The notes beneath the pieces are model-generated. The model was not told the origin of the DNA. It saw nothing but the letters and a program-made list of their open reading frames with translations, and did not search any database. From Diplonema papillatum (lineage: Eukaryota; Euglenozoa; Diplonemea; Diplonemida; Diplonemidae), in contig JAPJBO010000185.1 of NCBI GenBank assembly GCA_030068145.1, positions 62,001-126,000 of the forward strand: a DNA stretch of 64,000 nt, written 5' to 3'. Positions 1 to 64,000 of this stretch are shown here, in pieces (positions within the stretch are counted from its first letter, which is position 1; every line of letters starts with the position of its first letter). The translations under genes were made by a program, and so were the position numbers.

Positions 1-3000
1 GAAAAGTTGACTCACATCGAGACCTCTCAAGAGCAGTCCCTTGGGAAAAGTTGACTCACATCGAGACCTCTCAAGAGCAGTCCCTTCGGAAAAGTTGACT
101 CACATCGAGACCTCTCAAGAGCAGTCCCTTCGGAAAAGTTGACTCACATCGAGACCTCTCAAGAGCAGTCCCTTCGGAAAAGTTGACTCACATCGAGACC
201 TCTCAAGAGCAGTCCCTTCGGAAAAGTTGACTCACATCGAGACCTCTCAAGAGCAGTCCCTTCGGAAAAGTTGACTCACATCGAGACCTCTCAAGAGCAG
301 TCCCTTGGGAAAAGTTGACTCACATCGAGACCTCTCAAGAGCAGTCCCTTCGGAAAAGTTGACTCACATCGAGACCTCTCAAGAGCAGTCCCTTCGGAAA
401 AGTTGACTCACATCGAGACCTCTCAAGAGCAGTCCCTTCGGAAAAGTTGACTCACATCGAGACCTCTCAAGAGCAGTCCCTTGGGAAAAGTTGACTCACA
501 TCGAGACCTCTCAAGAGCAGTCCCTTGGGGAAAGTTGACTCACATCGAGACCTCTCAAGATCAGTCCCTTCGGAAAAGTTGACTCACATCGAGACCTCTC
601 AAGAGCAGTCCCTTGGGAAAAGTTGACTCACATCGAGACCTCTCAAGAGCAGTCCCTTCGGAAAAGTTGACTCACATCGAGACCTCTCAAGAGCAGTCCC
701 TTGGGAAAAGTTGACTCACATCGAGACCTCTCAAGATCAGTCCCTTGGGGAAAGTTGACTCACATCGAGACCTCTCAAGATCAGTCCCTTCGGAAAAGTT
801 GACTCACATCGAGACCTCTCAAGAGCAGTCCCTTGGGGAAAGTTGACTCACATCGAGACCTCTCAAGAGCAGTCCCTTGGGAAAAGTTGACTCACATCGA
901 GACCTCTCAAGAGCAGTCCCTTGGGGAAAGTTGACTCACATCGAGACCTCTCAAGAGCAGTCCCTTGGGGAAAGTTGACTCACATCGAGACCTCTCAAGA
1001 GCAGTCCCTTGGGAAAAGTTGACTCACATCGAGACCTCTCAAGAGCAGTCCCTTGGGGAAAGTTGACTCACATCGAGACCTCTCAAGAGCAGTCCCTTGG
1101 GAAAAGTTGACTCACATCGAGACCTCTCAAGAGCAGTCCCTTGGGAAAAGTTGACTCACATCGAGACCTCTCAAGAGCAGTCCCTTGGGGAAAGTTGACT
1201 CACATCGAGACCTCTCAAGAGCAGTCCCTTGGGAAAAGTTGACTCACATCGAGACCTCTCAAGAGCAGTCCCTTGGGAAAAGTTGACTCACATCGAGACC
1301 TCTCAAGAGCAGTCCCTTGGGGAAAGTTGACTCACATCGAGACCTCTCAAGAGCAGTCCCTTGGGGAAAGTTGACTCACATCGAGACCTCTCAAGAGCAG
1401 TCCCTTCGGAAAAGTTGACTCACATCGAGACCTCTCAAGAGCAGTCCCTTGGGGAAAGTTGACTCACATCGAGACCTCTCAAGAGCAGTCCCTTGGGGAA
1501 AGTTGACTCACATCGAGACCTCTCAAGAGCAGTCCCTTGGGAAAAGTTGACTCACATCGAGACCTCTCAAGAGCAGTCCCTTGGGGAAAGTTGACTCACA
1601 TCGAGACCTCTCAAGAGCAGTCCCTTCGGAAAAGTTGACTCACATCGAGACCTCTCAAGAGCAGTCCCTTGGGAAAAGTTGACTCACATCGAGACCTCTC
1701 AAGAGCAGTCCCTTGGGGAAAGTTGACTCACATCGAGACCTCTCAAGAGCAGTCCCTTCGGAAAAGTTGACTCACATCGAGACCTCTCAAGAGCAGTCCC
1801 TTGGGGAAAGTTGACTCACATCGAGACCTCTCAAGAGCAGTCCCTTGGGGAAAGTTGACTCACATCGAGACCTCTCAAGAGCAGTCCCTTGGGAAAAGTT
1901 GACTCACATCGAGACCTCTCAAGAGCAGTCCCTTGGGGAAAGTTGACTCACATCGAGACCTCTCAAGAGCAGTCCCTTGGGAAAAGTTGACTCACATCGA
2001 GACCTCTCAAGAGCAGTCCCTTGGGAAAAGTTGACTCACATCGAGACCTCTCAAGAGCAGTCCCTTGGGGAAAGTTGACTCACATCGAGACCTCTCAAGA
2101 GCAGTCCCTTGGGGAAAGTTGACTCACATCGAGACCTCTCAAGAGCAGTCCCTTGGGAAAAGTTGACTCACATCGAGACCTCTCAAGAGCAGTCCCTTGG
2201 GGAAAGTTGACTCACATCGAGACCTCTCAAGAGCAGTCCCTTGGGAAAAGTTGACTCACATCGAGACCTCTCAAGAGCAGTCCCTTGGGAAAAGTTGACT
2301 CACATCGAGACCTCTCAAGAGCAGTCCCTTGGGGAAAGTTGACTCACATCGAGACCTCTCAAGAGCAGTCCCTTGGGAAAAGTTGACTCACATCGAGACC
2401 TCTCAAGAGCAGTCCCTTCGGAAAAGTTGACTCACATCGAGACCTCTCAAGAGCAGTCCCTTGGGAAAAGTTGACTCACATCGAGACCTCTCAAGAGCAG
2501 TCCCTTGGGAAAAGTTGACTCACATCGAGACCTCTCAAGAGCAGTCCCTTCGGAAAAGTTGACTCACATCGAGACCTCTCAAGAGCAGTCCCTTGGGAAA
2601 AGTTGACTCACATCGAGACCTCTCAAGAGCAGTCCCTTGGGAAAAGTTGACTCACATCGAGACCTCTCAAGAGCAGTCCCTTGGGAAAAGTTGACTCACA
2701 TCGAGACCTCTCAAGAGCAGTCCCTTCGGAAAAGTTGACTCACATCGAGACCTCTCAAGAGCAGTCCCTTCGGAAAAGTTGACTCACATCGAGACCTCTC
2801 AAGAGCAGTCCCTTCGGAAAAGTTGACTCACATCGAGACCTCTCAAGAGCAGTCCCTTCGGAAAAGTTGACTCACATCGAGACCTCTCAAGAGCAGTCCC
2901 TTCGGAAAAGTTGACTCACATCGAGACCTCTCAAGAGCAGTCCCTTCGGAAAAGTTGACTCACATCGAGACCTCTCAAGAGCAGTCCCTTCGGAAAAGTT

Positions 3001-4620
3001 GACTCACATCGAGACCTCTCAAGAGCAGTCCCTTCGGAAAAGTTGACTCACATCGAGACCTCTCAAGAGCAGTCCCTTCGGAAAAGTTGACTCACATCGA
3101 GACCTCTCAAGAGCAGTCCCTTCGGAAAAGTTGACTCACATCGAGACCTCTCAAGAGCAGTCCCTTCGGAAAAGTTGACTCACATCGAGACCTCTCAAGA
3201 GCAGTCCCTTCGGAAAAGTTGACTCACATCGAGACCTCTCAAGAGCAGTCCCTTCGGAAAAGTTGACTCACATCGAGACCTCTCAAGAGCAGTCCCTTCG
3301 GAAAAGTTGACTCACATCGAGACCTCTCAAGAGCAGTCCCTTCGGAAAAGTTGACTCACATCGAGACCTCTCAAGAGCAGTCCCTTCGGAAAAGTTGACT
3401 CACATCGAGACCTCTCAAGAGCAGTCCCTTCGGAAAAGTTGACTCACATCGAGACCTCTCAAGAGCAGTCCCTTCGGAAAAGTTGACTCACATCGAGACC
3501 TCTCAAGAGCAGTCCCTTCGGAAAAGTTGACTCACATCGAGACCTCTCAAGAGCAGTCCCTTCGGAAAAGTTGACTCACATCGAGACCTCTCAAGAGCAG
3601 TCCCTTCGGAAAAGTTGACTCACATCGAGACCTCTCAAGAGCAGTCCCTTCGGAAAAGTTGACTCACATCGAGACCTCTCAAGAGCAGTCCCTTCGGAAA
3701 AGTTGACTCACATCGAGACCTCTCAAGAGCAGTCCCTTCGGAAAAGTTGACTCACATCGAGACCTCTCAAGAGCAGTCCCTTCGGAAAAGTTGACTCACA
3801 TCGAGACCTCTCAAGAGCAGTCCCTTGGGAAAAGTTGACTCACATCGAGACCTCTCAAGAGCAGTCCCTTGGGAAAAGTTGACTCACATCGAGACCTCTC
3901 AAGAGCAGTCCCTTGGGAAAAGTTGACTCACATCGAGACCTCTCAAGAGCAGTCCCTTCGGAAAAGTTGACTCACATCGAGACCTCTCAAGAGCAGTCCC
4001 TTCGGAAAAGTTGACTCACATCGAGACCTCTCAAGAGCAGTCCCTTCGGAAAAGTTGACTCACATCGAGACCTCTCAAGAGCAGTCCCTTGGGGAAAGTT
4101 GACTCACATCGAGACCTCTCAAGAGCAGTCCCTTCGGAAAAGTTGACTCACATCGAGACCTCTCAAGAGCAGTCCCTTCGGAAAAGTTGACTCACATCGA
4201 GACCTCTCAAGAGCAGTCCCTTGGGAAAAGTTGACTCACATCGAGACCTCTCAAGAGCAGTCCCTTGGGGAAAGTTGACTCACATCGAGACCTCTCAAGA
4301 GCAGTCCCTTCGGAAAAGTTGACTCACATCGAGACCTCTCAAGAGCAGTCCCTTCGGAAAAGTTGACTCACATCGAGACCTCTCAAGAGCAGTCCCTTCG
4401 GAAAAGTTGACTCACATCGAGACCTCTCAAGAGCGGTCCCTTCGGAAAAGTTGACTCACATCGAGACCTCTCAAGAGCAGTCCCTTCGGAAAAGTTGACT
4501 CACATCGAGACCTCTCAAGATCAGTCCCTTGGGGAAAGTTGACTCTTTCAAGATCAGTCGCTTAGGAAAAGTTGACTCACATCAAGGACTCTCAAGACCA
4601 GTCCCTTCGGAAAAGTACAC
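1..4620. repeat. 44-bp satellite array, about 104 copies
   Basis: A head-to-tail array with a 44-bp period starts at the first base of the window, so its left end is not seen. Units are nearly identical; most variation is at the junction, which reads ttcgg, ttggga or ttgggg. Units with ttcgg are homogenised from about 2700 to 3800, while the part before mixes types. Every unit contains TGACTCA, the consensus of AP-1/GCN4-type bZIP sites. The last units (about 4530-4610) are diverged and the array stops about 10 bp before the 3' splice site of the exon at 4631, so it probably fills the upstream intron of that gene. Confidence 0.97.
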
Positions 4621-4630
4621 AAACCAACAG

Positions 4631-4702
4631 CAACACGTGCACAAGATCCACTTCCTGATGGCAGTTCTCGCGATTCTGAAGACAGTTTCGCTGTTCTTCG
4701 AG
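4631..4702 (+). CDS. GPR107/108-like (Lu7TM) protein, internal exon a
   Basis: A 24-codon exon bounded by an acceptor (ccaacag) and a donor (gag|gtatgc). It encodes HKIHFLMAVLAILKTVSLFF, which matches the second transmembrane region of the lung seven-transmembrane receptor family, where human GPR107 has a very similar H-x-L-M-x-A-L-A-x-x-K-S-L-S-L-L-F stretch. Both splice sites are phase 0 and join exactly to the exon at 10091, restoring family co-linearity across the junction. These are Golgi/endosome multi-pass membrane proteins implicated in trafficking. Upstream exons, which would hold the luminal domain and TM1, must lie left of the satellite and outside the window. Confidence 0.82.
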
Positions 4703-4817
4703 GTATGCGTACCGGGTGTAGGAAGAGGAATCTGATTCAATACTCGAGAGGGTGCCACTCGTCGGCAGCTCGGGGTATCCTCCGCACACTCAGAAATTCT
4801 CATTGAATTCCAACGCT

Positions 4818-4990
<173 letters not shown>

Positions 4991-6077
4991 GGGTAGCAGT
5001 CGTCAGCATTGCAGAATGCTTGGTGACAAGTGATTCGCGCCACTTCCCCGTGCGAGCGAGTCTCGGAACAGGACTCAAAACTGTGACCCAGGTGGCGACT
5101 GCCGACCATGACGGGTGCTTGCACCAGGAGTTTGGAACAGCTAGTCCGGCCAAGCTCATTGCACAGAGAGAGCTTGCCACATCCTCGGGTGAGATGTGCC
5201 GCCTGTGTAAAGACACTCAGCTGTTGCACGGGGCCGGAAACCCCGTGCAGCTATCACCGCACGATGAAACAGAAGTCTTGTGCCGAGTGCCGGATGGAGA
5301 AGCTGACAGCCTCCCACGCTCTATCCGTCCCCCGAAGGAACCCGCCCCACCCACCCTTCGGAAAGGATTCACTGGACCCAAAAGCAGCGCGTCGGAAACT
5401 CAAAGTGACAAGTGGGCTATACTTCGATTCAGAGGTTACCCAGTCAAAGCCCTGCACTTAAACACACACGCACCCACGCACACACCCACGCACACGCACG
5501 TGTTGCGACCAGCAGCACATGGGACATGGAGCAGGGAGCCTAAACCAAACGAGGCTGCAGTTTTGATCAGAGCGTGGCCACCACGAGCAGCCGGCAGGAC
5601 CATCAGCTGTGACGTGAGGATGTTGACAACGTGGGCTATACTCCGCTTCAGGGGTTACCCGAAATTGAATTCCAACACCCACGCACACGTCGACGAACCG
5701 GTGCAAGGAATGTGCGAGAGACGTGTTGCCGGTTTAACCCCTTACGGACGGAGGGAGGGGGGGGTTAATTTTGGGAAAATGTACTTTTTCGGGAACTTCG
5801 GGCCGCAGTCAAAAATGGGTCGCAAACGGAGAGAATGGGGGCCTAGGGGTGCATTTTAATGATTTCGCAGCCGATCTTTCAAATGCGCACCTCAGAATTG
5901 AACGCGTACACATGCAGAGTGACACAGGAGACACATGGTCACAGGAGACACCTGGTCGGAAAAACCAGCACAAAATATCCGAACAACACCTAGAATTGTT
6001 GTCCAAAAATAACCGACAAACCCCTACAAACAAAAATATTCAGGCCAAAACACAATTGATGAACAGAACTACTAAAA

Positions 6078-7516
6078 ATGGTGAAGAAGAGTGTGCGCTT
6101 TGCCGAAGACATGTCGGAGGAGCCAGACACCTCCTCCGCGTCGGACACAAGTGAATCGGATGATTCCTTGAACCCGGAAGAGCTTCAGGTGATGACGATG
6201 ATCGCCGCGGGAACATTCGACCCAGTTCAGTTTAGCAGCTGGATGGTAGTAGATTCCTCAAGCTCTTGGGATGCACAGCGCAGCAAGCGAGAGTTTCGGG
6301 CCCTCCCTGGGGTGAGGATGGAGCTGCGAAACGAGCAGAAGGGGGTAGAGTGTGGCTACCTTTGTGCTTGGCGGGCCTCGCGTTGGAAGACAACACAGAC
6401 GACTGTCTTGCCCGCGGGCAAGACTATGCTTGACTTCGCGAAAGAAGAGTTCGCCGCGAATGCGCGCAGCATCGGTTCTCTGAGAGCCCTGGACTGCTTT
6501 GAGGTGCAGCATTTTTGCCAGGCAAAGGACATTGGCTTTTTCATTACTGCCAGCGTCCTGCGGGCAGCACTAGTTGAGTGGGCTCTGGGGACACACGGCC
6601 AGACTGCCGATGCACTACGCCCCTCCAACATTGTGTACCTAAGCCACCCCAATGGAGGGGACACAACGGGGCACTTCATCGCATTTCTGCTGGCATCTCC
6701 TGAGGGAACACCGAAGAAATCTGCTGCCAAGCCCACATCAAAGTCCTCGAAGGCTGCAACCAAGCCCTCCCAGGCAGTCACGGCACAAAATGCTTCTCCC
6801 AAACCACTACCACAGTGGAGCGCAAAATCTCCAACAAGGAGACACGCAAGGTGGAGAAGCCGGATATCGTCAGCTCGTACAACACGTACATGGGCGGCGT
6901 CGACATGGGCGATCAGCTCATGGCGAGTTGCGGGCGACTCATGAAGGGCCGGCGTTGGTACCTCAAACTTTTTTTCTACTTAGTCGAGGTCTCCACTGTG
7001 AATGCCTACATCGTGTGGAAAATGCTGAGCACTGACAAGAAAGGAAGAACACCTTCACTTCCCGATTTCAAGCGCAAGCTGGTGATGGAGCTCCTTTCCG
7101 CCGAAAAGGACTGCCCAACAGAGTGCTCTACAGAGACGGGACCCCCTTCCAAAAAAACGATACCGCCACCCTCACCTTCGCCCCAATCTGCTCGCAAGAC
7201 AGAAAAGCAGAAGCACGGCGTTGATCACAGGTTGAACGGGCTATTTCACAACCTCGTCAAGCTGGATCAGCAGCGACGGTGCATATGCCACGTGCAGCGC
7301 AAAGGTGCGCTTTACAAATGCGAGCAGTGTGATGTCCCTCTTTGCCCTGTGCCGTGTTTCGGAAGGTACCACACCATGGCGCAACATCTCTTCGATGACC
7401 CAACCATGCAAGGCACCGTTGACCGTTTGAAGGACCCCAACGGCCGGCACTTCAAGAGAGGGAGGGATCGTACACTGTCGGCTGGCCACAGAATCAGCAA
7501 AGTTGCAAAGAAGTAG
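6078..7516 (+). pseudogene. piggyBac transposase remnant (C-terminal part intact)
   Basis: The first reading frame starts at an ATG at 6078, with an acidic Ser/Asp/Glu-rich N-terminus typical of piggyBac proteins. The frame then changes near 6815 and continues to 7516. The second part contains YNTYMGGVDMGDQL, the family block carrying the last catalytic Asp, then an aromatic/basic helix (WYLKLFFYLVEV) and a C-terminal Cys/His finger (CHVQ...CEQCDVPLCPVPCF...H). The first two catalytic Asp blocks are not recognisable. The stretch between (about residues 80-210) looks unlike the family and includes SHPNGGDTTGHFIAFLL. This could be an internal replacement or an intron; I regard the gene as inactive. 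Confidence 0.8.
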
Positions 7517-7649
7517 TGGAATCAGAGACCCTTTCTTCCCGTCGCTGCACCAAATCAAATGATCATCTCTTCGCATGCCCGTTTTTCCTTGTCCGCCTTT
7601 GAGCTTTCACCCCCGTCTTTTGCTACTGTCCCATGCTGGCTGGGTCCCA

Positions 7650-7982
7650 GGTTTCGCGGTGGCATCTGTTCGTCACTCGGGCAACAGTTTTGTCAGATGA
7701 AGGGCGCATTTGAAAGATCTGTGACGTATCTTTCCAAAGAAGCAAACATCGACCACTTTGACCAACATGCACTGGCTGGGTGTGGCTTGGGTCCCTGGCA
7801 CGTGCCAGAGCTTGGGTTCTGTAATGGGCACAGGCAAGAACTCGAAAACCCCCAATTTCTGGCCAGCCCCCAAGTTTTGCAGTGGCATCCGCTTGGCAGC
7901 TCGGGCAGCAGTTTTGTCCGATGAAGGGTGCATTTGAAAGATTTGTGACGTATCTTTCCAAAGAAGCAAACATGGATCACTT
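7650..7982. repeat. Imperfect direct duplication in the piggyBac 3' region
   Basis: Two copies of about 110 bp sit about 215 bp apart, sharing gtggcatc, gcagttttgtc and gatgaagg and the identical run gacgtatctttccaaagaag. They lie downstream of the transposase stop and may be subterminal binding repeats. Confidence 0.75.
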
Positions 7983-8069
7983 TCGTTGTGTCTTCATAGG
8001 CGAGATGATCTCCGCAACCTTTTTTGATTTTTCGACATATATATATGTCTCCCGTCCGTAAGGGGTTAA

Positions 8070-9104
8070 ACAACACCACCATAAAGGAGACGGCTTAAGG
8101 CCGCGGATGCAACAGCTCGGCCCACAGACTGGGGCGCTGCGGCGAGTGTGAAGCTGACAACGAAGGGATCGCGAGGTGCTGTTCAAGGCACCACCCCCAG
8201 TTGAACGCGGCAACCTGCGGGAGCATCGGTGGTCACTTGAAACGGAAGGACTCGGGGACGCCTCTCGCACAGGAAGGCACCACGTGAAAACAGGTCTACA
8301 ACACCCACGCACACGTCGACGAACTCCGCAAACATGGCTCGTCGAGGAAATACGGGACTCTCACCCTCTGTGGATACCCCATTCCAGGAGACTTGCACGC
8401 GATCCAGCCGGCAGTGTCCGCGTTCAGAAGCCGAACACTGCCGACCCCATGGACTAGAGCGGTGCAGAGAGACGGAGGAAGAGAGACCATGCTGGCTCAA
8501 GCACCACTCCGACCCGCATGATACTCCAGGCCCCCACCAGCAGCCCGGGGGGCATCAGCAGTAACCTGGAAGAAACCACGCGTGGACGCACTCTCGCTAA
8601 GAGGGGGGCCACGTTAAATAGGTTCGTAACACCCACGCACACGCTGTCGCTCTCCCGTGAAGGAATGCGCCACGTAAAACGGATAGCTGAAGCGAAACCT
8701 GCTGTTGAAGCCTTCTTCAAAGACGCAGGCAACAGCTTTTCCTACGTGTTGGAAAATATTGAGCTCTGGGCTGCCTGTTTGAGGGGGATGTGTTCCAAGC
8801 TCCTAATCCGAAGGACGTGGTCAGTTTGGCTTAGAATGCAAATAATCTGCTTTGTTTGTGCGCACTTGTTTTGTTCATCTAACGGGAGTGAGATAGTACG
8901 CTGCCATCGGTCGGTTTTTGTTCTTGAAAGTATGCGAATGCTGCAGGGGATAGTTCTAGACCTCTTGAGTTTGTGCTGACCACGCTTTGGGGAGAACCCA
9001 CAAAAGGCGCAAAAGCCCCCCGTTCGTGAGAAAAAGCGAAGAATAAAACCACCTTCTTTTTTCCATCTGTCTTTGTCAAGAGCTGCGAATCAACTATTCT
9101 TGAC
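8070..9104. other. Intron sequence without a recognised gene
   Basis: This holds copies of the ACACCCACGCACAC phrase at about 8300 and 8630. At 8855-8930 is a reverse copy of a dispersed repeat also found at 19060-19170 and 28735-28830 (core cagcgtactatcctcactcc). No coding region is supported. Confidence 0.5.
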
Positions 9105-9300
9105 AAATCGATCGTTTTTTAGAGTTAACGTTCGCTTGAAATTCCGGGGTTTTAGGGTCTCCGTGTGACCGTTCATGAATGGGTTCTCTTAGAGCAAGAA
9201 AGGGCTATATGGTTACGGGTTGTATAGTTGGGGCACGCTTTCGTTATGGGTTATGGCTAGCCATGTCCGGGACTGTTTGTGACCGACACCAAGTACATTC
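9105..9300 (-). mobile_element. Introner-like repeat, reverse copy
   Basis: About 190 bp matching, in reverse complement, the units at 52255-52440, 54210-54340 and 54440-54612. Shared blocks are gtgtcggtcacaaacagtcc, cggacatg..agccat, tatacaacccgtaacc, ctttcttgctctaagaga and the tail caagcgaacttTaactcta. Here it lies in an intron in antisense orientation, so the sequence moves independently of transcription direction. Confidence 0.7.
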
Positions 9301-9366
9301 CATCGTGTGTTACGGACCCCGTTTTTTAGACACAAAAAACGGGTCCGTAACACACCCACGCACACG

Positions 9367-9890
9367 GGCGATGAAGTACCAGTCAATCCAGAACAGCGGG
9401 TCCCACAGCGTTTAAAAGACGCTGGGATTCGCGGCGGTTCGCGGAGGCGTGTCTTTGTGCAAGGTGCGGTGGAAAAGGAGCTCGCAAGCTGGTTGCAGGA
9501 GGACGTTGTTTCACCAGCTGCGCTTCCGCGCGTGTGCCCAGCAAAAGGGGGAGAGACCGTTCCAGTCCGCACCTCCCCCCCGCCGAGCGCCTGGAGCTAC
9601 TTCTCGTACGCGCTCCTGACGCTGAAGGGCATCACGCTGTTCTTGGTCATTTTGCTGCTCGGCACCGGGTGGAGCATCCTGAAGACGGTCCTCTCGCAGA
9701 ACGACAAGCACGTGGCGCTGGCCATCCTGCCGCTGCAGATCCTTGTCATCCCCACCACCACCGCGATCACGGCCACCGAGGACCAGGAGACCAACGAGGA
9801 CAACCAGTCGTGGGCCTACTGGAAGGACATCCTGCGGTTGCTCGACATCGCGTGCTGCTGCCTCGTGCTCTTTCCGCAAACACTGACTGC
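9367..9890 (+). pseudogene. Broken partial copy of the Lu7TM exon 10091-10597
   Basis: Two pieces of the downstream exon are recognisable. Bases 9367-9410 copy the exon start with its upstream intron phrase, then run into a stop. Bases 9583-9877 copy the exon middle almost base for base, including the segment SYALLTLKGITLFLVILLLG and the later WAYWKDILRLLDIACCCLV. Around 9745-9800 an expansion changes the coding (VIPTTTAITATEDQ). After LVLFP the copy ends abruptly and no donor site follows. The real exon lies 200 bp downstream. It looks like a local duplication, not an alternative exon. Confidence 0.85.
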
Positions 9891-10090
9891 GGATTACCTA
9901 TGATTGGATGTCCAGGTGGGACCCGTTCTTGAATTCCACGCAGCACACACGCCCACGTCGGCAGCTCGGGGTCTACTCCGCACACTCAGAAATTTCCCGT
10001 TGAATCCAAACGCTCAAACACGCAAACACACGTACCCACACGCACTCACGCACACACCCACGCAAGTCCATAGCACACCCACGCACACAG

Positions 10091-10597
10091 GCGATGAAGT
10101 ACCAGTCGATACAGAACAGCGGGGCGCCGAGCGCCTGGAGCTACTTCTCGTACGCGTTCCTGACGCTGAAGGGCATCACGCTGTTCTTGGTCATTTTGCT
10201 GCTCGGGACCGGGTGGAGCATCCTGAAGCCGGTCCTCTCGCAGAACGACAAGCACGTGGCGCTGGCCATCCTGCCGCTGCAGATCCTCATCAACATCGCG
10301 ATCGCGGTCATCGAGGAGACCAATGAGGGCAACCGGTCGTGGGCCTACTGGAAGGACATCCTGCGGTTGCTCGACATCGCGTGCTGCTGCCTCGTGCTCT
10401 TTCCCTTCCTCGTGTCCTGCTTCCAGCTGCAGTCGGTCAAGGTCGAGGGAAAAGCCGCGAAGGACCTCGCCCGCCTCAAGCCCGTCCGCAGCTTCTACAT
10501 CGGGTCCATCGCGTTTTTGTACGTCACCCGCATCTTCGTCGTCGGGCTCGAGAACTACCTTCCTTTCGGCCTCACGTGGGTTGTGCCCTGGACTCAG
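10091..10597 (+). CDS. GPR107/108-like (Lu7TM) protein, internal exon b
   Basis: A 169-codon exon in phase 0 at both ends, with acceptor cacacag at 10084-10090 and donor at 10598. It encodes four hydrophobic helices. Diagnostic family blocks are TLKGITLFLV...GTGWSILKPVLS.NDK, LPLQIL.NIA..VIEE, WKDILRLLDIACCC and LARLKPVRSFYI..IAFLYVTRI. The order and spacing match GPR107/GPR108 and plant CAND-type relatives, multi-pass proteins of Golgi and endosomes. The exon ends at YLPFGLTWVVPWTQ, leaving the last helix and cytoplasmic tail for later exons, which I could not find in the next 16 kb. The start and end of this exon are both repeated in the flanking introns. Confidence 0.9.
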
Positions 10598-11022
10598 GTA
10601 TGCGTTCGGTTTCCTATAGTTTACTGTGGGTATTGGAGCTAAATACTCGAAACCGTGTGGAGAGAAGTCTTAACTCCCTACGGTACAGTTCCTGTACTTT
10701 ACCTTCCTTTCGGCCTCACGTGGGTTGTGCCCTTCACTCAAGTATGCGTTCGCTTTACTATAGTTTACTGTGGGAATTGGAGCTAAATACTCGAAACCGT
10801 GGGGAGAGAAGTCTCAACTCCCAGTTCCTGTACTCTACCTTCCTTCGGCCTCACGTGAGTTGTGCCCGTCACTCAAGTATGAGTTCGGTTTACTATAGTT
10901 TACTGTGGGAGTTGGAGCTAAATACTCGAAACCGGGTGAAGAGAAGTCTTAACTCCCTACAGTTCAGTCCCTGTACCCTACCTTCCTTTCGGCCTCACGT
11001 GGGTTGTGCTCTTCACTCAGTA
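10598..11022 (+). repeat. Tandem echoes of the exon end and 5' splice site
   Basis: The last 41 bases of the exon (from accttcctttcggcctcacg, real copy at 10557) plus about 100 bp of intron are repeated three times, starting at about 10701, 10837 and 10980, with periods of 144, 136 and 143 bp. The donor context changes from cag|gtatgcg in the real exon to caagtatgcg, caagtatgag and cagtagtgc in the echoes, which should weaken or abolish splicing there. Confidence 0.92.
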
Positions 11023-11202
11023 GTGCTCGAGTGGCAATCTGGAAAACCCGAGTGCAAGAAAACGACGTTCTCGAGTGAAGAACATAGCTTTACTGCCGGT
11101 CCACTGACTTTTCTGCATCACGAGAGGGCTACTTGCACACCAGGTGGGGGGATGCCGAAAGCGAAAAGGACGTCGTGTCGCAAATAAACTTGCTCGTGAA
11201 GA

Positions 11203-11365
11203 CCTAAAGGGGGGGGGGGCCGAATAATAGCAGTTATTTGACACACGTCTGGTTGTCTAAAAACACTACCACTATTTGATCCTGCTACTGTTCGGCTACC
11301 CGGAACTTTTATTATTATTCGACAAATCGAATAATAACACAGTGTTATTATTCGACCCCCCCCTA
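11203..11365 (+). mobile_element. Short hairpin element (MITE family A), copy 1
   Basis: About 160 bp with G-run plus CGAATAAT at the left end and ATTATTCGACCCCCC at the right. The internal sequence is itself partly self-complementary. Other copies are at 20161-20306 (reverse) and 27233-27393, sharing tggttgtct, actaccactatttgatcctg and cggctacccggaactttt. No coding capacity; the mobilising transposase family is unknown. Confidence 0.8.
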
Positions 11366-11639
11366 TACTAGCGGAGGCTAGCAGGGGCAAGTACGAAAAG
11401 AGGTAGCAAATGTGCAGCCGCCTGACGGGGTGCCCACGAAAGAGGACGCTGATGAGCCTAACGATCATAAATTCACCCACTACGGACGACGAACTCAAAC
11501 GCACACGCCCCAGGAAGCAGTCGCTGTCATCTTTTACGCGTTCGCGGGGCATCATTTCCGTCCTACCGACACCAATCCGCTGCTCTACCACGACGTATGC
11601 CATACCAGATTCTTTCGTAAAAATACTCGACGTAGCTGC

Positions 11640-11900
11640 TTCGACTCCGAATGAAAGGGGGGAAATATAGAGGTAACGGGCAAATACAATACAAACACAA
11701 TCTGATTTGTTCTTCGCTTACACCACCGTTGTTTTCTCACTCAGGACTTTTGACCTGTTGTGTTTGTGTGATTTGTCGTGTGGGGTAGACCCTCATGACC
11801 TCACGTCCGTTCAACACGTGGTTCGGTAGTTACAGCACTTTGGATCCCTTCTGTTCTTTGTCGGGCAGCATCGTCGAGCATTTCCTTTCAAGCTGCATTG
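11640..11900 (-). repeat. Dispersed repeat, inverse copy of 26930-27222
   Basis: This segment is the reverse complement of the sequence that follows kinase exon 1 at 26930-27222 (shared blocks aggaaatgctcgacgatgct, cacacaaacacaacaggtca). Both copies sit beside a family-A hairpin element, so the two may be parts of one larger mosaic. A third, diverged copy starts near 55300. Confidence 0.8.
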
Positions 11901-12010
11901 TAAACACGAAAGAGGACGCTGGCTGCGTGTTCAGGAGAAGATTAGCCTTACGATCATATTCACTGGCATTCACTAGCAGGCTTTTCCGCCCCGGGCACGT
12001 ACAAACAAGG
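11890..12010 (+). repeat. Leader-like repeat shared with 61510-61625
   Basis: The blocks gtaaacacgaaagag, acgctggc, gagaagattagcct and gatcatattcac, ending cacgtacaaacaa, match the sequence just upstream of the ATG at 61627. No zinc-ribbon ORF follows here, so this is a detached leader. AT-rich (ta)n sequence follows to about 12110. Confidence 0.65.
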
Positions 12011-12113
12011 GTAATATACAGATATATGCGCACTTTATTGTCTTTTTTGCAAATATATGCATGTTCGTACAAACATGCATATATATATATATAATATGCA
12101 TATGCATATGAGT

Positions 12114-13705
12114 CGATGCCAAAAGGGGGGGGGGGTTTGGGCGGAAAAATCCCCGCATAGTTCACCAGGGTCTGACGGGTACTGAGGCCCCATACCTTTC
12201 CTAAAACATGATTCTGCGTTCAAATACGCCCTCAGAAGCCTCCGGAGAGCCTTCTATGATGTCCCAAATGCGATTTTATGGGTTTTTAGGGGGTCCCCCC
12301 GTCTGTTGGCCGTAAACCGCCATAGTAGACACATATGCAACCTGATGCTGGGTCGCTCCTCGGAGCTAAATCCCGGCCTAAACACACGTTTTCGGCGTTC
12401 TCTATCATTCTCAAGGTGCATTCGACCCTCGGACTTCATAAACTATCTCGCTTACAGGTGTTCCGGGGTGTGCAAAAACAAGGCGAATGGACCCTACAGA
12501 CCGTACCACGCCCTGCCTGTCTATACAGGCTTTGGGGTCAAATTGCACCGGCTTTGGCGCCATATGCACCGTTTTGGTCTCGTTTGTGCTGCTTTGGGAT
12601 CCACTAAGAACTCTGGTCTGATTTGCGGGACGCTTTGCTCGGTTTTGGCGCCCACTTTCACCGTTCAAAGTGCATCCAGTGGTGAAGACTTTGCGCCGAA
12701 GCTGGAGAGGAAGCGACCCAGTAGGCGCCACTTCACCGTGAGCGGGTCTCGGAACAGGACTCAAACTGTGGCCCAGGTGATACTGCCGATGGCGGGTGTG
12801 TGCGCCACACAGTTTGTCTGACCAAGCTCACTGCACAGAGAGAGCTTGCCACACCTCCCTCGGCATGTGCCGCCTGTGCAAAGTCATCCAGCGAGAAGCA
12901 CTTTGCAGCCATGGGTGAGAAAGATGCCAGAAGGGAAGACATTGCCAGGAAAGCTCTGAAAGCCTGCCCTGAAAGCGGTGAAGCCTGCTTCAAAATCATG
13001 AAGTGAACGCGTCGTAGTCAACCGCTTCGACGACGATTGAGAACGGCTGATGATCGCCTGTTACTTAACGCTTGTCCTACTTCGTTCACCAAGCCTTGCA
13101 GAACCACCAGAATAGCGTAAAATGATGCAGGTAGAAGCCTGAACAGGCCTTAGAACAGTGAAAGTGGGCGCCAAAACCGAGGAAAGCGTCCCGCAAATCA
13201 GACCAGAGTTCCCAAAGCAGCACAAACGAAGCCCGAAACGGTGGATATGGCGCCAAAGCCGGTGCAATTTGACCCCAAAGCCTGTATAGACAGGCAGGGC
13301 GTAGTTCGGTCTGTCCCGAATGCAGGGGGCCATTCTCCTTATCTTTTCAGCCCGGAACACCTGTGAAACCACGAAACCCGAGGGTCGAATGCACTTGGAG
13401 ATCGCTAGAGAACGCCGAAAACGTGTGTTTGGGCTGGGATCTTGCACAGAGAAGCGACCCAGCATCAGGTTGCATATGTGTCTTCTATGGCGGTTTACGG
13501 CCAACAGGCGGGGGGACCCCCTAAAAACCCATAAAATCGCATTTGGGACATCATAGAAGGCTCTCCGGAGGCTTCTGAGGGCGTATTTGAACGCAGAATG
13601 ATGTTTTAGGAAGGTTATGGGGCCTCAGTACCCGTCAGACCCTGGTGAACTATGCGGGGATTTTTCCGCCCAAACCCCCCCCCCCCCCCCCCCCTTTTGG
13701 CATCG
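12114..13705. mobile_element. Foldback element, two 555-bp inverted arms
   Basis: Arms at 12114-12668 and 13150-13705 are inverted copies, beginning cgatgccaaaag plus a G-run and containing gtttgggcggaaaaatcccc and ggtctgacgggtactgaggc. The 480-bp spacer includes 12735-12890, a diverged copy of 5040-5215 encoding a Cys-rich phrase (CAACAKS here, MCRLCK at the other site). There is no transposase. The arms contain short open frames but none is recognised. Homopolymer G/C runs differ in length between arms (about 12 versus 20). Confidence 0.85.
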
Positions 13706-14117
13706 TACCATATATTTGCAAAAAAAACTGCATTTTGCGTATGCATGTCACAAAAAGTTGCAGTTTTCTGCGCATATATCTGCAAGTTTCCCTACAAACA
13801 AACACACGCAAATATTTTCCAACGGTCTCGCTGCCGGAGAAGGATTAAATTGCATTGGCTAAGAGACACGTGGCAAGAAACACGAAACCTCCCGTTTCTG
13901 TGCATCCAGACCAGGTGGGCAAGAGAATGGCCCCTCAAAAAGCTAAGAAGGGTGTCCACAGCAGGGCTTACGCTCCGTTTTCGGTCTCAGAAAAAATACG
14001 TGTGGTCCACACGTGGACGGCTTAAGGTTCGGGGGGACGAAAATAACCCTTTTCCCCCTATGTGCCGACTCCACAGTGTAAGATCGCGGGTGCAAGGAAA
14101 GAAAGGAAAAAGGAAAA
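13706..14117. other. No recognised feature
   Basis: An AT-rich start (13710-13800) is followed by moderately GC-rich sequence. A 162-codon open frame overlaps the foldback C-run and has no recognisable domain, so I do not call it a gene. Confidence 0.4.
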
Positions 14118-14390
14118 AGGCCGCTCCTCGAGGAACGTGACGGTCGACCACAGCTTGCAAAGCGTGAGTCGGAGGCAGCACAGTGCTACAACCCCGTCCG
14201 CTCTGCCCTGTGGCTGACCGTCTCGACGAGCTTGTGTTCAGCGCAAGCGCCAAGTCCCAAGGTGCGCCACGCCTTGATGCTTTAGTTGGGGAAATCGGTA
14301 GCCACTTGACCCGTAGCCTGCTCTGCATGCCGTGAAGCTTGGCTCCCGTGTAGCAGGCTTTCCCTGGTACCTAAGGCGCGGGTGCAAAAA
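14118..14390 (+). repeat. Dispersed repeat shared with 27480-27690 and 55175-55270
   Basis: Blocks cacagcttgcaaagc, gagtcggaggcagcacagtg, gtccgctctgccctgtggct and ggtagccacttgacccgtag recur at 27480-27690 in the same orientation and, in part, reversed at 55175-55270. The downstream 14334-14390 stretch is instead inverted relative to 27400-27440, so these mosaics have been rearranged. Confidence 0.75.
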
Positions 14391-14432
14391 GAACGTTTCC
14401 CACATACGGACGAACTACGCCATGTATATAAG

Positions 14433-15067
14433 TTAACCACATACGGACGGAGGGGGGGGGGGTGAGTTAATTTGGGAAAGAGGGACTTTACTGGCTGTCA
14501 CCTGACTTTTCCGCATCTCTCTCGGCTACTTTTCTGCACTGCAGACGGACTTTTCTGCACTTGTGACTTTTGTGTTTTCTAGGTGCACAAACGGGGGGAA
14601 GGGCAGGAAACACAAGTGTGGGTCATTCTGGACCGCTCCGAGGCGCTTTTGATGGTGTCTAAAGGAGAAAAGGAAGGTGACGAGGGAACGCCAGCGGCAC
14701 TAGTCATCAGACTCGGAAGAGGCCTCGGAAGATACCCTGGAAATGGAAGTCTGCGTTGCTGGTGCGCTGCCAAGATTCAGGGCGGAGCTCGAGCCCATGG
14801 TGATGTTTGTCACACTAGTGGGGGCAAGACCAGCAGACGGAACAGCCTGCGATGGAATGGCAGCAACGGGAGCTGCGATTCGCTCTTACCCTCCTCTTTG
14901 TGCGCATGAATCCAATGAGTTCCTCGTACCTGTCTCAGTTTCCGCACTTTCAAGGAACGGCTGCTGTTGGGAAGTGCGGAATGAAGGAGACGTTACCGTT
15001 TCAATGCTTGGAAAATACATCCAGACCATTCGACGTAAAGATATGTCACCCATCCGTAACGGGTTGA
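14433..15067. mobile_element. Non-autonomous piggyBac-like element
   Basis: The left end is TTAA then ccacatacggacgg plus a G-run. The right end is ccatccgtaacggg followed by ttga, a one-base-mutated TTAA. The ends and the G-rich left border resemble the element at 5734-8069. The 630-bp interior has open frames up to 109 codons in all three frames but no transposase motif. Confidence 0.6.
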
Positions 15068-15133
15068 GATAGGACTGCGGCCGGATCATGAGAAATTTTG
15101 TAGTGCCAGTTTTTGGTGTCGCTGCTGTGTATT

Positions 15134-15355
15134 TCTTTTGTATAAGCACCTGCTTTGTAGGAAATGCTTGAGGAGACTGCCAGTTGCAAAATATCAAAGG
15201 AGGTAAATGTGCTGTAGCCCACACGAAACACAGGTGAATCTGGGTTTAGTAGTAGCGTAAGCGTTCAACAAAAAAGACCCACTTTGTAGTTGTATTGTTT
15301 TCTCCTCCTCTAGCCTCCTTCGAAATGAGCACAAGGCAGTCCCTCGAGTATTTTT
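15134..15355 (+). repeat. Dispersed repeat R3, copy 1
   Basis: About 220 bp shared with 18803-19020 and 62330-62545: gcacctgctttgtaggaaat, ggtaaatgtgctgtagccca, tctgggtttagt and cctccttcgaaatgagcaca. A short reversed piece forms the 5' flank of the LINE at 21395-21430. Confidence 0.85.
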
Positions 15356-15529
15356 GTGGATGTCACCAGAGCAAGACCCCCGCCGCTGTTGTGAGTACAG
15401 ATCAAACCCGGCAACCAACCGTCAGACGAGCCAGCACGAAGACTTCGAGTCGCAACCTACTGTTCCGCTGAGGCACCCGGACGATAAGCTGCACGACATA
15501 AAGGTATGAGCTCCTTTTAGCTTTTTGCG

Positions 15530-16510
15530 TTTCCAGACAGTACTGTGCACCCACAATTGCTATCCATGCGATCCCTTGTGGGAAACCGAACCTATATGTG
15601 AGTGGAAGCGTCTAAAGGCAACCCACGATTTGCGTATACATCCTGCAACAGCCGGAACAGATGACTTGCCATTCCGCGCGTTTCCTTGTGGGAAACCGAA
15701 CCTACATGTGAGAGGAAGCGTTTAAGGCAACCCACGATTTTGCGTATACATCCTGCAACAGCCGGAAGAGATGACTTGACGTTCCACGCGATTCCTTGTG
15801 GGAAACCGAACCTTTTTAGTGGAAGCGTCTAAAGGCAACCCACGATTTGCGTATACATCCTGCAACAGCCGGAACAGAGGACTTGCCATTCCGCGCGATT
15901 CCTTGTGGGAAACCGAACCTTTTTAGTGGAAGCGTCTAAAGGCAACCCACGATTTGCGTATACATCCTGCAACAGCCGGAACAGATGACTTGCCATTCCG
16001 CGCGATTCCTTGTGGGAAACCGAACCTTTTTAGTGGAAGCGTCTAAAGGCAACCCACGATTTGCGTATACATCCTGCAACAGCCGGAACAGATGACTTGC
16101 CATTCCGCGCGTTTCCTTGTGGGAAACCGAACCTACATGTGAGAGGAAGCGTTTAAGGCAACCCACGATTTTGCGTATACATCCTGCAACAGCCGGAAGA
16201 GATGACTTGACGTTCCACGCGATTCCTTGTGGGAAACCGAACCTTTTTAGTGGAAGCGTCTAAAGGCAACCCACGATTTGCGTATACATCCTGCAACAGC
16301 CGGAACAGATGACTTGCCATTCCGCGCGTTTCCTTGTGGGAAACCGAACCTACATGTGAGAGGAAGCGTTTAAGGCAACCCACGATTTTGCGTATACATC
16401 CTGCAACAGCCGGAAGAGATGACTTGACGTTCCACGCGATTCCTTGTGGGAAACCGAACCTACGTGAGTGGAAGCGTTTAAAGGCAACCCAAACTTGCCG
16501 ATCCATGTGG
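15530..16510 (+). repeat. Tandem array, about 108-bp unit, 9 copies
   Basis: Each unit starts near ccttgtgggaaaccgaacct and contains caacccacgatt, tgcgtatacatcctgcaaca and gccggaa. Two unit types alternate (ending tacatgtgagagg or tttttagtgg), which indicates amplification of multi-unit blocks. Confidence 0.92.
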
Positions 16511-18531
16511 GCGGATATGCTCACCGGGGATGCCCGTATTCTGGGTTGGCATGGACCCTAGCACTCACTGCAAAAACACACCTGGTGTAAGGTTAGTACC
16601 TCAATCGTCATCCCACACAGCCGATCAGCGTGAGAGTCGAGAACGTCGAGTCGAAGCCCTCGTAATAACCGCATACCGCACCCCCCCAGCCCTTCCGCTT
16701 CAGATGGTGGCGTTGATAAGGGGAGCCCCATAGGATCCCCGCGTCGGTATCCCAGCAGCAGCAGCAGCATCCCAGCAGCAGCAGCAGCAGCACCTGTATC
16801 CACCTGAGAGACTTCTGCATGCCAAGAGGAGTGCCCCGTGTCGTCCCAGCCAGCACCTCGGCTGTTCAACGCATGGTCGCACGCAAGCTTGCGCTGGGAA
16901 GCAGAGAACGAAAAGGGTCCCACGAGCGCAGTCTAGGGTTTCACGCAAGAACTACGGCAACGTATTCGACCCTTTTGCAGCTTTTGCATGGCAGGGGGGT
17001 TGACCATTACACTCTCGCCCGCAGAGCGAGCTTCTCCCCGAACGAACTAAGACGCCTCGAACCGATCCATTTTGCTACACCGTTATGGGGGTTCGCATGT
17101 TAAAAATGTCCGCCTCACAAGTCAAGCGGAGACCCGTGCAAAGTCGAAAAAAGAGTCCAGAAGCGAAGCAACATCACCAACACGGAGGAGACCTCCCAGG
17201 ACAGGGGGAGAACCTACGGCGGTGAAGTAACGAAGCTCATCCGAGTGTCTGATGAAACCTTTTGTCAATATCACCCAACGATTGTTACACGTGCGCGCAA
17301 TGGCGGGCGCTAGCGTATGCCAAAAGCATGCGTGACACACAGCCGTGTCTAATAATGCCTTTGCGCTTCACTTTCTGATGAAGTTCGCTACCGCGCCCAC
17401 TTGATAGCATGCATTTCTCAGAATTCTTCGGCAATTCACTCATTGCGACAGAGAAAGGGGAAGAAGCAACAGGGTTTAACGTACGACGAGGTAGCCACTA
17501 ATTTTTGTGAGTGAACAAGCTTGCCCAGGAAGTCACGCCACCAGACTAAAAGGTGAGATGAGAGGCATCGGCTCACTCTGTCAAAGGACCAACACAAGTC
17601 AAGCGGAGGCTTCAACGCACCGACCGATTGACACAAGAAACAAAGAATAGACAGTACCAGGACTCAAACCGCAAGGATTCCTCACGGTCCATCTTCTAGT
17701 ACAGTAGTTTTGCCGTGAACGCATGCTAGTCACCCCCACCCGCTGTGGTTGCTCACTGCGGTCGAATCCCGTGACTAGAAAAAAAAAAAGAAAGGATACT
17801 GGTACCCCCGAAACCCCCCCGTACTGCGTAGTATGTACGTCTATGTCGATCTTTGAGTGCGTGAGCCCCTCCGAAGAAAGGTCCATCACACTGCCCCCGT
17901 ACTGCGTAGTATGTGCGCAGCTCTTGCAGTACTTCGTTGCGTTCGGGTTTCGGGGGTACCAAATACGCGAGCGAAAACTCTTCGAATCCGGACCCAGTGC
18001 CACCAAACATGCCTTTACGGCGCAAGTCGGCGGATCGGGGTTCCTTTTAGTCGTTTGTACGGATTCGTTGGATCTTAGAAGATGAAGACTGTCCGGCCGA
18101 CGAAGAACTGCAAACCGGTACAAGCTGGTTCCGGGCTGGAGGACAACACCCACTTTCTCCAAATCCTGGTTTTCGTCCAAAACCCCCTGTTTAAACCCCC
18201 AGGGGAAGCGGTCCTATCTGCTCGCAGGTTGAGACGGCATTTCTTTTTTGAGAGTTCTTCCGTTCAGATACTTGATAGATCACAACTGTGGCTACCGCCG
18301 ACGCCGCAACTCCGGGCCAGCACCACCGCCCGGCTGGCGCCTCCCCGTGCAACGCAGTCCCGCGGTCCTGGCTGAAGAAGGGGCACATCGCAAAAAAGCA
18401 TCTCGAGGCGGCAAGAACAGCTCCTCCCTCCGTTCTGGCGGAAAGGCACGGAGAGGTTCAACAGCCCCGATTTCGTAAAGGAAGGAGTCCATCTGCGTTG
18501 TGGTCTTCCCTTTTTTTGTAGGAAAAGAAAA
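16511..18531. other. No recognised gene
   Basis: A short (CAG)n run lies at 16751-16790. The phrase ccgtactgcgtagtatgt occurs twice (17819 and 17898). Open frames up to 193 codons exist but show no domain and contain homopolymer-derived residues. This is probably intergenic or intronic filler. Confidence 0.45.
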
Positions 18532-19170
18532 CATGTTTCTTTGAAGACTAATAATAATCCGAACGACAGGTTTGCCGCTCCCAATCCGTCCAGAGAAACA
18601 AAGTAGCTTGCTTCCCCTCCCTCCCTTCCCACTTGCTTCATTTTTCTTCGGAGTTCCCGTGACACCACTTCATGTGGTCAGCAGCTAGATTAGCAGCTTT
18701 CTGGCTTCATCTTTTACTCCAACCATACGGCGCGCGGCAAGCAGAGCCAGGAGCGGTGGACGAGAGTGACAGCCACAAGCATAGGAGTGAGGATTTTATT
18801 ATTTGTATAAGCACCTGCTTTGTAGGAAATGCTTGAGGAGACTGCCAGTTGCGATAGATCAAAGGAGGTAAATGTGCTGTAGCCCACACGATACACAGGT
18901 ACATCTGGGTTTAGTGGCGGGCGTAAGCGTTCAACAAAAAAGACCCACTTTGCAGCTGTATCGTTTTCTCCCCCGCTAGCCTCCTTCGAAATGAGCACAA
19001 GGCAGTCCCTCGAGTATTTCTTTTCATTTGTTCCTCCACTTTCTGCTTGCCGTTTCCCTTCTGCAAATGTAATTTGCCAGAAACCGATCGATGGCAGCGT
19101 ACTATCCTCACTCCCGTTGGATGAACAAAACAGGGTTGAAGGAAGCGCCAGATTTCTTTTTGCGCTAACA
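18532..19170 (+). repeat. Mosaic of dispersed repeats R1-R2-R3-R4
   Basis: R1 (18532-18632; gaagactaataataatccga) also occurs at 61912 and 62562. R2 (18690-18800; catacggcgcgcggcaagca) also occurs at 62020-62125 and 63088-63165. R3 (18803-19020) also occurs at 15134 and 62330. R4 (19060-19170) also occurs at 28735 and, reversed, at 8855. The same R1-R2-R3 order, with gaps, at 61.9-62.5 kb suggests they are parts of one larger degraded element. Confidence 0.85.
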
Positions 19171-20160
19171 ATGCATTGTTGGTACTAAAACTAGTAGTTG
19201 GCAGCGTTGGCGATCAAGGGCTGGGCTGGCGGTCAGGGGCTGGGCATCGGTGGGTCGCCGCTGGGCATGGTGGGCTGGCTGGCAGAAGTGGGGCTGCCGC
19301 GAGAGCTGAGCCGAGCGAGAGAGTCGAGGCTCAGATGCAGCCCGGAGTTCTTGCCAGATTCTTTCCGAGTTGACACAAGTGCCGTGCTCCGTGTGATCTC
19401 CGGTCTGCATCTACTCGTGCCAATTTTTTTACCAGCACACAGTATCTGAGTGGTGGATGAATTTGAAAATGGGCTGTTCGCTTCAGGAATGTGCACCCGG
19501 GGGAGCGGGGCGAGGGTCACACAGGTGGCAAACAGTGCCACCAGTACGTTGGTCGTATGTTTAACGCGACAAACGGACTGAGAAGTACAAACTCTTTCTC
19601 CACCTGAATGGGAGGTCGAATACAAGAGGTACCTCTTGTATTCGGCGTGCCGATCCTGCAATTTTCCCGAAAAAGAAATGGAAAAAAGTCCCGCAAAACC
19701 GGAACCCGCGGGGACTCCCTTCTTCTTGAAAGAGTGGCTGTAACGGGTAACGGGGAATTAGGGTTCGATTCCGGAGAGGGAGCCTGCCGAGAAACGGCTA
19801 CCACATCTAAAGATGGCAGCAGGTACGCGAATTGCCCAATAGCAACACTGCTGAGGCAGCGAAGAGAAATAGCCTCGACACGTACTTAGTACGTTAGAAG
19901 CAACGGATGATATCTAAACCTGTCAATGAACACAATTGGTGGACAAGTCTGGTGCCAGCACCCGCGGTAGTTCCAGGTGGTCCCCCGGGTCTATTTTTCA
20001 CGGTTCTCTTCATCGGAGCTCATCGCGATCAGAAAACCGTCATAAAAGGTCTGTTATGCGGACCAAGAAAAATTCCAACTTTTTTCCAGATTTCCAAAAT
20101 GCCTCTTGTATTCAAGGTACCTCTTCTATTCAAGGTACCTCCTGTATTCGACCCTCCCCC
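19171..20160. other. No gene; contains a perfect palindrome
   Basis: Bases 19617-19644 form a 28-bp perfect palindrome (half-site cgaatacaagaggt). Decayed half-copies (aggtacctcttctattc, aggtacctcctgtattcg) follow at 20098-20150. No coding region is recognised. Confidence 0.6.
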
Positions 20161-20306
20161 CAGTAAGGGGGGGGTCGTGTGTGTTGTTATTCGATTTGTC
20201 GAATAATAAAAAAAGTTCCGGGTAGCCGAACAGTAGCAGGATCAAATAGTGGTAGTGTTTTTAGACAACCAGCCACGTGTCAAATAACTGTTATTATTCG
20301 ACCCCC
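20161..20306 (-). mobile_element. Short hairpin element (MITE family A), copy 2, reversed
   Basis: A reverse-oriented copy of the elements at 11203 and 27233, with the same CGAATAATA ends next to G/C runs and the same cggctacccg and aaatagtggtag interior. Confidence 0.8.
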
Positions 20307-20329
20307 CTTTAAGTCTAAAAAATAAAATA

Positions 20330-20545
20330 AAGAGATGTGGACACTATCGAGAGTTTTGGTTTTATCTTTGCAAGCGGGACACGTAGAGGGCGAACGAGGC
20401 GGGACTACGAAATTCTCCTTTTCCTTTAGAGACGGCGCGAGAAAAAAAAAAAAAAAAAAAAAAGACGTTAACCCAAACAACTTCCGCCGGTAGAGTAATC
20501 TTGCCTAAAGAAATCAACTGCCTTCGTGAACCCACCGCCACCACC
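20330..20545 (+). mobile_element. Poly(A)-ended fragment and shared downstream flank
   Basis: About 110 bp of unique sequence ends in an A-run at 20441-20463. It is followed by gttaacccaaacaacttccg and further bases to about 20530 that are shared with the flank after the LINE poly(A) at 26309. I read it as the 3' end of a 5'-truncated retroelement; its parent element is not identified. Confidence 0.5.
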
Positions 20546-20639
20546 ACCCAAACCCGGGCTCATGGTGAGTTAGGGATCCAACTCTGCTTGCAGAATTCCC
20601 TTAGTAGACTTAGAATTTGCGACCCAAATTTGGAATCTT

Positions 20640-20975
20640 CATGATCCCAACCCCGACTTTTGAGTCCATGTATGCCCAATTTTTGACCCAAAATTTTGAT
20701 CCAAATGCTTCAGCTGCAAAATTTTGACGCCTTTTTCAGGTCTGTGACCCAAAATTTTTGACCCCAGAAATTGACCCAAAAATTCAACCCAAATTTTTGA
20801 CCAAAAATTTCAACCCCAATTTTTGACACCCAAAAATTTCAACCCAAAAGTTTCAACCCAAAAATTTCGACCCAAATTTCAACATTTTCCAACCCAAATT
20901 TTTGACCCAAGATTTTTGACCCAAAATTTTCAACCAAAATTTCAACCCAAAATTTTGACCAAATTTTTTGGACCT
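20640..20975. repeat. Low-complexity array based on gacccaaaatttt
   Basis: An irregular array of ttttgaccc, aaatttcaaccc and cccaaaatt phrases without a fixed period. Non-coding. Confidence 0.85.
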
Positions 20976-20989
20976 TGGCATTACCCATT

Positions 20990-21101
20990 ACCTATACTTA
21001 ACATTGAACCGTGATTTTGGGCGGTTCAATGTTAAGTATAGGTAATTACCTATACTTAACATTGAACCGCGATTTTGGGCGGTTCAATGTTAAGTATAGG
21101 T
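20990..21101. mobile_element. Two tandem 54-bp perfect hairpins
   Basis: Each copy (20990-21043 and 21048-21101) has a 22-bp perfect stem (acctatacttaacattgaac plus cg) around a 10-base loop, gattttggg with one flanking base. The copies differ by one base (t/c) at the stem-loop border. Short TA-containing flanks separate them, which would fit a minimal TIR element inserted twice. Confidence 0.85.
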
Positions 21102-21303
21102 ATGCTACGCATACTTTACACATGCCCATGCGCTGCATGACAACCGCCGCAGCTTTGTCGACGGTGTTCGTAGGACCTGAAGGGCCCTCACCCTGCTTCG
21201 CCAATTCGACCTTCAACTCGCGTCTGGGGACCTTGTACCGCACATAGTTGTATTGCATGCGGACCAACCTCAACAGATTGTTGCCGGCTTCTCGTTGTAC
21301 GGG

Positions 21304-21352
21304 TGGTTAGGCTAGTCTGACACTAGCTGTCGTCGGGAAAAAAAAATAAAAT
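21304..21352 (+). repeat. Poly(A)-tailed short repeat
   Basis: ggctagtctgacactagctg, then tcgtcggg and an A-run. The same phrase plus A-run occurs at 26368-26420, on the other side of the LINE. It could be the 3' tail of a short retroposon. Confidence 0.6.
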
Positions 21353-21450
21353 CCCACCAACGATTTAAAAGCTACAGTTTCTGTACTTTATTGTCTCCTC
21401 AAGCATTTCCTACAAAGCGGGTGCTTATACACAAAATAAAAAAAAAAACT

Positions 21451-22665
21451 ATGCCAAGCGACGGCGAAGTGCTGTTAATTGGGGACGACGAACTGCATGC
21501 AGCGTTGGAGAAAGTTTACTCACTGTGCGGCGAGGTTAGCGAAGTGAAGAAGGTCATGGAGAGCATCGGGCAGGTTGCGCGGGTGTCGAAGGTGCGCAGT
21601 GCGGGCGGGTACTACAAGGGTAATGTAGTCAAGCTGCTGGAGATGGAGGGCGAATGTGACTTGCTCCAGCTGACGAGAGCCGCCGCGGAGCACCGATTCT
21701 CGATCAACCCAGCGGCGTGGATCATCACCCCCCCTCAGGGGATTGAACTCGAAGCTTTTCAGAGGCGCACCGCCAGAGACGACCCCTTTTCCAACCCCCC
21801 TTCTGACTTAATAGAGGCAATGGAGAAGGTCGGCATGAAGGCGTCGATACTGCGCTACTCGGCCACGGGGTATCGTGTATACGCCGACCGGGAGTCGGAG
21901 GGGCTGATTGGCGCCTTCGCTGAGAGGTTGGACGCCGCTGGCATTGCGGTCAAAAGGGATGGAGTGTTCGTGAAGTCGAAAGAGCAGGCGGCAAGGGACA
22001 GGGAGGCATACAGGGAACGGCAAAGGGAGGAGTACGGGGTTGTTGGCCTCAGCAGGACGCTGGCGGACTACGAGGTGCAGTTGGCTCTGAACCACGCAGG
22101 GGTGACAGCTGACGTCGAACTGGTTCCCGCGTACGGGCTGACGAGGACGACAACGACATTTGTGGTGAAGGGATTGGACGACGAGGAGGAGGCGCTTTTA
22201 CAAAGTCTGCAGATCAAGATCGGTGGCAGGGACATACGTTTTGGAAGGCTCGGGGTGATGGTGGGTGCTGGAGCCGAGTCCGTGCAGTCCCCCGGAACGT
22301 ATGCCCAAGCAGCAAGTCGCAGCGAGGCCAGCTCAGCGGGGGAAGAAGCCGACGAGGGACTCCTGGGCGGGAAGGGACAGGAAAGCAGGCCCCTGGAAGT
22401 GAATGGAAAGAGCAACGACAAAGCGGCTTCGAAAGGGCGTGGAGCTGGAAAGATGGGCAAGGGAGAGAAAGCAAAGGGAGGCGGGAGGTCGGCTGCTGTG
22501 GAGTACACGGTGGGCGCGAAGCGGAGCCTGGCGCGAGAGGGCGAGGGGTCATTGTCCCCGCCGGCGAAGAGTAAGCCCGGGGAGCGGGGGGGGGAAGGCG
22601 GGATGGAGACATCTCCGCCGGGAACCCCCCGTCCTAGGGTCGACCCCGAGGACGGCTCATATTAG
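21451..22665 (+). CDS. LINE ORF1 protein
   Basis: 404 codons from the ATG at 21451, which follows an A-run; the frame is open further upstream but only through repeat sequence. The first 270 residues are well-mixed and probably folded. The last 130 are rich in Gly, Lys, Ser and Glu (GKGQESRPLEV..., KMGKGEKAKGGG) and look like a basic disordered RNA-binding tail. I see no CCHC knuckle. The position upstream of an endonuclease-RT ORF, with only five bases between stop codon and the next open frame, supports the ORF1 role of RNA binding and chaperoning. Function is inferred from position. Confidence 0.75.
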   Translation: MPSDGEVLLIGDDELHAALEKVYSLCGEVSEVKKVMESIGQVARVSKVRSAGGYYKGNVVKLLEMEGECDLLQLTRAAAEHRFSINPAAWIITPPQGIELEAFQRRTARDDPFSNPPSDLIEAMEKVGMKASILRYSATGYRVYADRESEGLIGAFAERLDAAGIAVKRDGVFVKSKEQAARDREAYRERQREEYGVVGLSRTLADYEVQLALNHAGVTADVELVPAYGLTRTTTTFVVKGLDDEEEALLQSLQIKIGGRDIRFGRLGVMVGAGAESVQSPGTYAQAASRSEASSAGEEADEGLLGGKGQESRPLEVNGKSNDKAASKGRGAGKMGKGEKAKGGGRSAAVEYTVGAKRSLAREGEGSLSPPAKSKPGERGGEGGMETSPPGTPRPRVDPEDGSY

Positions 22666-22670
22666 CCACG

Positions 22671-25600
22671 GTGAACGAGTCAGTGACAAGCAACCCCAAC
22701 AACTGCTTATCAGCCGCATCAGTCAATCCCTCCCTTTCCATACCTCCCGAATCATCAGTCAGTTCCTCCCAAACACACCCGATATCAGCTTCAACCAACT
22801 CCTTCCGACCGCAAGAAGCGCACCCGCCGCTAGTCATTCCGCCCCTGAGAGCCCGCCGTTTCCTCCCTCTCGACAGGCACTTGATCCTCCTGTCGTGTAA
22901 TGCCTCCTGTAAGATGTGTTTAGAGAGATTTTTCTCACGCTTGCCGGCTGCCGATGTCCTGGCGGTGAACGAGATTGGCCGCGAGCCCACGATCTTCCGC
23001 GAATACGCAACCCGTGCCGGATGGACTGTCGTGGTGGTGGGCACTTGCCCCTACGCGGACGGGCACCCCCTGGCCCGGACGGCGATACTCATCAAGAAGC
23101 AATCCCTGATTACAGTATCTCAGTGCTACACCGGTTACGGTGCGTGCAGCGCAGACCTGCAGGTGGCGGGCGAGACACTAAGGGTAGTGAGTGTGTACGT
23201 CCCTTGCCACAAACGCGATTCCCTGACCGACCGACTCGGAGACTGGATAGCGCAGCGGGCGCGGGACTGCATGACCGACTTCGCGGTTGTCGGCGACTTT
23301 AACCCACGAACTACGCCCCAGGTGGAGCGCCGCATGCGGAGGGAGAATCTGCAGGAATTGGTGCGGTCGCGAACAACTTTTTCGAGGTCGAACGCCACGT
23401 CGTCGCTGGACAGAGCTTTCGTGCCGAGAAGGTCTCGATGGAGCTTGAGCAGCATTCGATTCACCGGAGGAAGCGACCATGCTGTTCTGTCCCTACGCTT
23501 CGACAAGAGCCTGAAGAGGCCTCCGGCCATGGTGTACCCCACAAAGCGCCAAACCCTCGACCAAGCGACCTTTTCCCAGATGCTCGACGCCCTCGATGAA
23601 ACGGGTGCTCGCCCACCCCCTCGACCCAGAAGCACGAAGGTGGCGAGGCTGCAGGATGCCCTATATCGTCGAATTATACTCCGTAGCAGCGCCGGCGCAC
23701 AACTGAAGTCGACCCTAAATGCAGAGATTCGGTCGATCCGAAAGAAATTGGACGCGGCCGGGCAACACCACAAGTCTCCAAACCTGTCATCACCTTATCA
23801 GCCACCGATGCTGGAGAATCCCGCCGTCTTTACGGCGTTCCTCCGGAACAAATACCAATCTGACGCCCTACACCCACCGATAATCCTGCCCCGCGACGCC
23901 GTACCGATTGCGTTGTCGGCCGAAGACGTCAGCGCGGCGATAGCTGTCATCCGGTCCACTGCTCGAACAGCTGACTTCTCACCGAAGTTTTTAAAAACAA
24001 TGTCAGAGAGAACTCTTGAGTCAACGACAGCTGAGCTCAACAGATGGACTCGTGAGGGCGTACCGGCGCGACAGCGAGTGTCTTGGATTTTCTTATTCTG
24101 GAAGGGGAAGGCGATGCGAACGTCGGATCCGAGGGGGTACCGGCCAATTGCAATAATGCCTCTCTTTGCAAAACTGCAGCACTCGGCATTGTATCTGAAA
24201 ATGAAACCGTTGGTACAGTCATTGGTCCTGATGCACGAGTTCCAGTTCGGATGCGGTAGGCAAAGCGGGGCGGCGCAGGTGGTCCTCCATGCACGGGAGT
24301 GGCTGGAATCAGAGATGGGTTCTGAGGAAGACGACGAGCGCTTGCTGCTCCTGGTAGACGTCCGGGCCGCCTTCGACTCGATTCCGCACGGAAGGCTGAT
24401 ACAGACAGTAGAGAGGCTGCTTGGCCCCGAATGGGCGAAGACAGTAGCAAGGGTAATCGAGGGCCAGGAGGTGACGATTGTTCACTACGACGGGTTTACC
24501 CCGCCGGTCGGCTTGGGGCGAGGCGTACTCCAAGGCTCACCCCTCAGCGTACTCCTCTTCGTACTGTACACCTGCGAGCCCCCCCCGAGGGAAGAGACCC
24601 GGGCGTACGTCGATGATCTGGTGGCCCGAACAACAAGGTCACGCCTCCCAGCTACTTTTGGGGCGCTCCAATCGTGGTCGGCGTCGAAAGGGTTGGAGCT
24701 GGCTGAAGACAAGATCCTTGTAGTGGCGAAGACTCCCTTCGTGTGGAGCACTGAACCTCACCGCGAGACCGTGAACCGCGCAAAACTGCTGGGTGCCTGC
24801 CTGCACGCGGACAGACGAACGAGTGGGTGCGAGAATGACGCGAAGAACTTGGAAAGGCTGGCACGCCTGGTAGACTTCACCAACTCCCACGTCTACCGCT
24901 CGACAAGACGTAAGTGTGCCTTCTTCCGCAGCCACGTACTGCCCACCCTGTCCATGCACTGCCTATCCTCCTGCTTCGACCCAAGAGCACCCAAGCTGGT
25001 AGCTTCTCACGCAAGTCTCTTCCCGAAGCATCGCCACAGTAGAGGGATTAAGGAATTTGCATGGTGCAAGGACGGCTTCGCGTGCCCGAACGTGGAACAT
25101 TACGCGGCACTTCAACGAACGCGGGCGTACCTGGCTCACCGACCCAACGAAGAAAGGGACGCCCTCCCTGTAGCAGGCTTCCGTCGAAGGCCCCCCCGAC
25201 AAACAGCCGTGGGAGAGGACATACTCTCGCAGATCGACGTGATGCTGGGCCGGGAATTCTTGTTGACGCATGATGTTGTGGTGGCGAGCGATGGGGGTTT
25301 TCTCGAGGACGAATCGCGCGGGTCCGCCGGAGTCAATTTCGGAACGATGTCCTTCGGCTGCCTGCTAAGCGGAACCGTGACCTCGAGCACGGAGACCGAA
25401 CTGGCGGCAATGATGCTGTTGGCAACCGTGCTGAGACGGTGGGATGTCGCCCCCGAGAGGGTTTCGTGGTACAGCGACAGCGAAGCGGCCATCCTGCGAA
25501 TCCGCCGAAAGGAGCCCGGTGACCCCGTGGCAGGCGTGGTCGGCGAGTATGTGCAGTGCCTCCGATGGGGTAAGGGACACGCCGACAACACCGACATCAA

Positions 25601-26171
25601 CGGCGCAGATGAGGCGGCGACGCGGGCCCTCCAGGAGAGACTTCCGGTTCTGGACGTTGAGCTCCTGTATCGGAAGAACGGGGTAGGAGCTGTTTGCTGT
25701 TACGCCGCAGAGGACTTCCCGCAGCTGGAGAGCCCCTTTCGGTACGTGAAGCGCGTGTGGCAGTACAGCCGGACAAAGACGGCGACGAGGAGCATACGGG
25801 AACTTGCGTCGGCGGAGACAACGAAGGGGAGTACGCTCCGCTCCCTCGAAGCACTGCCCGGCGCCGTGGACCTCTTGCAAGCGATTATCCGGCGAGCGGT
25901 GATGCCGCGAGCCACCCGGATCGCCTGCAAGCGGTGCGCGGCGCTGGCCAACGCGCAACACGTCCTGCTCGCAGATGATGCGACGCACAACGAAGTGTCC
26001 GACATCCGTCACGCATACCCCACCGACCCGCCACAACTGAAGGGACTGCTCGCGGACTTTGCAAAGAAACGAAGAGACACGATCCGGCACGTGGCGAAAC
26101 GCGTGAAGGTCCTGTGCGACGACCCGTTAGCGGCACGGTGGTCCTCGCTAGTTTTGAGATATCTCGAGTAA
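22671..26171 (+). CDS. LINE ORF2: endonuclease, reverse transcriptase, RNase H
   Basis: An 1166-codon frame that opens right after the ORF1 stop. The first codon here is GTG and the first ATG comes about 80 codons later, so translation by reinitiation is likely. Endonuclease blocks: NEIG near residue 98, VVGDFNPR near 207, GSDHAVL near 267. RT blocks: GYRPIAIMPLFAKL, LLLVDVRAAFDSIPHG near 559, GVLQGSPLS, and the catalytic AYVDDL near 645. RNase H: VASDGG near 870, ETELAAM, YSDSEAA near 935, GHADNTDINGADEA. All catalytic residues seen are canonical. The enzyme would nick the target and copy its own RNA there (target-primed reverse transcription). Confidence 0.93.
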   Translation: MNESVTSNPNNCLSAASVNPSLSIPPESSVSSSQTHPISASTNSFRPQEAHPPLVIPPLRARRFLPLDRHLILLSCNASCKMCLERFFSRLPAADVLAVNEIGREPTIFREYATRAGWTVVVVGTCPYADGHPLARTAILIKKQSLITVSQCYTGYGACSADLQVAGETLRVVSVYVPCHKRDSLTDRLGDWIAQRARDCMTDFAVVGDFNPRTTPQVERRMRRENLQELVRSRTTFSRSNATSSLDRAFVPRRSRWSLSSIRFTGGSDHAVLSLRFDKSLKRPPAMVYPTKRQTLDQATFSQMLDALDETGARPPPRPRSTKVARLQDALYRRIILRSSAGAQLKSTLNAEIRSIRKKLDAAGQHHKSPNLSSPYQPPMLENPAVFTAFLRNKYQSDALHPPIILPRDAVPIALSAEDVSAAIAVIRSTARTADFSPKFLKTMSERTLESTTAELNRWTREGVPARQRVSWIFLFWKGKAMRTSDPRGYRPIAIMPLFAKLQHSALYLKMKPLVQSLVLMHEFQFGCGRQSGAAQVVLHAREWLESEMGSEEDDERLLLLVDVRAAFDSIPHGRLIQTVERLLGPEWAKTVARVIEGQEVTIVHYDGFTPPVGLGRGVLQGSPLSVLLFVLYTCEPPPREETRAYVDDLVARTTRSRLPATFGALQSWSASKGLELAEDKILVVAKTPFVWSTEPHRETVNRAKLLGACLHADRRTSGCENDAKNLERLARLVDFTNSHVYRSTRRKCAFFRSHVLPTLSMHCLSSCFDPRAPKLVASHASLFPKHRHSRGIKEFAWCKDGFACPNVEHYAALQRTRAYLAHRPNEERDALPVAGFRRRPPRQTAVGEDILSQIDVMLGREFLLTHDVVVASDGGFLEDESRGSAGVNFGTMSFGCLLSGTVTSSTETELAAMMLLATVLRRWDVAPERVSWYSDSEAAILRIRRKEPGDPVAGVVGEYVQCLRWGKGHADNTDINGADEAATRALQERLPVLDVELLYRKNGVGAVCCYAAEDFPQLESPFRYVKRVWQYSRTKTATRSIRELASAETTKGSTLRSLEALPGAVDLLQAIIRRAVMPRATRIACKRCAALANAQHVLLADDATHNEVSDIRHAYPTDPPQLKGLLADFAKKRRDTIRHVAKRVKVLCDDPLAARWSSLVLRYLE

Positions 26172-26308
26172 ATCAGCACTGCGTCTTGTGTGGGGGGCGA
26201 CGGAAGAGGAAGAAGTGGAAAGAGAAGGGATCGGAGCGGTAGGGAAAAGGGAGAGTGAATGACTAACGATATCAACGGAAGGAGAAAAAAAAAAAAAAAA
26301 AAAAAAAA

Positions 26309-26425
26309 CGCTAACCCAAACAACTTCCGCCGGTAGAGAAACCTCGCCTAAAGAAATCAACTGCCTTCGGGTAGGCTAGTCTGACACTAGTTGTCGTCGG
26401 GAAAAAAAAAAAAAAAAAAAATAAA
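26309..26425 (+). repeat. LINE 3' flank shared with 20464-20530, plus a tailed short repeat
   Basis: Directly after the LINE poly(A) comes gctaacccaaacaacttccg and further bases to ctgccttcg, nearly the same as the sequence after the A-run at 20463. This is followed by ggctagtctgacactagttg, tcgtcggg and another A-run (26401-26420), matching 21304-21352. Confidence 0.75.
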
Positions 26426-26560
26426 AAGCGCTTTGAAGCAGGCAAAAAAGGAAACTGTGCTTTCTCCTACCTCGCTGACGACCCCCCCCGCCGCCTCCTC
26501 TCCGCTGGCATCCCGCCTTGGCCCGACGGCCGAAAGAGTTCTCGTCGCTCCGGAGAAGGC

Positions 26561-26911
26561 ATGAATCGGTATAAAGTGCACAATGTGATCGGCGACGGCG
26601 CCTACGGCTTGGTGATGAAGGCGTCGGTGAACGACACGGGCGACGTTGTCGCCGTCAAGAAGATGAAGCGCAAGTTCTACAACTGGCAAGAGTGCATGGA
26701 GCTGCGGGAGATCAAGAGCTTGAAGAAGCTGAGCCACCCGAACATCGTCAAGCTCAAGGAGGTCGTGCGAGAGAACGACGAGTTGTTCTTGGTCTTCGAC
26801 TTCTGCGAGAACAACTTGTTCCAGCTGATGAACAATCTCAAGTCGTTCCCGGAACACGCCATCCGCCACGTCATGAGCCAGCTTTTCCAGGCGCTCGCCT
26901 ACATGCACAAG
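26561..26911 (+). CDS. MAK/ICK (RCK) family protein kinase, exon 1
   Basis: 117 codons from an ATG to a phase-0 donor (aag|gtatct). It encodes the kinase N-lobe: glycine loop IGDGAYGLV, the beta-3 lysine in VAVKKMKRKF, the helix-C Glu in CMELREIKSLKKL, then HPNIVKLKEVVRENDELFLV and FDFCENNLFQLM. The helix-C and hinge sequences are typical of the RCK group (MAK, CILK1/ICK, MOK), CDK/MAPK relatives that act at cilia and flagella to control length and intraflagellar transport. The ATG lies one residue before the usual family start (RYKV), so I take it as the true start. The poly(A) of a retroposon ends only 140 bp upstream, leaving little promoter space. Confidence 0.93.
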
Positions 26912-26929
26912 GTATCTTGTTTTTTTTAC

Positions 26930-27222
26930 ATAAGCGCCAGCTTGAAAGGAAATGCTCGACGATGCTGCCCGACGAAGAACAGAAGGGATCCCAAGTGCTG
27001 TACCTGCCGAACCACGTGTTGAAGGGACGTGAGGTCATGCGGGTTTACCCCTACACGACAAATCACACAAACACAACAGGTCAAAGTCCTGAGTGAGAAA
27101 GCAACACACGGTGGTGTAAGCGAAGAACAAATCAGATTGTGTTTGTACTGTATTTGCCCCTTACCTCTATATTTCCTCCCTTCCATTCGGAGTCGAAGCA
27201 GCTACGTCGAGTATTTTCGTAA
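26930..27222 (+). repeat. Dispersed repeat, inverse of 11640-11900
   Basis: Begins about 18 bp after the donor of kinase exon 1 (aagcgccagcttgaaaggaa). A diverged copy lies at 55295-55420, also just after a donor site, in the WD40 gene. It holds no recognisable protein. Confidence 0.8.
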
Positions 27223-27232
27223 GTTTAGTTAA

Positions 27233-27393
27233 GGGGGGGGGGGGGTCGAATAACACCAGTTATTTGACACGCGTCTGGTTGTCTAAACACACTACCACTA
27301 TTTGATCCTGCTGCTGTTCGGCTACCCGGAACTTTTTTTAGTATTCGACAAATCGAATAATAACACAGGTGTTATTATTCGACCCCCCCTTTA
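27233..27393 (+). mobile_element. Short hairpin element (MITE family A), copy 3
   Basis: G-run plus tcgaataaca at the left and tgttattattcgacccccc at the right; the interior matches 11203-11365. It lies inside kinase intron 1. Confidence 0.82.
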
Positions 27394-27479
27394 GGAGGTA
27401 CCAGGGAAAGCCTGCTGCACGGGAGCCAAGCTTCACGTGTTCGGGGAGAAAACCGTCATAAAAGGTCTGTTATGCGGAA

Positions 27480-27690
27480 GAAAAAGGCCGCTCCTCGTAA
27501 CGTGACGGTCAACCACAGCTTGCAAAGCTTGAGTCGGAGGCAGCACAGTGCCACAACCCCGTCCGCTCTGCCCTGTGGCTGACCGTCTCGACGAGCTTGT
27601 GTTCAGCGCGAGCGCCAAGCCCCAAGGTGCGCCAAGCCTTGATGCTTTAGTTTGGGAAATCGGTAGCCACTTGACCCGTAGGCCCGTGGC
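27480..27690 (+). repeat. Dispersed repeat shared with 14118-14330
   Basis: Direct copy of the 14118 repeat at roughly 90 percent identity by eye, including cgtctcgacgagcttgtgtt and ccttgatgctttagttt. Confidence 0.8.
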
Positions 27691-28333
27691 TCTGCAGTAC
27701 CGCCGAACACGTGAAACTTGGCTTCGGGGGGGGTCGGTCCTCCTTTTGGCTTTGTAGGTTCTCCCGACTCTCCAATTCGTGGTCAGCACAAACTCAAGAG
27801 GTCTAGTCAACTATTCCCTGCAGTATTGGCATACTTTCAAAAATAAATGCTTTCCTCGCGAACGTGAACTCGGTGTCGGTCACAAGAGCCATGGATTTGG
27901 CAAAGCACATAGGAAAAAAGAGCGCGCGCTAAAGTAAGTCGAACAGTCGGCAATAGGAAGCAAAGATATACACACAAACATACAATACCTTAAAGGAACC
28001 GTTATGACTACGGTCACCCGGAGACTATAAAACCCCGGATCCCTAAGCGAACTTGCACTCTCATAAATGGCACTACACCATCACCCAGGCCCCCGGCAGA
28101 GGTGGCCAATGTGCAATCTGAGGCACTCAGGGCCCAGCATTGTCGTGAAGATACGTCGCGTCGTGCTGTGTTGAGCCCATTCCTGAGTGAGGACGCAAAA
28201 ATCCGTGATCGGTCCAATTTTCGAAAATGGTGCCGGGGACCAAGCTAATGCCCTGACCGCAACACAAGAGGAAAACCATGAATATCGATTTTCTTGCAAT
28301 TGTATGCCGCTAACTAACCAACTCATCACGCAG

Positions 28334-28479
28334 CACGGCTTCTTCCACCGGGACCTGAAGCCTGAAAACCTGCTGGTCAATGGCGGCCTAGACGGAGCGG
28401 AAGTCAAGCTCGCGGACTTCGGCCTTGCACGCGAAGTCAGAAGCAGGCCACCGTTCACCGACTACGTTTCGACCCGCTG
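28334..28479 (+). CDS. MAK/ICK kinase, exon 2
   Basis: Acceptor cgcag at 28329-28333; the donor follows TCGACCCGCTG (phase 2). It encodes the catalytic loop [11 protein letters not shown], the metal-binding DFGLAREV and the activation loop with the TxY motif [12 protein letters not shown] is the phosphorylated motif of MAK/ICK kinases (TEY in ERKs). The Trp codon of TRWYRAPE is split between this exon and the next, and the join is exact. Confidence 0.95.
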
Positions 28480-28584
28480 GTATGCACGAGTGTTGGAGGC
28501 TTTTAGCCTACGCCCCGGACTCCCACTCTGGATTGCGGGAGTGATTTTGCGGTCGTTTGTGCGGTCGGCCTCACCCCCTCAATG

Positions 28585-28700
28585 CGGGAGTGGGACCCCC
28601 TCAATGCGGGAGTGGCACTCCCTTAATGCGGGAGTGGCACTCCCTTAATGCGGGAGTGGCACTCCCTCAATGCGGGAGCGGCCACTCCCGCACTTTGTGT
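28585..28700. repeat. 24-bp minisatellite in kinase intron 2
   Basis: About five copies of caatgcgggagtggcactcc with small changes; each contains the inverted pair gggagtg/cactccc and can fold. Confidence 0.85.
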
Positions 28701-28995
28701 GTCTAACAAATGCAGTTTGTCAAGAACAAAAACAGATCGAGTGGCAGCGTACTATCCTCACTCCCGTTAGATGAACAAAACAGGTTTGAAGGAAGTGCGC
28801 ACAAACAAAGGAAGCGCCAGATCCGTTTTTCACTCCCGCATTGACTTAGTATGGCTGCTGAAGTCGGGGATTCAAGAGACCTATTGCGGTTAACGGTACG
28901 GCGGTGGAAAGAACGTTGGTTGTCATGCTGGCAAAAGCTTGGGGTCATGGTGAATACGACATCGGTTGGTGGCCAACACCGCACAGTTTAACACC

Positions 28996-29037
28996 CCCCA
29001 CCCGGTGCCCCCCACGTGCATGTATGCACGTGGGGGT
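28996..29037. repeat. CACGTG palindrome
   Basis: Two perfect 13-bp arms (cccccacgtgcat) around gt. A damaged copy, one base shorter in the right arm, lies at 29369-29398. The pair flanks the dispersed repeat at 29200-29365 as direct repeats of the longer phrase acccggtgccccccacgtgc. Confidence 0.85.
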
Positions 29038-29199
29038 GGGCAGTGCTGCCTAGCGAGTCGCAGTCACAATCAGGGCGAGTGCCCTGAGTTTTTTAACTGA
29101 TTGCTCAGATACGGTCGTAGGGGCCTTCTCCCCGTGACGGATTCGCCTGTGCTCTAGTAGCGCGGGTGGTCCTGGCTGTGACGAGCTACGAACAGCCGC

Positions 29200-29365
29200 C
29201 TGACAAACCAGACTCGCACCGCAGTCCTGTCTGCAGACACTCAGGTTCCGCGCTGATGATGGTCCGCCTTATGTGTCCGTGGCTTAAAGGACCGAAACAC
29301 GGCGCAGACGGGACCAGTGCGGTGTTGAGCACATACCTATTCCAAGCACGTTCTTGCAAAACCAC
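29200..29365 (+). repeat. 165-bp dispersed repeat, copy 1
   Basis: accagactcgcaccgcagtc through ccattccaagcacgttcttg-type sequence, ending gcaaa. Copies also at 29695-29855, 55520-55670 and 63300-63462. No RNA or protein assignment; a 34-codon open phrase (MVRLMCPWLKGPKH) is shared but probably coincidental. Confidence 0.85.
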
Positions 29366-29694
29366 CCGGTGCCCCCCACGTGCATGTATGCACGGGGGGG
29401 CCCAGGGCCACATTCATTGCGAATGTGTTCGTGGTGTCGGTCGCAGGAGTCTCTTTTTTTGGCTAGCCAAAGTGAGAAAAAGAGTGAAAGAGTACGTACA
29501 GTAGTGAGAAGAGAAGAGAACGAGCGTAAAAGAAGTTGGCGGTAGCACAAACTTCGGGCCAGCGGAGACCACCGCAAAAAGATTTCTAATGGTTCCTTAT
29601 CCCTCAAAACCAGCACCAAAAACAACGACGGATTCGCCTGTGCCCTGGTAGCACGGGTGGTCCTGGCTGTGACGTGCTACGAACAGCCGCCGAC

Positions 29695-29855
29695 TGACAA
29701 ACCAGACTCGCACCGCAGTCCTGTCTGCAGACACTCAGGTTCCGCGCTGATATGGTCCGCCTTATGTGTCCGTGGCTTAAAGGACCGAAACACGCCGCAG
29801 ACGGGACCAGTGCGGCGTTGAGCACATACCCATTCCAAGCACGTTCTTGCAATCC
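29695..29855 (+). repeat. 165-bp dispersed repeat, copy 2
   Basis: The same unit as 29200-29365. An extended shared upstream flank (gacggattcgcctgtg ... gaacagccgcc) is present at both sites, so the larger block of about 240 bp was duplicated locally. Confidence 0.85.
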
Positions 29856-29899
29856 ACCCGGTGCTGGTGCACACCGTGCGGGAAACCGATCAGGGGGAT

Positions 29900-30260
29900 T
29901 CCTCACGTTGCAGATTTTGACCGTGGTCCCAAAATGCTCGGGAAATCCAAAATAACTGGTCGGATGCTCGTTTAGGCTGAAATAGTGGCTGCAGAATGCA
30001 AAAAACAAGGCAGGATCACCCTCGACAAGGCAATTCCTTAAGGAAAAAAACATCAGAAACCCAAACTGGGCGTCGCCAGAAATCCAAAACTCGAAACCTA
30101 CCACTGATCTGCCCATAAAATGCTCCGAACATACGGGAAAAGTGGTCGGACGCTCGTTTGGGCTGGAATGGCTGCAGAATGCGAAAACAAGGCGAAGTCA
30201 CCCCCACAAGGCAATTCCTGAAGGAAAACCCATCAAAACCCCAAACCGCAGCAAAAAAAC
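29900..30260. repeat. Locally repeated intron phrase
   Basis: ccaaaatgctcgggaaatcc, cggatgc.cgtttgggctg, tggctgcagaatgcaaaa and caaggcaattcct occur at 29928-30045 and 30115-30230. A third copy at 37790-37910 interrupts the pseudo-exon there. Confidence 0.8.
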
Positions 30261-30301
30261 AGCCCGGCTAGGACACAACCTGGCACTACCCCCCGACACA
30301 G

Positions 30302-30395
30302 GTACCGCGCGCCCGAAATTCTGCTTCGATCAACCAACTACAACAGCCCCATTGACCTGTGGGCCGCCGGCGTTATCATGGCTGAGATGTACCTG
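30302..30395 (+). CDS. MAK/ICK kinase, exon 3
   Basis: A 94-bp exon between acceptor gacacag and donor ctg|gtacgc. It completes the Trp codon and encodes [20 protein letters not shown] and [11 protein letters not shown]. This is the APE motif and the helix-F region, whose Asp-x-Trp stabilises the kinase core. LLRSTNY is distinctive of RCK kinases. It is too short to stand out as an open frame and was placed by splice phase and homology. Confidence 0.94.
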
Positions 30396-30599
30396 GTACG
30401 CGGTTTACCCTTTCGCAGTTCTATTTGCCCGGATCATCGCATCGCCCAGCGGCGGCTGCCATCGAAAAACACAAAAGGATTGACCGTGACAGCGGCTTGT
30501 GGGTTCTTCCATTCCTTCTTGCACTTTGCATTGCGAGTTTCAAGCTGATAGAGGAATGCAAGTGCCTAATTTGCGCGTCAATCAAAACCTGAAGATGCG

Positions 30600-31480
30600 T
30601 GTACCGTGCTATCGAAACCTGAGGTGTCCAAACGAGGTGACGGTGCTATTGACGTGAGGTGTACCGTGCTATGAACACTTGAATATACGTGTACCGTACT
30701 ATCAATACCTGACGTGTACCGTGCTATCAATACCTGACGTCTAGCGTGCTATCAATACCTGACGTGTACCGTGCTATCAATACCTGACGTGTACCGTGTT
30801 GTCAAATCCTGAATATGCGTGTACCTTGCTAACACAACGTGAAGTGTACCTTGTTATCACAACGTGAAGTGTACGTTGCTATCACAACCTGAAGTGTAAC
30901 TTGCTATCACTACCTGAAGTGTAACTTGCTATCACAACCTGAAGTGTAACTTGCTATCACAACCTGAAGTTTAACTTGCTATCACAACCTGAAGTGTAAC
31001 TTGCTATCACTACCTGAAGTGTAACTTGCTATCACTACCTGAAGTGTAACTTGCTATCACAACCTGAAGTGTAACTTGCTATCACAACCTGACACAACCT
31101 GAAGTGTAACTTGCTATCACAACCTGAAGTGTAACTTGCTATCACAACCTGAAGTGTAACTTGCTATCACAACCTGAAGTGTAACTTGCTATCACAACCT
31201 GAAGTGTAACTTGCTATCACAACCTGACACAACCTGAAGTGTAACTTGCTATCACAACCTGAAGTGTACGTTGTTATCACAACCTGAAGTGTAACTTGCT
31301 ATCACAACCTGAAGTGTACGTTGTTATCACAACCTGAAGTGTAACTTGCTATCACAACCTGAAGTGTAACTTGCTATCACAACCTGAAGTGTAACTTGCT
31401 ATCACAACCTGACACAACCTGAAGTGTAACTTGCTATCACAACCTGAAGTGTACGTTGTTATCACAACCTGAAGTGTGCC
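30600..31480. repeat. 25-bp tandem array in kinase intron 3
   Basis: About 34 copies of aacctgaagtgtaacttgct plus atcac, more diverged at the left end (gtaccgtgctatcaatacct type). A few units are truncated to acctgacaca. The array stops about 15 bp before the exon at 31505. Confidence 0.93.
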
Positions 31481-31504
31481 GTGCCATCGACACCCTGTGT
31501 GCAG

Positions 31505-31885
31505 GTGCGCCCCCTGTTCCCCGGCACGAGCGAAACGGACGAGATCTTCAAGATCTGCAGCGTCCTCGGCACGCCGACGATGCAGCAGTGGCAGGAGGGC
31601 CACCGCCTGGCCGCCGCGATGAACTTCCGGTTCCCGCAGATGGTGTCGACGCCGCTTTCTTCCCTGATCCCGGCCGCCTCGGCGGAGGCGCTGAGCATCA
31701 TGAACCAGCTGCTGCCGTACGAGCCGAAGAAGCGGCTGACCAGCCACGAGGCCCTTCAGCACCCGTTCTTCCTCGCCGGCCCGACTCTACCGCCTCCCGC
31801 CCAGTTCACAGCCAAGTCTCCGTCTCAGCGCAACATCGTCCCGAGGCAAGACCAGGACAACGACGACAGCAACTTCACCAACGGG
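31505..31885 (+). CDS. MAK/ICK kinase, exon 4
   Basis: 127 codons in phase 0, acceptor tgtgcag and donor aacggg|gtatcc. It encodes the end of the kinase domain: VRPLFPGTSETDEIFKICSV, LGTP, AMNFRFPQ, then LLPYEPKKRLTSHEALQHPF with the conserved Arg of the C-lobe. The following 40 residues are Pro, Ser and Gln-rich and begin the long tail usual in this group. The chain is open at the donor, so at least one more exon must exist. I could not identify it in the next 17 kb. The reconstructed kinase domain over four exons is complete. Confidence 0.94.
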
Positions 31886-32184
31886 GTATCCCCTTGCTTT
31901 AGCCATGCTTTTCAACTTTCTTGAGCGGGACAAACACGCATGGTCCTCCGAGGTTTTATTGTCGCAAACGAATCCCCGTGTGCAGCGGGCGGTGCCCGCG
32001 GCACACGGCACCAAGCATCCATGCGGAGCATCCAGCTCGTGTAACAGCCAGCGCACACGTATCAGGCTGCCACGCAAACCCACATCATCGCACACACACG
32101 TATCAGGCTACCACACAACGCACACGCACCCTTTCCGGTAGCTCCCGGTCCGCTAACTTCCGCGGTCTTTGGAAACATTCTCGC

Positions 32185-32330
32185 TCACACGGTAAGGTCC
32201 AGCCTCAGAAGCTGGAGTTAAAGAGGGTGTGCCCGAGAACACCCGAAAAGCGGGTGCGACACCCGCTTTTTCAACTCCAGCTTTAACTAACCTCAGCTTC
32301 TGAGGCTGGACGTCACCGTGCAGTAACCCC
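32185..32330. mobile_element. Foldback hairpin (family B), copy 1
   Basis: Ends gtccagcctcagaagctg and cagcttctgaggctggac pair perfectly over 18 bp, extended outward by cacggt/accgtg. An inner hairpin aaagcgggtg/cacccgcttt lies within. Confidence 0.85.
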
Positions 32331-32719
32331 TTGCAGAAGGAGGGGAGGAAGGGTTTCCAGCGCGCAGCAAGCCTTCGTGGGGTAATCTATGGGTCAAACA
32401 CCCTGGTGCTCCTTGCAAAGGTTTTGTAAAACATCTCTTCACAGCAGCAAACGTTGATCCTTTGGGGGCCATGTGTCCAAGTCCAGCTCGGGTTCTGGCA
32501 TTTTCGATGTAAATACGTGTCTCCCGTCGGTAAAGGGTAAAACATTGTAAGACATCCTCAAGGGGAGCGGCGCGAGAGGCATCATCCACGCTTCAAAGGC
32601 CCACACACGTGAGCTATACTGCGAACAGTGTATTCCAGCATGTGGTGAAGGAGTTCGACAGTTAAAGTGCCGGGAGTCGCAAATCCAGTGTTGGTGACCC
32701 CCTCCGAACAGCCTCCCTG

Positions 32720-33110
32720 GCCCTGGCCCACGCCTGCACCACTACCACTGCTACGAAACTTCAACTGACCGAATTTCTTACCACTACCGCTTCTGCTAAA
32801 CTTCAGCAGACCGAATTTCCTACCACTACCGCTTCTGCTAAACTTCAACAGACCGAATTTTCTAGCTGCTAAACTTCAACAGACCGAGTTTCCCACCACT
32901 ACAGCTTCTGCTAAACTTCAACAGACCGAATTTCCTACCCACCACCACTGCTACGAAACTTCAACACAGACCGAATTTCCTACCACTGCCGCTTCTGCTA
33001 AACTTCAACAGACCGAATTTCCCACCACTACCGCTTCTGCTAAACATCAACACAGACCGAATTTTCTACCCACCACCACTGCTACGAAACTTCAACACAG
33101 ACCGAGAAGT
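32720..33110. repeat. Irregular 40-50 bp array
   Basis: About eight copies of ccgaatttcctaccactacc gcttctgctaaacttcaaca-type units, with variants gctacgaaacttcaac and occasional deletions. Non-coding. Confidence 0.85.
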
Positions 33111-33254
33111 CGACGACAGGCGCCGGGTCGCGGTGGTATCAGGAGCCGCAAAGTGGTCGGAAGCTGTCGACGTCGGATTACTACCCGTGAGTGACGAGCA
33201 GCAGCACCACCGGGGGGCGGTAGGCCGTAGGGGATCGTATAAACCAGCGCAAGA

Positions 33255-33760
33255 CGAAGACGTACCACGCGGCAATAGCCATCCCAAGGGCCAGTGCCGA
33301 GTTCTTTTAGTACTAACAATCTTGTGGGTTGCCCTTCAAGGCATTGTGGCGCAGGCTAAAAAGACGTAGGGCAGCGTGTTTTGGTGGTTGATCAGAATTC
33401 CTTACCTGAATATGACACAGGGTAAATACAAGTGGGAAAACAAAAGATCAACTGGCACGCACAAGCAAAAGGCGGCAGCGAGATTTGGGGGCTGACCAGA
33501 CTTCCTCGCTTGCAAGAAAAAGGTCAGCAGAAGGGAAAACAAGCGGGAAAGTCGATCAGACCCGCCGCAGGGCGAAGCACGTACCACGCGGCAATAGCCA
33601 TCCCAAGGACCAGTGTCGGGTTCTTTGTTCAGAACCGAAAAGGCAGTAGCGTGATTTGGGGGGCTGGCCAGACTTCCTCGCTTGCAAGAAAAAGTAAGCA
33701 GGAGGGAAAACATGCGGGGAAAGTCGATCAGGCCCACCGCAAGGCGCGAGCAAAGAAGCG
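33255..33760. repeat. Two-copy tandem duplication, about 320/175 bp
   Basis: acgtaccacgcggcaatagc and the following bases occur at 33260-33310 and 33579-33630. The block gacttcctcgcttgcaagaa ... gtcgatcag occurs at 33466-33575 and 33641-33745. No gene seen in 33760-34460. Confidence 0.8.
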
Positions 33761-34469
33761 CCTGTCCTTTTCGGCACACCCACGGCTCTCCCCGTGAACG
33801 GGTGTCCATATCCTCTGGTAAATTACCAGCGTATCAGAGACGTTTGGCACGTCTCACCCCCACGAGCCAATTCACCCCCTGCCCGATAGAACGTTGCCGA
33901 GCTTTGTAGTTTTAGGTTAGAATGCAAATCATCACGATATTCTGCATCGCCGGCATCCCGGTTATCTCTTCGCACGTGATGTGTCATGCTCCTCTTCAGC
34001 TTGTCTTTATCGTCGCGCTCAGGCGCGCGCTTGGTGCTTCGTTTCTCCTTCGACTGCTCGTCCAGCTTCATCGATTGCGCGTCGGTAGTTGCTTTTTTTC
34101 TTTGCAGCGCTTGGACAATGACCGTGCTGTCTTCTGTGGAGCTGCCGAGGTCGATCGTCGTTAATTTAGTAGAGCGTCATCGAGCGAAAACCGCGAGCGT
34201 ATTCGCCGCGTATTCGAGTGCAAGTTGCCGCGGAATCGAGCCCAGGTCGCTATCAGGGAGGGTAGGTGAATTGGCTCACCCCGATTCCGGACAGGTTCGT
34301 TCCCACTTTTTGGCCCAATCTTGTCCATTTCTCTGGACCTAATATGGTCTCATTACGGACCCGATATGAACCGTTTTTTGGATAATTCCTTCCCATTCTG
34401 TGGGACCACTTTTGTTCATTTCTGTTGTCTTGTGACAAAGGGATGGAGGACAAGAACTTTGAGTCTGTA

Positions 34470-34695
34470 CACTGTGGAGTCCAGCCTCAGAATGGAGCTA
34501 CAGCTGAAGGTCAAAAGAGCGGGTGTACATTTACACACGTTTTGGCTGTAGCACACCCGCTTTTCGGGTATGACTCGGGCACACCCTCTTCAATTCCAGC
34601 TTCCTTCAAGCTAACGTGCTATTCTGTCTGCACCGTGTTTCGGTTCTTTGAGCGAACCTTTAACTCCAGCTTCTGAGACTCCATCGTGCAGTTGA
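34470..34695. mobile_element. Foldback hairpin (family B), copy 2
   Basis: Diverged relative of 32185-32330: gtccagcctcagaatggag at the left, ccagcttctgagactcc at the right, with inner gagcgggtgt/acacccgctttt arms. Confidence 0.75.
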
Positions 34696-34950
34696 AGCAC
34701 ATAGCGGGATCTGTCGGATTATGACGTGGAAGACACGAGCGGGCCCATTATCGCCCCTTCATAAAGCACAAGGAGGCCTTAGTGCGCGCAAGGGCACAGC
34801 CGAACCGTTGTCTCCGTACACACCCGGATAGAGTAGCTTGCAACAGCAAGACTTCCCATCATTTTCCCTGGGTTACCGTCAATCGTACAGCGCCACGGGT
34901 TTATCCCCGGTTTGCACCCGCACCTCTCGAATGTACAATCAACAACAAAT

Positions 34951-35500
34951 CGCCAGAAATCTTCTTGTTGCGTTCGTTGGGAGTCATCTGCACACAAAGG
35001 AGTACCACACTATACCCAGCCAGAAATCTTCTTGTTGCGTTCGTGGGGAGTCATTTGCACGCAAATGAATACCATACTATTCCCAGCCAGAAGTCTTCTT
35101 GTTGCGTTCGTGGGGAGTCATCTGCACGCAAATGAGTACCACACTATACCCAGCCAGAAATCTTCTTGTTGCGTTCGTGGGGAGTCATCTGCACGCAAAT
35201 GAGTACCACACTATACCCAGCCAGAAATCTTCTTGTTGCGTTCGTGGGGAGTCATCTGCACGCAAATGAGTACCACACTATACCCAGCCAGAAGTCTTCT
35301 TGTTGCGTTCGTGGGGAGTCATCTGCACGCAAATGAGTACCACACTATACCCAGCCAGAAATCTTCTTGTTGCGTTCGTGGGGAGTCATCTGCACGCAAA
35401 TGAGTACCACACTATACCCAGCCAGAAATCTTCTTGTTGCGTTCGTGGGGAGTCATCTGCACGCAAATGAGTACCACACTATACCCAGCCAGAAATCGCC
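34951..35500 (+). repeat. 67-bp tandem array, 8 copies
   Basis: The unit is ccagccagaaatcttcttgt followed by tgcgttcgtggggagtcatc and caaatgagtaccacactata phrases. The first two units are more diverged; internal units are almost identical. Confidence 0.94.
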
Positions 35501-35559
35501 AGAAGGCCCAAAACCGAACTCTTTGTGTAAAAAACCGGGCGTTTGGGCTGCTTGATGGC

Positions 35560-35645
35560 TGAGCGATTCTCGCCGCCGGAAAACACAAAAAACTTTGAAA
35601 CCCCGGAGTTCCACGCGAACTTTCACTCAAAAATAAACGCTAAAA
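35560..35645 (+). mobile_element. Introner-like tail fragment
   Basis: gaaaccccggagttccacg, cgaactttcactcaaaaat resembles the 3' portion of the introner-like units (ccccggaat..caagcgaactttaactct). The front part of the unit is absent or diverged. Confidence 0.4.
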
Positions 35646-35904
35646 AAAGGCAAGTAGTATCATCCTTCCGAAACTGCGCAATTCCCAAACGGTCCGATGC
35701 TGTTATGGTCTGGTGAGCAGGACTGGGCGCCGTGGGATGAACTGAGAGCTGACCCAAGTTCGGGTCCCAAGTTCGGGACCCCAGTTCGGGACCCAAGGTG
35801 TCCGAGTGATAGAGTAAGTGGTGTGATCCGAACCGAGAACCCGACACAAAGCTGGCAAGAACCCGGCGCACCCCCCGGTAAAACGTGAACCCCCCCATGT
35901 GGAA

Positions 35905-36150
35905 AGGGATTTTGCGGTTAAGTGCACTTGTTGGGACCCGAAAGATGGTGACCTATGCCGGATAAGCCGGGGGATACCCTGGTGGAGGTCCGTTGCGGTG
36001 TTGACGTGCAAATCGCTCGTCAAAGCTGGGTATAGGGGCGAAAGACCCATCGAACCATCTAGTAGCTGGTTCACTCTGAAGTTCCCCTCCGGTTAGCTAG
36101 AACCAAAACAGGAGGTACGCCAGGTAAAGCGAATGATTGGAGGGTAAGTC
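35905..36150 (+). rRNA. Fragment of nuclear 28S (LSU) rRNA
   Basis: The conserved large-subunit stretch is recognisable: gttgggacccgaaagatggt, then ggtggaggtccg, ttgacgtgcaaatcg, gggtataggggcgaaagac, atcgaaccatctagtagctg and, after a short divergence, taaagcgaatgatt.gagg. These appear in the order and spacing of the eukaryotic LSU core near domain II. Homology is lost on both sides (before about 35905 and after about 36150), so this is an isolated piece and not a working rRNA gene. Its sequence could help place the organism. Confidence 0.88.
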
Positions 36151-37554
36151 CTACTTCGCTACAAGAGAGGCCCATCCGATGAACGTCACTCCGAGATTGG
36201 AAATCTCGGATTCTCTCAAGCGAATTCGCACACTGGGCCTTTTCCAAGGTCCTCGGCGTGCGCGCGGTGCGACTTGAGAGTGATGAACTTGTAAACCATT
36301 ATGCGGGACACTGCTCGCCGGTTGTTTTTGCCACATGAGGAAACTGAACCGCCCAAGTAGGACCTTCTGATCATGGTCATTTGCCAAATTTGCCACCTGA
36401 AACCTCGTCCAGGATTTGGGCTCAGGGTAGTGCGGTCAACGAAACCTCTAGTTTCCCTTTCTACTTTTTCCTACTCTCGCAGTGTACAGTTTTTGCCGTT
36501 TCGTAGGAAATGACCCGAAATGCTCGGAGCCCGCACGCTATACGAAACGGTGCGGCATAGATATTGCGACTGCTGCGACTCCAGCGGGCGAATGTCTTTC
36601 TTCAAGAACTCTATCGGAACAGGGCCCCCGTCGGAATAGGGTTGAGGGTTTAGTCCATTAGGGCATACGTTGGCAAGGGCGATCGAAGGCCGCAGCTTTG
36701 CCCTGTTCACTCGCCGTTACTAGGAGCATCGCTGTTGCTTTCCATGGTAAAGAAAGAAAACCCAAATTACCGTCACTAAAAGGCATGAAAAGACGCTGAA
36801 AGTAAATAATGCTGTCGACAACGAAAATCAAAAGAACCAGTTTAGCGCGTAGATCTTCAACAGCTGAGGGTGAGAGTTTCATTCGAACGACCTGTTTTTC
36901 CAAAAAAATTAGCCATGCCTTTGAAATGTGAACCACGAGACGAGACGATTCTTGGAAATCGTCAGTCACACACATTCAAGATCCAGTGGTCGAACACCAT
37001 GGCATTGGGCATTGCAGTGTTGCGTTCATGTCATTGGTAGATCATTCTAGCCACCAGGACCGCAACGTTGCCGTCATTGCCGTCGTTGACCACGACACAG
37101 TGCGGTCAAAGTCCGCAAATCGTGCAGGCATCGGCGCACCGGCCACTGATAGGCCATTTTAGCGGTCAAGGGGTGCAGATTGCCTGGCCAATACTCTAGC
37201 GGGGAGGGCGGCCTTCACCGTAGCCGTGGGTGGGAGTAGGTCCCCGTATTACGTTCTCACATCCCTGTCAGGCGCCCCTTTGCCGTCACCCTTAGCTTCC
37301 GCGTTGTGGTGACGGGTGTGTCGCTGGAGGACGATTCTTCGTTTCTTCCTTCTCCTTCGTCTTTCCCCCCCCGCTCAACACTTCTTCTAGTTGTTTTCTT
37401 TTTCTATTATTTACACTCATCCAGCCCACCGTTCTTCCGCACCAGTCTTCTTCTTCGGGGGGGGGGGGGGGAGAAAATGAGTTTTCTTCCTTCTCAGTTT
37501 TGCACAGGCTCCTTTTGCATTATCATTCTGCAGGACAGCGCCGCTTTGCACAAA
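36151..37554. other. No recognised gene
   Basis: Mixed sequence with a G-run at 37458-37471. Bases 36338-36356 (tgaggaaactgaaccgccca) are shared with 55159-55178, inside the WD40 gene intron. No domain was recognised in any open frame. Confidence 0.45.
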
Positions 37555-37990
37555 TTCATGGTTCGTGTAGATCCCGGAGCCCTCGCCGTCCCCAGCCGCG
37601 CACGCGGGCCCGCCGAATAAGGGCGCCCGCGCCGGGGAGAAGAGGCCGGGCCAAGGCGAAACCTGCCAAGCAGCTGCAGCAGCAGCCTCGGGTGGCTGAC
37701 GGCGTCGATCGGCTGCGCGAAGGACCCTGAAAGGACCCTGTTTTGCCGGAAAAGAGGGGCCCCCAGCAACCCAAAACTCGAAACCTACCGATCAGGTGGT
37801 CCCAAAATGCTCGGGAAATCCAGAATACCTCGTCGGATGCCCGTTTGGGCTGAAATTGTGGCTGCAGAATGCAAAAAAAAAAAAAAAAGAAAACAAGGCA
37901 GAATCACAAGAGGGCAAACGAGGAATCGCACCGAGGAAGACCAGCTCTCGAAAAAACCCTGCCGCCGGGCGATTCGCACGGTGCAAAAGT
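37555..37990 (+). pseudogene. Broken copy of part of WD40-gene exon 49063-50140
   Basis: Bases 37570-37728 match 49405-49575 (gatcccggagc, cgcgccggggagaagaggc, ggcgaaacctgccaagcagc, gacggcgtcga, with a shortened Gln-coding CAG run). Bases 37908-37955 match 49585-49625 (gagggcaaacg, gaagaccagctctcgaaaaa). Between them, 37729-37907 is an insertion, part of which repeats 29900-30230. Stops and frame changes are present. It sits about 11.5 kb upstream of the intact exon. Confidence 0.85.
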
Positions 37991-38090
37991 GATTGCTCTG
38001 CGCCGCCCCCCTAAACCCAGCCTGTTCGGCTGTGTTGTTCGGGTGACTTGACTTGTCTGGATTCCCCCAGTGAACTGCGAGAATCCGTCA

Positions 38091-38873
38091 GTGGCAATAG
38101 CTAGGCGCAGAGTTATTCAACAAGAACGGGAAGAAGAGGGGAAACTGTGTCTTGTACGGCAATAGCTAGGCGCAGAGTTATTCAACAAGAACGGGAAGAA
38201 GAGGGGAAACTGTGTCTTGTACGGCAATAGCTAGGCGCAGAGTTATTCAACAAGAACGGGAAGAAGAGGGGAAACTGTGTCTTGTACGGCAATAGCTAGG
38301 CGCAGAGTTATTCAACAAGAACGGGAAGAAGAGGGGAAACTGTGTCTTGTACGGCAATAGCTAGGCGCAGAGTTATTCAACAAGAACGGGAAGAAGAGGG
38401 GAAACTGTGTCTTGTACGGCAATAGCTAGGCGCAGAGTTATTCAACAAGAACGGGAAGAAGAGGGGAAACTGTGTCTTGTACGGCAATAGCTAGGCGCAG
38501 AGTTATTCAACAAGAACGGGAAGAAGAGGGGAAACTGTGTCTTGTACGGCAATAGCTAGGCGCAGAGTTATTCAACAAGAACGGGAAGAAGAGGGGAAAC
38601 TGTGTCTTGTACGGCAATAGCTAGGCGCAGAGTTATTCAACAAGAACGGGAAGAAGAGGGGAAACTGTGTCTTGTACGGCAATAGCTAGGCGCAGAGTTA
38701 TTCAACAAGAACGGGAAGAAGAGGGGAAACTGTGTCTTGTACGGCAATAGCTAGGCGCAGAGTTATTCAACAAGAACGGGAAGAAGAGGGGAAACTGTGT
38801 CTTGTACGGCAATAGCTAGGCGCAGAGTTATTCAACAAGAACGGGAAGAAGAGGGGAAACTGTGTCTTGTACT
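38091..38873 (+). repeat. 65-bp tandem array, 12 identical copies
   Basis: ggcaatagctaggcgcagag followed by ttattcaacaagaacgggaa and gaagaggggaaactgtgtct. I see no base differences between units, so it is either very young or actively homogenised. Confidence 0.95.
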
Positions 38874-39033
38874 ATGTACTTAACAAGAGAGGAACTCACG
38901 AGTGGGGCATTGCGCCGCTTGCACGTTTGCAGCGACCGTCAGCCGCCACCCCATCGCCAGTTAAGAAAGCCCCGATTGCTTGTGCGACCTCCTGCACAAG
39001 TGCAGGGGAAGCTAGTCGAGATGGGTGGGTAGG

Positions 39034-39560
39034 TCAGCTGGGTTGTCCCCAGCGTATCGACCATGTGCAATTGAGCTCCTGGAGGATGTGTATCGCTGCC
39101 ATTACGGCCTGATTCAACGCGAATGATCGCGAGCTCACTCCTTTCCTTGCTGCTCCCATCACTGTGGTGTTGTCCACCCGTATGTCTAAGTGGGAACCCC
39201 GGAGTGATTCCGGTAAACGAGACAAGGTTTCTTTCAAGGCCCATGCCTCTAAAGCATTGATGTGTTCATCTGCCCTCAGTTTATCCCACTTGTCTCCAAC
39301 GACCGTCATCTCGGCCGTGGTCCGGTATACAATTACCCCTCCCCAGCCGGACAAAGAGGCATCAACAAAGACCGCTTGCTGCCGGTTCTTGTGAGCCCTG
39401 TTGCATCCTTCTTGACCTCTTTACCGCGTTTCTCCATCGCTGCAGCTCCCGCCTTGCGGACGGAGGTACTTTCACGATATCCACTTCCTGTCGTTCTCCA
39501 CGGTTGAGTGCGTTCATTGCCAGCCAGCTTCTGAAGTACTGACTTCTCGCTCCCTAAATG
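39034..39560 (-). pseudogene. Retroelement RNase H fragment
   Basis: Reading from 39560 down, one frame encodes SWLAMNALNRGERQEVDIVK and VPPSARRELQRWRN, the linker that precedes RNase H in many retroelements. A frameshift near 39390 leads into VFVDASLSGWGGVIVY (first catalytic Asp), INALEAWALKETL (Glu) and DIRVDNTTVMGAARKG (Asp). Upstream RT and downstream parts are missing. DASLSGWG also occurs in the YR retrotransposon at 57447-61423, but the rest differs. It is a dead remnant of a related lineage. Confidence 0.8.
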
Positions 39561-40050
39561 TTACCACCACACGCCCCTCCGTGCAGAACTTGCACCTGAC
39601 TTCCTTCATACCCTTCCCCAGGTCTTCCACGAGTGACCCCGCTCGTTCTTGGGCCTCTTTGCTGTTTTTGGAGCTAGCTTTGCGACCGGCTTTGGAGCTG
39701 GCTTCGCGAGCATGTTTCTTCCTGTTGGGTATACGTTTACTCCTGTACCCACTTGGTTGAGTACTGCCGGTGACTACGTATACGTGCGTACGCGTACGCC
39801 AAAAAAAAATTGGCGTACGCGTACGCGTACGTACGGCCGTACGCTGACAGCATTGCCCTAGGGAGGGGGGAGACGCTACCTGTCACACTCTAATGTGGTC
39901 ACCACGGTGGGCGGTCAGAAAAAAAAAAATTTTTTTTTTTGCCCCAAATACCCCAAATACCACACTTTGGAAAATTTTTGTGGGCCCGCTTTTGGCAGGG
40001 AATTTTGACCATTTCACCTTAGAGAATTTGACCACCCAGCCTCCAAGGCA
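39561..40050. other. No gene; one strong hairpin
   Basis: Bases 39788-39824 form a 15-bp perfect stem (gtacgcgtacgccaa) around an A7 loop, continuing into further alternating tacg sequence. Nothing else is supported here. Confidence 0.7.
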
Positions 40051-40054
40051 ACTG

Positions 40055-40870
40055 CACTGTAGAGGGGGGGGGGGGGGGGGGTCTGGTTTATCCGGCCATC
40101 CGGCCAAAGTGGCTGATCCTTAACAAGAGCGCTGCCCCCCCCCCCCCCCCCCCCCCCCAGGGTGCGCACTAAGGGACGTTGCCCCCGTTGCACGTTGCAC
40201 CCCCCTTTTGGGGGGGGGGGGGGTCGTTTTGGGGGCTGTTTTTGGGGTGTTTCCCAGACCCCCCGGTGCCGAGTGGGTACTCCGTTTCCTCCAGATGAAT
40301 CCGTTCTCCTCGTTTTCGAAATCGAAACCCACTTTTGCGGAAAAAAAGGTCATTCCCCACCAAAATGTTTTCCTGCACTTTTTTGGCAGGGAAATGTACT
40401 TAGCAACTTTTGAGCAAAGTCAGTTTCCCCGAAAACCAAGATTCCTGCAGTGCACTCAAAAATCAGCCAAAATCTGGAAAATTGGCCCAAAAAGTGAAAA
40501 TTCGAGCAAATTTGGCCGATTTACCATGTGCTTTCCCCAAAATGCCAATACCCCCCAAAAACTGTTTTTCAGGCAAATCCGCTGGGAAACGTACTTAGAG
40601 AATTTCGAAAAAACGGCACCAAGAAAACCACGAAAGGGCAGATTTTCCCGGTTTCAGCCTGTGCTTTGCACGTCAAATTTCAGGCCTCACAGACGAACTG
40701 AGGACGGAGTGGAAAGATCCATCGCGAAAGAGCGCGTTTAAGGGGGTCCCCGGAAAAAAGGGTGGGGGGGTCCCCGGCCACCAGGTGCACCAAACAGGAC
40801 CCCCCCCCCCCTTCCAAATTTAGCAGACGTTGACGTTGCCCGTTGCACCCCCCAATCCTTAGTGCGCCCC

Positions 40871-40907
<37 letters not shown>

Positions 40908-40910
40908 GTC
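40055..40910. repeat. Region of long G and C homopolymer runs
   Basis: Runs of 16 or more G at 40063, C at about 40137-40158, G at 40209 and C at 40877-40905. Between them is low-complexity sequence with ccccaaaat and gggaaatgtact phrases. The runs can form G-quadruplexes or i-motifs and are prone to assembly error. Confidence 0.85.
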
Positions 40911-40964
40911 GAGCTAATTTATTCCTGGGTGAGCTTTTTTTCAGGCTTTTTTTCCGACTAATTT

Positions 40965-41145
40965 GTTCCGGGAAGTGAAAATTTATTCCGGGAAGTGAAA
41001 ATTTGTTCCGGGAAGTGAAAATTTGTTCCGGGAAGTGAAAATTTGTTCCGGGAAGTGAAAATTTATTCCGGGAAGTGAAAATTTGTTCCGGGAAGTGAAA
41101 ATTTATTCCGGGAAGTGAAAATTTGTTCCGGAAACTGAAAATTTG
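40965..41145. repeat. 21-bp array aatttgttccgggaagtgaa
   Basis: Eight to nine copies. Relatives occur at 42630-42740 (same orientation) and 42835-42985 (inverted: ggaacaaattttcacttccc), so pieces of this array have been duplicated and flipped. Confidence 0.92.
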
Positions 41146-41204
41146 GGGTTTGCCAAATTTTCCAGATTTTCACCATTTGTGTGTGATTTTTACAATTTTT
41201 GTGT

Positions 41205-41590
41205 AAGGTACGCATACCCGAACCCCCCCCGCATACCCGAACCCGCATACCCAAACCCGCAAACCCGAACCGCAACCCGCGTACCCTAACCCCGCAAACC
41301 CTAACCCGCAAACCCCGCAAACCCGCATACCCAAACCCGCATACCCTAACCGCAAACCCGCATACCCTAACCTCGCAAACCCGCAAACCCGCGTACCCGC
41401 AACCCCGCAAACCCTAACCCGCAAACCCGCATACCCAAACCCGCATACCCAAACCCGCAAACCCGCATACCCTAACCTCGCAAACCCGCATACCCGAACC
41501 CCGCAACCCCGCGTACCCTAACCCCGCAAACCCCGCATACCCTAACCCGCAAACCCCGCAAACCCTAACCCGCAAACCCCGCTTACCCGC
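41205..41590. repeat. Telomere-like degenerate array
   Basis: Irregular mixture of cccgcata, cccaaa, ccctaa and cccgcaaa phrases in one orientation. The ccctaa words recall CCCTAA/CCCTAAA telomere repeats, but most words are cccgca-type, so a true interstitial telomere is uncertain. Confidence 0.7.
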
Positions 41591-42050
41591 ATGCGATAAC
41601 GTTTTTCAAATACACACAGCAGATCAAAGAAAGGGGGGAAAGGTGGAAAATGCAGATCAAACGGGAGTAGAATGTGCACACTCGCTTATCCGACTCTTGA
41701 CTTACTATGCCGTGTTCTGAAAGCTGTCGAGGGGCCCCTCCATAGGTTCTCGCATGATTCGTTCGCCTATGTAACACTATCCGTTTGTAGTACGCTTCGC
41801 AATTGTGTTCTTGCACTCTAGCCGAATGGCGGGTGGCGGATTTCCGCGCTCGGGCGCAAGACACAATTATGCTGCTTTTGCAGTGCAAGCCGAACCCGGT
41901 TCGCGACTTCGGTTGCGGTAAAGTGTTACAAAGTCTTCGGCTTTCAGATCCGGATACGCGTATGCAACAGATAGTTAGAGGTCACTTGAAGGATACCCGT
42001 GTGCAGCGTTCGAAAGAGTTTGCGTATCTGGAGTCTTTTTTTTTTTTCGG
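41590..42050 (+). repeat. Left arm of a 4.8-kb inverted-repeat structure
   Basis: About 450 bp that recur inverted at 45957-46395 with very few differences. The arm contains an open phrase, CTLAEWRVADFRARAQDTIM then LLLQCKPNPVRDFGCG, of unknown nature in both arms, with a changed C-terminus. Confidence 0.92.
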
Positions 42051-44443
42051 GGGGTGCCCTTTTGACCCTATGTATTTTATTATTTTTTGAGAAGAGAGTT
42101 TACGACAGCCTCGAGGATATTCGTCATTTCCTGCGTTCGTCCAGTGTAATTGTCGTCCAAGTTACTGACCGTGGGAAGGGGTTCCAAGAAGTCTGTCTGA
42201 GTGCGCGATGCAGTTTACCGATAGCCACCGCGTGCCTTCTGTGCCAGGGGTCGGATACGTTTACTTGCTGACCGGTGCTAACTTTGTAGAAGGCCCACCT
42301 ATCAGCCTGAGTTCAGCTCCACAAGGTTCGTTTCGTTAAGGCAACTCATGATCACTTCGGTGTGAGGGATTAGTCCTGTTAGAAACTACTTGTGGGCGCC
42401 TGCTCCGTTGCGTGGTCTTCTCTCCGTACAGTGTTCCACATCTGGAAGGTCCTTGCGTTCAGTTCGCGCTTCCTGTGGGCACAAAGACAGTCGGTGACTT
42501 CAGGAAGGAATCAGCCATTCTTGCGTGATGTAATGTGGAGTGCAGATTCCGTTTGTTGCCACCTTGGGTTGTCAGCCCAGTCCTCCCCAGTTCTAGGTTC
42601 GGTCCGGGTCCCGTGAAATGAGGAGAAATTTGTTCCGAAACTGAAAATTTGTTCCGGGAAGTGAAAATTTGTTCCGGAACTGAAAATTTGTTCCGGGAAG
42701 CGAAAATTTGTTCCGGGAAGTGAAAATTTGTTCCGGGGTGAGTTTTTTTTCTGGGAGGCTCACTGATCGTGTCAGCCATTTTTAGCCCAGAAATGAAAAA
42801 AAACTCACCCAGGAACAAATTTGTCAGAAAAAAAGCCCACCCCGGAACAAATTTTCAGTTCCCGGAACCAATTAGTCAGAAAAAAAGCCCTCCCCGGAAC
42901 AAATTTTCACTTCCCGGAACAAATTTTCACTTCCCGGAACAAATTTTCACCTCCCGGAACAAATTTTCACCTCCCGGAATAACAAAGTCGGAAAAAAAGT
43001 CGGGAAAAAAGCCACCCCGGAATAAATTAGCCCCACACCCCCCCCCCCCCCCCCCCCCCTCCTGGTGCAACCCACTGTGGACCTACTGTGGGACCCACCT
43101 TAGCTAAATTCTCTAAGGCGAAATGGTGGAAAAAGTGGGTCGAAATTTTTTTTTTCGAGTGCTTTTTTGGGAGGATTTGGGCCAAAAAAAAATTTTTTTT
43201 TCTTGGTCGCTGCTGAGGAAACCACCTGAGAGCGGTCACCACCCTGCTGCACACAGGCCCTGCAGGAGGGGGGGGGGTAGGGGGGGTCAATCTGTGTCCC
43301 AATTGGGCATTTTTCAAAGTTCATCATGCTAGGGCCTCCTGGGGACCTGGCCCCCTGTAGAGCACCCCACATCGTCATTTCCACAGGGTTTTCGAGCTTA
43401 AAATCGAGTGCAGAGCCCTAAAACGAGTATAAAACGCGAATTCAAAATTGCTGTCCAAAGTCGTGCCACCCTTTTACCCCACCGCAGAATTGCAAAAGGT
43501 GGGTGGTAATGCAGCTCAAAGCCACCGCACAGGCAGCAAAAAAGTAGAAACCAAACGCTTGTCTCGCGCACCATGCCTCACCAATACAAGAAGAAAGGGG
43601 GTTCATTGGTCGCGGAGACGCCCATATAATGGCAGAACAGCTAGAGTGAGATTGTGCTCTGTAGGTTCGAATTTTTTTCAGCAGTGCTGAAGGACACGAT
43701 GCTCCTACGTGTAGGAGGGAAGGACAGGCTCGGATCGAGGGAAAGCGGGGACAACGGGGCTACCGTCTGTGCTTGTCGTCATGCAAAAATGTCGAACCGT
43801 TTTTCTTCCTCACTTTCCACAAAGCGTGTCCCAGAACTGCACGAACATTGGTCTGAGCAGCTCTTCTCCGGTAATGCGTGCCGCCTATGAGGACGACAGG
43901 AACGTTTTTGCAACGATTCAGAAGCAGCATTCACCCCTTCACATCTGCCAAGGTGGCACAAACTGGACCTTACGTCTACCTGAGGGGCTTCTTTTGAAAA
44001 TGCAACGCACGGAGCTGGTTAATCTTGCGACAGGGCTGCAAGTGCCTTGCCGTACAAAGGCATCAGCGTTGACTTACGGCTGCAGCTCGGCGATGCTCTC
44101 TTTGATCGTTAAACTCAGTCTCCCCTAGCCTGGCGTAGCAAAATAGCGTTTTTGCTGGTGTTTTCCACCGCAGATGAGGGCCTCCTGGTCTCCCAGTATG
44201 AATTTAAAGTGAATTTTGGCGGTTGAAGTAGCCTGGGGTAAAAGGGTGGCACGACTTTGGACAGCATTTTTGACACCCTTGTTCAGCAACCATTCAACGC
44301 CCGTTGGGTGCACATCCAGCGGTATTTCATGCAGAATTGGTGTTTTGCACCCGAAAATCCAGTTTTCGGAGCCGGCTTTGTCGTTATATTTGAAGGTTGA
44401 AAAATGGTCCATTGGGACACTTTTAAACAGTAGATTGACCCCC
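42051..44443. other. Interior of the inverted-repeat structure; no gene recognised
   Basis: Contains the 42630-42985 repeat pieces, C/G runs at 43029-43058 and 43268, and an inverted pair (43450-43488 with 44228-44268, core gtcgtgccacccttttaccc). A 95-codon minus-strand frame at 44125-44412 overlaps that pair and has no known domain. Confidence 0.5.
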
Positions 44444-44451
44444 CCCTAGGG

Positions 44452-44936
44452 CAGCGTTGTTAGAAAACGGCGTTTTTTAAGGAAATCGATTCTTAAAATA
44501 CGGAAAACGTTTTCTAAAGGAAAACGTTTTTTAAGGGAAAACGTTCGTGGTAACGACGTGGTTCTACTCTTGTTCACCTATTTCACGCCTCTTTTGGTAC
44601 GCATCGCTTCACGCTTCCTCCGGTGAGGAAGTGCTCACGCAATCGAGATGCACTTCCAGAAAACTCGTGCTCGCAGAAGAGGCACTTCACTGCCTTCATG
44701 CTCTTCCCTTCGGTTTTCACCTCCACGCCCTGCCAGACAATGGTTTCGTGCGATCGTTTCGCCATCTTTTTCCTTTTCCCGTTGTACCGTGTGTCCTTCC
44801 TATTGGAACGGGTGTACAGGTAAGGGTAACGCGCATTTCACTGTAACGTTTTCTAAGCGTTTTTTAACGGGCCCGCCGTTAAAATACGGAAAACGTTTTC
44901 TGAGGGAAAACGTTTTCTACGTATTTTAAAACGCTG
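44452..44936 (-). mobile_element. Non-autonomous hAT element, copy 1
   Basis: 485 bp starting CAGCGTTGTTAGAAAACG and ending with the inverse of CAGCGTTTTAAAATACG. It is flanked by the 8-bp duplication CCCTAGGG (44444-44451 and 44937-44944), the target length of hAT transposons. Subterminal aaaacgtttt palindromes are repeated at both ends, as in hAT binding regions. It encodes only a BED-type zinc finger. Confidence 0.92.
44583..44765 (-). CDS. Stand-alone BED zinc-finger ORF in hAT copy 1
   Basis: 60 codons: MAKRSHETIVWQGVEV, then VKCLFCEHEFSGSASRLREH and a final KRCVPKEA. The CxxC-x(n)-HxxxxxxxxxxC layout is the BED finger found at the N-terminus of hAT transposases, where it binds element ends. 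The catalytic RNase H-like domain is entirely absent. It could bind and repress or just be a relic; the identical second copy gives no selection evidence. Confidence 0.7.
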   Translation of the reverse strand: MAKRSHETIVWQGVEVKTEGKSMKAVKCLFCEHEFSGSASRLREHFLTGGSVKRCVPKEA

Positions 44937-44944
44937 CCCTAGGG

Positions 44945-45429
44945 CAGCGTTGTTAGAAAACGGCGTTTTTTAAGGAAATCGATTCTTAAAATACGGAAAA
45001 CGTTTTCTAAAGGAAAACGTTTTTTAAGGGAAAACGTTCGTGGTAACGACGTGGTTCTACTCTTGTTCACCTATTTCACGCCTCTTTTGGTACGCATCGC
45101 TTCACGCTTCCTCCGGTGAGGAAGTGCTCACGCAATCGAGATGCACTTCCAGAAAACTCGTGCTCGCAGAAGAGGCACTTCACTGCCTTCATGCTCTTCC
45201 CTTCGGTTTTCACCTCCACGCCCTGCCAGACAATGGTTTCGTGCGATCGTTTCGCCATCTTTTTCCTTTTCCCGTTGTACCGTGTGTCCTTCCTATTGGA
45301 ACGGGTGTACAGGTAAGGGTAACGCGCATTTCACTGTAACGTTTTCTAAGCGTTTTTTAACGGGCCCGCCGTTAAAATACGGAAAACGTTTTCTGAGGGA
45401 AAACGTTTTCTACGTATTTTAAAACGCTG
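44945..45429 (-). mobile_element. Non-autonomous hAT element, copy 2 (tandem)
   Basis: Base-for-base the same as copy 1 as far as I can see, repeated with a 493-bp period. It shares the central CCCTAGGG with copy 1 and is closed by a third CCCTAGGG at 45430-45437. Confidence 0.92.
45076..45258 (-). CDS. Stand-alone BED zinc-finger ORF in hAT copy 2
   Basis: Identical 60-codon frame to 44583-44765, carrying the same CLFC...H...C finger. The missing catalytic domain means this element depends on a transposase encoded elsewhere. Confidence 0.7.
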   Translation of the reverse strand: MAKRSHETIVWQGVEVKTEGKSMKAVKCLFCEHEFSGSASRLREHFLTGGSVKRCVPKEA

Positions 45430-45437
45430 CCCTAGGG

Positions 45438-45956
45438 GGGGGGGGGGGGGGGGGGTGGGGTTCGTTTACTTTTGGAAGGTTCGTTTCTAGTTTTGGAATC
45501 GGTTCGTTTACTTTTGGAAACTTCGTTTCTAGTTTTGGAATCGGTTCGTTTACTTTTGGAATCGGTTCGTTTACTTTTGGAATCGGTTCGTTTACTTTTG
45601 GAATCGGTTCGTTTACTTTTGGAAACTTCGTTTCTAGTTTTGGAATCGGTTCGTTTACTTTTGGAATCGGTTCGTTTACTTTTGGAATCGCTTCGTTTAC
45701 TTTTGGAAGTGGTTCGTTTACTTTTTCGAAAAGTTACGAACCACTTCCAAAACTAGAAACGAACCGATTCCAAAACTAGAAACGAACCTCTTCCAAAACT
45801 AAAACGAGATCGGCCGAAATTCCAAGGGAATCGTGTCAAAAATCGACTGCGACCACCAGAAACGAACCTTTCCAAAACTAGAAACGAACCTTCCAAAACT
45901 AGTTTCGAACCTTCCAAAACTAGAAACGAACCTGCGAAGAGGGTCGAAAGAGTTCC
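45438..45956. repeat. ttcgtttacttttggaatcg array with fold-back
   Basis: A G-run (45435-45456) is followed by about 12 copies of ggttcgtttacttttggaat, some with ttcgtttctagttttgga. At about 45735 the orientation flips and the complement runs to 45940. A larger block of the inverted version is at 48310-48780. Confidence 0.9.
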
Positions 45957-46395
45957 CCCCAAAAAAAAGACGCCAGATACGCAAACTCTTTCGAACGCTG
46001 CACACGGGTATCCTTCAAGTGACCTCTAACTATCTGTTGCATACGCGTATCCGGATCTGAAAGCCGAAGACTTCGTAACACTTTACCGCAACCGAAGTCG
46101 CGAACCGGGTTCGGCTTGCACTGCAAAAGCAGCATAATTGTGTCTTGCGCCCGAGCGCGGAAATCCGCCACCCGCCATTCGGCTAGAGTGCAAGAACACA
46201 ATTGCGAAGCGTACTACAAACGGATAGTGTTACAAAGGCGAACGAATCATGCGAGAACCTATGGAGGGGCCCCTCGACAGCTTTCAGAACACGGCATAGT
46301 AAGTCAAGAGTCGGATAAGCGTGTGCACATTCTACTCCCGTTTGATCTGCATTTTCCACCTTTGCCCCCCTTTCTTTGATCTGCTGTGTGTATTT
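45957..46395 (-). repeat. Right arm of the 4.8-kb inverted-repeat structure
   Basis: Inverted copy of 41590-42050. The join to the inner sequence falls at the phrase aagagtttgcgtatctgg in both arms. Confidence 0.92.
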
Positions 46396-46566
46396 GCGGA
46401 CAATTTTATGTCATCCGGTTATCGTGTATGCTAATAGCCGCTAGGATAGAAAGAATTTAGTTAGTTATAAGAATGCAGTGTTAATAGTCTAAAATAGCTA
46501 CAATGCTTGTTTCGATCCAGTACACAACCAGCTAGCATCCATCAGAAATATTCCTCCGACCCAGGG

Positions 46567-47184
46567 TCACTCAACAGCTCGCAACGGCCTTGCAGCATGC
46601 GCCCAGGCCTTGTGACCCTGGGTGGCGTTTTCCCCCTTTTTTTTGTGTTTCCGGCGACGTTCGCTCAGTCGGAAACACAATTTTTTTTTAGACTTTTTTT
46701 TGAGAGGCCAGCCGGGGTTTTTAAGGGGGTTGGCCCCGGCTGCTGCGAGGGAGGTGAAGGGTGCCGGTCTGGCAAGGTGGGTGCGTCGTGGTGTGTCATC
46801 TCTGCTTGGGCCAGTCTCTGTGGCACTCCCTTCCTGTGCCTGGGTGCTTGGCATGGGCGCTGGTGTCTGTGGGACAGGCGCAGGGGTGACTGGTGATGGT
46901 GGGATGACAGGCGCTGGTGTGATTGGTGATGGTTGTGGTGTGACAACAGGCGCGGGGGTGACTGGCGATGGTGCAGGTGGAGGTGGTGGAACGACCGGAT
47001 CAGGCATGGGCGGTGGCGTTTCGAAGACAGGGGGCGGTCCGAGTGCGGCTGGCAGGCCGGCGTTGTTGCGCGCAGCATTTGTCATTATGTCCGATTTCAT
47101 GATCTGAAATTCAGACTCGCTCACGTAACCCGCCTGCTTCAACTCCACGAGCCGAAGCAAAGCCTCCATTGAAGAAGTGGACAT
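46567..47184 (-). CDS. Unrecognised proline-rich protein with SHOCT-like start
   Basis: 205 codons from an ATG preceded by an A-rich leader. Residues 5-32 (ALLRLVELKQAGYVSESEF, then QIMKSDI) resemble the short SHOCT helix pair, usually found at protein ends. Residues 45-120 are a Pro/Val/Thr repeat based on PxPSPVTPAPV. The C-terminus is strongly basic (KKKSKKK, RRRKHKKK) and could be a nuclear or RNA-binding tail. No neighbour suggests a role. The internal repeat and long frame make a real or recent gene plausible, but it might be one exon of something larger. Confidence 0.5.
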   Translation of the reverse strand: MSTSSMEALLRLVELKQAGYVSESEFQIMKSDIMTNAARNNAGLPAALGPPPVFETPPPMPDPVVPPPPPAPSPVTPAPVVTPQPSPITPAPVIPPSPVTPAPVPQTPAPMPSTQAQEGSATETGPSRDDTPRRTHLARPAPFTSLAAAGANPLKNPGWPLKKKSKKKLCFRLSERRRKHKKKGENATQGHKAWAHAARPLRAVE

Positions 47185-47699
47185 CTTGTTTCCTTTTTGG
47201 GGTGAGACTAGATTTCGTTTTCATGCTTAAAGGCTTCGTACCGGATCGAAACAAGGAATATGCAATTAGTACAAGCTGAATGAGTTCCACTAGGCATTCA
47301 TCTTTCAACAATCGACTATATCACGACGCAAGTTAGAGACAGGTCATGGGTTATGTCGCACACAAAGTAAATATGGTTCGGTTCGAAGTTCGAAAGGAAG
47401 GGCCGATAGTCATTCATTGGAAAAACTCAGGTAAAATGGAAAGAACCGCGTAGTTTTGTTTTATTCGAACGATATGAATCCAGCCGACTCTTCCCAGCTA
47501 CTCGTGCCCTTCCTCGGCACAAAACGGAAGAGCGAAGATTCCGATTCCTTTTCAATTTACGAATGTCAGTAACAGCAGCAGATACAACCGACGGGTTCAC
47601 GACAAAACGGGAGTCCAACCAAGCGAAGGGTTGGCATAGTGACACTCATTTGACAAGACATCGGCTAGCTCTGTGTGTGTGTGAAAATTTGGAAAAACA

Positions 47700-48300
47700 T
47701 AGCAGTAATGGATTTGGCAAAAAATGGCCAAAAAAAAAAATCTGCCAAAAATGGCCAGAATCGGAAAAATGGCAAAAATGGCCAAAATTTGGAAAATTTG
47801 GCAAAATGGCCAAAATTTGGAAAACTTGGCCAAAATGGCCAAAATCTGGAAAATTTGGCCAAAATGGCCAAAATCCGGCAAAAATGGCCAAAATCTGGAA
47901 AATTTGGCAAAAAATGGCCAAAATCTGGCAAACATGGCCATTTGGAAAATTTGGCCAAAATGGCCAAAATCTGGCAAATATGGCCATTTGGAAAATTTGG
48001 CCAAAATGGCCAAAATCTGGCAAATATGGCCATTTGGAAAATTTGGCCAAAATGGCCAAAATCTGGAAAATTTGGCCAAAATGGCCAAAATCCGGCAAAA
48101 ATGGCCAAAATCTGGAAAATTTGGCAAAAATGGCCAAAATCTGGAAAATTTGGCCAAGATGGCCAAAATCCGGCAAAAATGGCCAAAATCTGGAACATTT
48201 GGCAAAAATGGCCAAAATCTGGAAAATTTGGCAAAAAATGGCCAAAATCTGGCAAATATGGCCAAAATCTGAAAAGTATGGAAATTGTGGAAAACTGTGG
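47700..48300. repeat. Array based on aatggccaaaatctggaaaa
   Basis: Short imperfect units of 17-36 bp (ggccaaaatctgg, aaaatttggc, ggcaaatatggccattt). It is open in several frames because it lacks stop words, giving spurious Trp/Pro/Lys or Phe-rich proteins of up to 344 codons. I do not call those genes. Confidence 0.92.
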
Positions 48301-48800
48301 TAACTCCTGCAAAAACAGCCAAAAGTGAACGAACCGATTCCAAAAGTAAACGAACCGATTCCAAAAGTAAACGAACCGATTCCAAAAGTAAACGAACCGA
48401 TTCCAAAACTAGAAACGAAGTTTCCAAAAGTAAACGAACCGATTCCAAAAGTAAACGAACCGATTCCAAAAGTAAACGAACCGATTCCAAAAGTAAACGA
48501 ACCGATTCCAAAACTAGAAACGAACCGGTTCCAAAAGTAAACGAACCGGTTCCAAAAGTAAACGAGCCACCCAAAACTAGAAACGAACCTTCCAAAACTA
48601 GTTTCGAACGTTCCAAAAGTAAACGAAGCACTCCCCAAGCTAAATCAGCCCAAAAAGAGCCCAGAAACGAACCGATTCCAAAACTAGAAACGAAGTTTCC
48701 AAAAGTAAACGAACCGATTCCAAAACTAGAAACGAACCGATTCCAAAACTAGAAACGAACCGATTCCAAAAGTAAACGAAGCGGACCCGGGGGGGGGGGG
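48301..48800. repeat. Array cgaaccgattccaaaagtaa
   Basis: More than 20 imperfect units of 20-21 bp, the reverse complement of the array at 45460-45735, ending at a G-run (48789-48805). It is open in all frames by composition only. Confidence 0.92.
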
Positions 48801-48805
48801 GGGGG

Positions 48806-49062
48806 TACCCACCCACCCCTCGTTGCCGTCCGGCTGACAACGATGCCGAGTTTAGGGGCCTTAGCATCAGCACTGGGGGGGGGGCAAACATCAACAAATT
48901 TTTAAAAAATGCTATGCTTTTACGACGTACTGCGTACTCCACTCACCACAGCTTCCACGGGCCTTTAGAAGGCTGCCTGAACATTCCAAAACGTGGCTTC
49001 TAGTGGTGGCACGCACCTCGCTCTTCCAATAAGCAACATATATCCACACCAGGGCCCCTGGG
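48806..49062. other. Upstream region of the WD40 gene
   Basis: 257 bp between an array and the first in-frame ATG. A cacaccag acceptor-like site lies 11 bp before the ATG, so this exon could instead be internal. No TATA-like motif is obvious. Confidence 0.4.
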
Positions 49063-50138
49063 ATGGCGGAACATGAAGCGGAAGGAGAACTCAAGCCGGG
49101 GGAAGAAGCAGAGGAGCAGCAGCCTCCTGCCGATGAGTACTCAGGCGAGCCGGCACCGGACGCGCGCGCCGACGACGTCGGCGACGAGGGATCCGGGCTG
49201 AAAGTCTGGAACAACGCGGCCGGCCTTTCTCCTAAGGGACCCCCGCCCTCCGAACCCGACGCGAACGGTGCCGGCACCCCGCCCCCAGGGACGCCAGAGC
49301 GGCTGTCGGAGCCCGCCAACGGCGGGAACCTCGAAGAAACCCCCGCAGCAGCGGAGCTGCCGCCGGGAGGCGATCCGCACGGTGGTGGAGAGGGTGGTGT
49401 GGTCATGGAGATCCCGGAGCGCTCGTCCCCGTGCCCAGGCGCGCACGCGGGGGGCCCGCCGAAAAAGGCAGCCCGCGCCGGGGAGAAGAGGCTGGGCAAG
49501 GCGAAACCTGCCAAGCAGCAGCAGCTGCAGCAGCTGCAGCAGTTGCAGCAGCAGGTTGACGGCGTCGAGCGCCTGCGGGAAGAGGGCAAACGGAATCGAT
49601 CCGAAGAAGACCAGCTCTCGAAAAAGACGCAGGAGCGGCACATCCTCTCCACGGCCGCAGCCCGGCAGCGCGTTGAAGAAATCAAGGCGGAGCAAGCTGC
49701 CAGAGCCCATCGTCGCACGCAGAGCACAGCCACCCCCGCGTTGTCCGCCAGCCACGCGGACCCACACGGCAGGCAGCAGCTGCGCCCCCGGCTGTCCTCC
49801 CGGCGGTACCTGCCGACCAATTCGGCGGCGTCGCCGCTGGACGACGCGATCTTAGTAGACGGCTTCGCCGACTCAACGTGGCGGTCGCGCACGGGCGTGA
49901 GCCCGACTCGGTCGAGGGGGTCCCGGTCCGGCCGTGTGCACTCTCCGTCGCCGTCTGTTTTGTCGGCGAAGTCGGGCACGCCGCGGCGGCCGGCGGTTGA
50001 CCAACGCGGCTCGGTCTTCAAGAGTGCCACGGTCCGCTTCCGAAAGGGTGATATCATGGGTTCGGGTGGCGTGCCGCTCATCACTACCAACCAGTCGGAG
50101 CGGACGCCCCTCGCTTCTCACCAGCATGCCGAACATAC

Positions 50139-50140
<2 letters not shown>
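49063..50140 (+). CDS. WD40-repeat protein, first recognised exon
   Basis: 359 codons plus one base (phase 1), from the first in-frame ATG after a stop at 49030, to donor acatacag|gtgtgt. The product is mostly disordered: acidic start (AEGELKPGEEAEEQQ), Pro/Gly-rich middle, then a Gln-rich helix (QQQLQQLQQLQQQVDGVERL) continuing as charged coiled coil to about residue 215, then Ser/Arg-rich sequence. Near the end KSATVRFRKGDIMGSGG may begin the folded part. The phase-1 end joins exactly to the exon at 54619. A broken copy of residues about 115-190 lies at 37555-37990. A (GT)n tract follows the donor directly. Confidence 0.75.

Positions 50141-50176
<36 letters not shown>
50141..50176. repeat. 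(GT)n microsatellite at the 5' splice site
   Basis: About 17 GT dinucleotides begin at the first intron base, giving many overlapping GT donors; slippage here would not change the exon end. Confidence 0.9.
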
Positions 50177-50177
<1 letters not shown>

Positions 50178-50236
50178 GCGGACCCGTTTTAACGTGGTGC
50201 CTCCCTTTACGAAAGTACGACCACGCTCATTTATGG

Positions 50237-51172
50237 CTAGGTAACGGCCGATGCACCCTCGGGCTGGGAGTGGGGGTCTCTGTTCGCTCTTCTGTTTGCA
50301 TGGTGCTTCGGGCAGCAGCTGGCTAATGCTTCGTTTGCTACTACGCAGTCGCCGCAGCGTCCTAGTCTGTGTGCTGTGCTTCTTCCTGCCGCTTCAGCCT
50401 TCGTCTTCCAATCCGGCTTTCCCTGCGTCCACCCTGCCGGATAGGCCTCCTCTGGCAAAAAAGTTGCGGCCCATCCCAGATGCGGAGGGAACGGGCTGTT
50501 TTCTTGTTGGTCTGGCCGATTTTCTCGTGTGTGTTCGCGTATCTTCATGATCACATCCTCGGTCGCGGTCAATAACTGTGCACGCCTCGAAACACCCCGC
50601 ACAACCGTTCCTCCCACAGATGTCAAAACGGTGGTGGAGTATTCATGGCCGCAGAACCACGGCTGTGCAACCACCTTCCCATACGCCTTCCCCATTTCGA
50701 TGAGGCTGAGCGCTTTTCCTAGACCGGACCGGCGGAAGTTTGCCAGCATGGTCTCTTGTTGCTGCCGGGTGGGCCTTTGGCGTTGCACCAGGTCCATGGC
50801 GGCGTTGCTGAGCGCGTCCGCGTCTGTATTCTGCTCCCGCGCAACGTGCTCAATGTGCAGTGTCAGCCGTCTCTGCAGGGACGACACCTTCAAGGCCGCG
50901 CGCGTCAGATACGGCTTCAGTTCCAAAAAGGGGCAGAGCCACCCGTCCTCGGACATGTTCTCGAGGAACCGGGGCGAAATCTCTTTGGGTAATGACCCTT
51001 TGAGGCAGGCTTCGCTGCCGCGCTTCCCGCACATGGCGCAGAAAGCGCCCTTGATGTGGATCTTCCCACAATCAAGGCAACAATCAGGGTCTTCGTCGGC
51101 GGCGTTCCATCCCTCGGGGGCGAGGACCACCTTGATGGGGGACCAGTCGTAGGCCTTCAGGTCAACCGCCAT
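50237..51172 (-). CDS. Zinc-ribbon/RNase H-tail ORF (retroelement-like), antisense in WD40 intron
   Basis: 311 codons from an ATG preceded by a leader shared with 62705-62930. Residues 1-25 read VDLKAYDWSPIKVVLAPEGW; then comes a zinc ribbon CCLDCGKIHIKGAFCAMCGK. Next is a block SPRFLENMSEDGWLCPF, and HIEHVAREQNTDADALSNAA, which matches the closing motif of retroelement RNase H (final catalytic Asp). The rest is unrecognised. The N-terminal module recurs at 61627 and 62929. It could be the start of a retroelement polyprotein fused to its RNase H tail by internal deletion. Function unknown. Confidence 0.6.
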   Translation of the reverse strand: MAVDLKAYDWSPIKVVLAPEGWNAADEDPDCCLDCGKIHIKGAFCAMCGKRGSEACLKGSLPKEISPRFLENMSEDGWLCPFLELKPYLTRAALKVSSLQRRLTLHIEHVAREQNTDADALSNAAMDLVQRQRPTRQQQETMLANFRRSGLGKALSLIEMGKAYGKVVAQPWFCGHEYSTTVLTSVGGTVVRGVSRRAQLLTATEDVIMKIREHTRENRPDQQENSPFPPHLGWAATFLPEEAYPAGWTQGKPDWKTKAEAAGRSTAHRLGRCGDCVVANEALASCCPKHHANRRANRDPHSQPEGASAVT

Positions 51173-51179
51173 TCTGCAC

Positions 51180-51310
51180 GAGCAATATTTTTGTTTGTGC
51201 GATTTAACCTGTATGTGATTTGGTTAAACCGCTGCCAACGTTCTTTTTAGCTGTAACAAATACTGTCTCCAGGGAAGCAGAAATTGGTTGTCGCAAAAAA
51301 GACGTCGACA
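51180..51310 (-). repeat. Leader of the zinc-ribbon ORF, shared with 62705-62800
   Basis: gacagtatttgttacagcta, aaaagaacgttggcagcg and ttaaatcgcacaaacaaaaa precede the ATG here (minus strand) and the related ORF at 62929 (plus). It probably contains the promoter or 5' untranslated region of the family. Confidence 0.7.
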
Positions 51311-51393
51311 CAGGACAATCTGGATTCAGTGCCAGGACGTTAGCGTTCAGCAAGGGATCCGCTTTGTGGTTGTATTGTTTCTCCCGCCGCCTA

Positions 51394-52024
51394 CTGGGGG
51401 GGCCCAAATACAATAGGTATAATATTGTATTTGGAGGGGAAGGATAGAGAAAACAGGGTTTTCAAACAGTCTGGATGCTGATAGTCTGGCTGCAGGCGCT
51501 TGCAGGTCAACATTAGAGAAAATTTGGCAAATATTTTGTGGGGTGGAAAGAGCTACCCCCGGCATGTATGGCACCTTTTCTACACTCGATGTGGCCAAAA
51601 ATCTGGCCCCCAGATGGCATTTCAGACTTTGGAAAAACCACTCCGCCGAGGAATCGAACCAGCACCCTCAGCATCACATGTGGGTGTGGTGACCGCTGGA
51701 CCACGGGCTAAAAAAAGTGGGCCATTGATTTTTGTTTGGGTGCGGGCCTCAGGAATTATTGATCCCTGACCTGAGGAAAATGCCACAGATAGCGAAATCA
51801 AGTAGTCGACTCGAACTCTCGGCTTCAGGAGTGTTCCACATTGAACTTCTCTCGAAAAAGAAGCTGCTCTCGCGAGGGGAAGCCCGTGACCCCCTGCAAA
51901 ACCCCACTGGGACAAATAATATTGTATTCCGAAACAATGCTCAACGAAACCCCCATTTCAGCGTACCTACTGTATTCCGAAATAATATTGTATTTGGGTA
52001 CCTATTGTATTTGGGCCCCCCCAG
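51394..52024. mobile_element. TA-flanked hairpin-ended element (631 bp)
   Basis: Perfect inverted ends CTGGGGGGGCCCAAATACAA followed by taggta, flanked on both sides by TA (51392-51393 and 52025-52026), as expected for Tc1/mariner-type insertions. It interrupts a sequence resembling dispersed repeat R3 (ttgtattgttt ctccc ... gcctcc). Additional internal caaatacaatatt phrases lie next to both ends. No transposase. It contains a tRNA-like stretch on the minus strand. Confidence 0.78.
51641..51710 (-). ncRNA. tRNA-like sequence with Pol III A and B boxes
   Basis: On the minus strand tggtccagcggt fits an A box and ggttcgattcc matches the B box consensus exactly, about 40 bases apart. A D-arm (gtggt/accac) can form, but the acceptor and T stems pair poorly, so this is probably a decayed tRNA or SINE head and not a working tRNA. 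I cannot assign an anticodon. Confidence 0.45.
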
Positions 52025-52254
52025 TAGCCTCCGTCAAAAGCTCTCGAGCAAGCGTTAGCTCCAAAAGAAAAAATCTTATTTTAGGGCGGAAACAACCCGC
52101 ACCACGTGAAGCACCGCAAGTGCCGTGAAACCCAAGCACCACACTGCGAGAAAATACATATAAACGCGGACAACAGACCGGTACGGGCTACAAGGCAACC
52201 CCTGCTCAACTTGTAGAACGTGGGGGCCCAAGACTACACTCCACGAAGGAATGT

Positions 52255-52440
52255 ACTTGGTGTCGGTCACAAACAGTCCCGGACATGGCTAGCCATGACC
52301 CAAAACGAAAGCGTGCACTAAATATACAACCCGTAACCACATAGCCCTTTCTTGCTCTAAGAGAACCCATTCATGAACGGTCGCACGGGGACCCTAAACC
52401 CCCGGAATTTCAAGCGAACTTTAACTCTAAAAATCACCGG
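52255..52440 (+). mobile_element. Introner-like repeat, forward copy
   Basis: Full-length unit: gtacttggtgtcggtcacaa, cagtcccggacatggctagc, tatacaacccgtaacc, ctttcttgctctaagagaac, gaccctaaac, cccggaatttcaagcgaact, ttaactct. It lies in the WD40 gene intron in the sense direction; no exon directly follows this copy. Confidence 0.75.
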
Positions 52441-53100
52441 GGGTGCCGCTCCGGATTCAGTACTCGATGACTTCTGGGGAAGAGACTCGGCTTCGGATGC
52501 AACTTCAACCACCCAAACAACAGGCAATCCGAGCTACGGTGTGTCCACTGTGGCGCTTCGCAAACGGTACCCGAAGCCAAGCAGGTAGGTTCTTATCCCA
52601 TTCGAAAACAAAACTGCGGTGCGACGTACTGGCAAATCCTACACAAAACACACCAATCTGTACGCCCGGAAGCACAAAGCGCGGCATCGAGGGTTTTCTT
52701 GTGCAGTCTCCGTTGATGAACCACCTGGAATGGCGGGAAGCCCTCACGGTTACAAAACAGACTGTCTTCAATGGCATGTGTGCAAGGGGTCCATACTCAT
52801 GGCCCACCCGTTCACTCCGAAACACGCCTGAGGACCCCATGCCTGCCTGGTGCTGGTAGAATAGAATGTACGCAGTTTACCCAATGACAACCCCATTGCC
52901 AAACAACACACGAATCAGGTGGAGTGTCGAGCATTGGGGAGATCGAGCGCAGTGTGTCGGAAGGGCCGCGTGCGATGCGAGATGTATGCAGCGTTTCCTC
53001 TTTGCGCCCGTGGCTTGCCCACAAATATTACGAACCGGCCGCTGGCTGCGCGCACTGCGCCGTTTAATGTGATAAAAGGCTGCCCAACCGCACTGTCTTT
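52441..53100. other. Intron sequence, no recognised feature
   Basis: Moderately GC-rich with short open frames in every phase and no domain. Bases 52505-52860 are open on the minus strand for 111 codons without recognisable content. Confidence 0.4.
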
Positions 53101-53870
53101 CTGTGCTAGCTGCCCACACTGCACTGTTTCAAAGATGCTACGCTGCACTGTATCAAAGTGCCAAAAAGCTGCTCACACTGCACCATCTTAAGAAGCCACC
53201 CACACTGCACTGTATCAGCTGCCTGCACCGAACTGTTGTTTGAAAGTGTTTGAAAGCTGCCCATATTGCATTGTTTCAAAGTGCTGCACTGCACTGTATC
53301 AAAGTGCCAACAAGCTGCTCACACTGCACCATCTTAAGAACCCACCCACACTGCACTGTATCAAAGTGCCAAAAAGCTGCTCACACTGCACCATCTTAAG
53401 AACCCACCCACACTGCACTGTATCAGCTGCCTGCACCGAACTGTTGTTTGAAAGTGTTTGAAAGCTTCCCATATTGCATTGTTTCAAAGTGCTGCACTGC
53501 ACTGTATCAAAGTGCCAACAAGCTGCCCACACTGCACCATCTTAAGAACCCACCCACACTGCACTGTATCAGCTGCCTGCACCGAACTGTTGTTTGAAAG
53601 TGTTTGAAAGCTGCCCATATTGCATTGTTTCAAAGATGCTACGCTGCACTGTATCAAAGTGCCAAAAAGCTGCTCACACTGCACCATCTTAAGAACCCAC
53701 CCACACTGCACTGTATCAGCTGCCTGCACCGAACTGTTGTTTGAAAGTGTTTGAAAGCTGCCCATATTGCATTGTTTCAAAGTGCTGCACTGCACTGTAT
53801 CAAAGTGCCAACAAGCTGTTCACACTGAAAGTGCTGCAGTGCAGCGAGTCAAACTGCCAACAAGCTGTTG
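53101..53870. repeat. Compound array based on cacactgcactgtatcaaag
   Basis: Higher-order units of about 150-240 bp containing gctgcccatattgcattgtt, tcaaagtgctgcactgcact, caccatcttaagaacccacc and ctgcctgcaccgaactgttg in the same order, repeated about four times with internal deletions. Confidence 0.9.
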
Positions 53871-54200
53871 TCACACGTACACACAAACGAACAGGTAGCA
53901 TTCTGTGCGACAGCACGGTGTGGTCAGCCGTGTGCTCAATCACTTAAACCAGTCTCAAAACAGGGGTTTCACACGTACACACAAACGAACAGGTTGTATT
54001 CTGTGCGACAGCACGGTGTGGTCAGCCGTGTGCTCAATCACTTAAAACAGTCTCAAAACAGGGGTTTCACACGTACGCACAAACGAACAGGTAGCAATCT
54101 GTGCGACAGCACGGTGTGGTCAGCCGTGTGCTCAATCACTTAGTATCATTCTGTGCGACAGCACGGTGTGGTCAGCCGTGTGCTCTATCACGTAAAACAG
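53871..54200 (+). repeat. Tandem echoes of the 3' splice site and start of exon 54619
   Basis: The first bases of the exon (gtatcattctgtgcgacagc, acggtgtggtc) with a preceding ag occur four times, starting at about 53895, 53993, 54091 and 54143, with spacing 98, 98 and 52. Each copy keeps about 40 exon bases, then turns into ctcaatcacttaaa and caaaacaggggtttcacacg filler. Small substitutions (gtagc, gttgt) distinguish them from the real exon. Confidence 0.93.
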
Positions 54201-54209
54201 TCTCAAAAC

Positions 54210-54340
54210 AGGGTACGCACAAACAGTCCCGGACATGGTTAGCCATAACCCATAACGAAAGTGTACACCATATATACAACCCGTAACCATGTAGCCATTT
54301 CTTGCTCTAAGAGAGACCCCAGTTAACAACGGGTGTGGTC
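54210..54340 (+). mobile_element. Introner-like repeat, truncated
   Basis: cacaaacagtcccggacatg through ctctaagagagaccccagtt; the tail is missing and it passes directly into a copy of exon sequence at 54337. Confidence 0.75.
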
Positions 54341-54442
54341 AGCCGAGCGCAGCGGCGACATCACCATCCGGGAGAAGGACGTGGAGCGCGACGCCGACGC
54401 GCCGGCGATCACGACGATGCTCTACGTCCCCTCGAGCATGAA
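54337..54442 (+). pseudogene. Internal echo of exon 54619-55119
   Basis: gtgtggtcagccgagcgcag, gacatcaccatccgggagaa and on to ctcgagcatgaa reproduce 54642-54771 with one internal deletion (gggaccgtgttcgccatc is missing). The copy is sandwiched between two introner-like units, so the block exon-piece plus introner appears to have been duplicated as one. Confidence 0.9.
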
Positions 54443-54612
54443 CACACAAACAGTCCCGGACATGGTTAGCCATAACCCACAACGAAAGTGTACACCAAAT
54501 ATACAACCCGTAACCGTATAGCCCTTTCTTGCTCTAAGAGAGACCCCAGTTAACATCGGTCACACGGAGACCCTAAACTCCCGGAATTACAAGCGAACTT
54601 TAACTCTAAACA
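54440..54612 (+). mobile_element. Introner-like repeat abutting the 3' splice site of exon 54619
   Basis: A unit ending caagcgaactttaactctaa, followed only by acaaaacag before the exon starts. The repeat tail therefore provides the sequence next to the acceptor, as expected for an introner-type insertion or a re-used intron end. Confidence 0.75.
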
Positions 54613-54618
54613 AAACAG

Positions 54619-55119
54619 GTATCATTCTGTGCGACAGCACGGTGTGGTCGGCCGAGCGCAACGGCGACATCACCATCCGGGAGAAGGACGGGACCGTGTT
54701 CGCCATCGTGGAGCGCGACGCCGACGCACCGGCGATCACGACGATGCTCTACGTCCCCTCGAGCATGAAGGGCGGCCGCGTGCTGGTCGGGCACAGCGAC
54801 GGGTCGATCCTGTGCCTCGACGCCACCACGGCCGAGCGGTGCAACCAGCAGGACGTCTTTTTCCACTCGTCCGACGTCACGCACCTGTCCCTCGTATACT
54901 ACGGCATCTCCAGCTCCCTCGCTATCAGCGCGTCTGAGGACTGCACCATGGTCCTCTTCGACGTGCACACGCTCGACACAGTCAGCTCGTTCATGCAGCA
55001 CCCCTCTCCCGTCCTCTCCGTCGTCACGTGCGGCCCGTACACGTACTCGGGCTGTGCCGACGGCTCCTTGCACGAGTGGGATACGAACACGTCCCTTCTT
55101 CTCTCCAGCCACTCGCTCG
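54619..55119 (+). CDS. WD40-repeat protein, second recognised exon
   Basis: Phase-1 exon of 501 bp (acceptor aaaacag, donor ctcg|gtatgc). It encodes several WD40-type blades: STVWSAERNGDITIREKDG, VLVGHSDGSILCLDATT, LAISASEDCTMVLFDVHT and YTYSGCADGSLHEWDTNT. The repeated D-G-S/T-hydrophobic followed by W/F-D pattern is typical of beta-propeller scaffold proteins. I cannot name the subfamily. Both junctions keep the frame with 50140 and 57113. Copies of its first 40 and a further 100 bases lie just upstream. Confidence 0.88.
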
Positions 55120-55479
55120 GTATGCGTTTTATTTTATTTAGCCACATGCAATGTGTGAGGAAACTGAACCGCCCAGAGCGGACGGGGTTGCGGCACTGTG
55201 CTGCCTCCGACTCAAGCTTTGCAAGCTGTGGTTGACCGTCACGTTCCTGGACCAGGAGCGGCCTTTTTCTTCTGCTTCTTCTTCTTCTTCTTCTTTTCAT
55301 AAGCGCCAGCTTGGAAGGAAATGCTCGACAAAAGCTGTCAGACAAAGAACCGAAGGGATCACAAGTGCTGCAACTACCAAACCACGTGTTGAAACGGACG
55401 TGAGGTCACGCAGGTCTTGCCCAAGGCAATCCCATTGGGATATAAGGAAATTCCACCATACCTACCACCCCCCGTGTTT

Positions 55480-55915
55480 AAGATCGCGCCCTCCCCCCCC
55501 CCCGTGCTATACGATCTAAGACTCACACCGCAGTCCTGTCTGCAGACACTCAGGTTCCACGCTGATGATGGTCCGCCTTATGTGTCCGTGGCTTAAAGGA
55601 CCGAAACACGGCGCAGACGGGACCAGTGCGGTGTTGAGCACATACCCATTCCAAGCACGTTCTTGCAAACCCCCCCGTGTATAAGATCGGGTTTTTTGAG
55701 AAATGAGGGCGATCTTATACAGGGGGGGGAGTGGGGTGGGGTCCCGCGCAGCGGGAAATTTTTTTGGGCCTTTTTACTGTGGGGGGGTTCAGGGCCCCGC
55801 GCAGCGGATTTTTTTTTTGGGTGTTTTTGTCCCCCCCCCCCGTGTATAAGATCGGTTTTTTTGGGGGGCGATCTTAAACACGGAAAAACGCGATCTTAAA
55901 CACGGGGGAGGGTAG
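55480..55915. repeat. cgtgtataagatcg motifs with G/C runs
   Basis: At least five copies of the phrase (C-run)gtgtataagatcgg or its inverse (cgatcttatacag, cgatcttaaacacgg) in opposite orientations, forming nested hairpins. Confidence 0.75.
55520..55670 (+). repeat. 165-bp dispersed repeat, copy 3
   Basis: Same unit as 29200-29365. It sits between two cccccgtg..ata..gatc phrases (55495 and 55668), consistent with insertion into one of them. Confidence 0.85.
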
Positions 55916-56001
55916 GTAACAGTTATAATCCCGGAAACCTTTGAAACTCCGATTCTCTAGCAATTCTCCTTCTAAAAACGGCCCCCAATCCCCCTCAACA
56001 G

Positions 56002-57112
56002 GCAGTGGGCCCGTGCTGGACCTGCTGCTCCTCGGCCGGCACCTCTGGTGCGCGATTGGCATATGCATACCTGGTCACTCTACCACAAATGGTCACCCGT
56101 GACCGTAACCCCCCGATTATCTCCACCGAACTTGCCTTTCAAGCGAACTTTCATTCTAAAAAAACTTCCTTGCTTTTCACGCCGTAGCAGAACGACCACA
56201 CCCTACCCAATCCCAAACACCCCCTAAACGCGTTAGGGGACTTCACAAGGGTTCACAACGGAGTGACACATCACCCGAAACGAGCGGCACCCTCTCACTT
56301 TTCTCAACCCCCTCCACACCCAAGCCTCTGCGGTCAACCGGAGACTTTAAAATACCAACCTTCTAATCCACAAGTAACGCTATAAAACCTTACACCCCCC
56401 CAACAGGCAATGTGCCCGTGCTGGACCTGCTGCTCCTCGGCCGGCACCTCTGGCGCGCGATCTCCGCCCACGGCACCATATGCATACCTGTTCACTCTAC
56501 ACCCGTGACCTTAACCTCCCGATTATCTCCACCGAATTTGCCTTAAAACCTTCAAGCGAACTTTCACTCACCCCCCAACAGGCAATGGGCCCGTGCTGGA
56601 CCTGCTGCTCCTCGGCCGGCCCCTCTGGGGCGCGATCTCCGCGCACGGCACCATATGCATACCTGTTCACTCTACACCCGTGACCTTAACCTCCCGATTA
56701 TCTCCACCGAATTTGCCTTCTAAAACCTTCAAGCAAACTTTCACTCACCCCCCAACAGGCAATGGGCCCGTGCTGGACCTGCTGCTCCTCGGCCGGCCCC
56801 TCTGGCGCGCGATCTCCGCGCACGGCACCATATACATACCTGTTCACTCTACACCCGTGACCTTAACCTCCCGATTATCTCCACCGAATTTGCCTTCTAA
56901 AACCTTCAAGCGAACTTTCACTCACCCCCCAACAGGCAATGGGCCCGTGCTGGACCTGCTGCTCCTCGGCAGGCCCCTCTGGCGCGCGATCTCCGCGCAC
57001 GGCACCATATACATACCTGTTCACTCTACACCCGTGACCTTAACCTCCCGATTATCTCCACCGAATTTGCCTTCTAAAACCTTCAAGCGAACTTTCACTC
57101 ACCCCCCAACAG
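56002..57112 (+). repeat. Tandem echoes of the 3' splice site and start of exon 57113
   Basis: Five upstream copies of the acceptor plus about 70 exon bases (gtgctggacctgctgctcct) start at 56002, 56407, 56582, 56759 and 56936; the real exon is the sixth, at 57113. The last four intervals are 175, 177, 177 and 177 bp. Each unit ends with an introner-like tail (cgaactttcactcaccc). Since 177 is divisible by three, the last copies are open and in frame with the real exon, encoding GNGPVLDLLLLGR repeatedly. Confidence 0.95.
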
Positions 57113-57426
57113 GCAATGGGCCCGTGCTGGACCTGCTGCTCCTCGGCCGGCACCTCTGGTGTGCGATCGGCGTGAGCTCCGCGCACGGCGCGCCGCTGCT
57201 GATCCTCGACATCACGTCCATGTCGGTCGCAGCCGCCCCGCTCACCGGCGCGGCGGCGCCGGGCGCCGGCACCCGCCACGCCAGCTCCAGTGCCGGCAGC
57301 AACCACAGCTCGCACAGCTTAGCGGACGGCGCCCCCACGTCGACTTCCCCCGTCAGCCTCGTCAACATCGGCCACACCGTCTGGAGCGTACATAGCGACG
57401 GGTCCATCATCGTTTGGAATGCCCAG
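57113..57426 (+). CDS. WD40-repeat protein, third recognised exon
   Basis: 314 bp, phase 1 at the start and phase 0 at the donor (gcccag|gtacag). It encodes GPVLDLLLLGRHLWCAIG, a strand DITSMSV, a low-complexity Ala/Gly/Ser/Thr loop of about 45 residues, then VNIGHTVWSVHSDGSIIVW, another WD-type blade. Only this copy continues past the echoed part, so it is the functional exon. The first residues after the junction (G-N/S-G-P) are kept in all echo copies. The chain is open at the donor; the next exon would lie beyond the retrotransposon that starts 20 bp later and was not found. Confidence 0.88.
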
Positions 57427-57446
57427 GTACAGCTCTCGTTTTTTTT

Positions 57447-57569
57447 GTCGTATAAGATCGCAGATCTTTAGAAGATTAATATATCCGACGAATACCTAAC
57501 ACTCGTTACAGGTTGAATAACCCCGTCGCTATCCCGAAAACATCGTAACTTCACCCCTCGCTTGCCCAC
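57447..57569 (+). repeat. Split direct repeat A1
   Basis: gtcgtataagatcgcagatc through ccctcgcttgcccac. It contains a short palindromic stretch (gatcgcagatc) and precedes the gag ATG by 11 bp, so it probably includes the promoter. Confidence 0.93.
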
Positions 57570-57580
57570 ACTTGGAAAAC

Positions 57581-58405
57581 ATGCCAAAGACGGTGACGGA
57601 AGAATACCTGTCCAGCCTGAAGCTGGTAGAGCTGCGAGCGGTCGCCGCGGAGCTCGGCGTCGAGGTCAGGGGCCTGCGGTCCAAGGCGGAAGTCAAGGCG
57701 CGCCTCATAGAAAAGAAGGAAGGCGCCCCCCTCGAGGACAGCGACGACGAATCCACCGGAGAGGACTCTGAAGATGGCGTTGGGCAGGCACCTGAAACGG
57801 GGGCGAGCAACCCGGGCGCAGGGGCACACCTGGCACGCGGGACCGAGGCGAGCGAAGGACTGCGCGCGCCCCCCCCACTCCACCCCGAGCCCCAATGGCA
57901 CACCAGGCCTCCGTTCTCGGAGGGGGAGCTGGCAGACCCAACGGAGTGGCTGCGCGACCCGTGGCGGGCGTTTGAAGAAGCGAAGCGGGTTTGGGGCCCA
58001 TCGACCCTGAGGGCGGCGAGTGCCAAGCGCGAAGTGACGCGCGCCTTCGAGGTGATCCGGCAGCTGGTCCCACGGATACAGGACCCTGCTATACAGGACA
58101 CCGTCGCCGGCCTCATCCGGGACGCCATCACACGGAGGTGGAACCCGAGGGCGCTGGCGGCGGCTGAGCAGCGCCAGAAGTGGGCCGACTTCCCGTCGGA
58201 GATTGTCGAGCTCAGAGAGGAGTACGACAAGGAGGTCAAAAAGACGAAACCCCGCTTCCGGTCCAGGGGCCCCGAGTCTCGTGTACGGCAGGGCGGCAAG
58301 GGGTACCGCGGAAGCAGCGCCCACCGAGACGCTCCTTTTCGAGGTGACAGCCGAAAAGGCGGGAAGAAAGGGGGGTGGCCCTCCGGTAAGGGAAATCGGT
58401 GGTGA
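57581..58405 (+). CDS. YR retrotransposon gag-like protein with SAP domain
   Basis: 274 codons from the ATG at 57581. Residues 5-45 (YLSSLKLVELRAVAAELGV, then SKAEVKARLIEK) form a SAP helix-extension-helix motif, a DNA-binding fold. An acidic stretch (DSDDESTGEDSEDG) follows, then a folded-looking middle (ELADPTEWLRDPWRAFEEAK). The C-terminus is Arg/Gly-rich (GGKGYRGSS..., RKGGKKGG), suited to RNA binding. No CCHC knuckle is seen. The stop overlaps an ATG in another frame, while the recombinase frame begins about 200 bases earlier. Confidence 0.82.
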   Translation: MPKTVTEEYLSSLKLVELRAVAAELGVEVRGLRSKAEVKARLIEKKEGAPLEDSDDESTGEDSEDGVGQAPETGASNPGAGAHLARGTEASEGLRAPPPLHPEPQWHTRPPFSEGELADPTEWLRDPWRAFEEAKRVWGPSTLRAASAKREVTRAFEVIRQLVPRIQDPAIQDTVAGLIRDAITRRWNPRALAAAEQRQKWADFPSEIVELREEYDKEVKKTKPRFRSRGPESRVRQGGKGYRGSSAHRDAPFRGDSRKGGKKGGWPSGKGNRW

Positions 58406-59327
58406 TGGTTACCCCTTCGCAAGCGACGTCCCGCTGCGTCCCCGAAGCCGCAGCGCCCCACGTCCGGGACGGCCGCTGAGAAGGTTCGGAGACGTGACGC
58501 GGGAGCGAATCACCGACGCCCTCCACCGCATCTACAGCGCGTCGTACGCGGAAGCGACGTGGCGAAACATGCGGTACTCGGCCTCCAAATGGGCCAGATT
58601 CGTTGCGAAGGCCCAGCTGCAGAGTCACCCGCACGCGGATCAGCTCCTGGCGTTCATCGGGTGGTGCCACGCCGAAGGGCTGAAGCCCTCGTCGATCCTC
58701 ACGGAAGTGGCCAACGTGCGGGCGACTCTTCGGCTGGAAGGAGTTGTGCTCAGCGACCACCGCCTCACGATGGCTTTGAGGGGTCTCGCCAAGCTCAAAA
58801 CCGGAGAGGTGCGGCAAGCGAGGCCGATATCGAAGGAGACGCTGTATCGGACGGTGGACGAGCTAACGACGGTCGACCCCCAGGCCGCTGTGGTTCTCGC
58901 GGTCGCGTGGCTGACGGCGTCGAGAGTGGGAGATGTGAGGAGACAGCGCGTAGGCTCAATGTCGTGCACAGCGGAAGGCGTTCTCGAGGTAAAATGGACC
59001 GACAGAAAAGACTGGCGAAACGTCGGTATCGTGACGCAAGTCTGGACAGGGAGGCTACAGCCGCTCATAGCTTCCTACCTATTTCGAAGGCCGACGGACG
59101 AGTCCCTAGGCGGTGTCAGGACGACTGCCCAGTACGCGGCACTTCTGCCGCGGGGCCACACGGCGCACTCCATCCGGAGGGGAGCCGCACGACACGCCCT
59201 CACGGCCGCCGACCCCGAGTCGGTCCGGACCCTGACCCTCCATGCGACCCTGATGGGCCTGATCCGCTACGCCCCCAACTGCCACGTCCGAACGCAACTC
59301 CACGCGTCAACGGCCCTGACCGAATAG
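58203..59327 (+). CDS. Tyrosine recombinase (integrase) of the YR retrotransposon
   Basis: An open frame of 374 codons overlapping the gag end by 203 bases in the +1 frame and lacking an early ATG, so expression by +1 frameshift or splicing is likely. An N-terminal core-binding region (RITDALHRIYSASYAEATW, NMRYSASKWARFV) precedes the catalytic domain: Arg in AWLTASRVGDVR, a candidate Lys in VKWTDRKDW, HxxR in HSIRRGAARHAL, and the nucleophile Tyr in LHATLMGLIRYAP. All five catalytic positions can be matched. The enzyme would integrate a circular cDNA by site-specific-type recombination without a target duplication. Confidence 0.9.
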   Translation: MSSSERSTTRRSKRRNPASGPGAPSLVYGRAARGTAEAAPTETLLFEVTAEKAGRKGGGPPVREIGGDGYPFASDVPLRPRSRSAPRPGRPLRRFGDVTRERITDALHRIYSASYAEATWRNMRYSASKWARFVAKAQLQSHPHADQLLAFIGWCHAEGLKPSSILTEVANVRATLRLEGVVLSDHRLTMALRGLAKLKTGEVRQARPISKETLYRTVDELTTVDPQAAVVLAVAWLTASRVGDVRRQRVGSMSCTAEGVLEVKWTDRKDWRNVGIVTQVWTGRLQPLIASYLFRRPTDESLGGVRTTAQYAALLPRGHTAHSIRRGAARHALTAADPESVRTLTLHATLMGLIRYAPNCHVRTQLHASTALTE

Positions 59328-60937
59328 CAAAGGGAGAGGAGTTTGCCTCCCTTCTTCACGATGACACTGCCGTGAAGCCGTCGCTGAGCAACGCCGTCTT
59401 GCTCTGGGATCTGAACGCGAGGAAGAGCACGACACACGTGCCTGCGCCACCGACGGCGAGGATCGCTCAATCGCCACCGCCGCTGTTGGACTTCCTGCGC
59501 GCAGACGAGATAGCGAGAAGCGCTGGCGGTCACGCGTGGTTGGAGGCCTCGAGATGGATTCGCGACCCTGGGTTCTTCTACGCCAACTACGACTGTTTCG
59601 AAGGGCGGCGGCTGCTGGAGCCGCTCTCGAGGCTTCACCCCAGCCATGCAGCAGATGTGGCGACGTCCACGATCACGGGCCGAGTGCCGAGGAATGCCCC
59701 CATCGTTGAGATGCGGGTTTTTACGGTCGCAAAGAAGACGCCTGACGAGGGCCGTCTGATATGCTGGCCGAAGGCGCTGAACGAGCACCCGACCCGCGAT
59801 CCGAGCCCCGCGACGATTTTGCCCTCGCGAGAGGAGGTGTGGGAGACGATACGCATGTCAACCATGGGCATCGAAGTAGACGCTGTGAGCTTCTTCCACG
59901 CGTTTCCGATGCACCCCTCGATATCGAGGGCTTTCGGCATGCGGCTCCCAGTGCACGGAAAAAGGGTACTGAAGGTGATGCCCATGGGCTGGGACAAATC
60001 GATGGGAATTGCGACGACTCTGGCCGATCTGCTGGCGCAGGCGGTCAAGCAGAGGTGCCCGGCGGGACGCGTTACACCCTGGGTCGACAATTTCTTCCTG
60101 TCGGCTCCGGATTCCCGCACGATGCGGTCCACTTGGGAGGCGTGGAAGGAAGCATCGAGCTACATCGGTCTGAAGACGAAAGACGAGAAGTACACCCCGC
60201 GATCGCGCGTGACGTGGCTGGGACTAGACGTCAACCTTGCAGAGAATCTTGTTCGGGCGCCCCCGAAGGTAGTCGGCGCACTCGGCGACACGATTTCAGA
60301 GGCAGAACGCATGTGCACGTACCGAGGAGCCTACCGGATCTTGGGGTCCATAAACTTTTACATGTACTTCCTGGGGGTTGACGCCTGGGACTTCCCAACC
60401 CTCTCGCGTTTTCAATCGCGTTTCGGCAGGCTTCTAGCCGAACAACCAGCACTCTGGGACACAATTTGCCTTCTTTGGCCCTCATTCTTGTCCGCGCTTC
60501 GAGCCGTCACGAAAAGAATAAGCCGGTGGCAATCTGTACCGAAAAGAGCGGGAGGGCCCACGTACCTTCTCTACACGGACGCTTCCCTGTCCGGCTGGGG
60601 CATCCTCGCCTCGGGGTTCTTTGCCGAAGGGGGATCCTGGAGCACCTCCCAGTCGAAGGAGCCAATTCACAGGCTGGAGGCCCGTGCGCTGTTGAAGGGC
60701 GTAGAGCGCATCTCCCCACTGCTCCCATGGGGGGCCACCATCAGGGCGATGGTAGATAACACCGTGTGTGTTCACTCTGTAGCCCGGGGACGGTGCCGCG
60801 ATTTTCTCACGGCTGAAGTGCTGAGGGCGGCGAAACAGACAGCCGGCCATAGAGGGCAGCGTCTAGAGCTGAGATATGTGTCCACGCTGGAACAGCTCGC
60901 CGACCCTCTCTCGCGCGGGAAGCCCGCGCGCCTTTGA
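59250..60937 (+). CDS. Reverse transcriptase-RNase H of the YR retrotransposon
   Basis: The frame is open from 58559, but recognisable protein starts near 59250; the earlier part overlaps the recombinase and is probably a shadow. RT blocks: MRVFTVAKKTPDEGRLI, GIEVDAVSFFHAFPMHPSI (first catalytic Asp), KVLPMGWDKS-type KVMPMGWDKSMGI, and PWVDNFFLSAP, where the usual second catalytic Asp is Asn. RNase H: LLYTDASLSGWGIL (Asp), HRLEARALLKG (Glu), AMVDNTVCV (Asp), LADPLSRG (Asp). The frame relation to the recombinase is -1. Whether V-D-N is active is unknown. Confidence 0.88.
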
Positions 60938-61006
60938 ATGCGAGAGCCCAGGACACAGCTTTATTTTTACGTTAATCAAGTACTGCAGCGACTCCGCGCA
61001 TAAGAA

Positions 61007-61130
61007 GACGATTGTGACAAACACACCGAATCACTGCTTGACCTTTCTACTTTCGATTTATGCATCACCCGCGACGGTGAAGACGAAGCAGCAGACGGAG
61101 CCAGTATACGCAGTAGGAGGAGGATGTATT
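61007..61130 (+). repeat. Split direct repeat B1
   Basis: gacgattgtgacaaacacac through ggaggaggatgtatt, about 70 bp after the RT stop. It abuts A2. Confidence 0.93.
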
Positions 61131-61131
61131 C

Positions 61132-61253
61132 GTCGTATAAGATCGCAGATCTTAGAAGATTAATATATCCGACGAATACCTAACACTCGTTACAGGTTGA
61201 ATAACCCCGTCGCTATCCCGAAAACATCGTAACTTCACCCCTCGCTTGCCCAC
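61132..61253 (+). repeat. Split direct repeat A2
   Basis: Copy of A1 with one deleted t (gatcttagaag versus gatctttagaag). Confidence 0.93.
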
Positions 61254-61299
61254 CCACCCTTGCCCCCCCTTTTTTTGAAGCCGTGTCCTGAGGCGTCAC

Positions 61300-61423
61300 G
61301 ACGATTGTGACAAACACACCGAATCACTGCTTGACCTTTCTACTTTCGATTTATGCATCACCCGCGACGGTGAAGACGAAGCAGCAGACGGAGCCAGTAT
61401 ACGCAGTAGGAGGAGGATGTATT
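61300..61423 (+). repeat. Split direct repeat B2, right end of element
   Basis: Copy of B1; ends in gatgtatt followed by attatttttt of the flank. A 46-bp spacer with C and T runs separates A2 from B2. Confidence 0.92.
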
Positions 61424-61626
61424 ATTATTTTTTGGTAACTGAGGGGAAAAATGCCTTACGCACTGACCACAAGCCGGACCAAACTTTTTTTTTCGTAATA
61501 ACAATTAATTGTAAACACGAAAGAGAACGCTGGCAGCGTGTTTGGGAGAAGATTAGCCTACCGATCATATTCACTCACTATCACTCACTAACAGGCTAAT
61601 CCTCCCCCGGCACGTACAAACAAAAA

Positions 61627-62157
61627 ATGGCACTAACTCGGACTGACATCCTCGAGGGAGAAGTCGAATGGGGTGCTATCCCCGTCGTGAAACTCCCCCG
61701 CGGGGAGGATTACGATGAAGCGGAGAGCGAATGCATATTCGCGACGTGCAGCATTGCACACAGGCCGGACACCTCGTCGAGGTGTGCTTCTTGCGGTTAC
61801 ATCGCATCTGCAGGATGCGAAACCAAGAAGTTGGGACCGGACGCTGCAAGCTTCTTGGAAAGCATTAAGGACGACAACTGGAGCTTAAGGACGACAACTG
61901 GAGCAAAGAAACTTGTTTCTTTGAAGACTAATAATAATCCGAACGACAGGTTTGCCGCTCCAATCCGTCCAGAGAAACAAAGTAGCTTGCACCACTTGGT
62001 CAGCAGCAAGATTAAGCAGCTTTCTGGCTTCACCTTTTTACTCCAACCATACGGCGCGCGGCAAGCCGAGCAGGAGAGGTGGACGAGAGTGACAGACACA
62101 AGCATAGGAGTGAGGATTTTAATATTTTTACCAAACATGAAATGTTGGAGGAAATGA
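61627..62157 (+). CDS. Zinc-ribbon family ORF, 3' part replaced by repeats
   Basis: 176 codons from an ATG preceded by a leader also found at 11890-12010. The first 95 residues resemble the module at 51172: EVEWGAIPVVKLPRGED, zinc-ribbon CASCGYIASAGCETK with preceding CSIAHRPDTSSR, and AASFLESIKDDNWSL. A small duplication repeats cttaaggacgacaactggag. From about residue 97 the frame runs into dispersed repeats R1 and R2, so the natural end is lost. This looks like a truncated member of a multicopy family. Function unknown. Confidence 0.5.
   Translation: MALTRTDILEGEVEWGAIPVVKLPRGEDYDEAESECIFATCSIAHRPDTSSRCASCGYIASAGCETKKLGPDAASFLESIKDDNWSLRTTTGAKKLVSLKTNNNPNDRFAAPIRPEKQSSLHHLVSSKIKQLSGFTFLLQPYGARQAEQERWTRVTDTSIGVRILIFLPNMKCWRK
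61912..62125 (+). repeat. Dispersed repeats R1 and R2
   Basis: Copies of 18532-18632 and 18690-18800 in the same order and orientation. They overlap the 3' part of the ORF at 61627. Confidence 0.85.
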
Positions 62158-62329
62158 GAAGCTCGTCGCCGCAAACCGTGGCGTTTTCACTTGCGTCCTG
62201 AATCCAGCTATACGTAAAAAAACGATCAGGCACTGCGTTCAACGAAAACAACTCCCTCTTCCCGTCATCATCATCATTAGTTTTGTATCAGCCGTGGTTG
62301 CGCGAGTGACGAGCTCTTATTTTTTTTTG

Positions 62330-62700
62330 TATACGCACCTGCTTTGTAGGAAATTCTTGAGGAGACTGCCAGTTGCGATAGATCAAAGGAGGTATATGTG
62401 CTGTAGCCCACACGAAACACAGGTAAATCTGGGTTTAGTGGCGGGCGTAAGCGTTCGACAAAAAAGACCCACTTTGTAGTTGTATTGTTTTCTCCCCCTC
62501 TAGCCTCCTTCGAAATGAGCACAAGGCAGTCCCTCGAGTATTTTTTGTAGGAAATAAACTTGTTTCTTTGAAGACTAATAATAATCCGAACGACAGGTTT
62601 GCCGCTCCAATCCGTCCAGAGGAGCAAAGTAGTTTGCTTCGCACCACTTCATGTGGTCAGCAGCAAGATTAGCAGCTTTCTGGCTTCACCTTTTACTTGC
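62330..62700 (+). repeat. Dispersed repeats R3, R1 and part of R2
   Basis: R3 at 62330-62545, R1 at 62562-62645 and an R2 fragment to about 62695. The order R3-R1-R2 differs from R1-R2-R3 at 18.5-19.0 kb, indicating tandem arrangement of a longer unit. Confidence 0.85.
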
Positions 62701-62704
62701 GACA

Positions 62705-62928
62705 ACCAATTTCTGCTTCCCCGGAGACAGTATTTGTTACAGCTAAAAAGAACGTTGGCAGCGGGTTAACCAGAACACATGTAGGTTAAATCGCACAAAC
62801 AAAAAAAATACCCCACCGATCACCACAAGCACGCACTAAGCTGAACTCCGCAAGCATACAAAAGGTCGAAAGACACCAATCTGTACGTCCATTCGGGATC
62901 GTCGGAAACATAAATATCGCTCGTGCAG
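62705..62928 (+). repeat. Leader of the zinc-ribbon ORF family
   Basis: Plus-strand equivalent of 51310-51180 up to about 62805 (acagtatttgttacagctaa, gcacaaacaaaaaa), then about 100 bp of different sequence before aatatcgctcgtgcag and the ATG. Confidence 0.65.
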
Positions 62929-63175
62929 ATGCCGATTGACCTGAAGGCTGTCGACTGGTCTCCCATCGAGGTCGTCCTTGCCCCCGACGGTTGCGAGGCC
63001 GCCCGACGAGGACGTGGACTGCTGCGTCGACTGTGGCAAGACCCACAACTCGGGTGCCTTCTGTGCCCGGTGCGGCAAATGGGGGCTCCCGTCATACGGC
63101 GCGCGGCAAGCAGAGCAGGAGCGGTGGACAAGAGTGACAGACACAAGCATAGGAGTGAGTATTTTATTATTTTAA
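62929..63175 (+). pseudogene. Zinc-ribbon family ORF, frameshifted and truncated
   Basis: PIDLKAVDWSPIEVVLAPDG in one frame, then after a one-base shift near 62985 DEDVDCCVDCGKTHNSGAFC and ARCGKWG in another. The alignment to residues 1-50 of the ORF at 51172 is close (VDLKAYDWSPIKVVLAPEG; CCLDCGKIHIKGAFCAMCGK). It then runs into repeat R2. Inactive copy. Confidence 0.75.
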
Positions 63176-63299
63176 TAGTACATCTGTACTGACGGGAACA
63201 TTTCCGGAACAACGGTTGCACATACATGGAAGAGAAAACGAAGCCAACGAAAAAGTGCTAATACAGGAAACCTCCCCCACCCCTGCCAACCCAGAATCC

Positions 63300-63462
63300 A
63301 CAACAAACCAGACTCACACCGCAGTCCTGTCTGCAGACACTCAGGTTCCGCGCTGATGATGGTCCGCCTTATGTGTCCGTGGCTTAAAGGACCGAAACAC
63401 GGCGCAGACGGGACCAGTGCGGTGTTGAGCACATACCCATTCCAAGCACGTTCTTGCAAACC
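63300..63462 (+). repeat. 165-bp dispersed repeat, copy 4, with flanking direct repeats
   Basis: The unit is flanked by ccacccctgccaacccagaa on both sides (63279-63298 and 63462-63481), a 20-bp direct repeat that looks like a target duplication and defines the ends of the mobile unit. Confidence 0.82.
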
Positions 63463-63482
63463 ACCCCTGCCAACCCAGAATA

Positions 63483-64000
63483 CAGACACCAAAACGCTGC
63501 CCAACCCAGTCCGAGGTAGTGTAAATCAACCCAACCTCCCACCCGATTTCCATTTTTTTGGGTGAGTTAAGTTTGGGCAGCAGTCAGTTAGCTAGCGAGC
63601 TCTCGGATCAAGCTGCGTCTGATGCAGCTGTTGTCGCCTACATACACTCAGCTGCGCGTGCCTTCATTGCGAAGGTTACTGATGCGGCCTTCTGGGTGGC
63701 AGCTGTGTCAGGTCAAGTAGCGAGATCTGGGGCTCTGTGATGGCTGAGTGTGCATCCTCGTGTTGTAGCCGTGTTGTGTATAAGGTTTCGTGAGGGCCTG
63801 GTCAACCACCTCATCACTACAGGGCACAAACCTTTCTCGATGCTTCTGCAATTCCCATTGACTATCGCGTCTGGCCGCGGTCTTCATCGTTCCCAGAGCC
63901 AAGACATCCACCGATAAGTGCAATTGATGTCACCCTCGATCAATCGCGGTTGAGCCGAGGGGAACAGATTGCTCGGGATTTTCGATTTCCTTCATGACCG
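63483..64000. other. No recognised feature
   Basis: Mixed-composition sequence to the window end with short open frames only. Confidence 0.4.

Follow-up and report, generated by a model that had tools for sequence, protein, structure and literature searches.

Diplonema papillatum is a single-celled marine protist, the genome assembly of which amounts to 271 Mb. Minisatellites and intronic tandem repeats form head-to-tail arrays in which the unit measures tens to hundreds of bp and the copies are mutually diverged. In the intron-gain model, a new intron is bounded by two copies of a duplicated exon segment containing AGGT. Intron gain by tandem duplication of such an AGGT-containing exon segment has been described (for example, PMC4974935). 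In D. papillatum, "repeat-bounded gene structures" have already been reported (Valach et al. 2023, PMC10161547, section 7, Fig. 2); they include 3' ends of exons repeated into the first intron. The array at the SufC gene, the only case for which sections 5 and 7 state this, has long-read support and does not appear in mRNA.

The structures analysed here lie in a stretch of 64,000 nucleotides of this genome (contig JAPJBO010000185.1), referred to below as the window. They appear to be of the same kind as the repeat-bounded structures in the parts of that paper cited above, with terminal pieces of a gene and adjoining non-coding DNA in tandem beside one intact gene. Sections 5 and 7 of PMC10161547 name the 5' regions of genes and the 3' ends of first exons, whereas in the window acceptor edges following AG (exons 54619 and 57113) are repeated too; these acceptor-edge copies, and a rate set against a null model, are what is added here to those sections. 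The described AGGT intron gain has in common with our loci a tandem duplication covering splice-signal sequence; here, however, the duplicated stretch already holds an existing intron border, and it is the existing introns or flanks that lengthen. Like minisatellites, our arrays are head-to-tail with diverged copies, but their unit includes coding sequence, and it is because the unit happens to do so that the origin of the arrays is visible.

Copies at Four Exon Edges

Exon borders were placed from the coding score and the AG and GT signals, without RNA. An earlier note on this DNA had named partial copies (echoes) of four exon edges in two genes, and all of them were recovered by self-BLAST and TRF. 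Two of the edges belong to one exon.

10091..10597, + strand: exon of a GOST_TM seven-transmembrane protein, intact copy with echoes on both sides (Pfam GOST_TM 9.5e-14, above the curated cut-off; AG at 10089-10090, GT at 10598-10599)
9343..9410, + strand: acceptor-edge echo upstream of exon 10091, 87% identical to 10066-10133
9581..9875, + strand: second part of the upstream echo, a copy of the exon body, 91% identical to 10125-10404
10555..11019, + strand: array of 144-bp units, each with the last 43 bp of the exon and ~101 bp of intron (TRF 144 bp x 3.3)

The protein is one that we take to be GPR107-like; a search of phage DNA with this exon gave zero matches. At the start of the exon, the region copied according to self-BLAST is larger than had been noted earlier, its two parts being separated by ~170 bp of other sequence. 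At the end of the exon, the first unit of the array carries the putative donor and the expected three further copies come after it; those starting with TCA at 10738, 10873 and 11017 retain the GT.

The other two edges belong to a WD40-type gene.

54619..55119, + strand: WD40-type exon, intact copy (WD40-type propeller matches, best 2e-08, below the curated cut-offs; donor CTCG|gtatgcg)
53871..54213, + strand: array with a ~98-bp unit, closed by a shorter copy; the array carries the opening 41-46 bp of exon 54619 (TRF 98 bp x 2.8 at 53871-54142)
54332..54442, + strand: internal piece of exon 54619, 84% identical to 54641-54769, flanked on either side by a copy of dispersed repeat X (54218-54314 and 54445-54619)
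54445..54619, + strand: dispersed repeat X, 87% identical to the X copy at 52242-52440, with the shared end ...CTCTAAA ~9 bases before exon 54619
57113..57426, + strand: intact copy of the exon that follows in the WD40-type gene (in-frame join to 54619-55119, no stop)
56396..57168, + strand: array of 177-bp units, each with ~121 bp of intron and the 56-bp exon start (TRF 177 bp x 4.4, 97%)
55991..56060, + strand: acceptor-edge copy of exon 57113 lying outside the array, 94% identical to 57102-57171

The matches of exon 54619 are significant though under the curated Pfam cut-offs. For exon 57113, Pfam gave no credible match; it was assigned to the gene by its stop-free join to exon 54619-55119, the two being in frame at the presumed original borders. 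The four copies of the start of exon 54619, at 53890, 53988, 54086 and 54143 (span 53890-54183; 41-46 bp, 87-93% identical; E <=1e-12 in a search within that span), sit inside or directly after the array of 98-bp units, and the one internal piece noted earlier is present as well. The start of exon 57113 has its five copies, one outlying and four in the 177-bp array, the last unit of which is the probable real exon start; over the wider stretch 55991-56138 the similarity to the array unit is 77%. The motif aacag|GCA is retained in every copy of the array, and three intact upstream acceptors would read through in frame.

Thus, at the loci of the window, partial gene copies stand in tandem beside one intact copy, and the units, as in the 144-bp and 177-bp arrays, join coding with non-coding sequence. 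Since the copies include intron sequence together with exon sequence, processed RNA is excluded as their source, as had been argued before. An introner origin of the echoes is likewise rejected because the copies are local and carry pieces of exon. A kinase gene in the same window had been described as free of echoes, and none was found in a self-comparison at the three kinase exons that were placed.

26561..26911, + strand: first kinase exon, no echo found (Pfam Pkinase 1.5e-27, above the curated cut-off)

Test against Random Placement

The copies are local tandem duplications and these are indeed frequent, with 66 merged tandem arrays (unit >=30 bp) and 86 duplication clusters in 264 kb of contig. 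A coding scan of the 264 kb yielded 76 segments, 32 of which were judged on visual inspection to be host-like, on the plus strand and no echoes and were retained, 44 being left out as transposon-like, minus-strand, low-complexity or echo pieces; addition of one kinase exon gave the 33 exons tested. For the null expectation, the same clusters were moved as blocks and randomly placed, low-complexity pairs having been filtered out before the count. The test covers one contig and exon edges accurate to perhaps 30 bases; some were off by ~20 bases (for example, 142606 and 152225 were used for the ctgB exons that start at 142625 and 152246) and their acceptors were rechecked.

The special tie of duplications to splice sites that the earlier note had suspected did not emerge from this comparison. 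Echoes were found at 12 of the 33 exons against 12.7 expected (P=0.66), and edge-spanning sides numbered 10 against 9.8. To the extent that this test has power, exon edges are thus not hit by duplications more often than they would be if the local duplications of the contig fell at random, and no significant excess of junction-spanning duplications over background was seen. Across six settings the smallest P was 0.087 and the largest excess 11 against 7.6; because the observed count of echoed exons lies slightly, though non-significantly, above expectation in five of the six, an enrichment at exon edges of up to ~1.5-fold may be compatible with the counts. Clusters with both copies in exons, in contrast, were depleted (0–1 observed against 10–14 expected). 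Three long ORFs with internal in-frame repeats contribute to this count: with their partial entry one such cluster is obtained and with their full entry five, which is still fewer than the 14.4 expected (P=0.003). Duplications internal to exons are therefore depleted roughly three-fold or more on this contig.

Echoes are likewise present at the ends of genes, outside cis-introns. A WD40 gene with a single ORF on contig C766 has six copies of its 5' part, and the SufC gene (C37:309421-310137, the sole one of 13 matches above the family cut-off) has about a dozen partial copies of ~400 bp ahead of its one intact ORF, which agrees with Fig. 2 of PMC10161547 and with the array of about 12-13 copies expected at SufC in D. 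papillatum; in both the coding piece is without a cis-intron. On C769 it is the 3' part of a gene that is repeated. The C766 gene has a paralogue on C167 (99% identity over 1249 bp), and in the 3.2 kb of it that were compared such an array is lacking. The repeated 5' flanks of the C766 gene and of SufC may hold a spliced-leader acceptor, and for this reason the two cases would also fit a link to acceptors as such.

Dispersed Repeat X

Repeat X is ~200 bp long, with 41 scored matches and 1531 first-look candidates genome-wide, and its 24-bp end occurs in 1867 exact copies. X ends lie no more than 25 bases from four acceptors, and it is only the 3' end that is found near exon starts (4 of the 22 plus-strand ends on C185). 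Introner-like elements would be near-identical whole introns in many genes, with a target-site duplication; by eye, no such duplication was seen in the two X copies looked at. ACAGG follows within 12 bases of the X end at 63 of the 1867 copies, against ~34 expected from the base composition of 20 sampled flanks, and at none in the reversed-pattern control. Among the first 20 of these 63 sites, 7 open directly into coding-like sequence (score >3 or >5), compared with 21% and 14%, respectively, of 302 ACAGG sites of the contig; at a score >12 the figures are 3 of 20 against 9%. Of 20 unfiltered X ends, 8 have a forward coding score >12 within ~470 bp, against 23% of random stretches, and two of the 8 score higher on the other strand. 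The signal for X as a general acceptor is modest and is treated here as a lead only. A bolder proposal, which we consider unlikely, is that X is a portable splice acceptor: its 3' end would make the last bases of introns in the orientation of transcription and form duplicable modules with the start of the following exon. The array 56396-57168 and others like it contain tails resembling X and several intact acceptors, of which three are in frame; on this proposal they would encode proteins in which the number of 59-residue inserts varies.

Discussion

In our opinion, the echoes are most probably (about 85%) ordinary local tandem duplications that arise at a high background rate and are filtered by selection, no splice-site-specific machinery being needed. 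Such duplications, presumably produced by replication slippage or unequal exchange, would strike everywhere, at a very high rate in this genome, and the units seen are ~100-900 bp long, some later broken up by other sequence. Those falling inside exons would harm the protein and mostly be lost, while with a unit running from non-coding sequence into an exon, the exon would stay intact and the intron or flank would gain a partial copy. Duplications of this second type would therefore persist, and would be recognisable by their coding part.

A process linked to splice junctions, which would favour duplication across the AG|exon and exon|GT borders and drive intron growth or gain, is suggested by the four edges in two genes of the window, by the proportion of echoed exons on the contig and by the slight excess in most settings. 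This proportion, however, shows no significant surplus over random placement; the echoes at gene starts and in 3' parts of genes have their coding piece without a visible cis-intron border; and the route to new introns proposed earlier finds no example at the window's four edges, where an existing intron contains the copies or is extended by them and no intron was found between two copies of an AGGT-bearing duplicated exon segment. We regard this process as very unlikely, and a junction-specific mechanism is rejected as unnecessary.

The echoes might instead mark insertions of repeat X, if X promoted duplication by repeat-mediated exchange or faulty transposition. X ends adjoin echoed pieces at C185:50467, ctgB 141390, ctgB 142370, the C766 array and exon 54619, some duplicated units include the end of X, which might itself promote duplication, and the part of the C167 paralogue compared has neither X nor array. 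Yet with X so abundant, a certain co-occurrence is to be expected anyway; no X match was found in the repeated stretch at exon end 10597, ctgB exon 80791, ctgB exon end 119574 or SufC; and ctgB exon 152246 is preceded by X without having an echo, which leaves a causal role of X improbable. Mis-joining of repeats during assembly would be conceivable in a genome with repeat regions, mostly dispersed, making up 52% of the published assembly (PMC10161547), but the copies diverge from each other by 3-23% and the SufC array has PacBio support in the published assembly (PMC10161547). Doubt on this account is thereby reduced, and an artefact is the least probable of these explanations.

Taken as local duplications filtered by selection, the echoes turn this genome into a natural experiment, from which one can read how frequently genes are hit by local duplication and what selection removes. 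They are also a warning for the annotation of diplonemid genomes, in which false exons and decoy splice sites are to be reckoned with, and the array at exon 57113 lends itself to testing which acceptor is chosen when the sites are nearly identical.

Results

Self-comparison of the window (C185:62001-126000 in an assembly of 271,365,524 bases and 2910 contigs) confirmed all four exon edges that the earlier note had claimed as echoed, that is, partially copied into the adjoining intron. They belong to exon 10091-10597 of a GOST_TM gene and to exons 54619-55119 and 57113-57426 of a WD40-type gene, all on the plus strand. GOST_TM and a protein kinase gave Pfam matches above cut-off; exon 54619 has significant WD40-type matches that fall under the curated Pfam cut-offs.

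Echoes in the window
9343-9410, copy of the start of exon 10091
9581-9875, copy of most of the body of exon 10091
10555-11019, array of a 144-bp unit, beginning with the end of exon 10091-10597
53890 to 54183, four copies of the start of exon 54619, 41-46 bp each
54332-54442, internal piece of exon 54619, flanked on both sides by dispersed repeat copies
55991, outlying older copy of the start of exon 57113
56396-57168, array of a 177-bp unit (97% per TRF), ending with the start of exon 57113

All six acceptors in the region of the 177-bp array, real and decoy, retain aacag|GCA. Translation from the three decoys nearest exon 57113 (56581-57112) reads in without a stop and in frame, which would add 59, 118 or 177 residues, while the two more distant decoys run into stops.

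Other features of the window were also recorded. About 170 bp of unrelated sequence (9411-9580) interrupts the duplicated GOST exon copy, and a near-perfect hairpin with one bulged base, ttacggaccccgttttttagacacaaaaaacgggtccgtaa, lies directly before that echo (9310-9350). A second dispersed repeat of about 160 bp, 95-99% identical, occurs at 29210-29368, 29704-29863, 55519-55677 and 63303-63467, with pieces (88-92%) in the array region of contig C766. Positions 1-4616 hold 105 copies of a 44-bp satellite at 97%, found also shortly before the window (C185:59283-60000, 97-98% identical). A reading frame at 22638-26171 matches Pfam RVT_1, and 57562-60937, downstream of the WD40-type exons, carries transposon-like frames (SAP-domain-, recombinase- and reverse-transcriptase-like by eye).

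The rate of echoing was compared with chance on 264 kb of C185, window included, with a set of 33 exons (one kinase exon and 32 segments picked by eye from the 76 of a codon-score scan). After removal of simple sequence, local direct repeats spaced 30-3500 bp apart, no shorter than 35 bp and with an identity of 75% or more, formed 86 clusters, which gave 12 of the 33 exons a copy outside exons, on 13 sides (upstream in nine, downstream in four); random relocation of the clusters predicts 12.6-12.7 echoed exons. Across six settings, observed and expected numbers were 12/12.7, 12/10.3, 12/11.1, 12/8.6, 11/7.6 and 11/9.8, with P of 0.66, 0.30, 0.40, 0.13, 0.087 and 0.41, respectively. Edge-spanning sides numbered 10 (9.8 expected) in the first setting; the other settings gave 8-9, with 5.5-8.8 expected. 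By contrast, 0-1 clusters had both their copies within exons, where 10-14 were expected, and the count was 5 against 14.4 (P=0.003) when three long internal-repeat ORFs were entered in full.

In a genome-wide WD40 search, with 150 of 745 candidates scored, four loci stood out by eye for nearly identical local repeats confined to a few kb, and each of them was examined. On C766 the 5' part of a single-ORF gene, which we take to be RACK1-like, is present six times, the last copy alone being complete; its paralogue on C167 is 99% identical over 1249 bp, and the array is absent from the 3.2 kb examined there. The 5' part of a gene is repeated on C141 and the 3' part on C769. C194 was rejected as an echo, as it holds two whole-gene copies. 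Echoes are not tied to cis-introns.

The repeat X, of about 200 bp and ending in ...TTTCAAGCGAACTTTAACTCTAAA, recurs beside echo pieces.

Copies of X in the window
9116-9307, minus strand
52242-52440
54445-54619

Its exact 24-base end occurs 1867 times genome-wide and shows a strong orientation bias along contigs: among the first 100 places listed, 85 lie on the contig's majority strand against 66.6 expected (0 of 20,000 simulations). C185, on which every host-like exon of the set has plus orientation, has 22 plus-strand and two minus-strand X ends. Four of the 22 adjoin the start of a set exon (0.2 expected; 0 of 5000), and the nearest putative acceptors (CAG) are no more than about 25 bases away from these four 3' ends.

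Discussion

According to the D. papillatum genome paper, which reports a 280-Mb assembly of 6181 contigs (PMC10161547), SufC (DIPPA_19968) has 12-13 tandem partial copies of about 400 bp upstream, which are supported by long reads and missing from mature mRNA, and repeats of 5' regions or of first-exon 3' ends adjoin dozens of gene models. In the genome under study SufC is the sole match above the family cut-off (1 of 13), and its upstream array, with units of 376-432 bp between about position 830 and position 6038 of the stretch examined and a single intact ORF after them, resembles the published one. We therefore take the species, with good confidence, to be D. papillatum or one very near it. 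The echoes of the window are of the same kind as these adjacent repeats, and the phenomenon itself is already published for D. papillatum; among the matches listed in our literature search, only that paper matched all topics. What is new here is that exons preceded by an AG are echoed at their acceptor edges, together with a quantitative null test.

The same paper names SL RNA genes and trans-splicing. In diplonemids, gene starts are spliced-leader acceptor sites, and the 5' flanks repeated at the gene-start echoes may therefore include an acceptor. As for X, it may be a source of acceptor signals, it may have inserted close to exons, or such positions may be where its ends survive; genome-wide support for its association with acceptors is modest, and we regard it as a lead rather than a result.

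The echo units run head-to-tail and join coding with non-coding DNA, one copy being intact, and the copies have diverged to different ages (77-97% identity). Such duplications probably arose through slippage or unequal exchange. Other sequence now splits or separates some of the copies, for example the 9343-9875 pair and 54332-54442. The earlier proposal of duplication linked to splice junctions, as a route to new introns, finds no support in 12 echoed exons against 12.7 expected at random on C185. By the refuting condition that the note itself had named, namely junction duplications no commoner than the background, the result on this contig speaks against the proposal, although a small excess is possible. 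Among the echoes of the exon set, the intact exon is the last copy on the acceptor side and the first on the donor side, which is the gene-sparing arrangement. The picture from this one contig, compatible also with a small excess, is of a roughly uniform background of duplication with loss inside exons.
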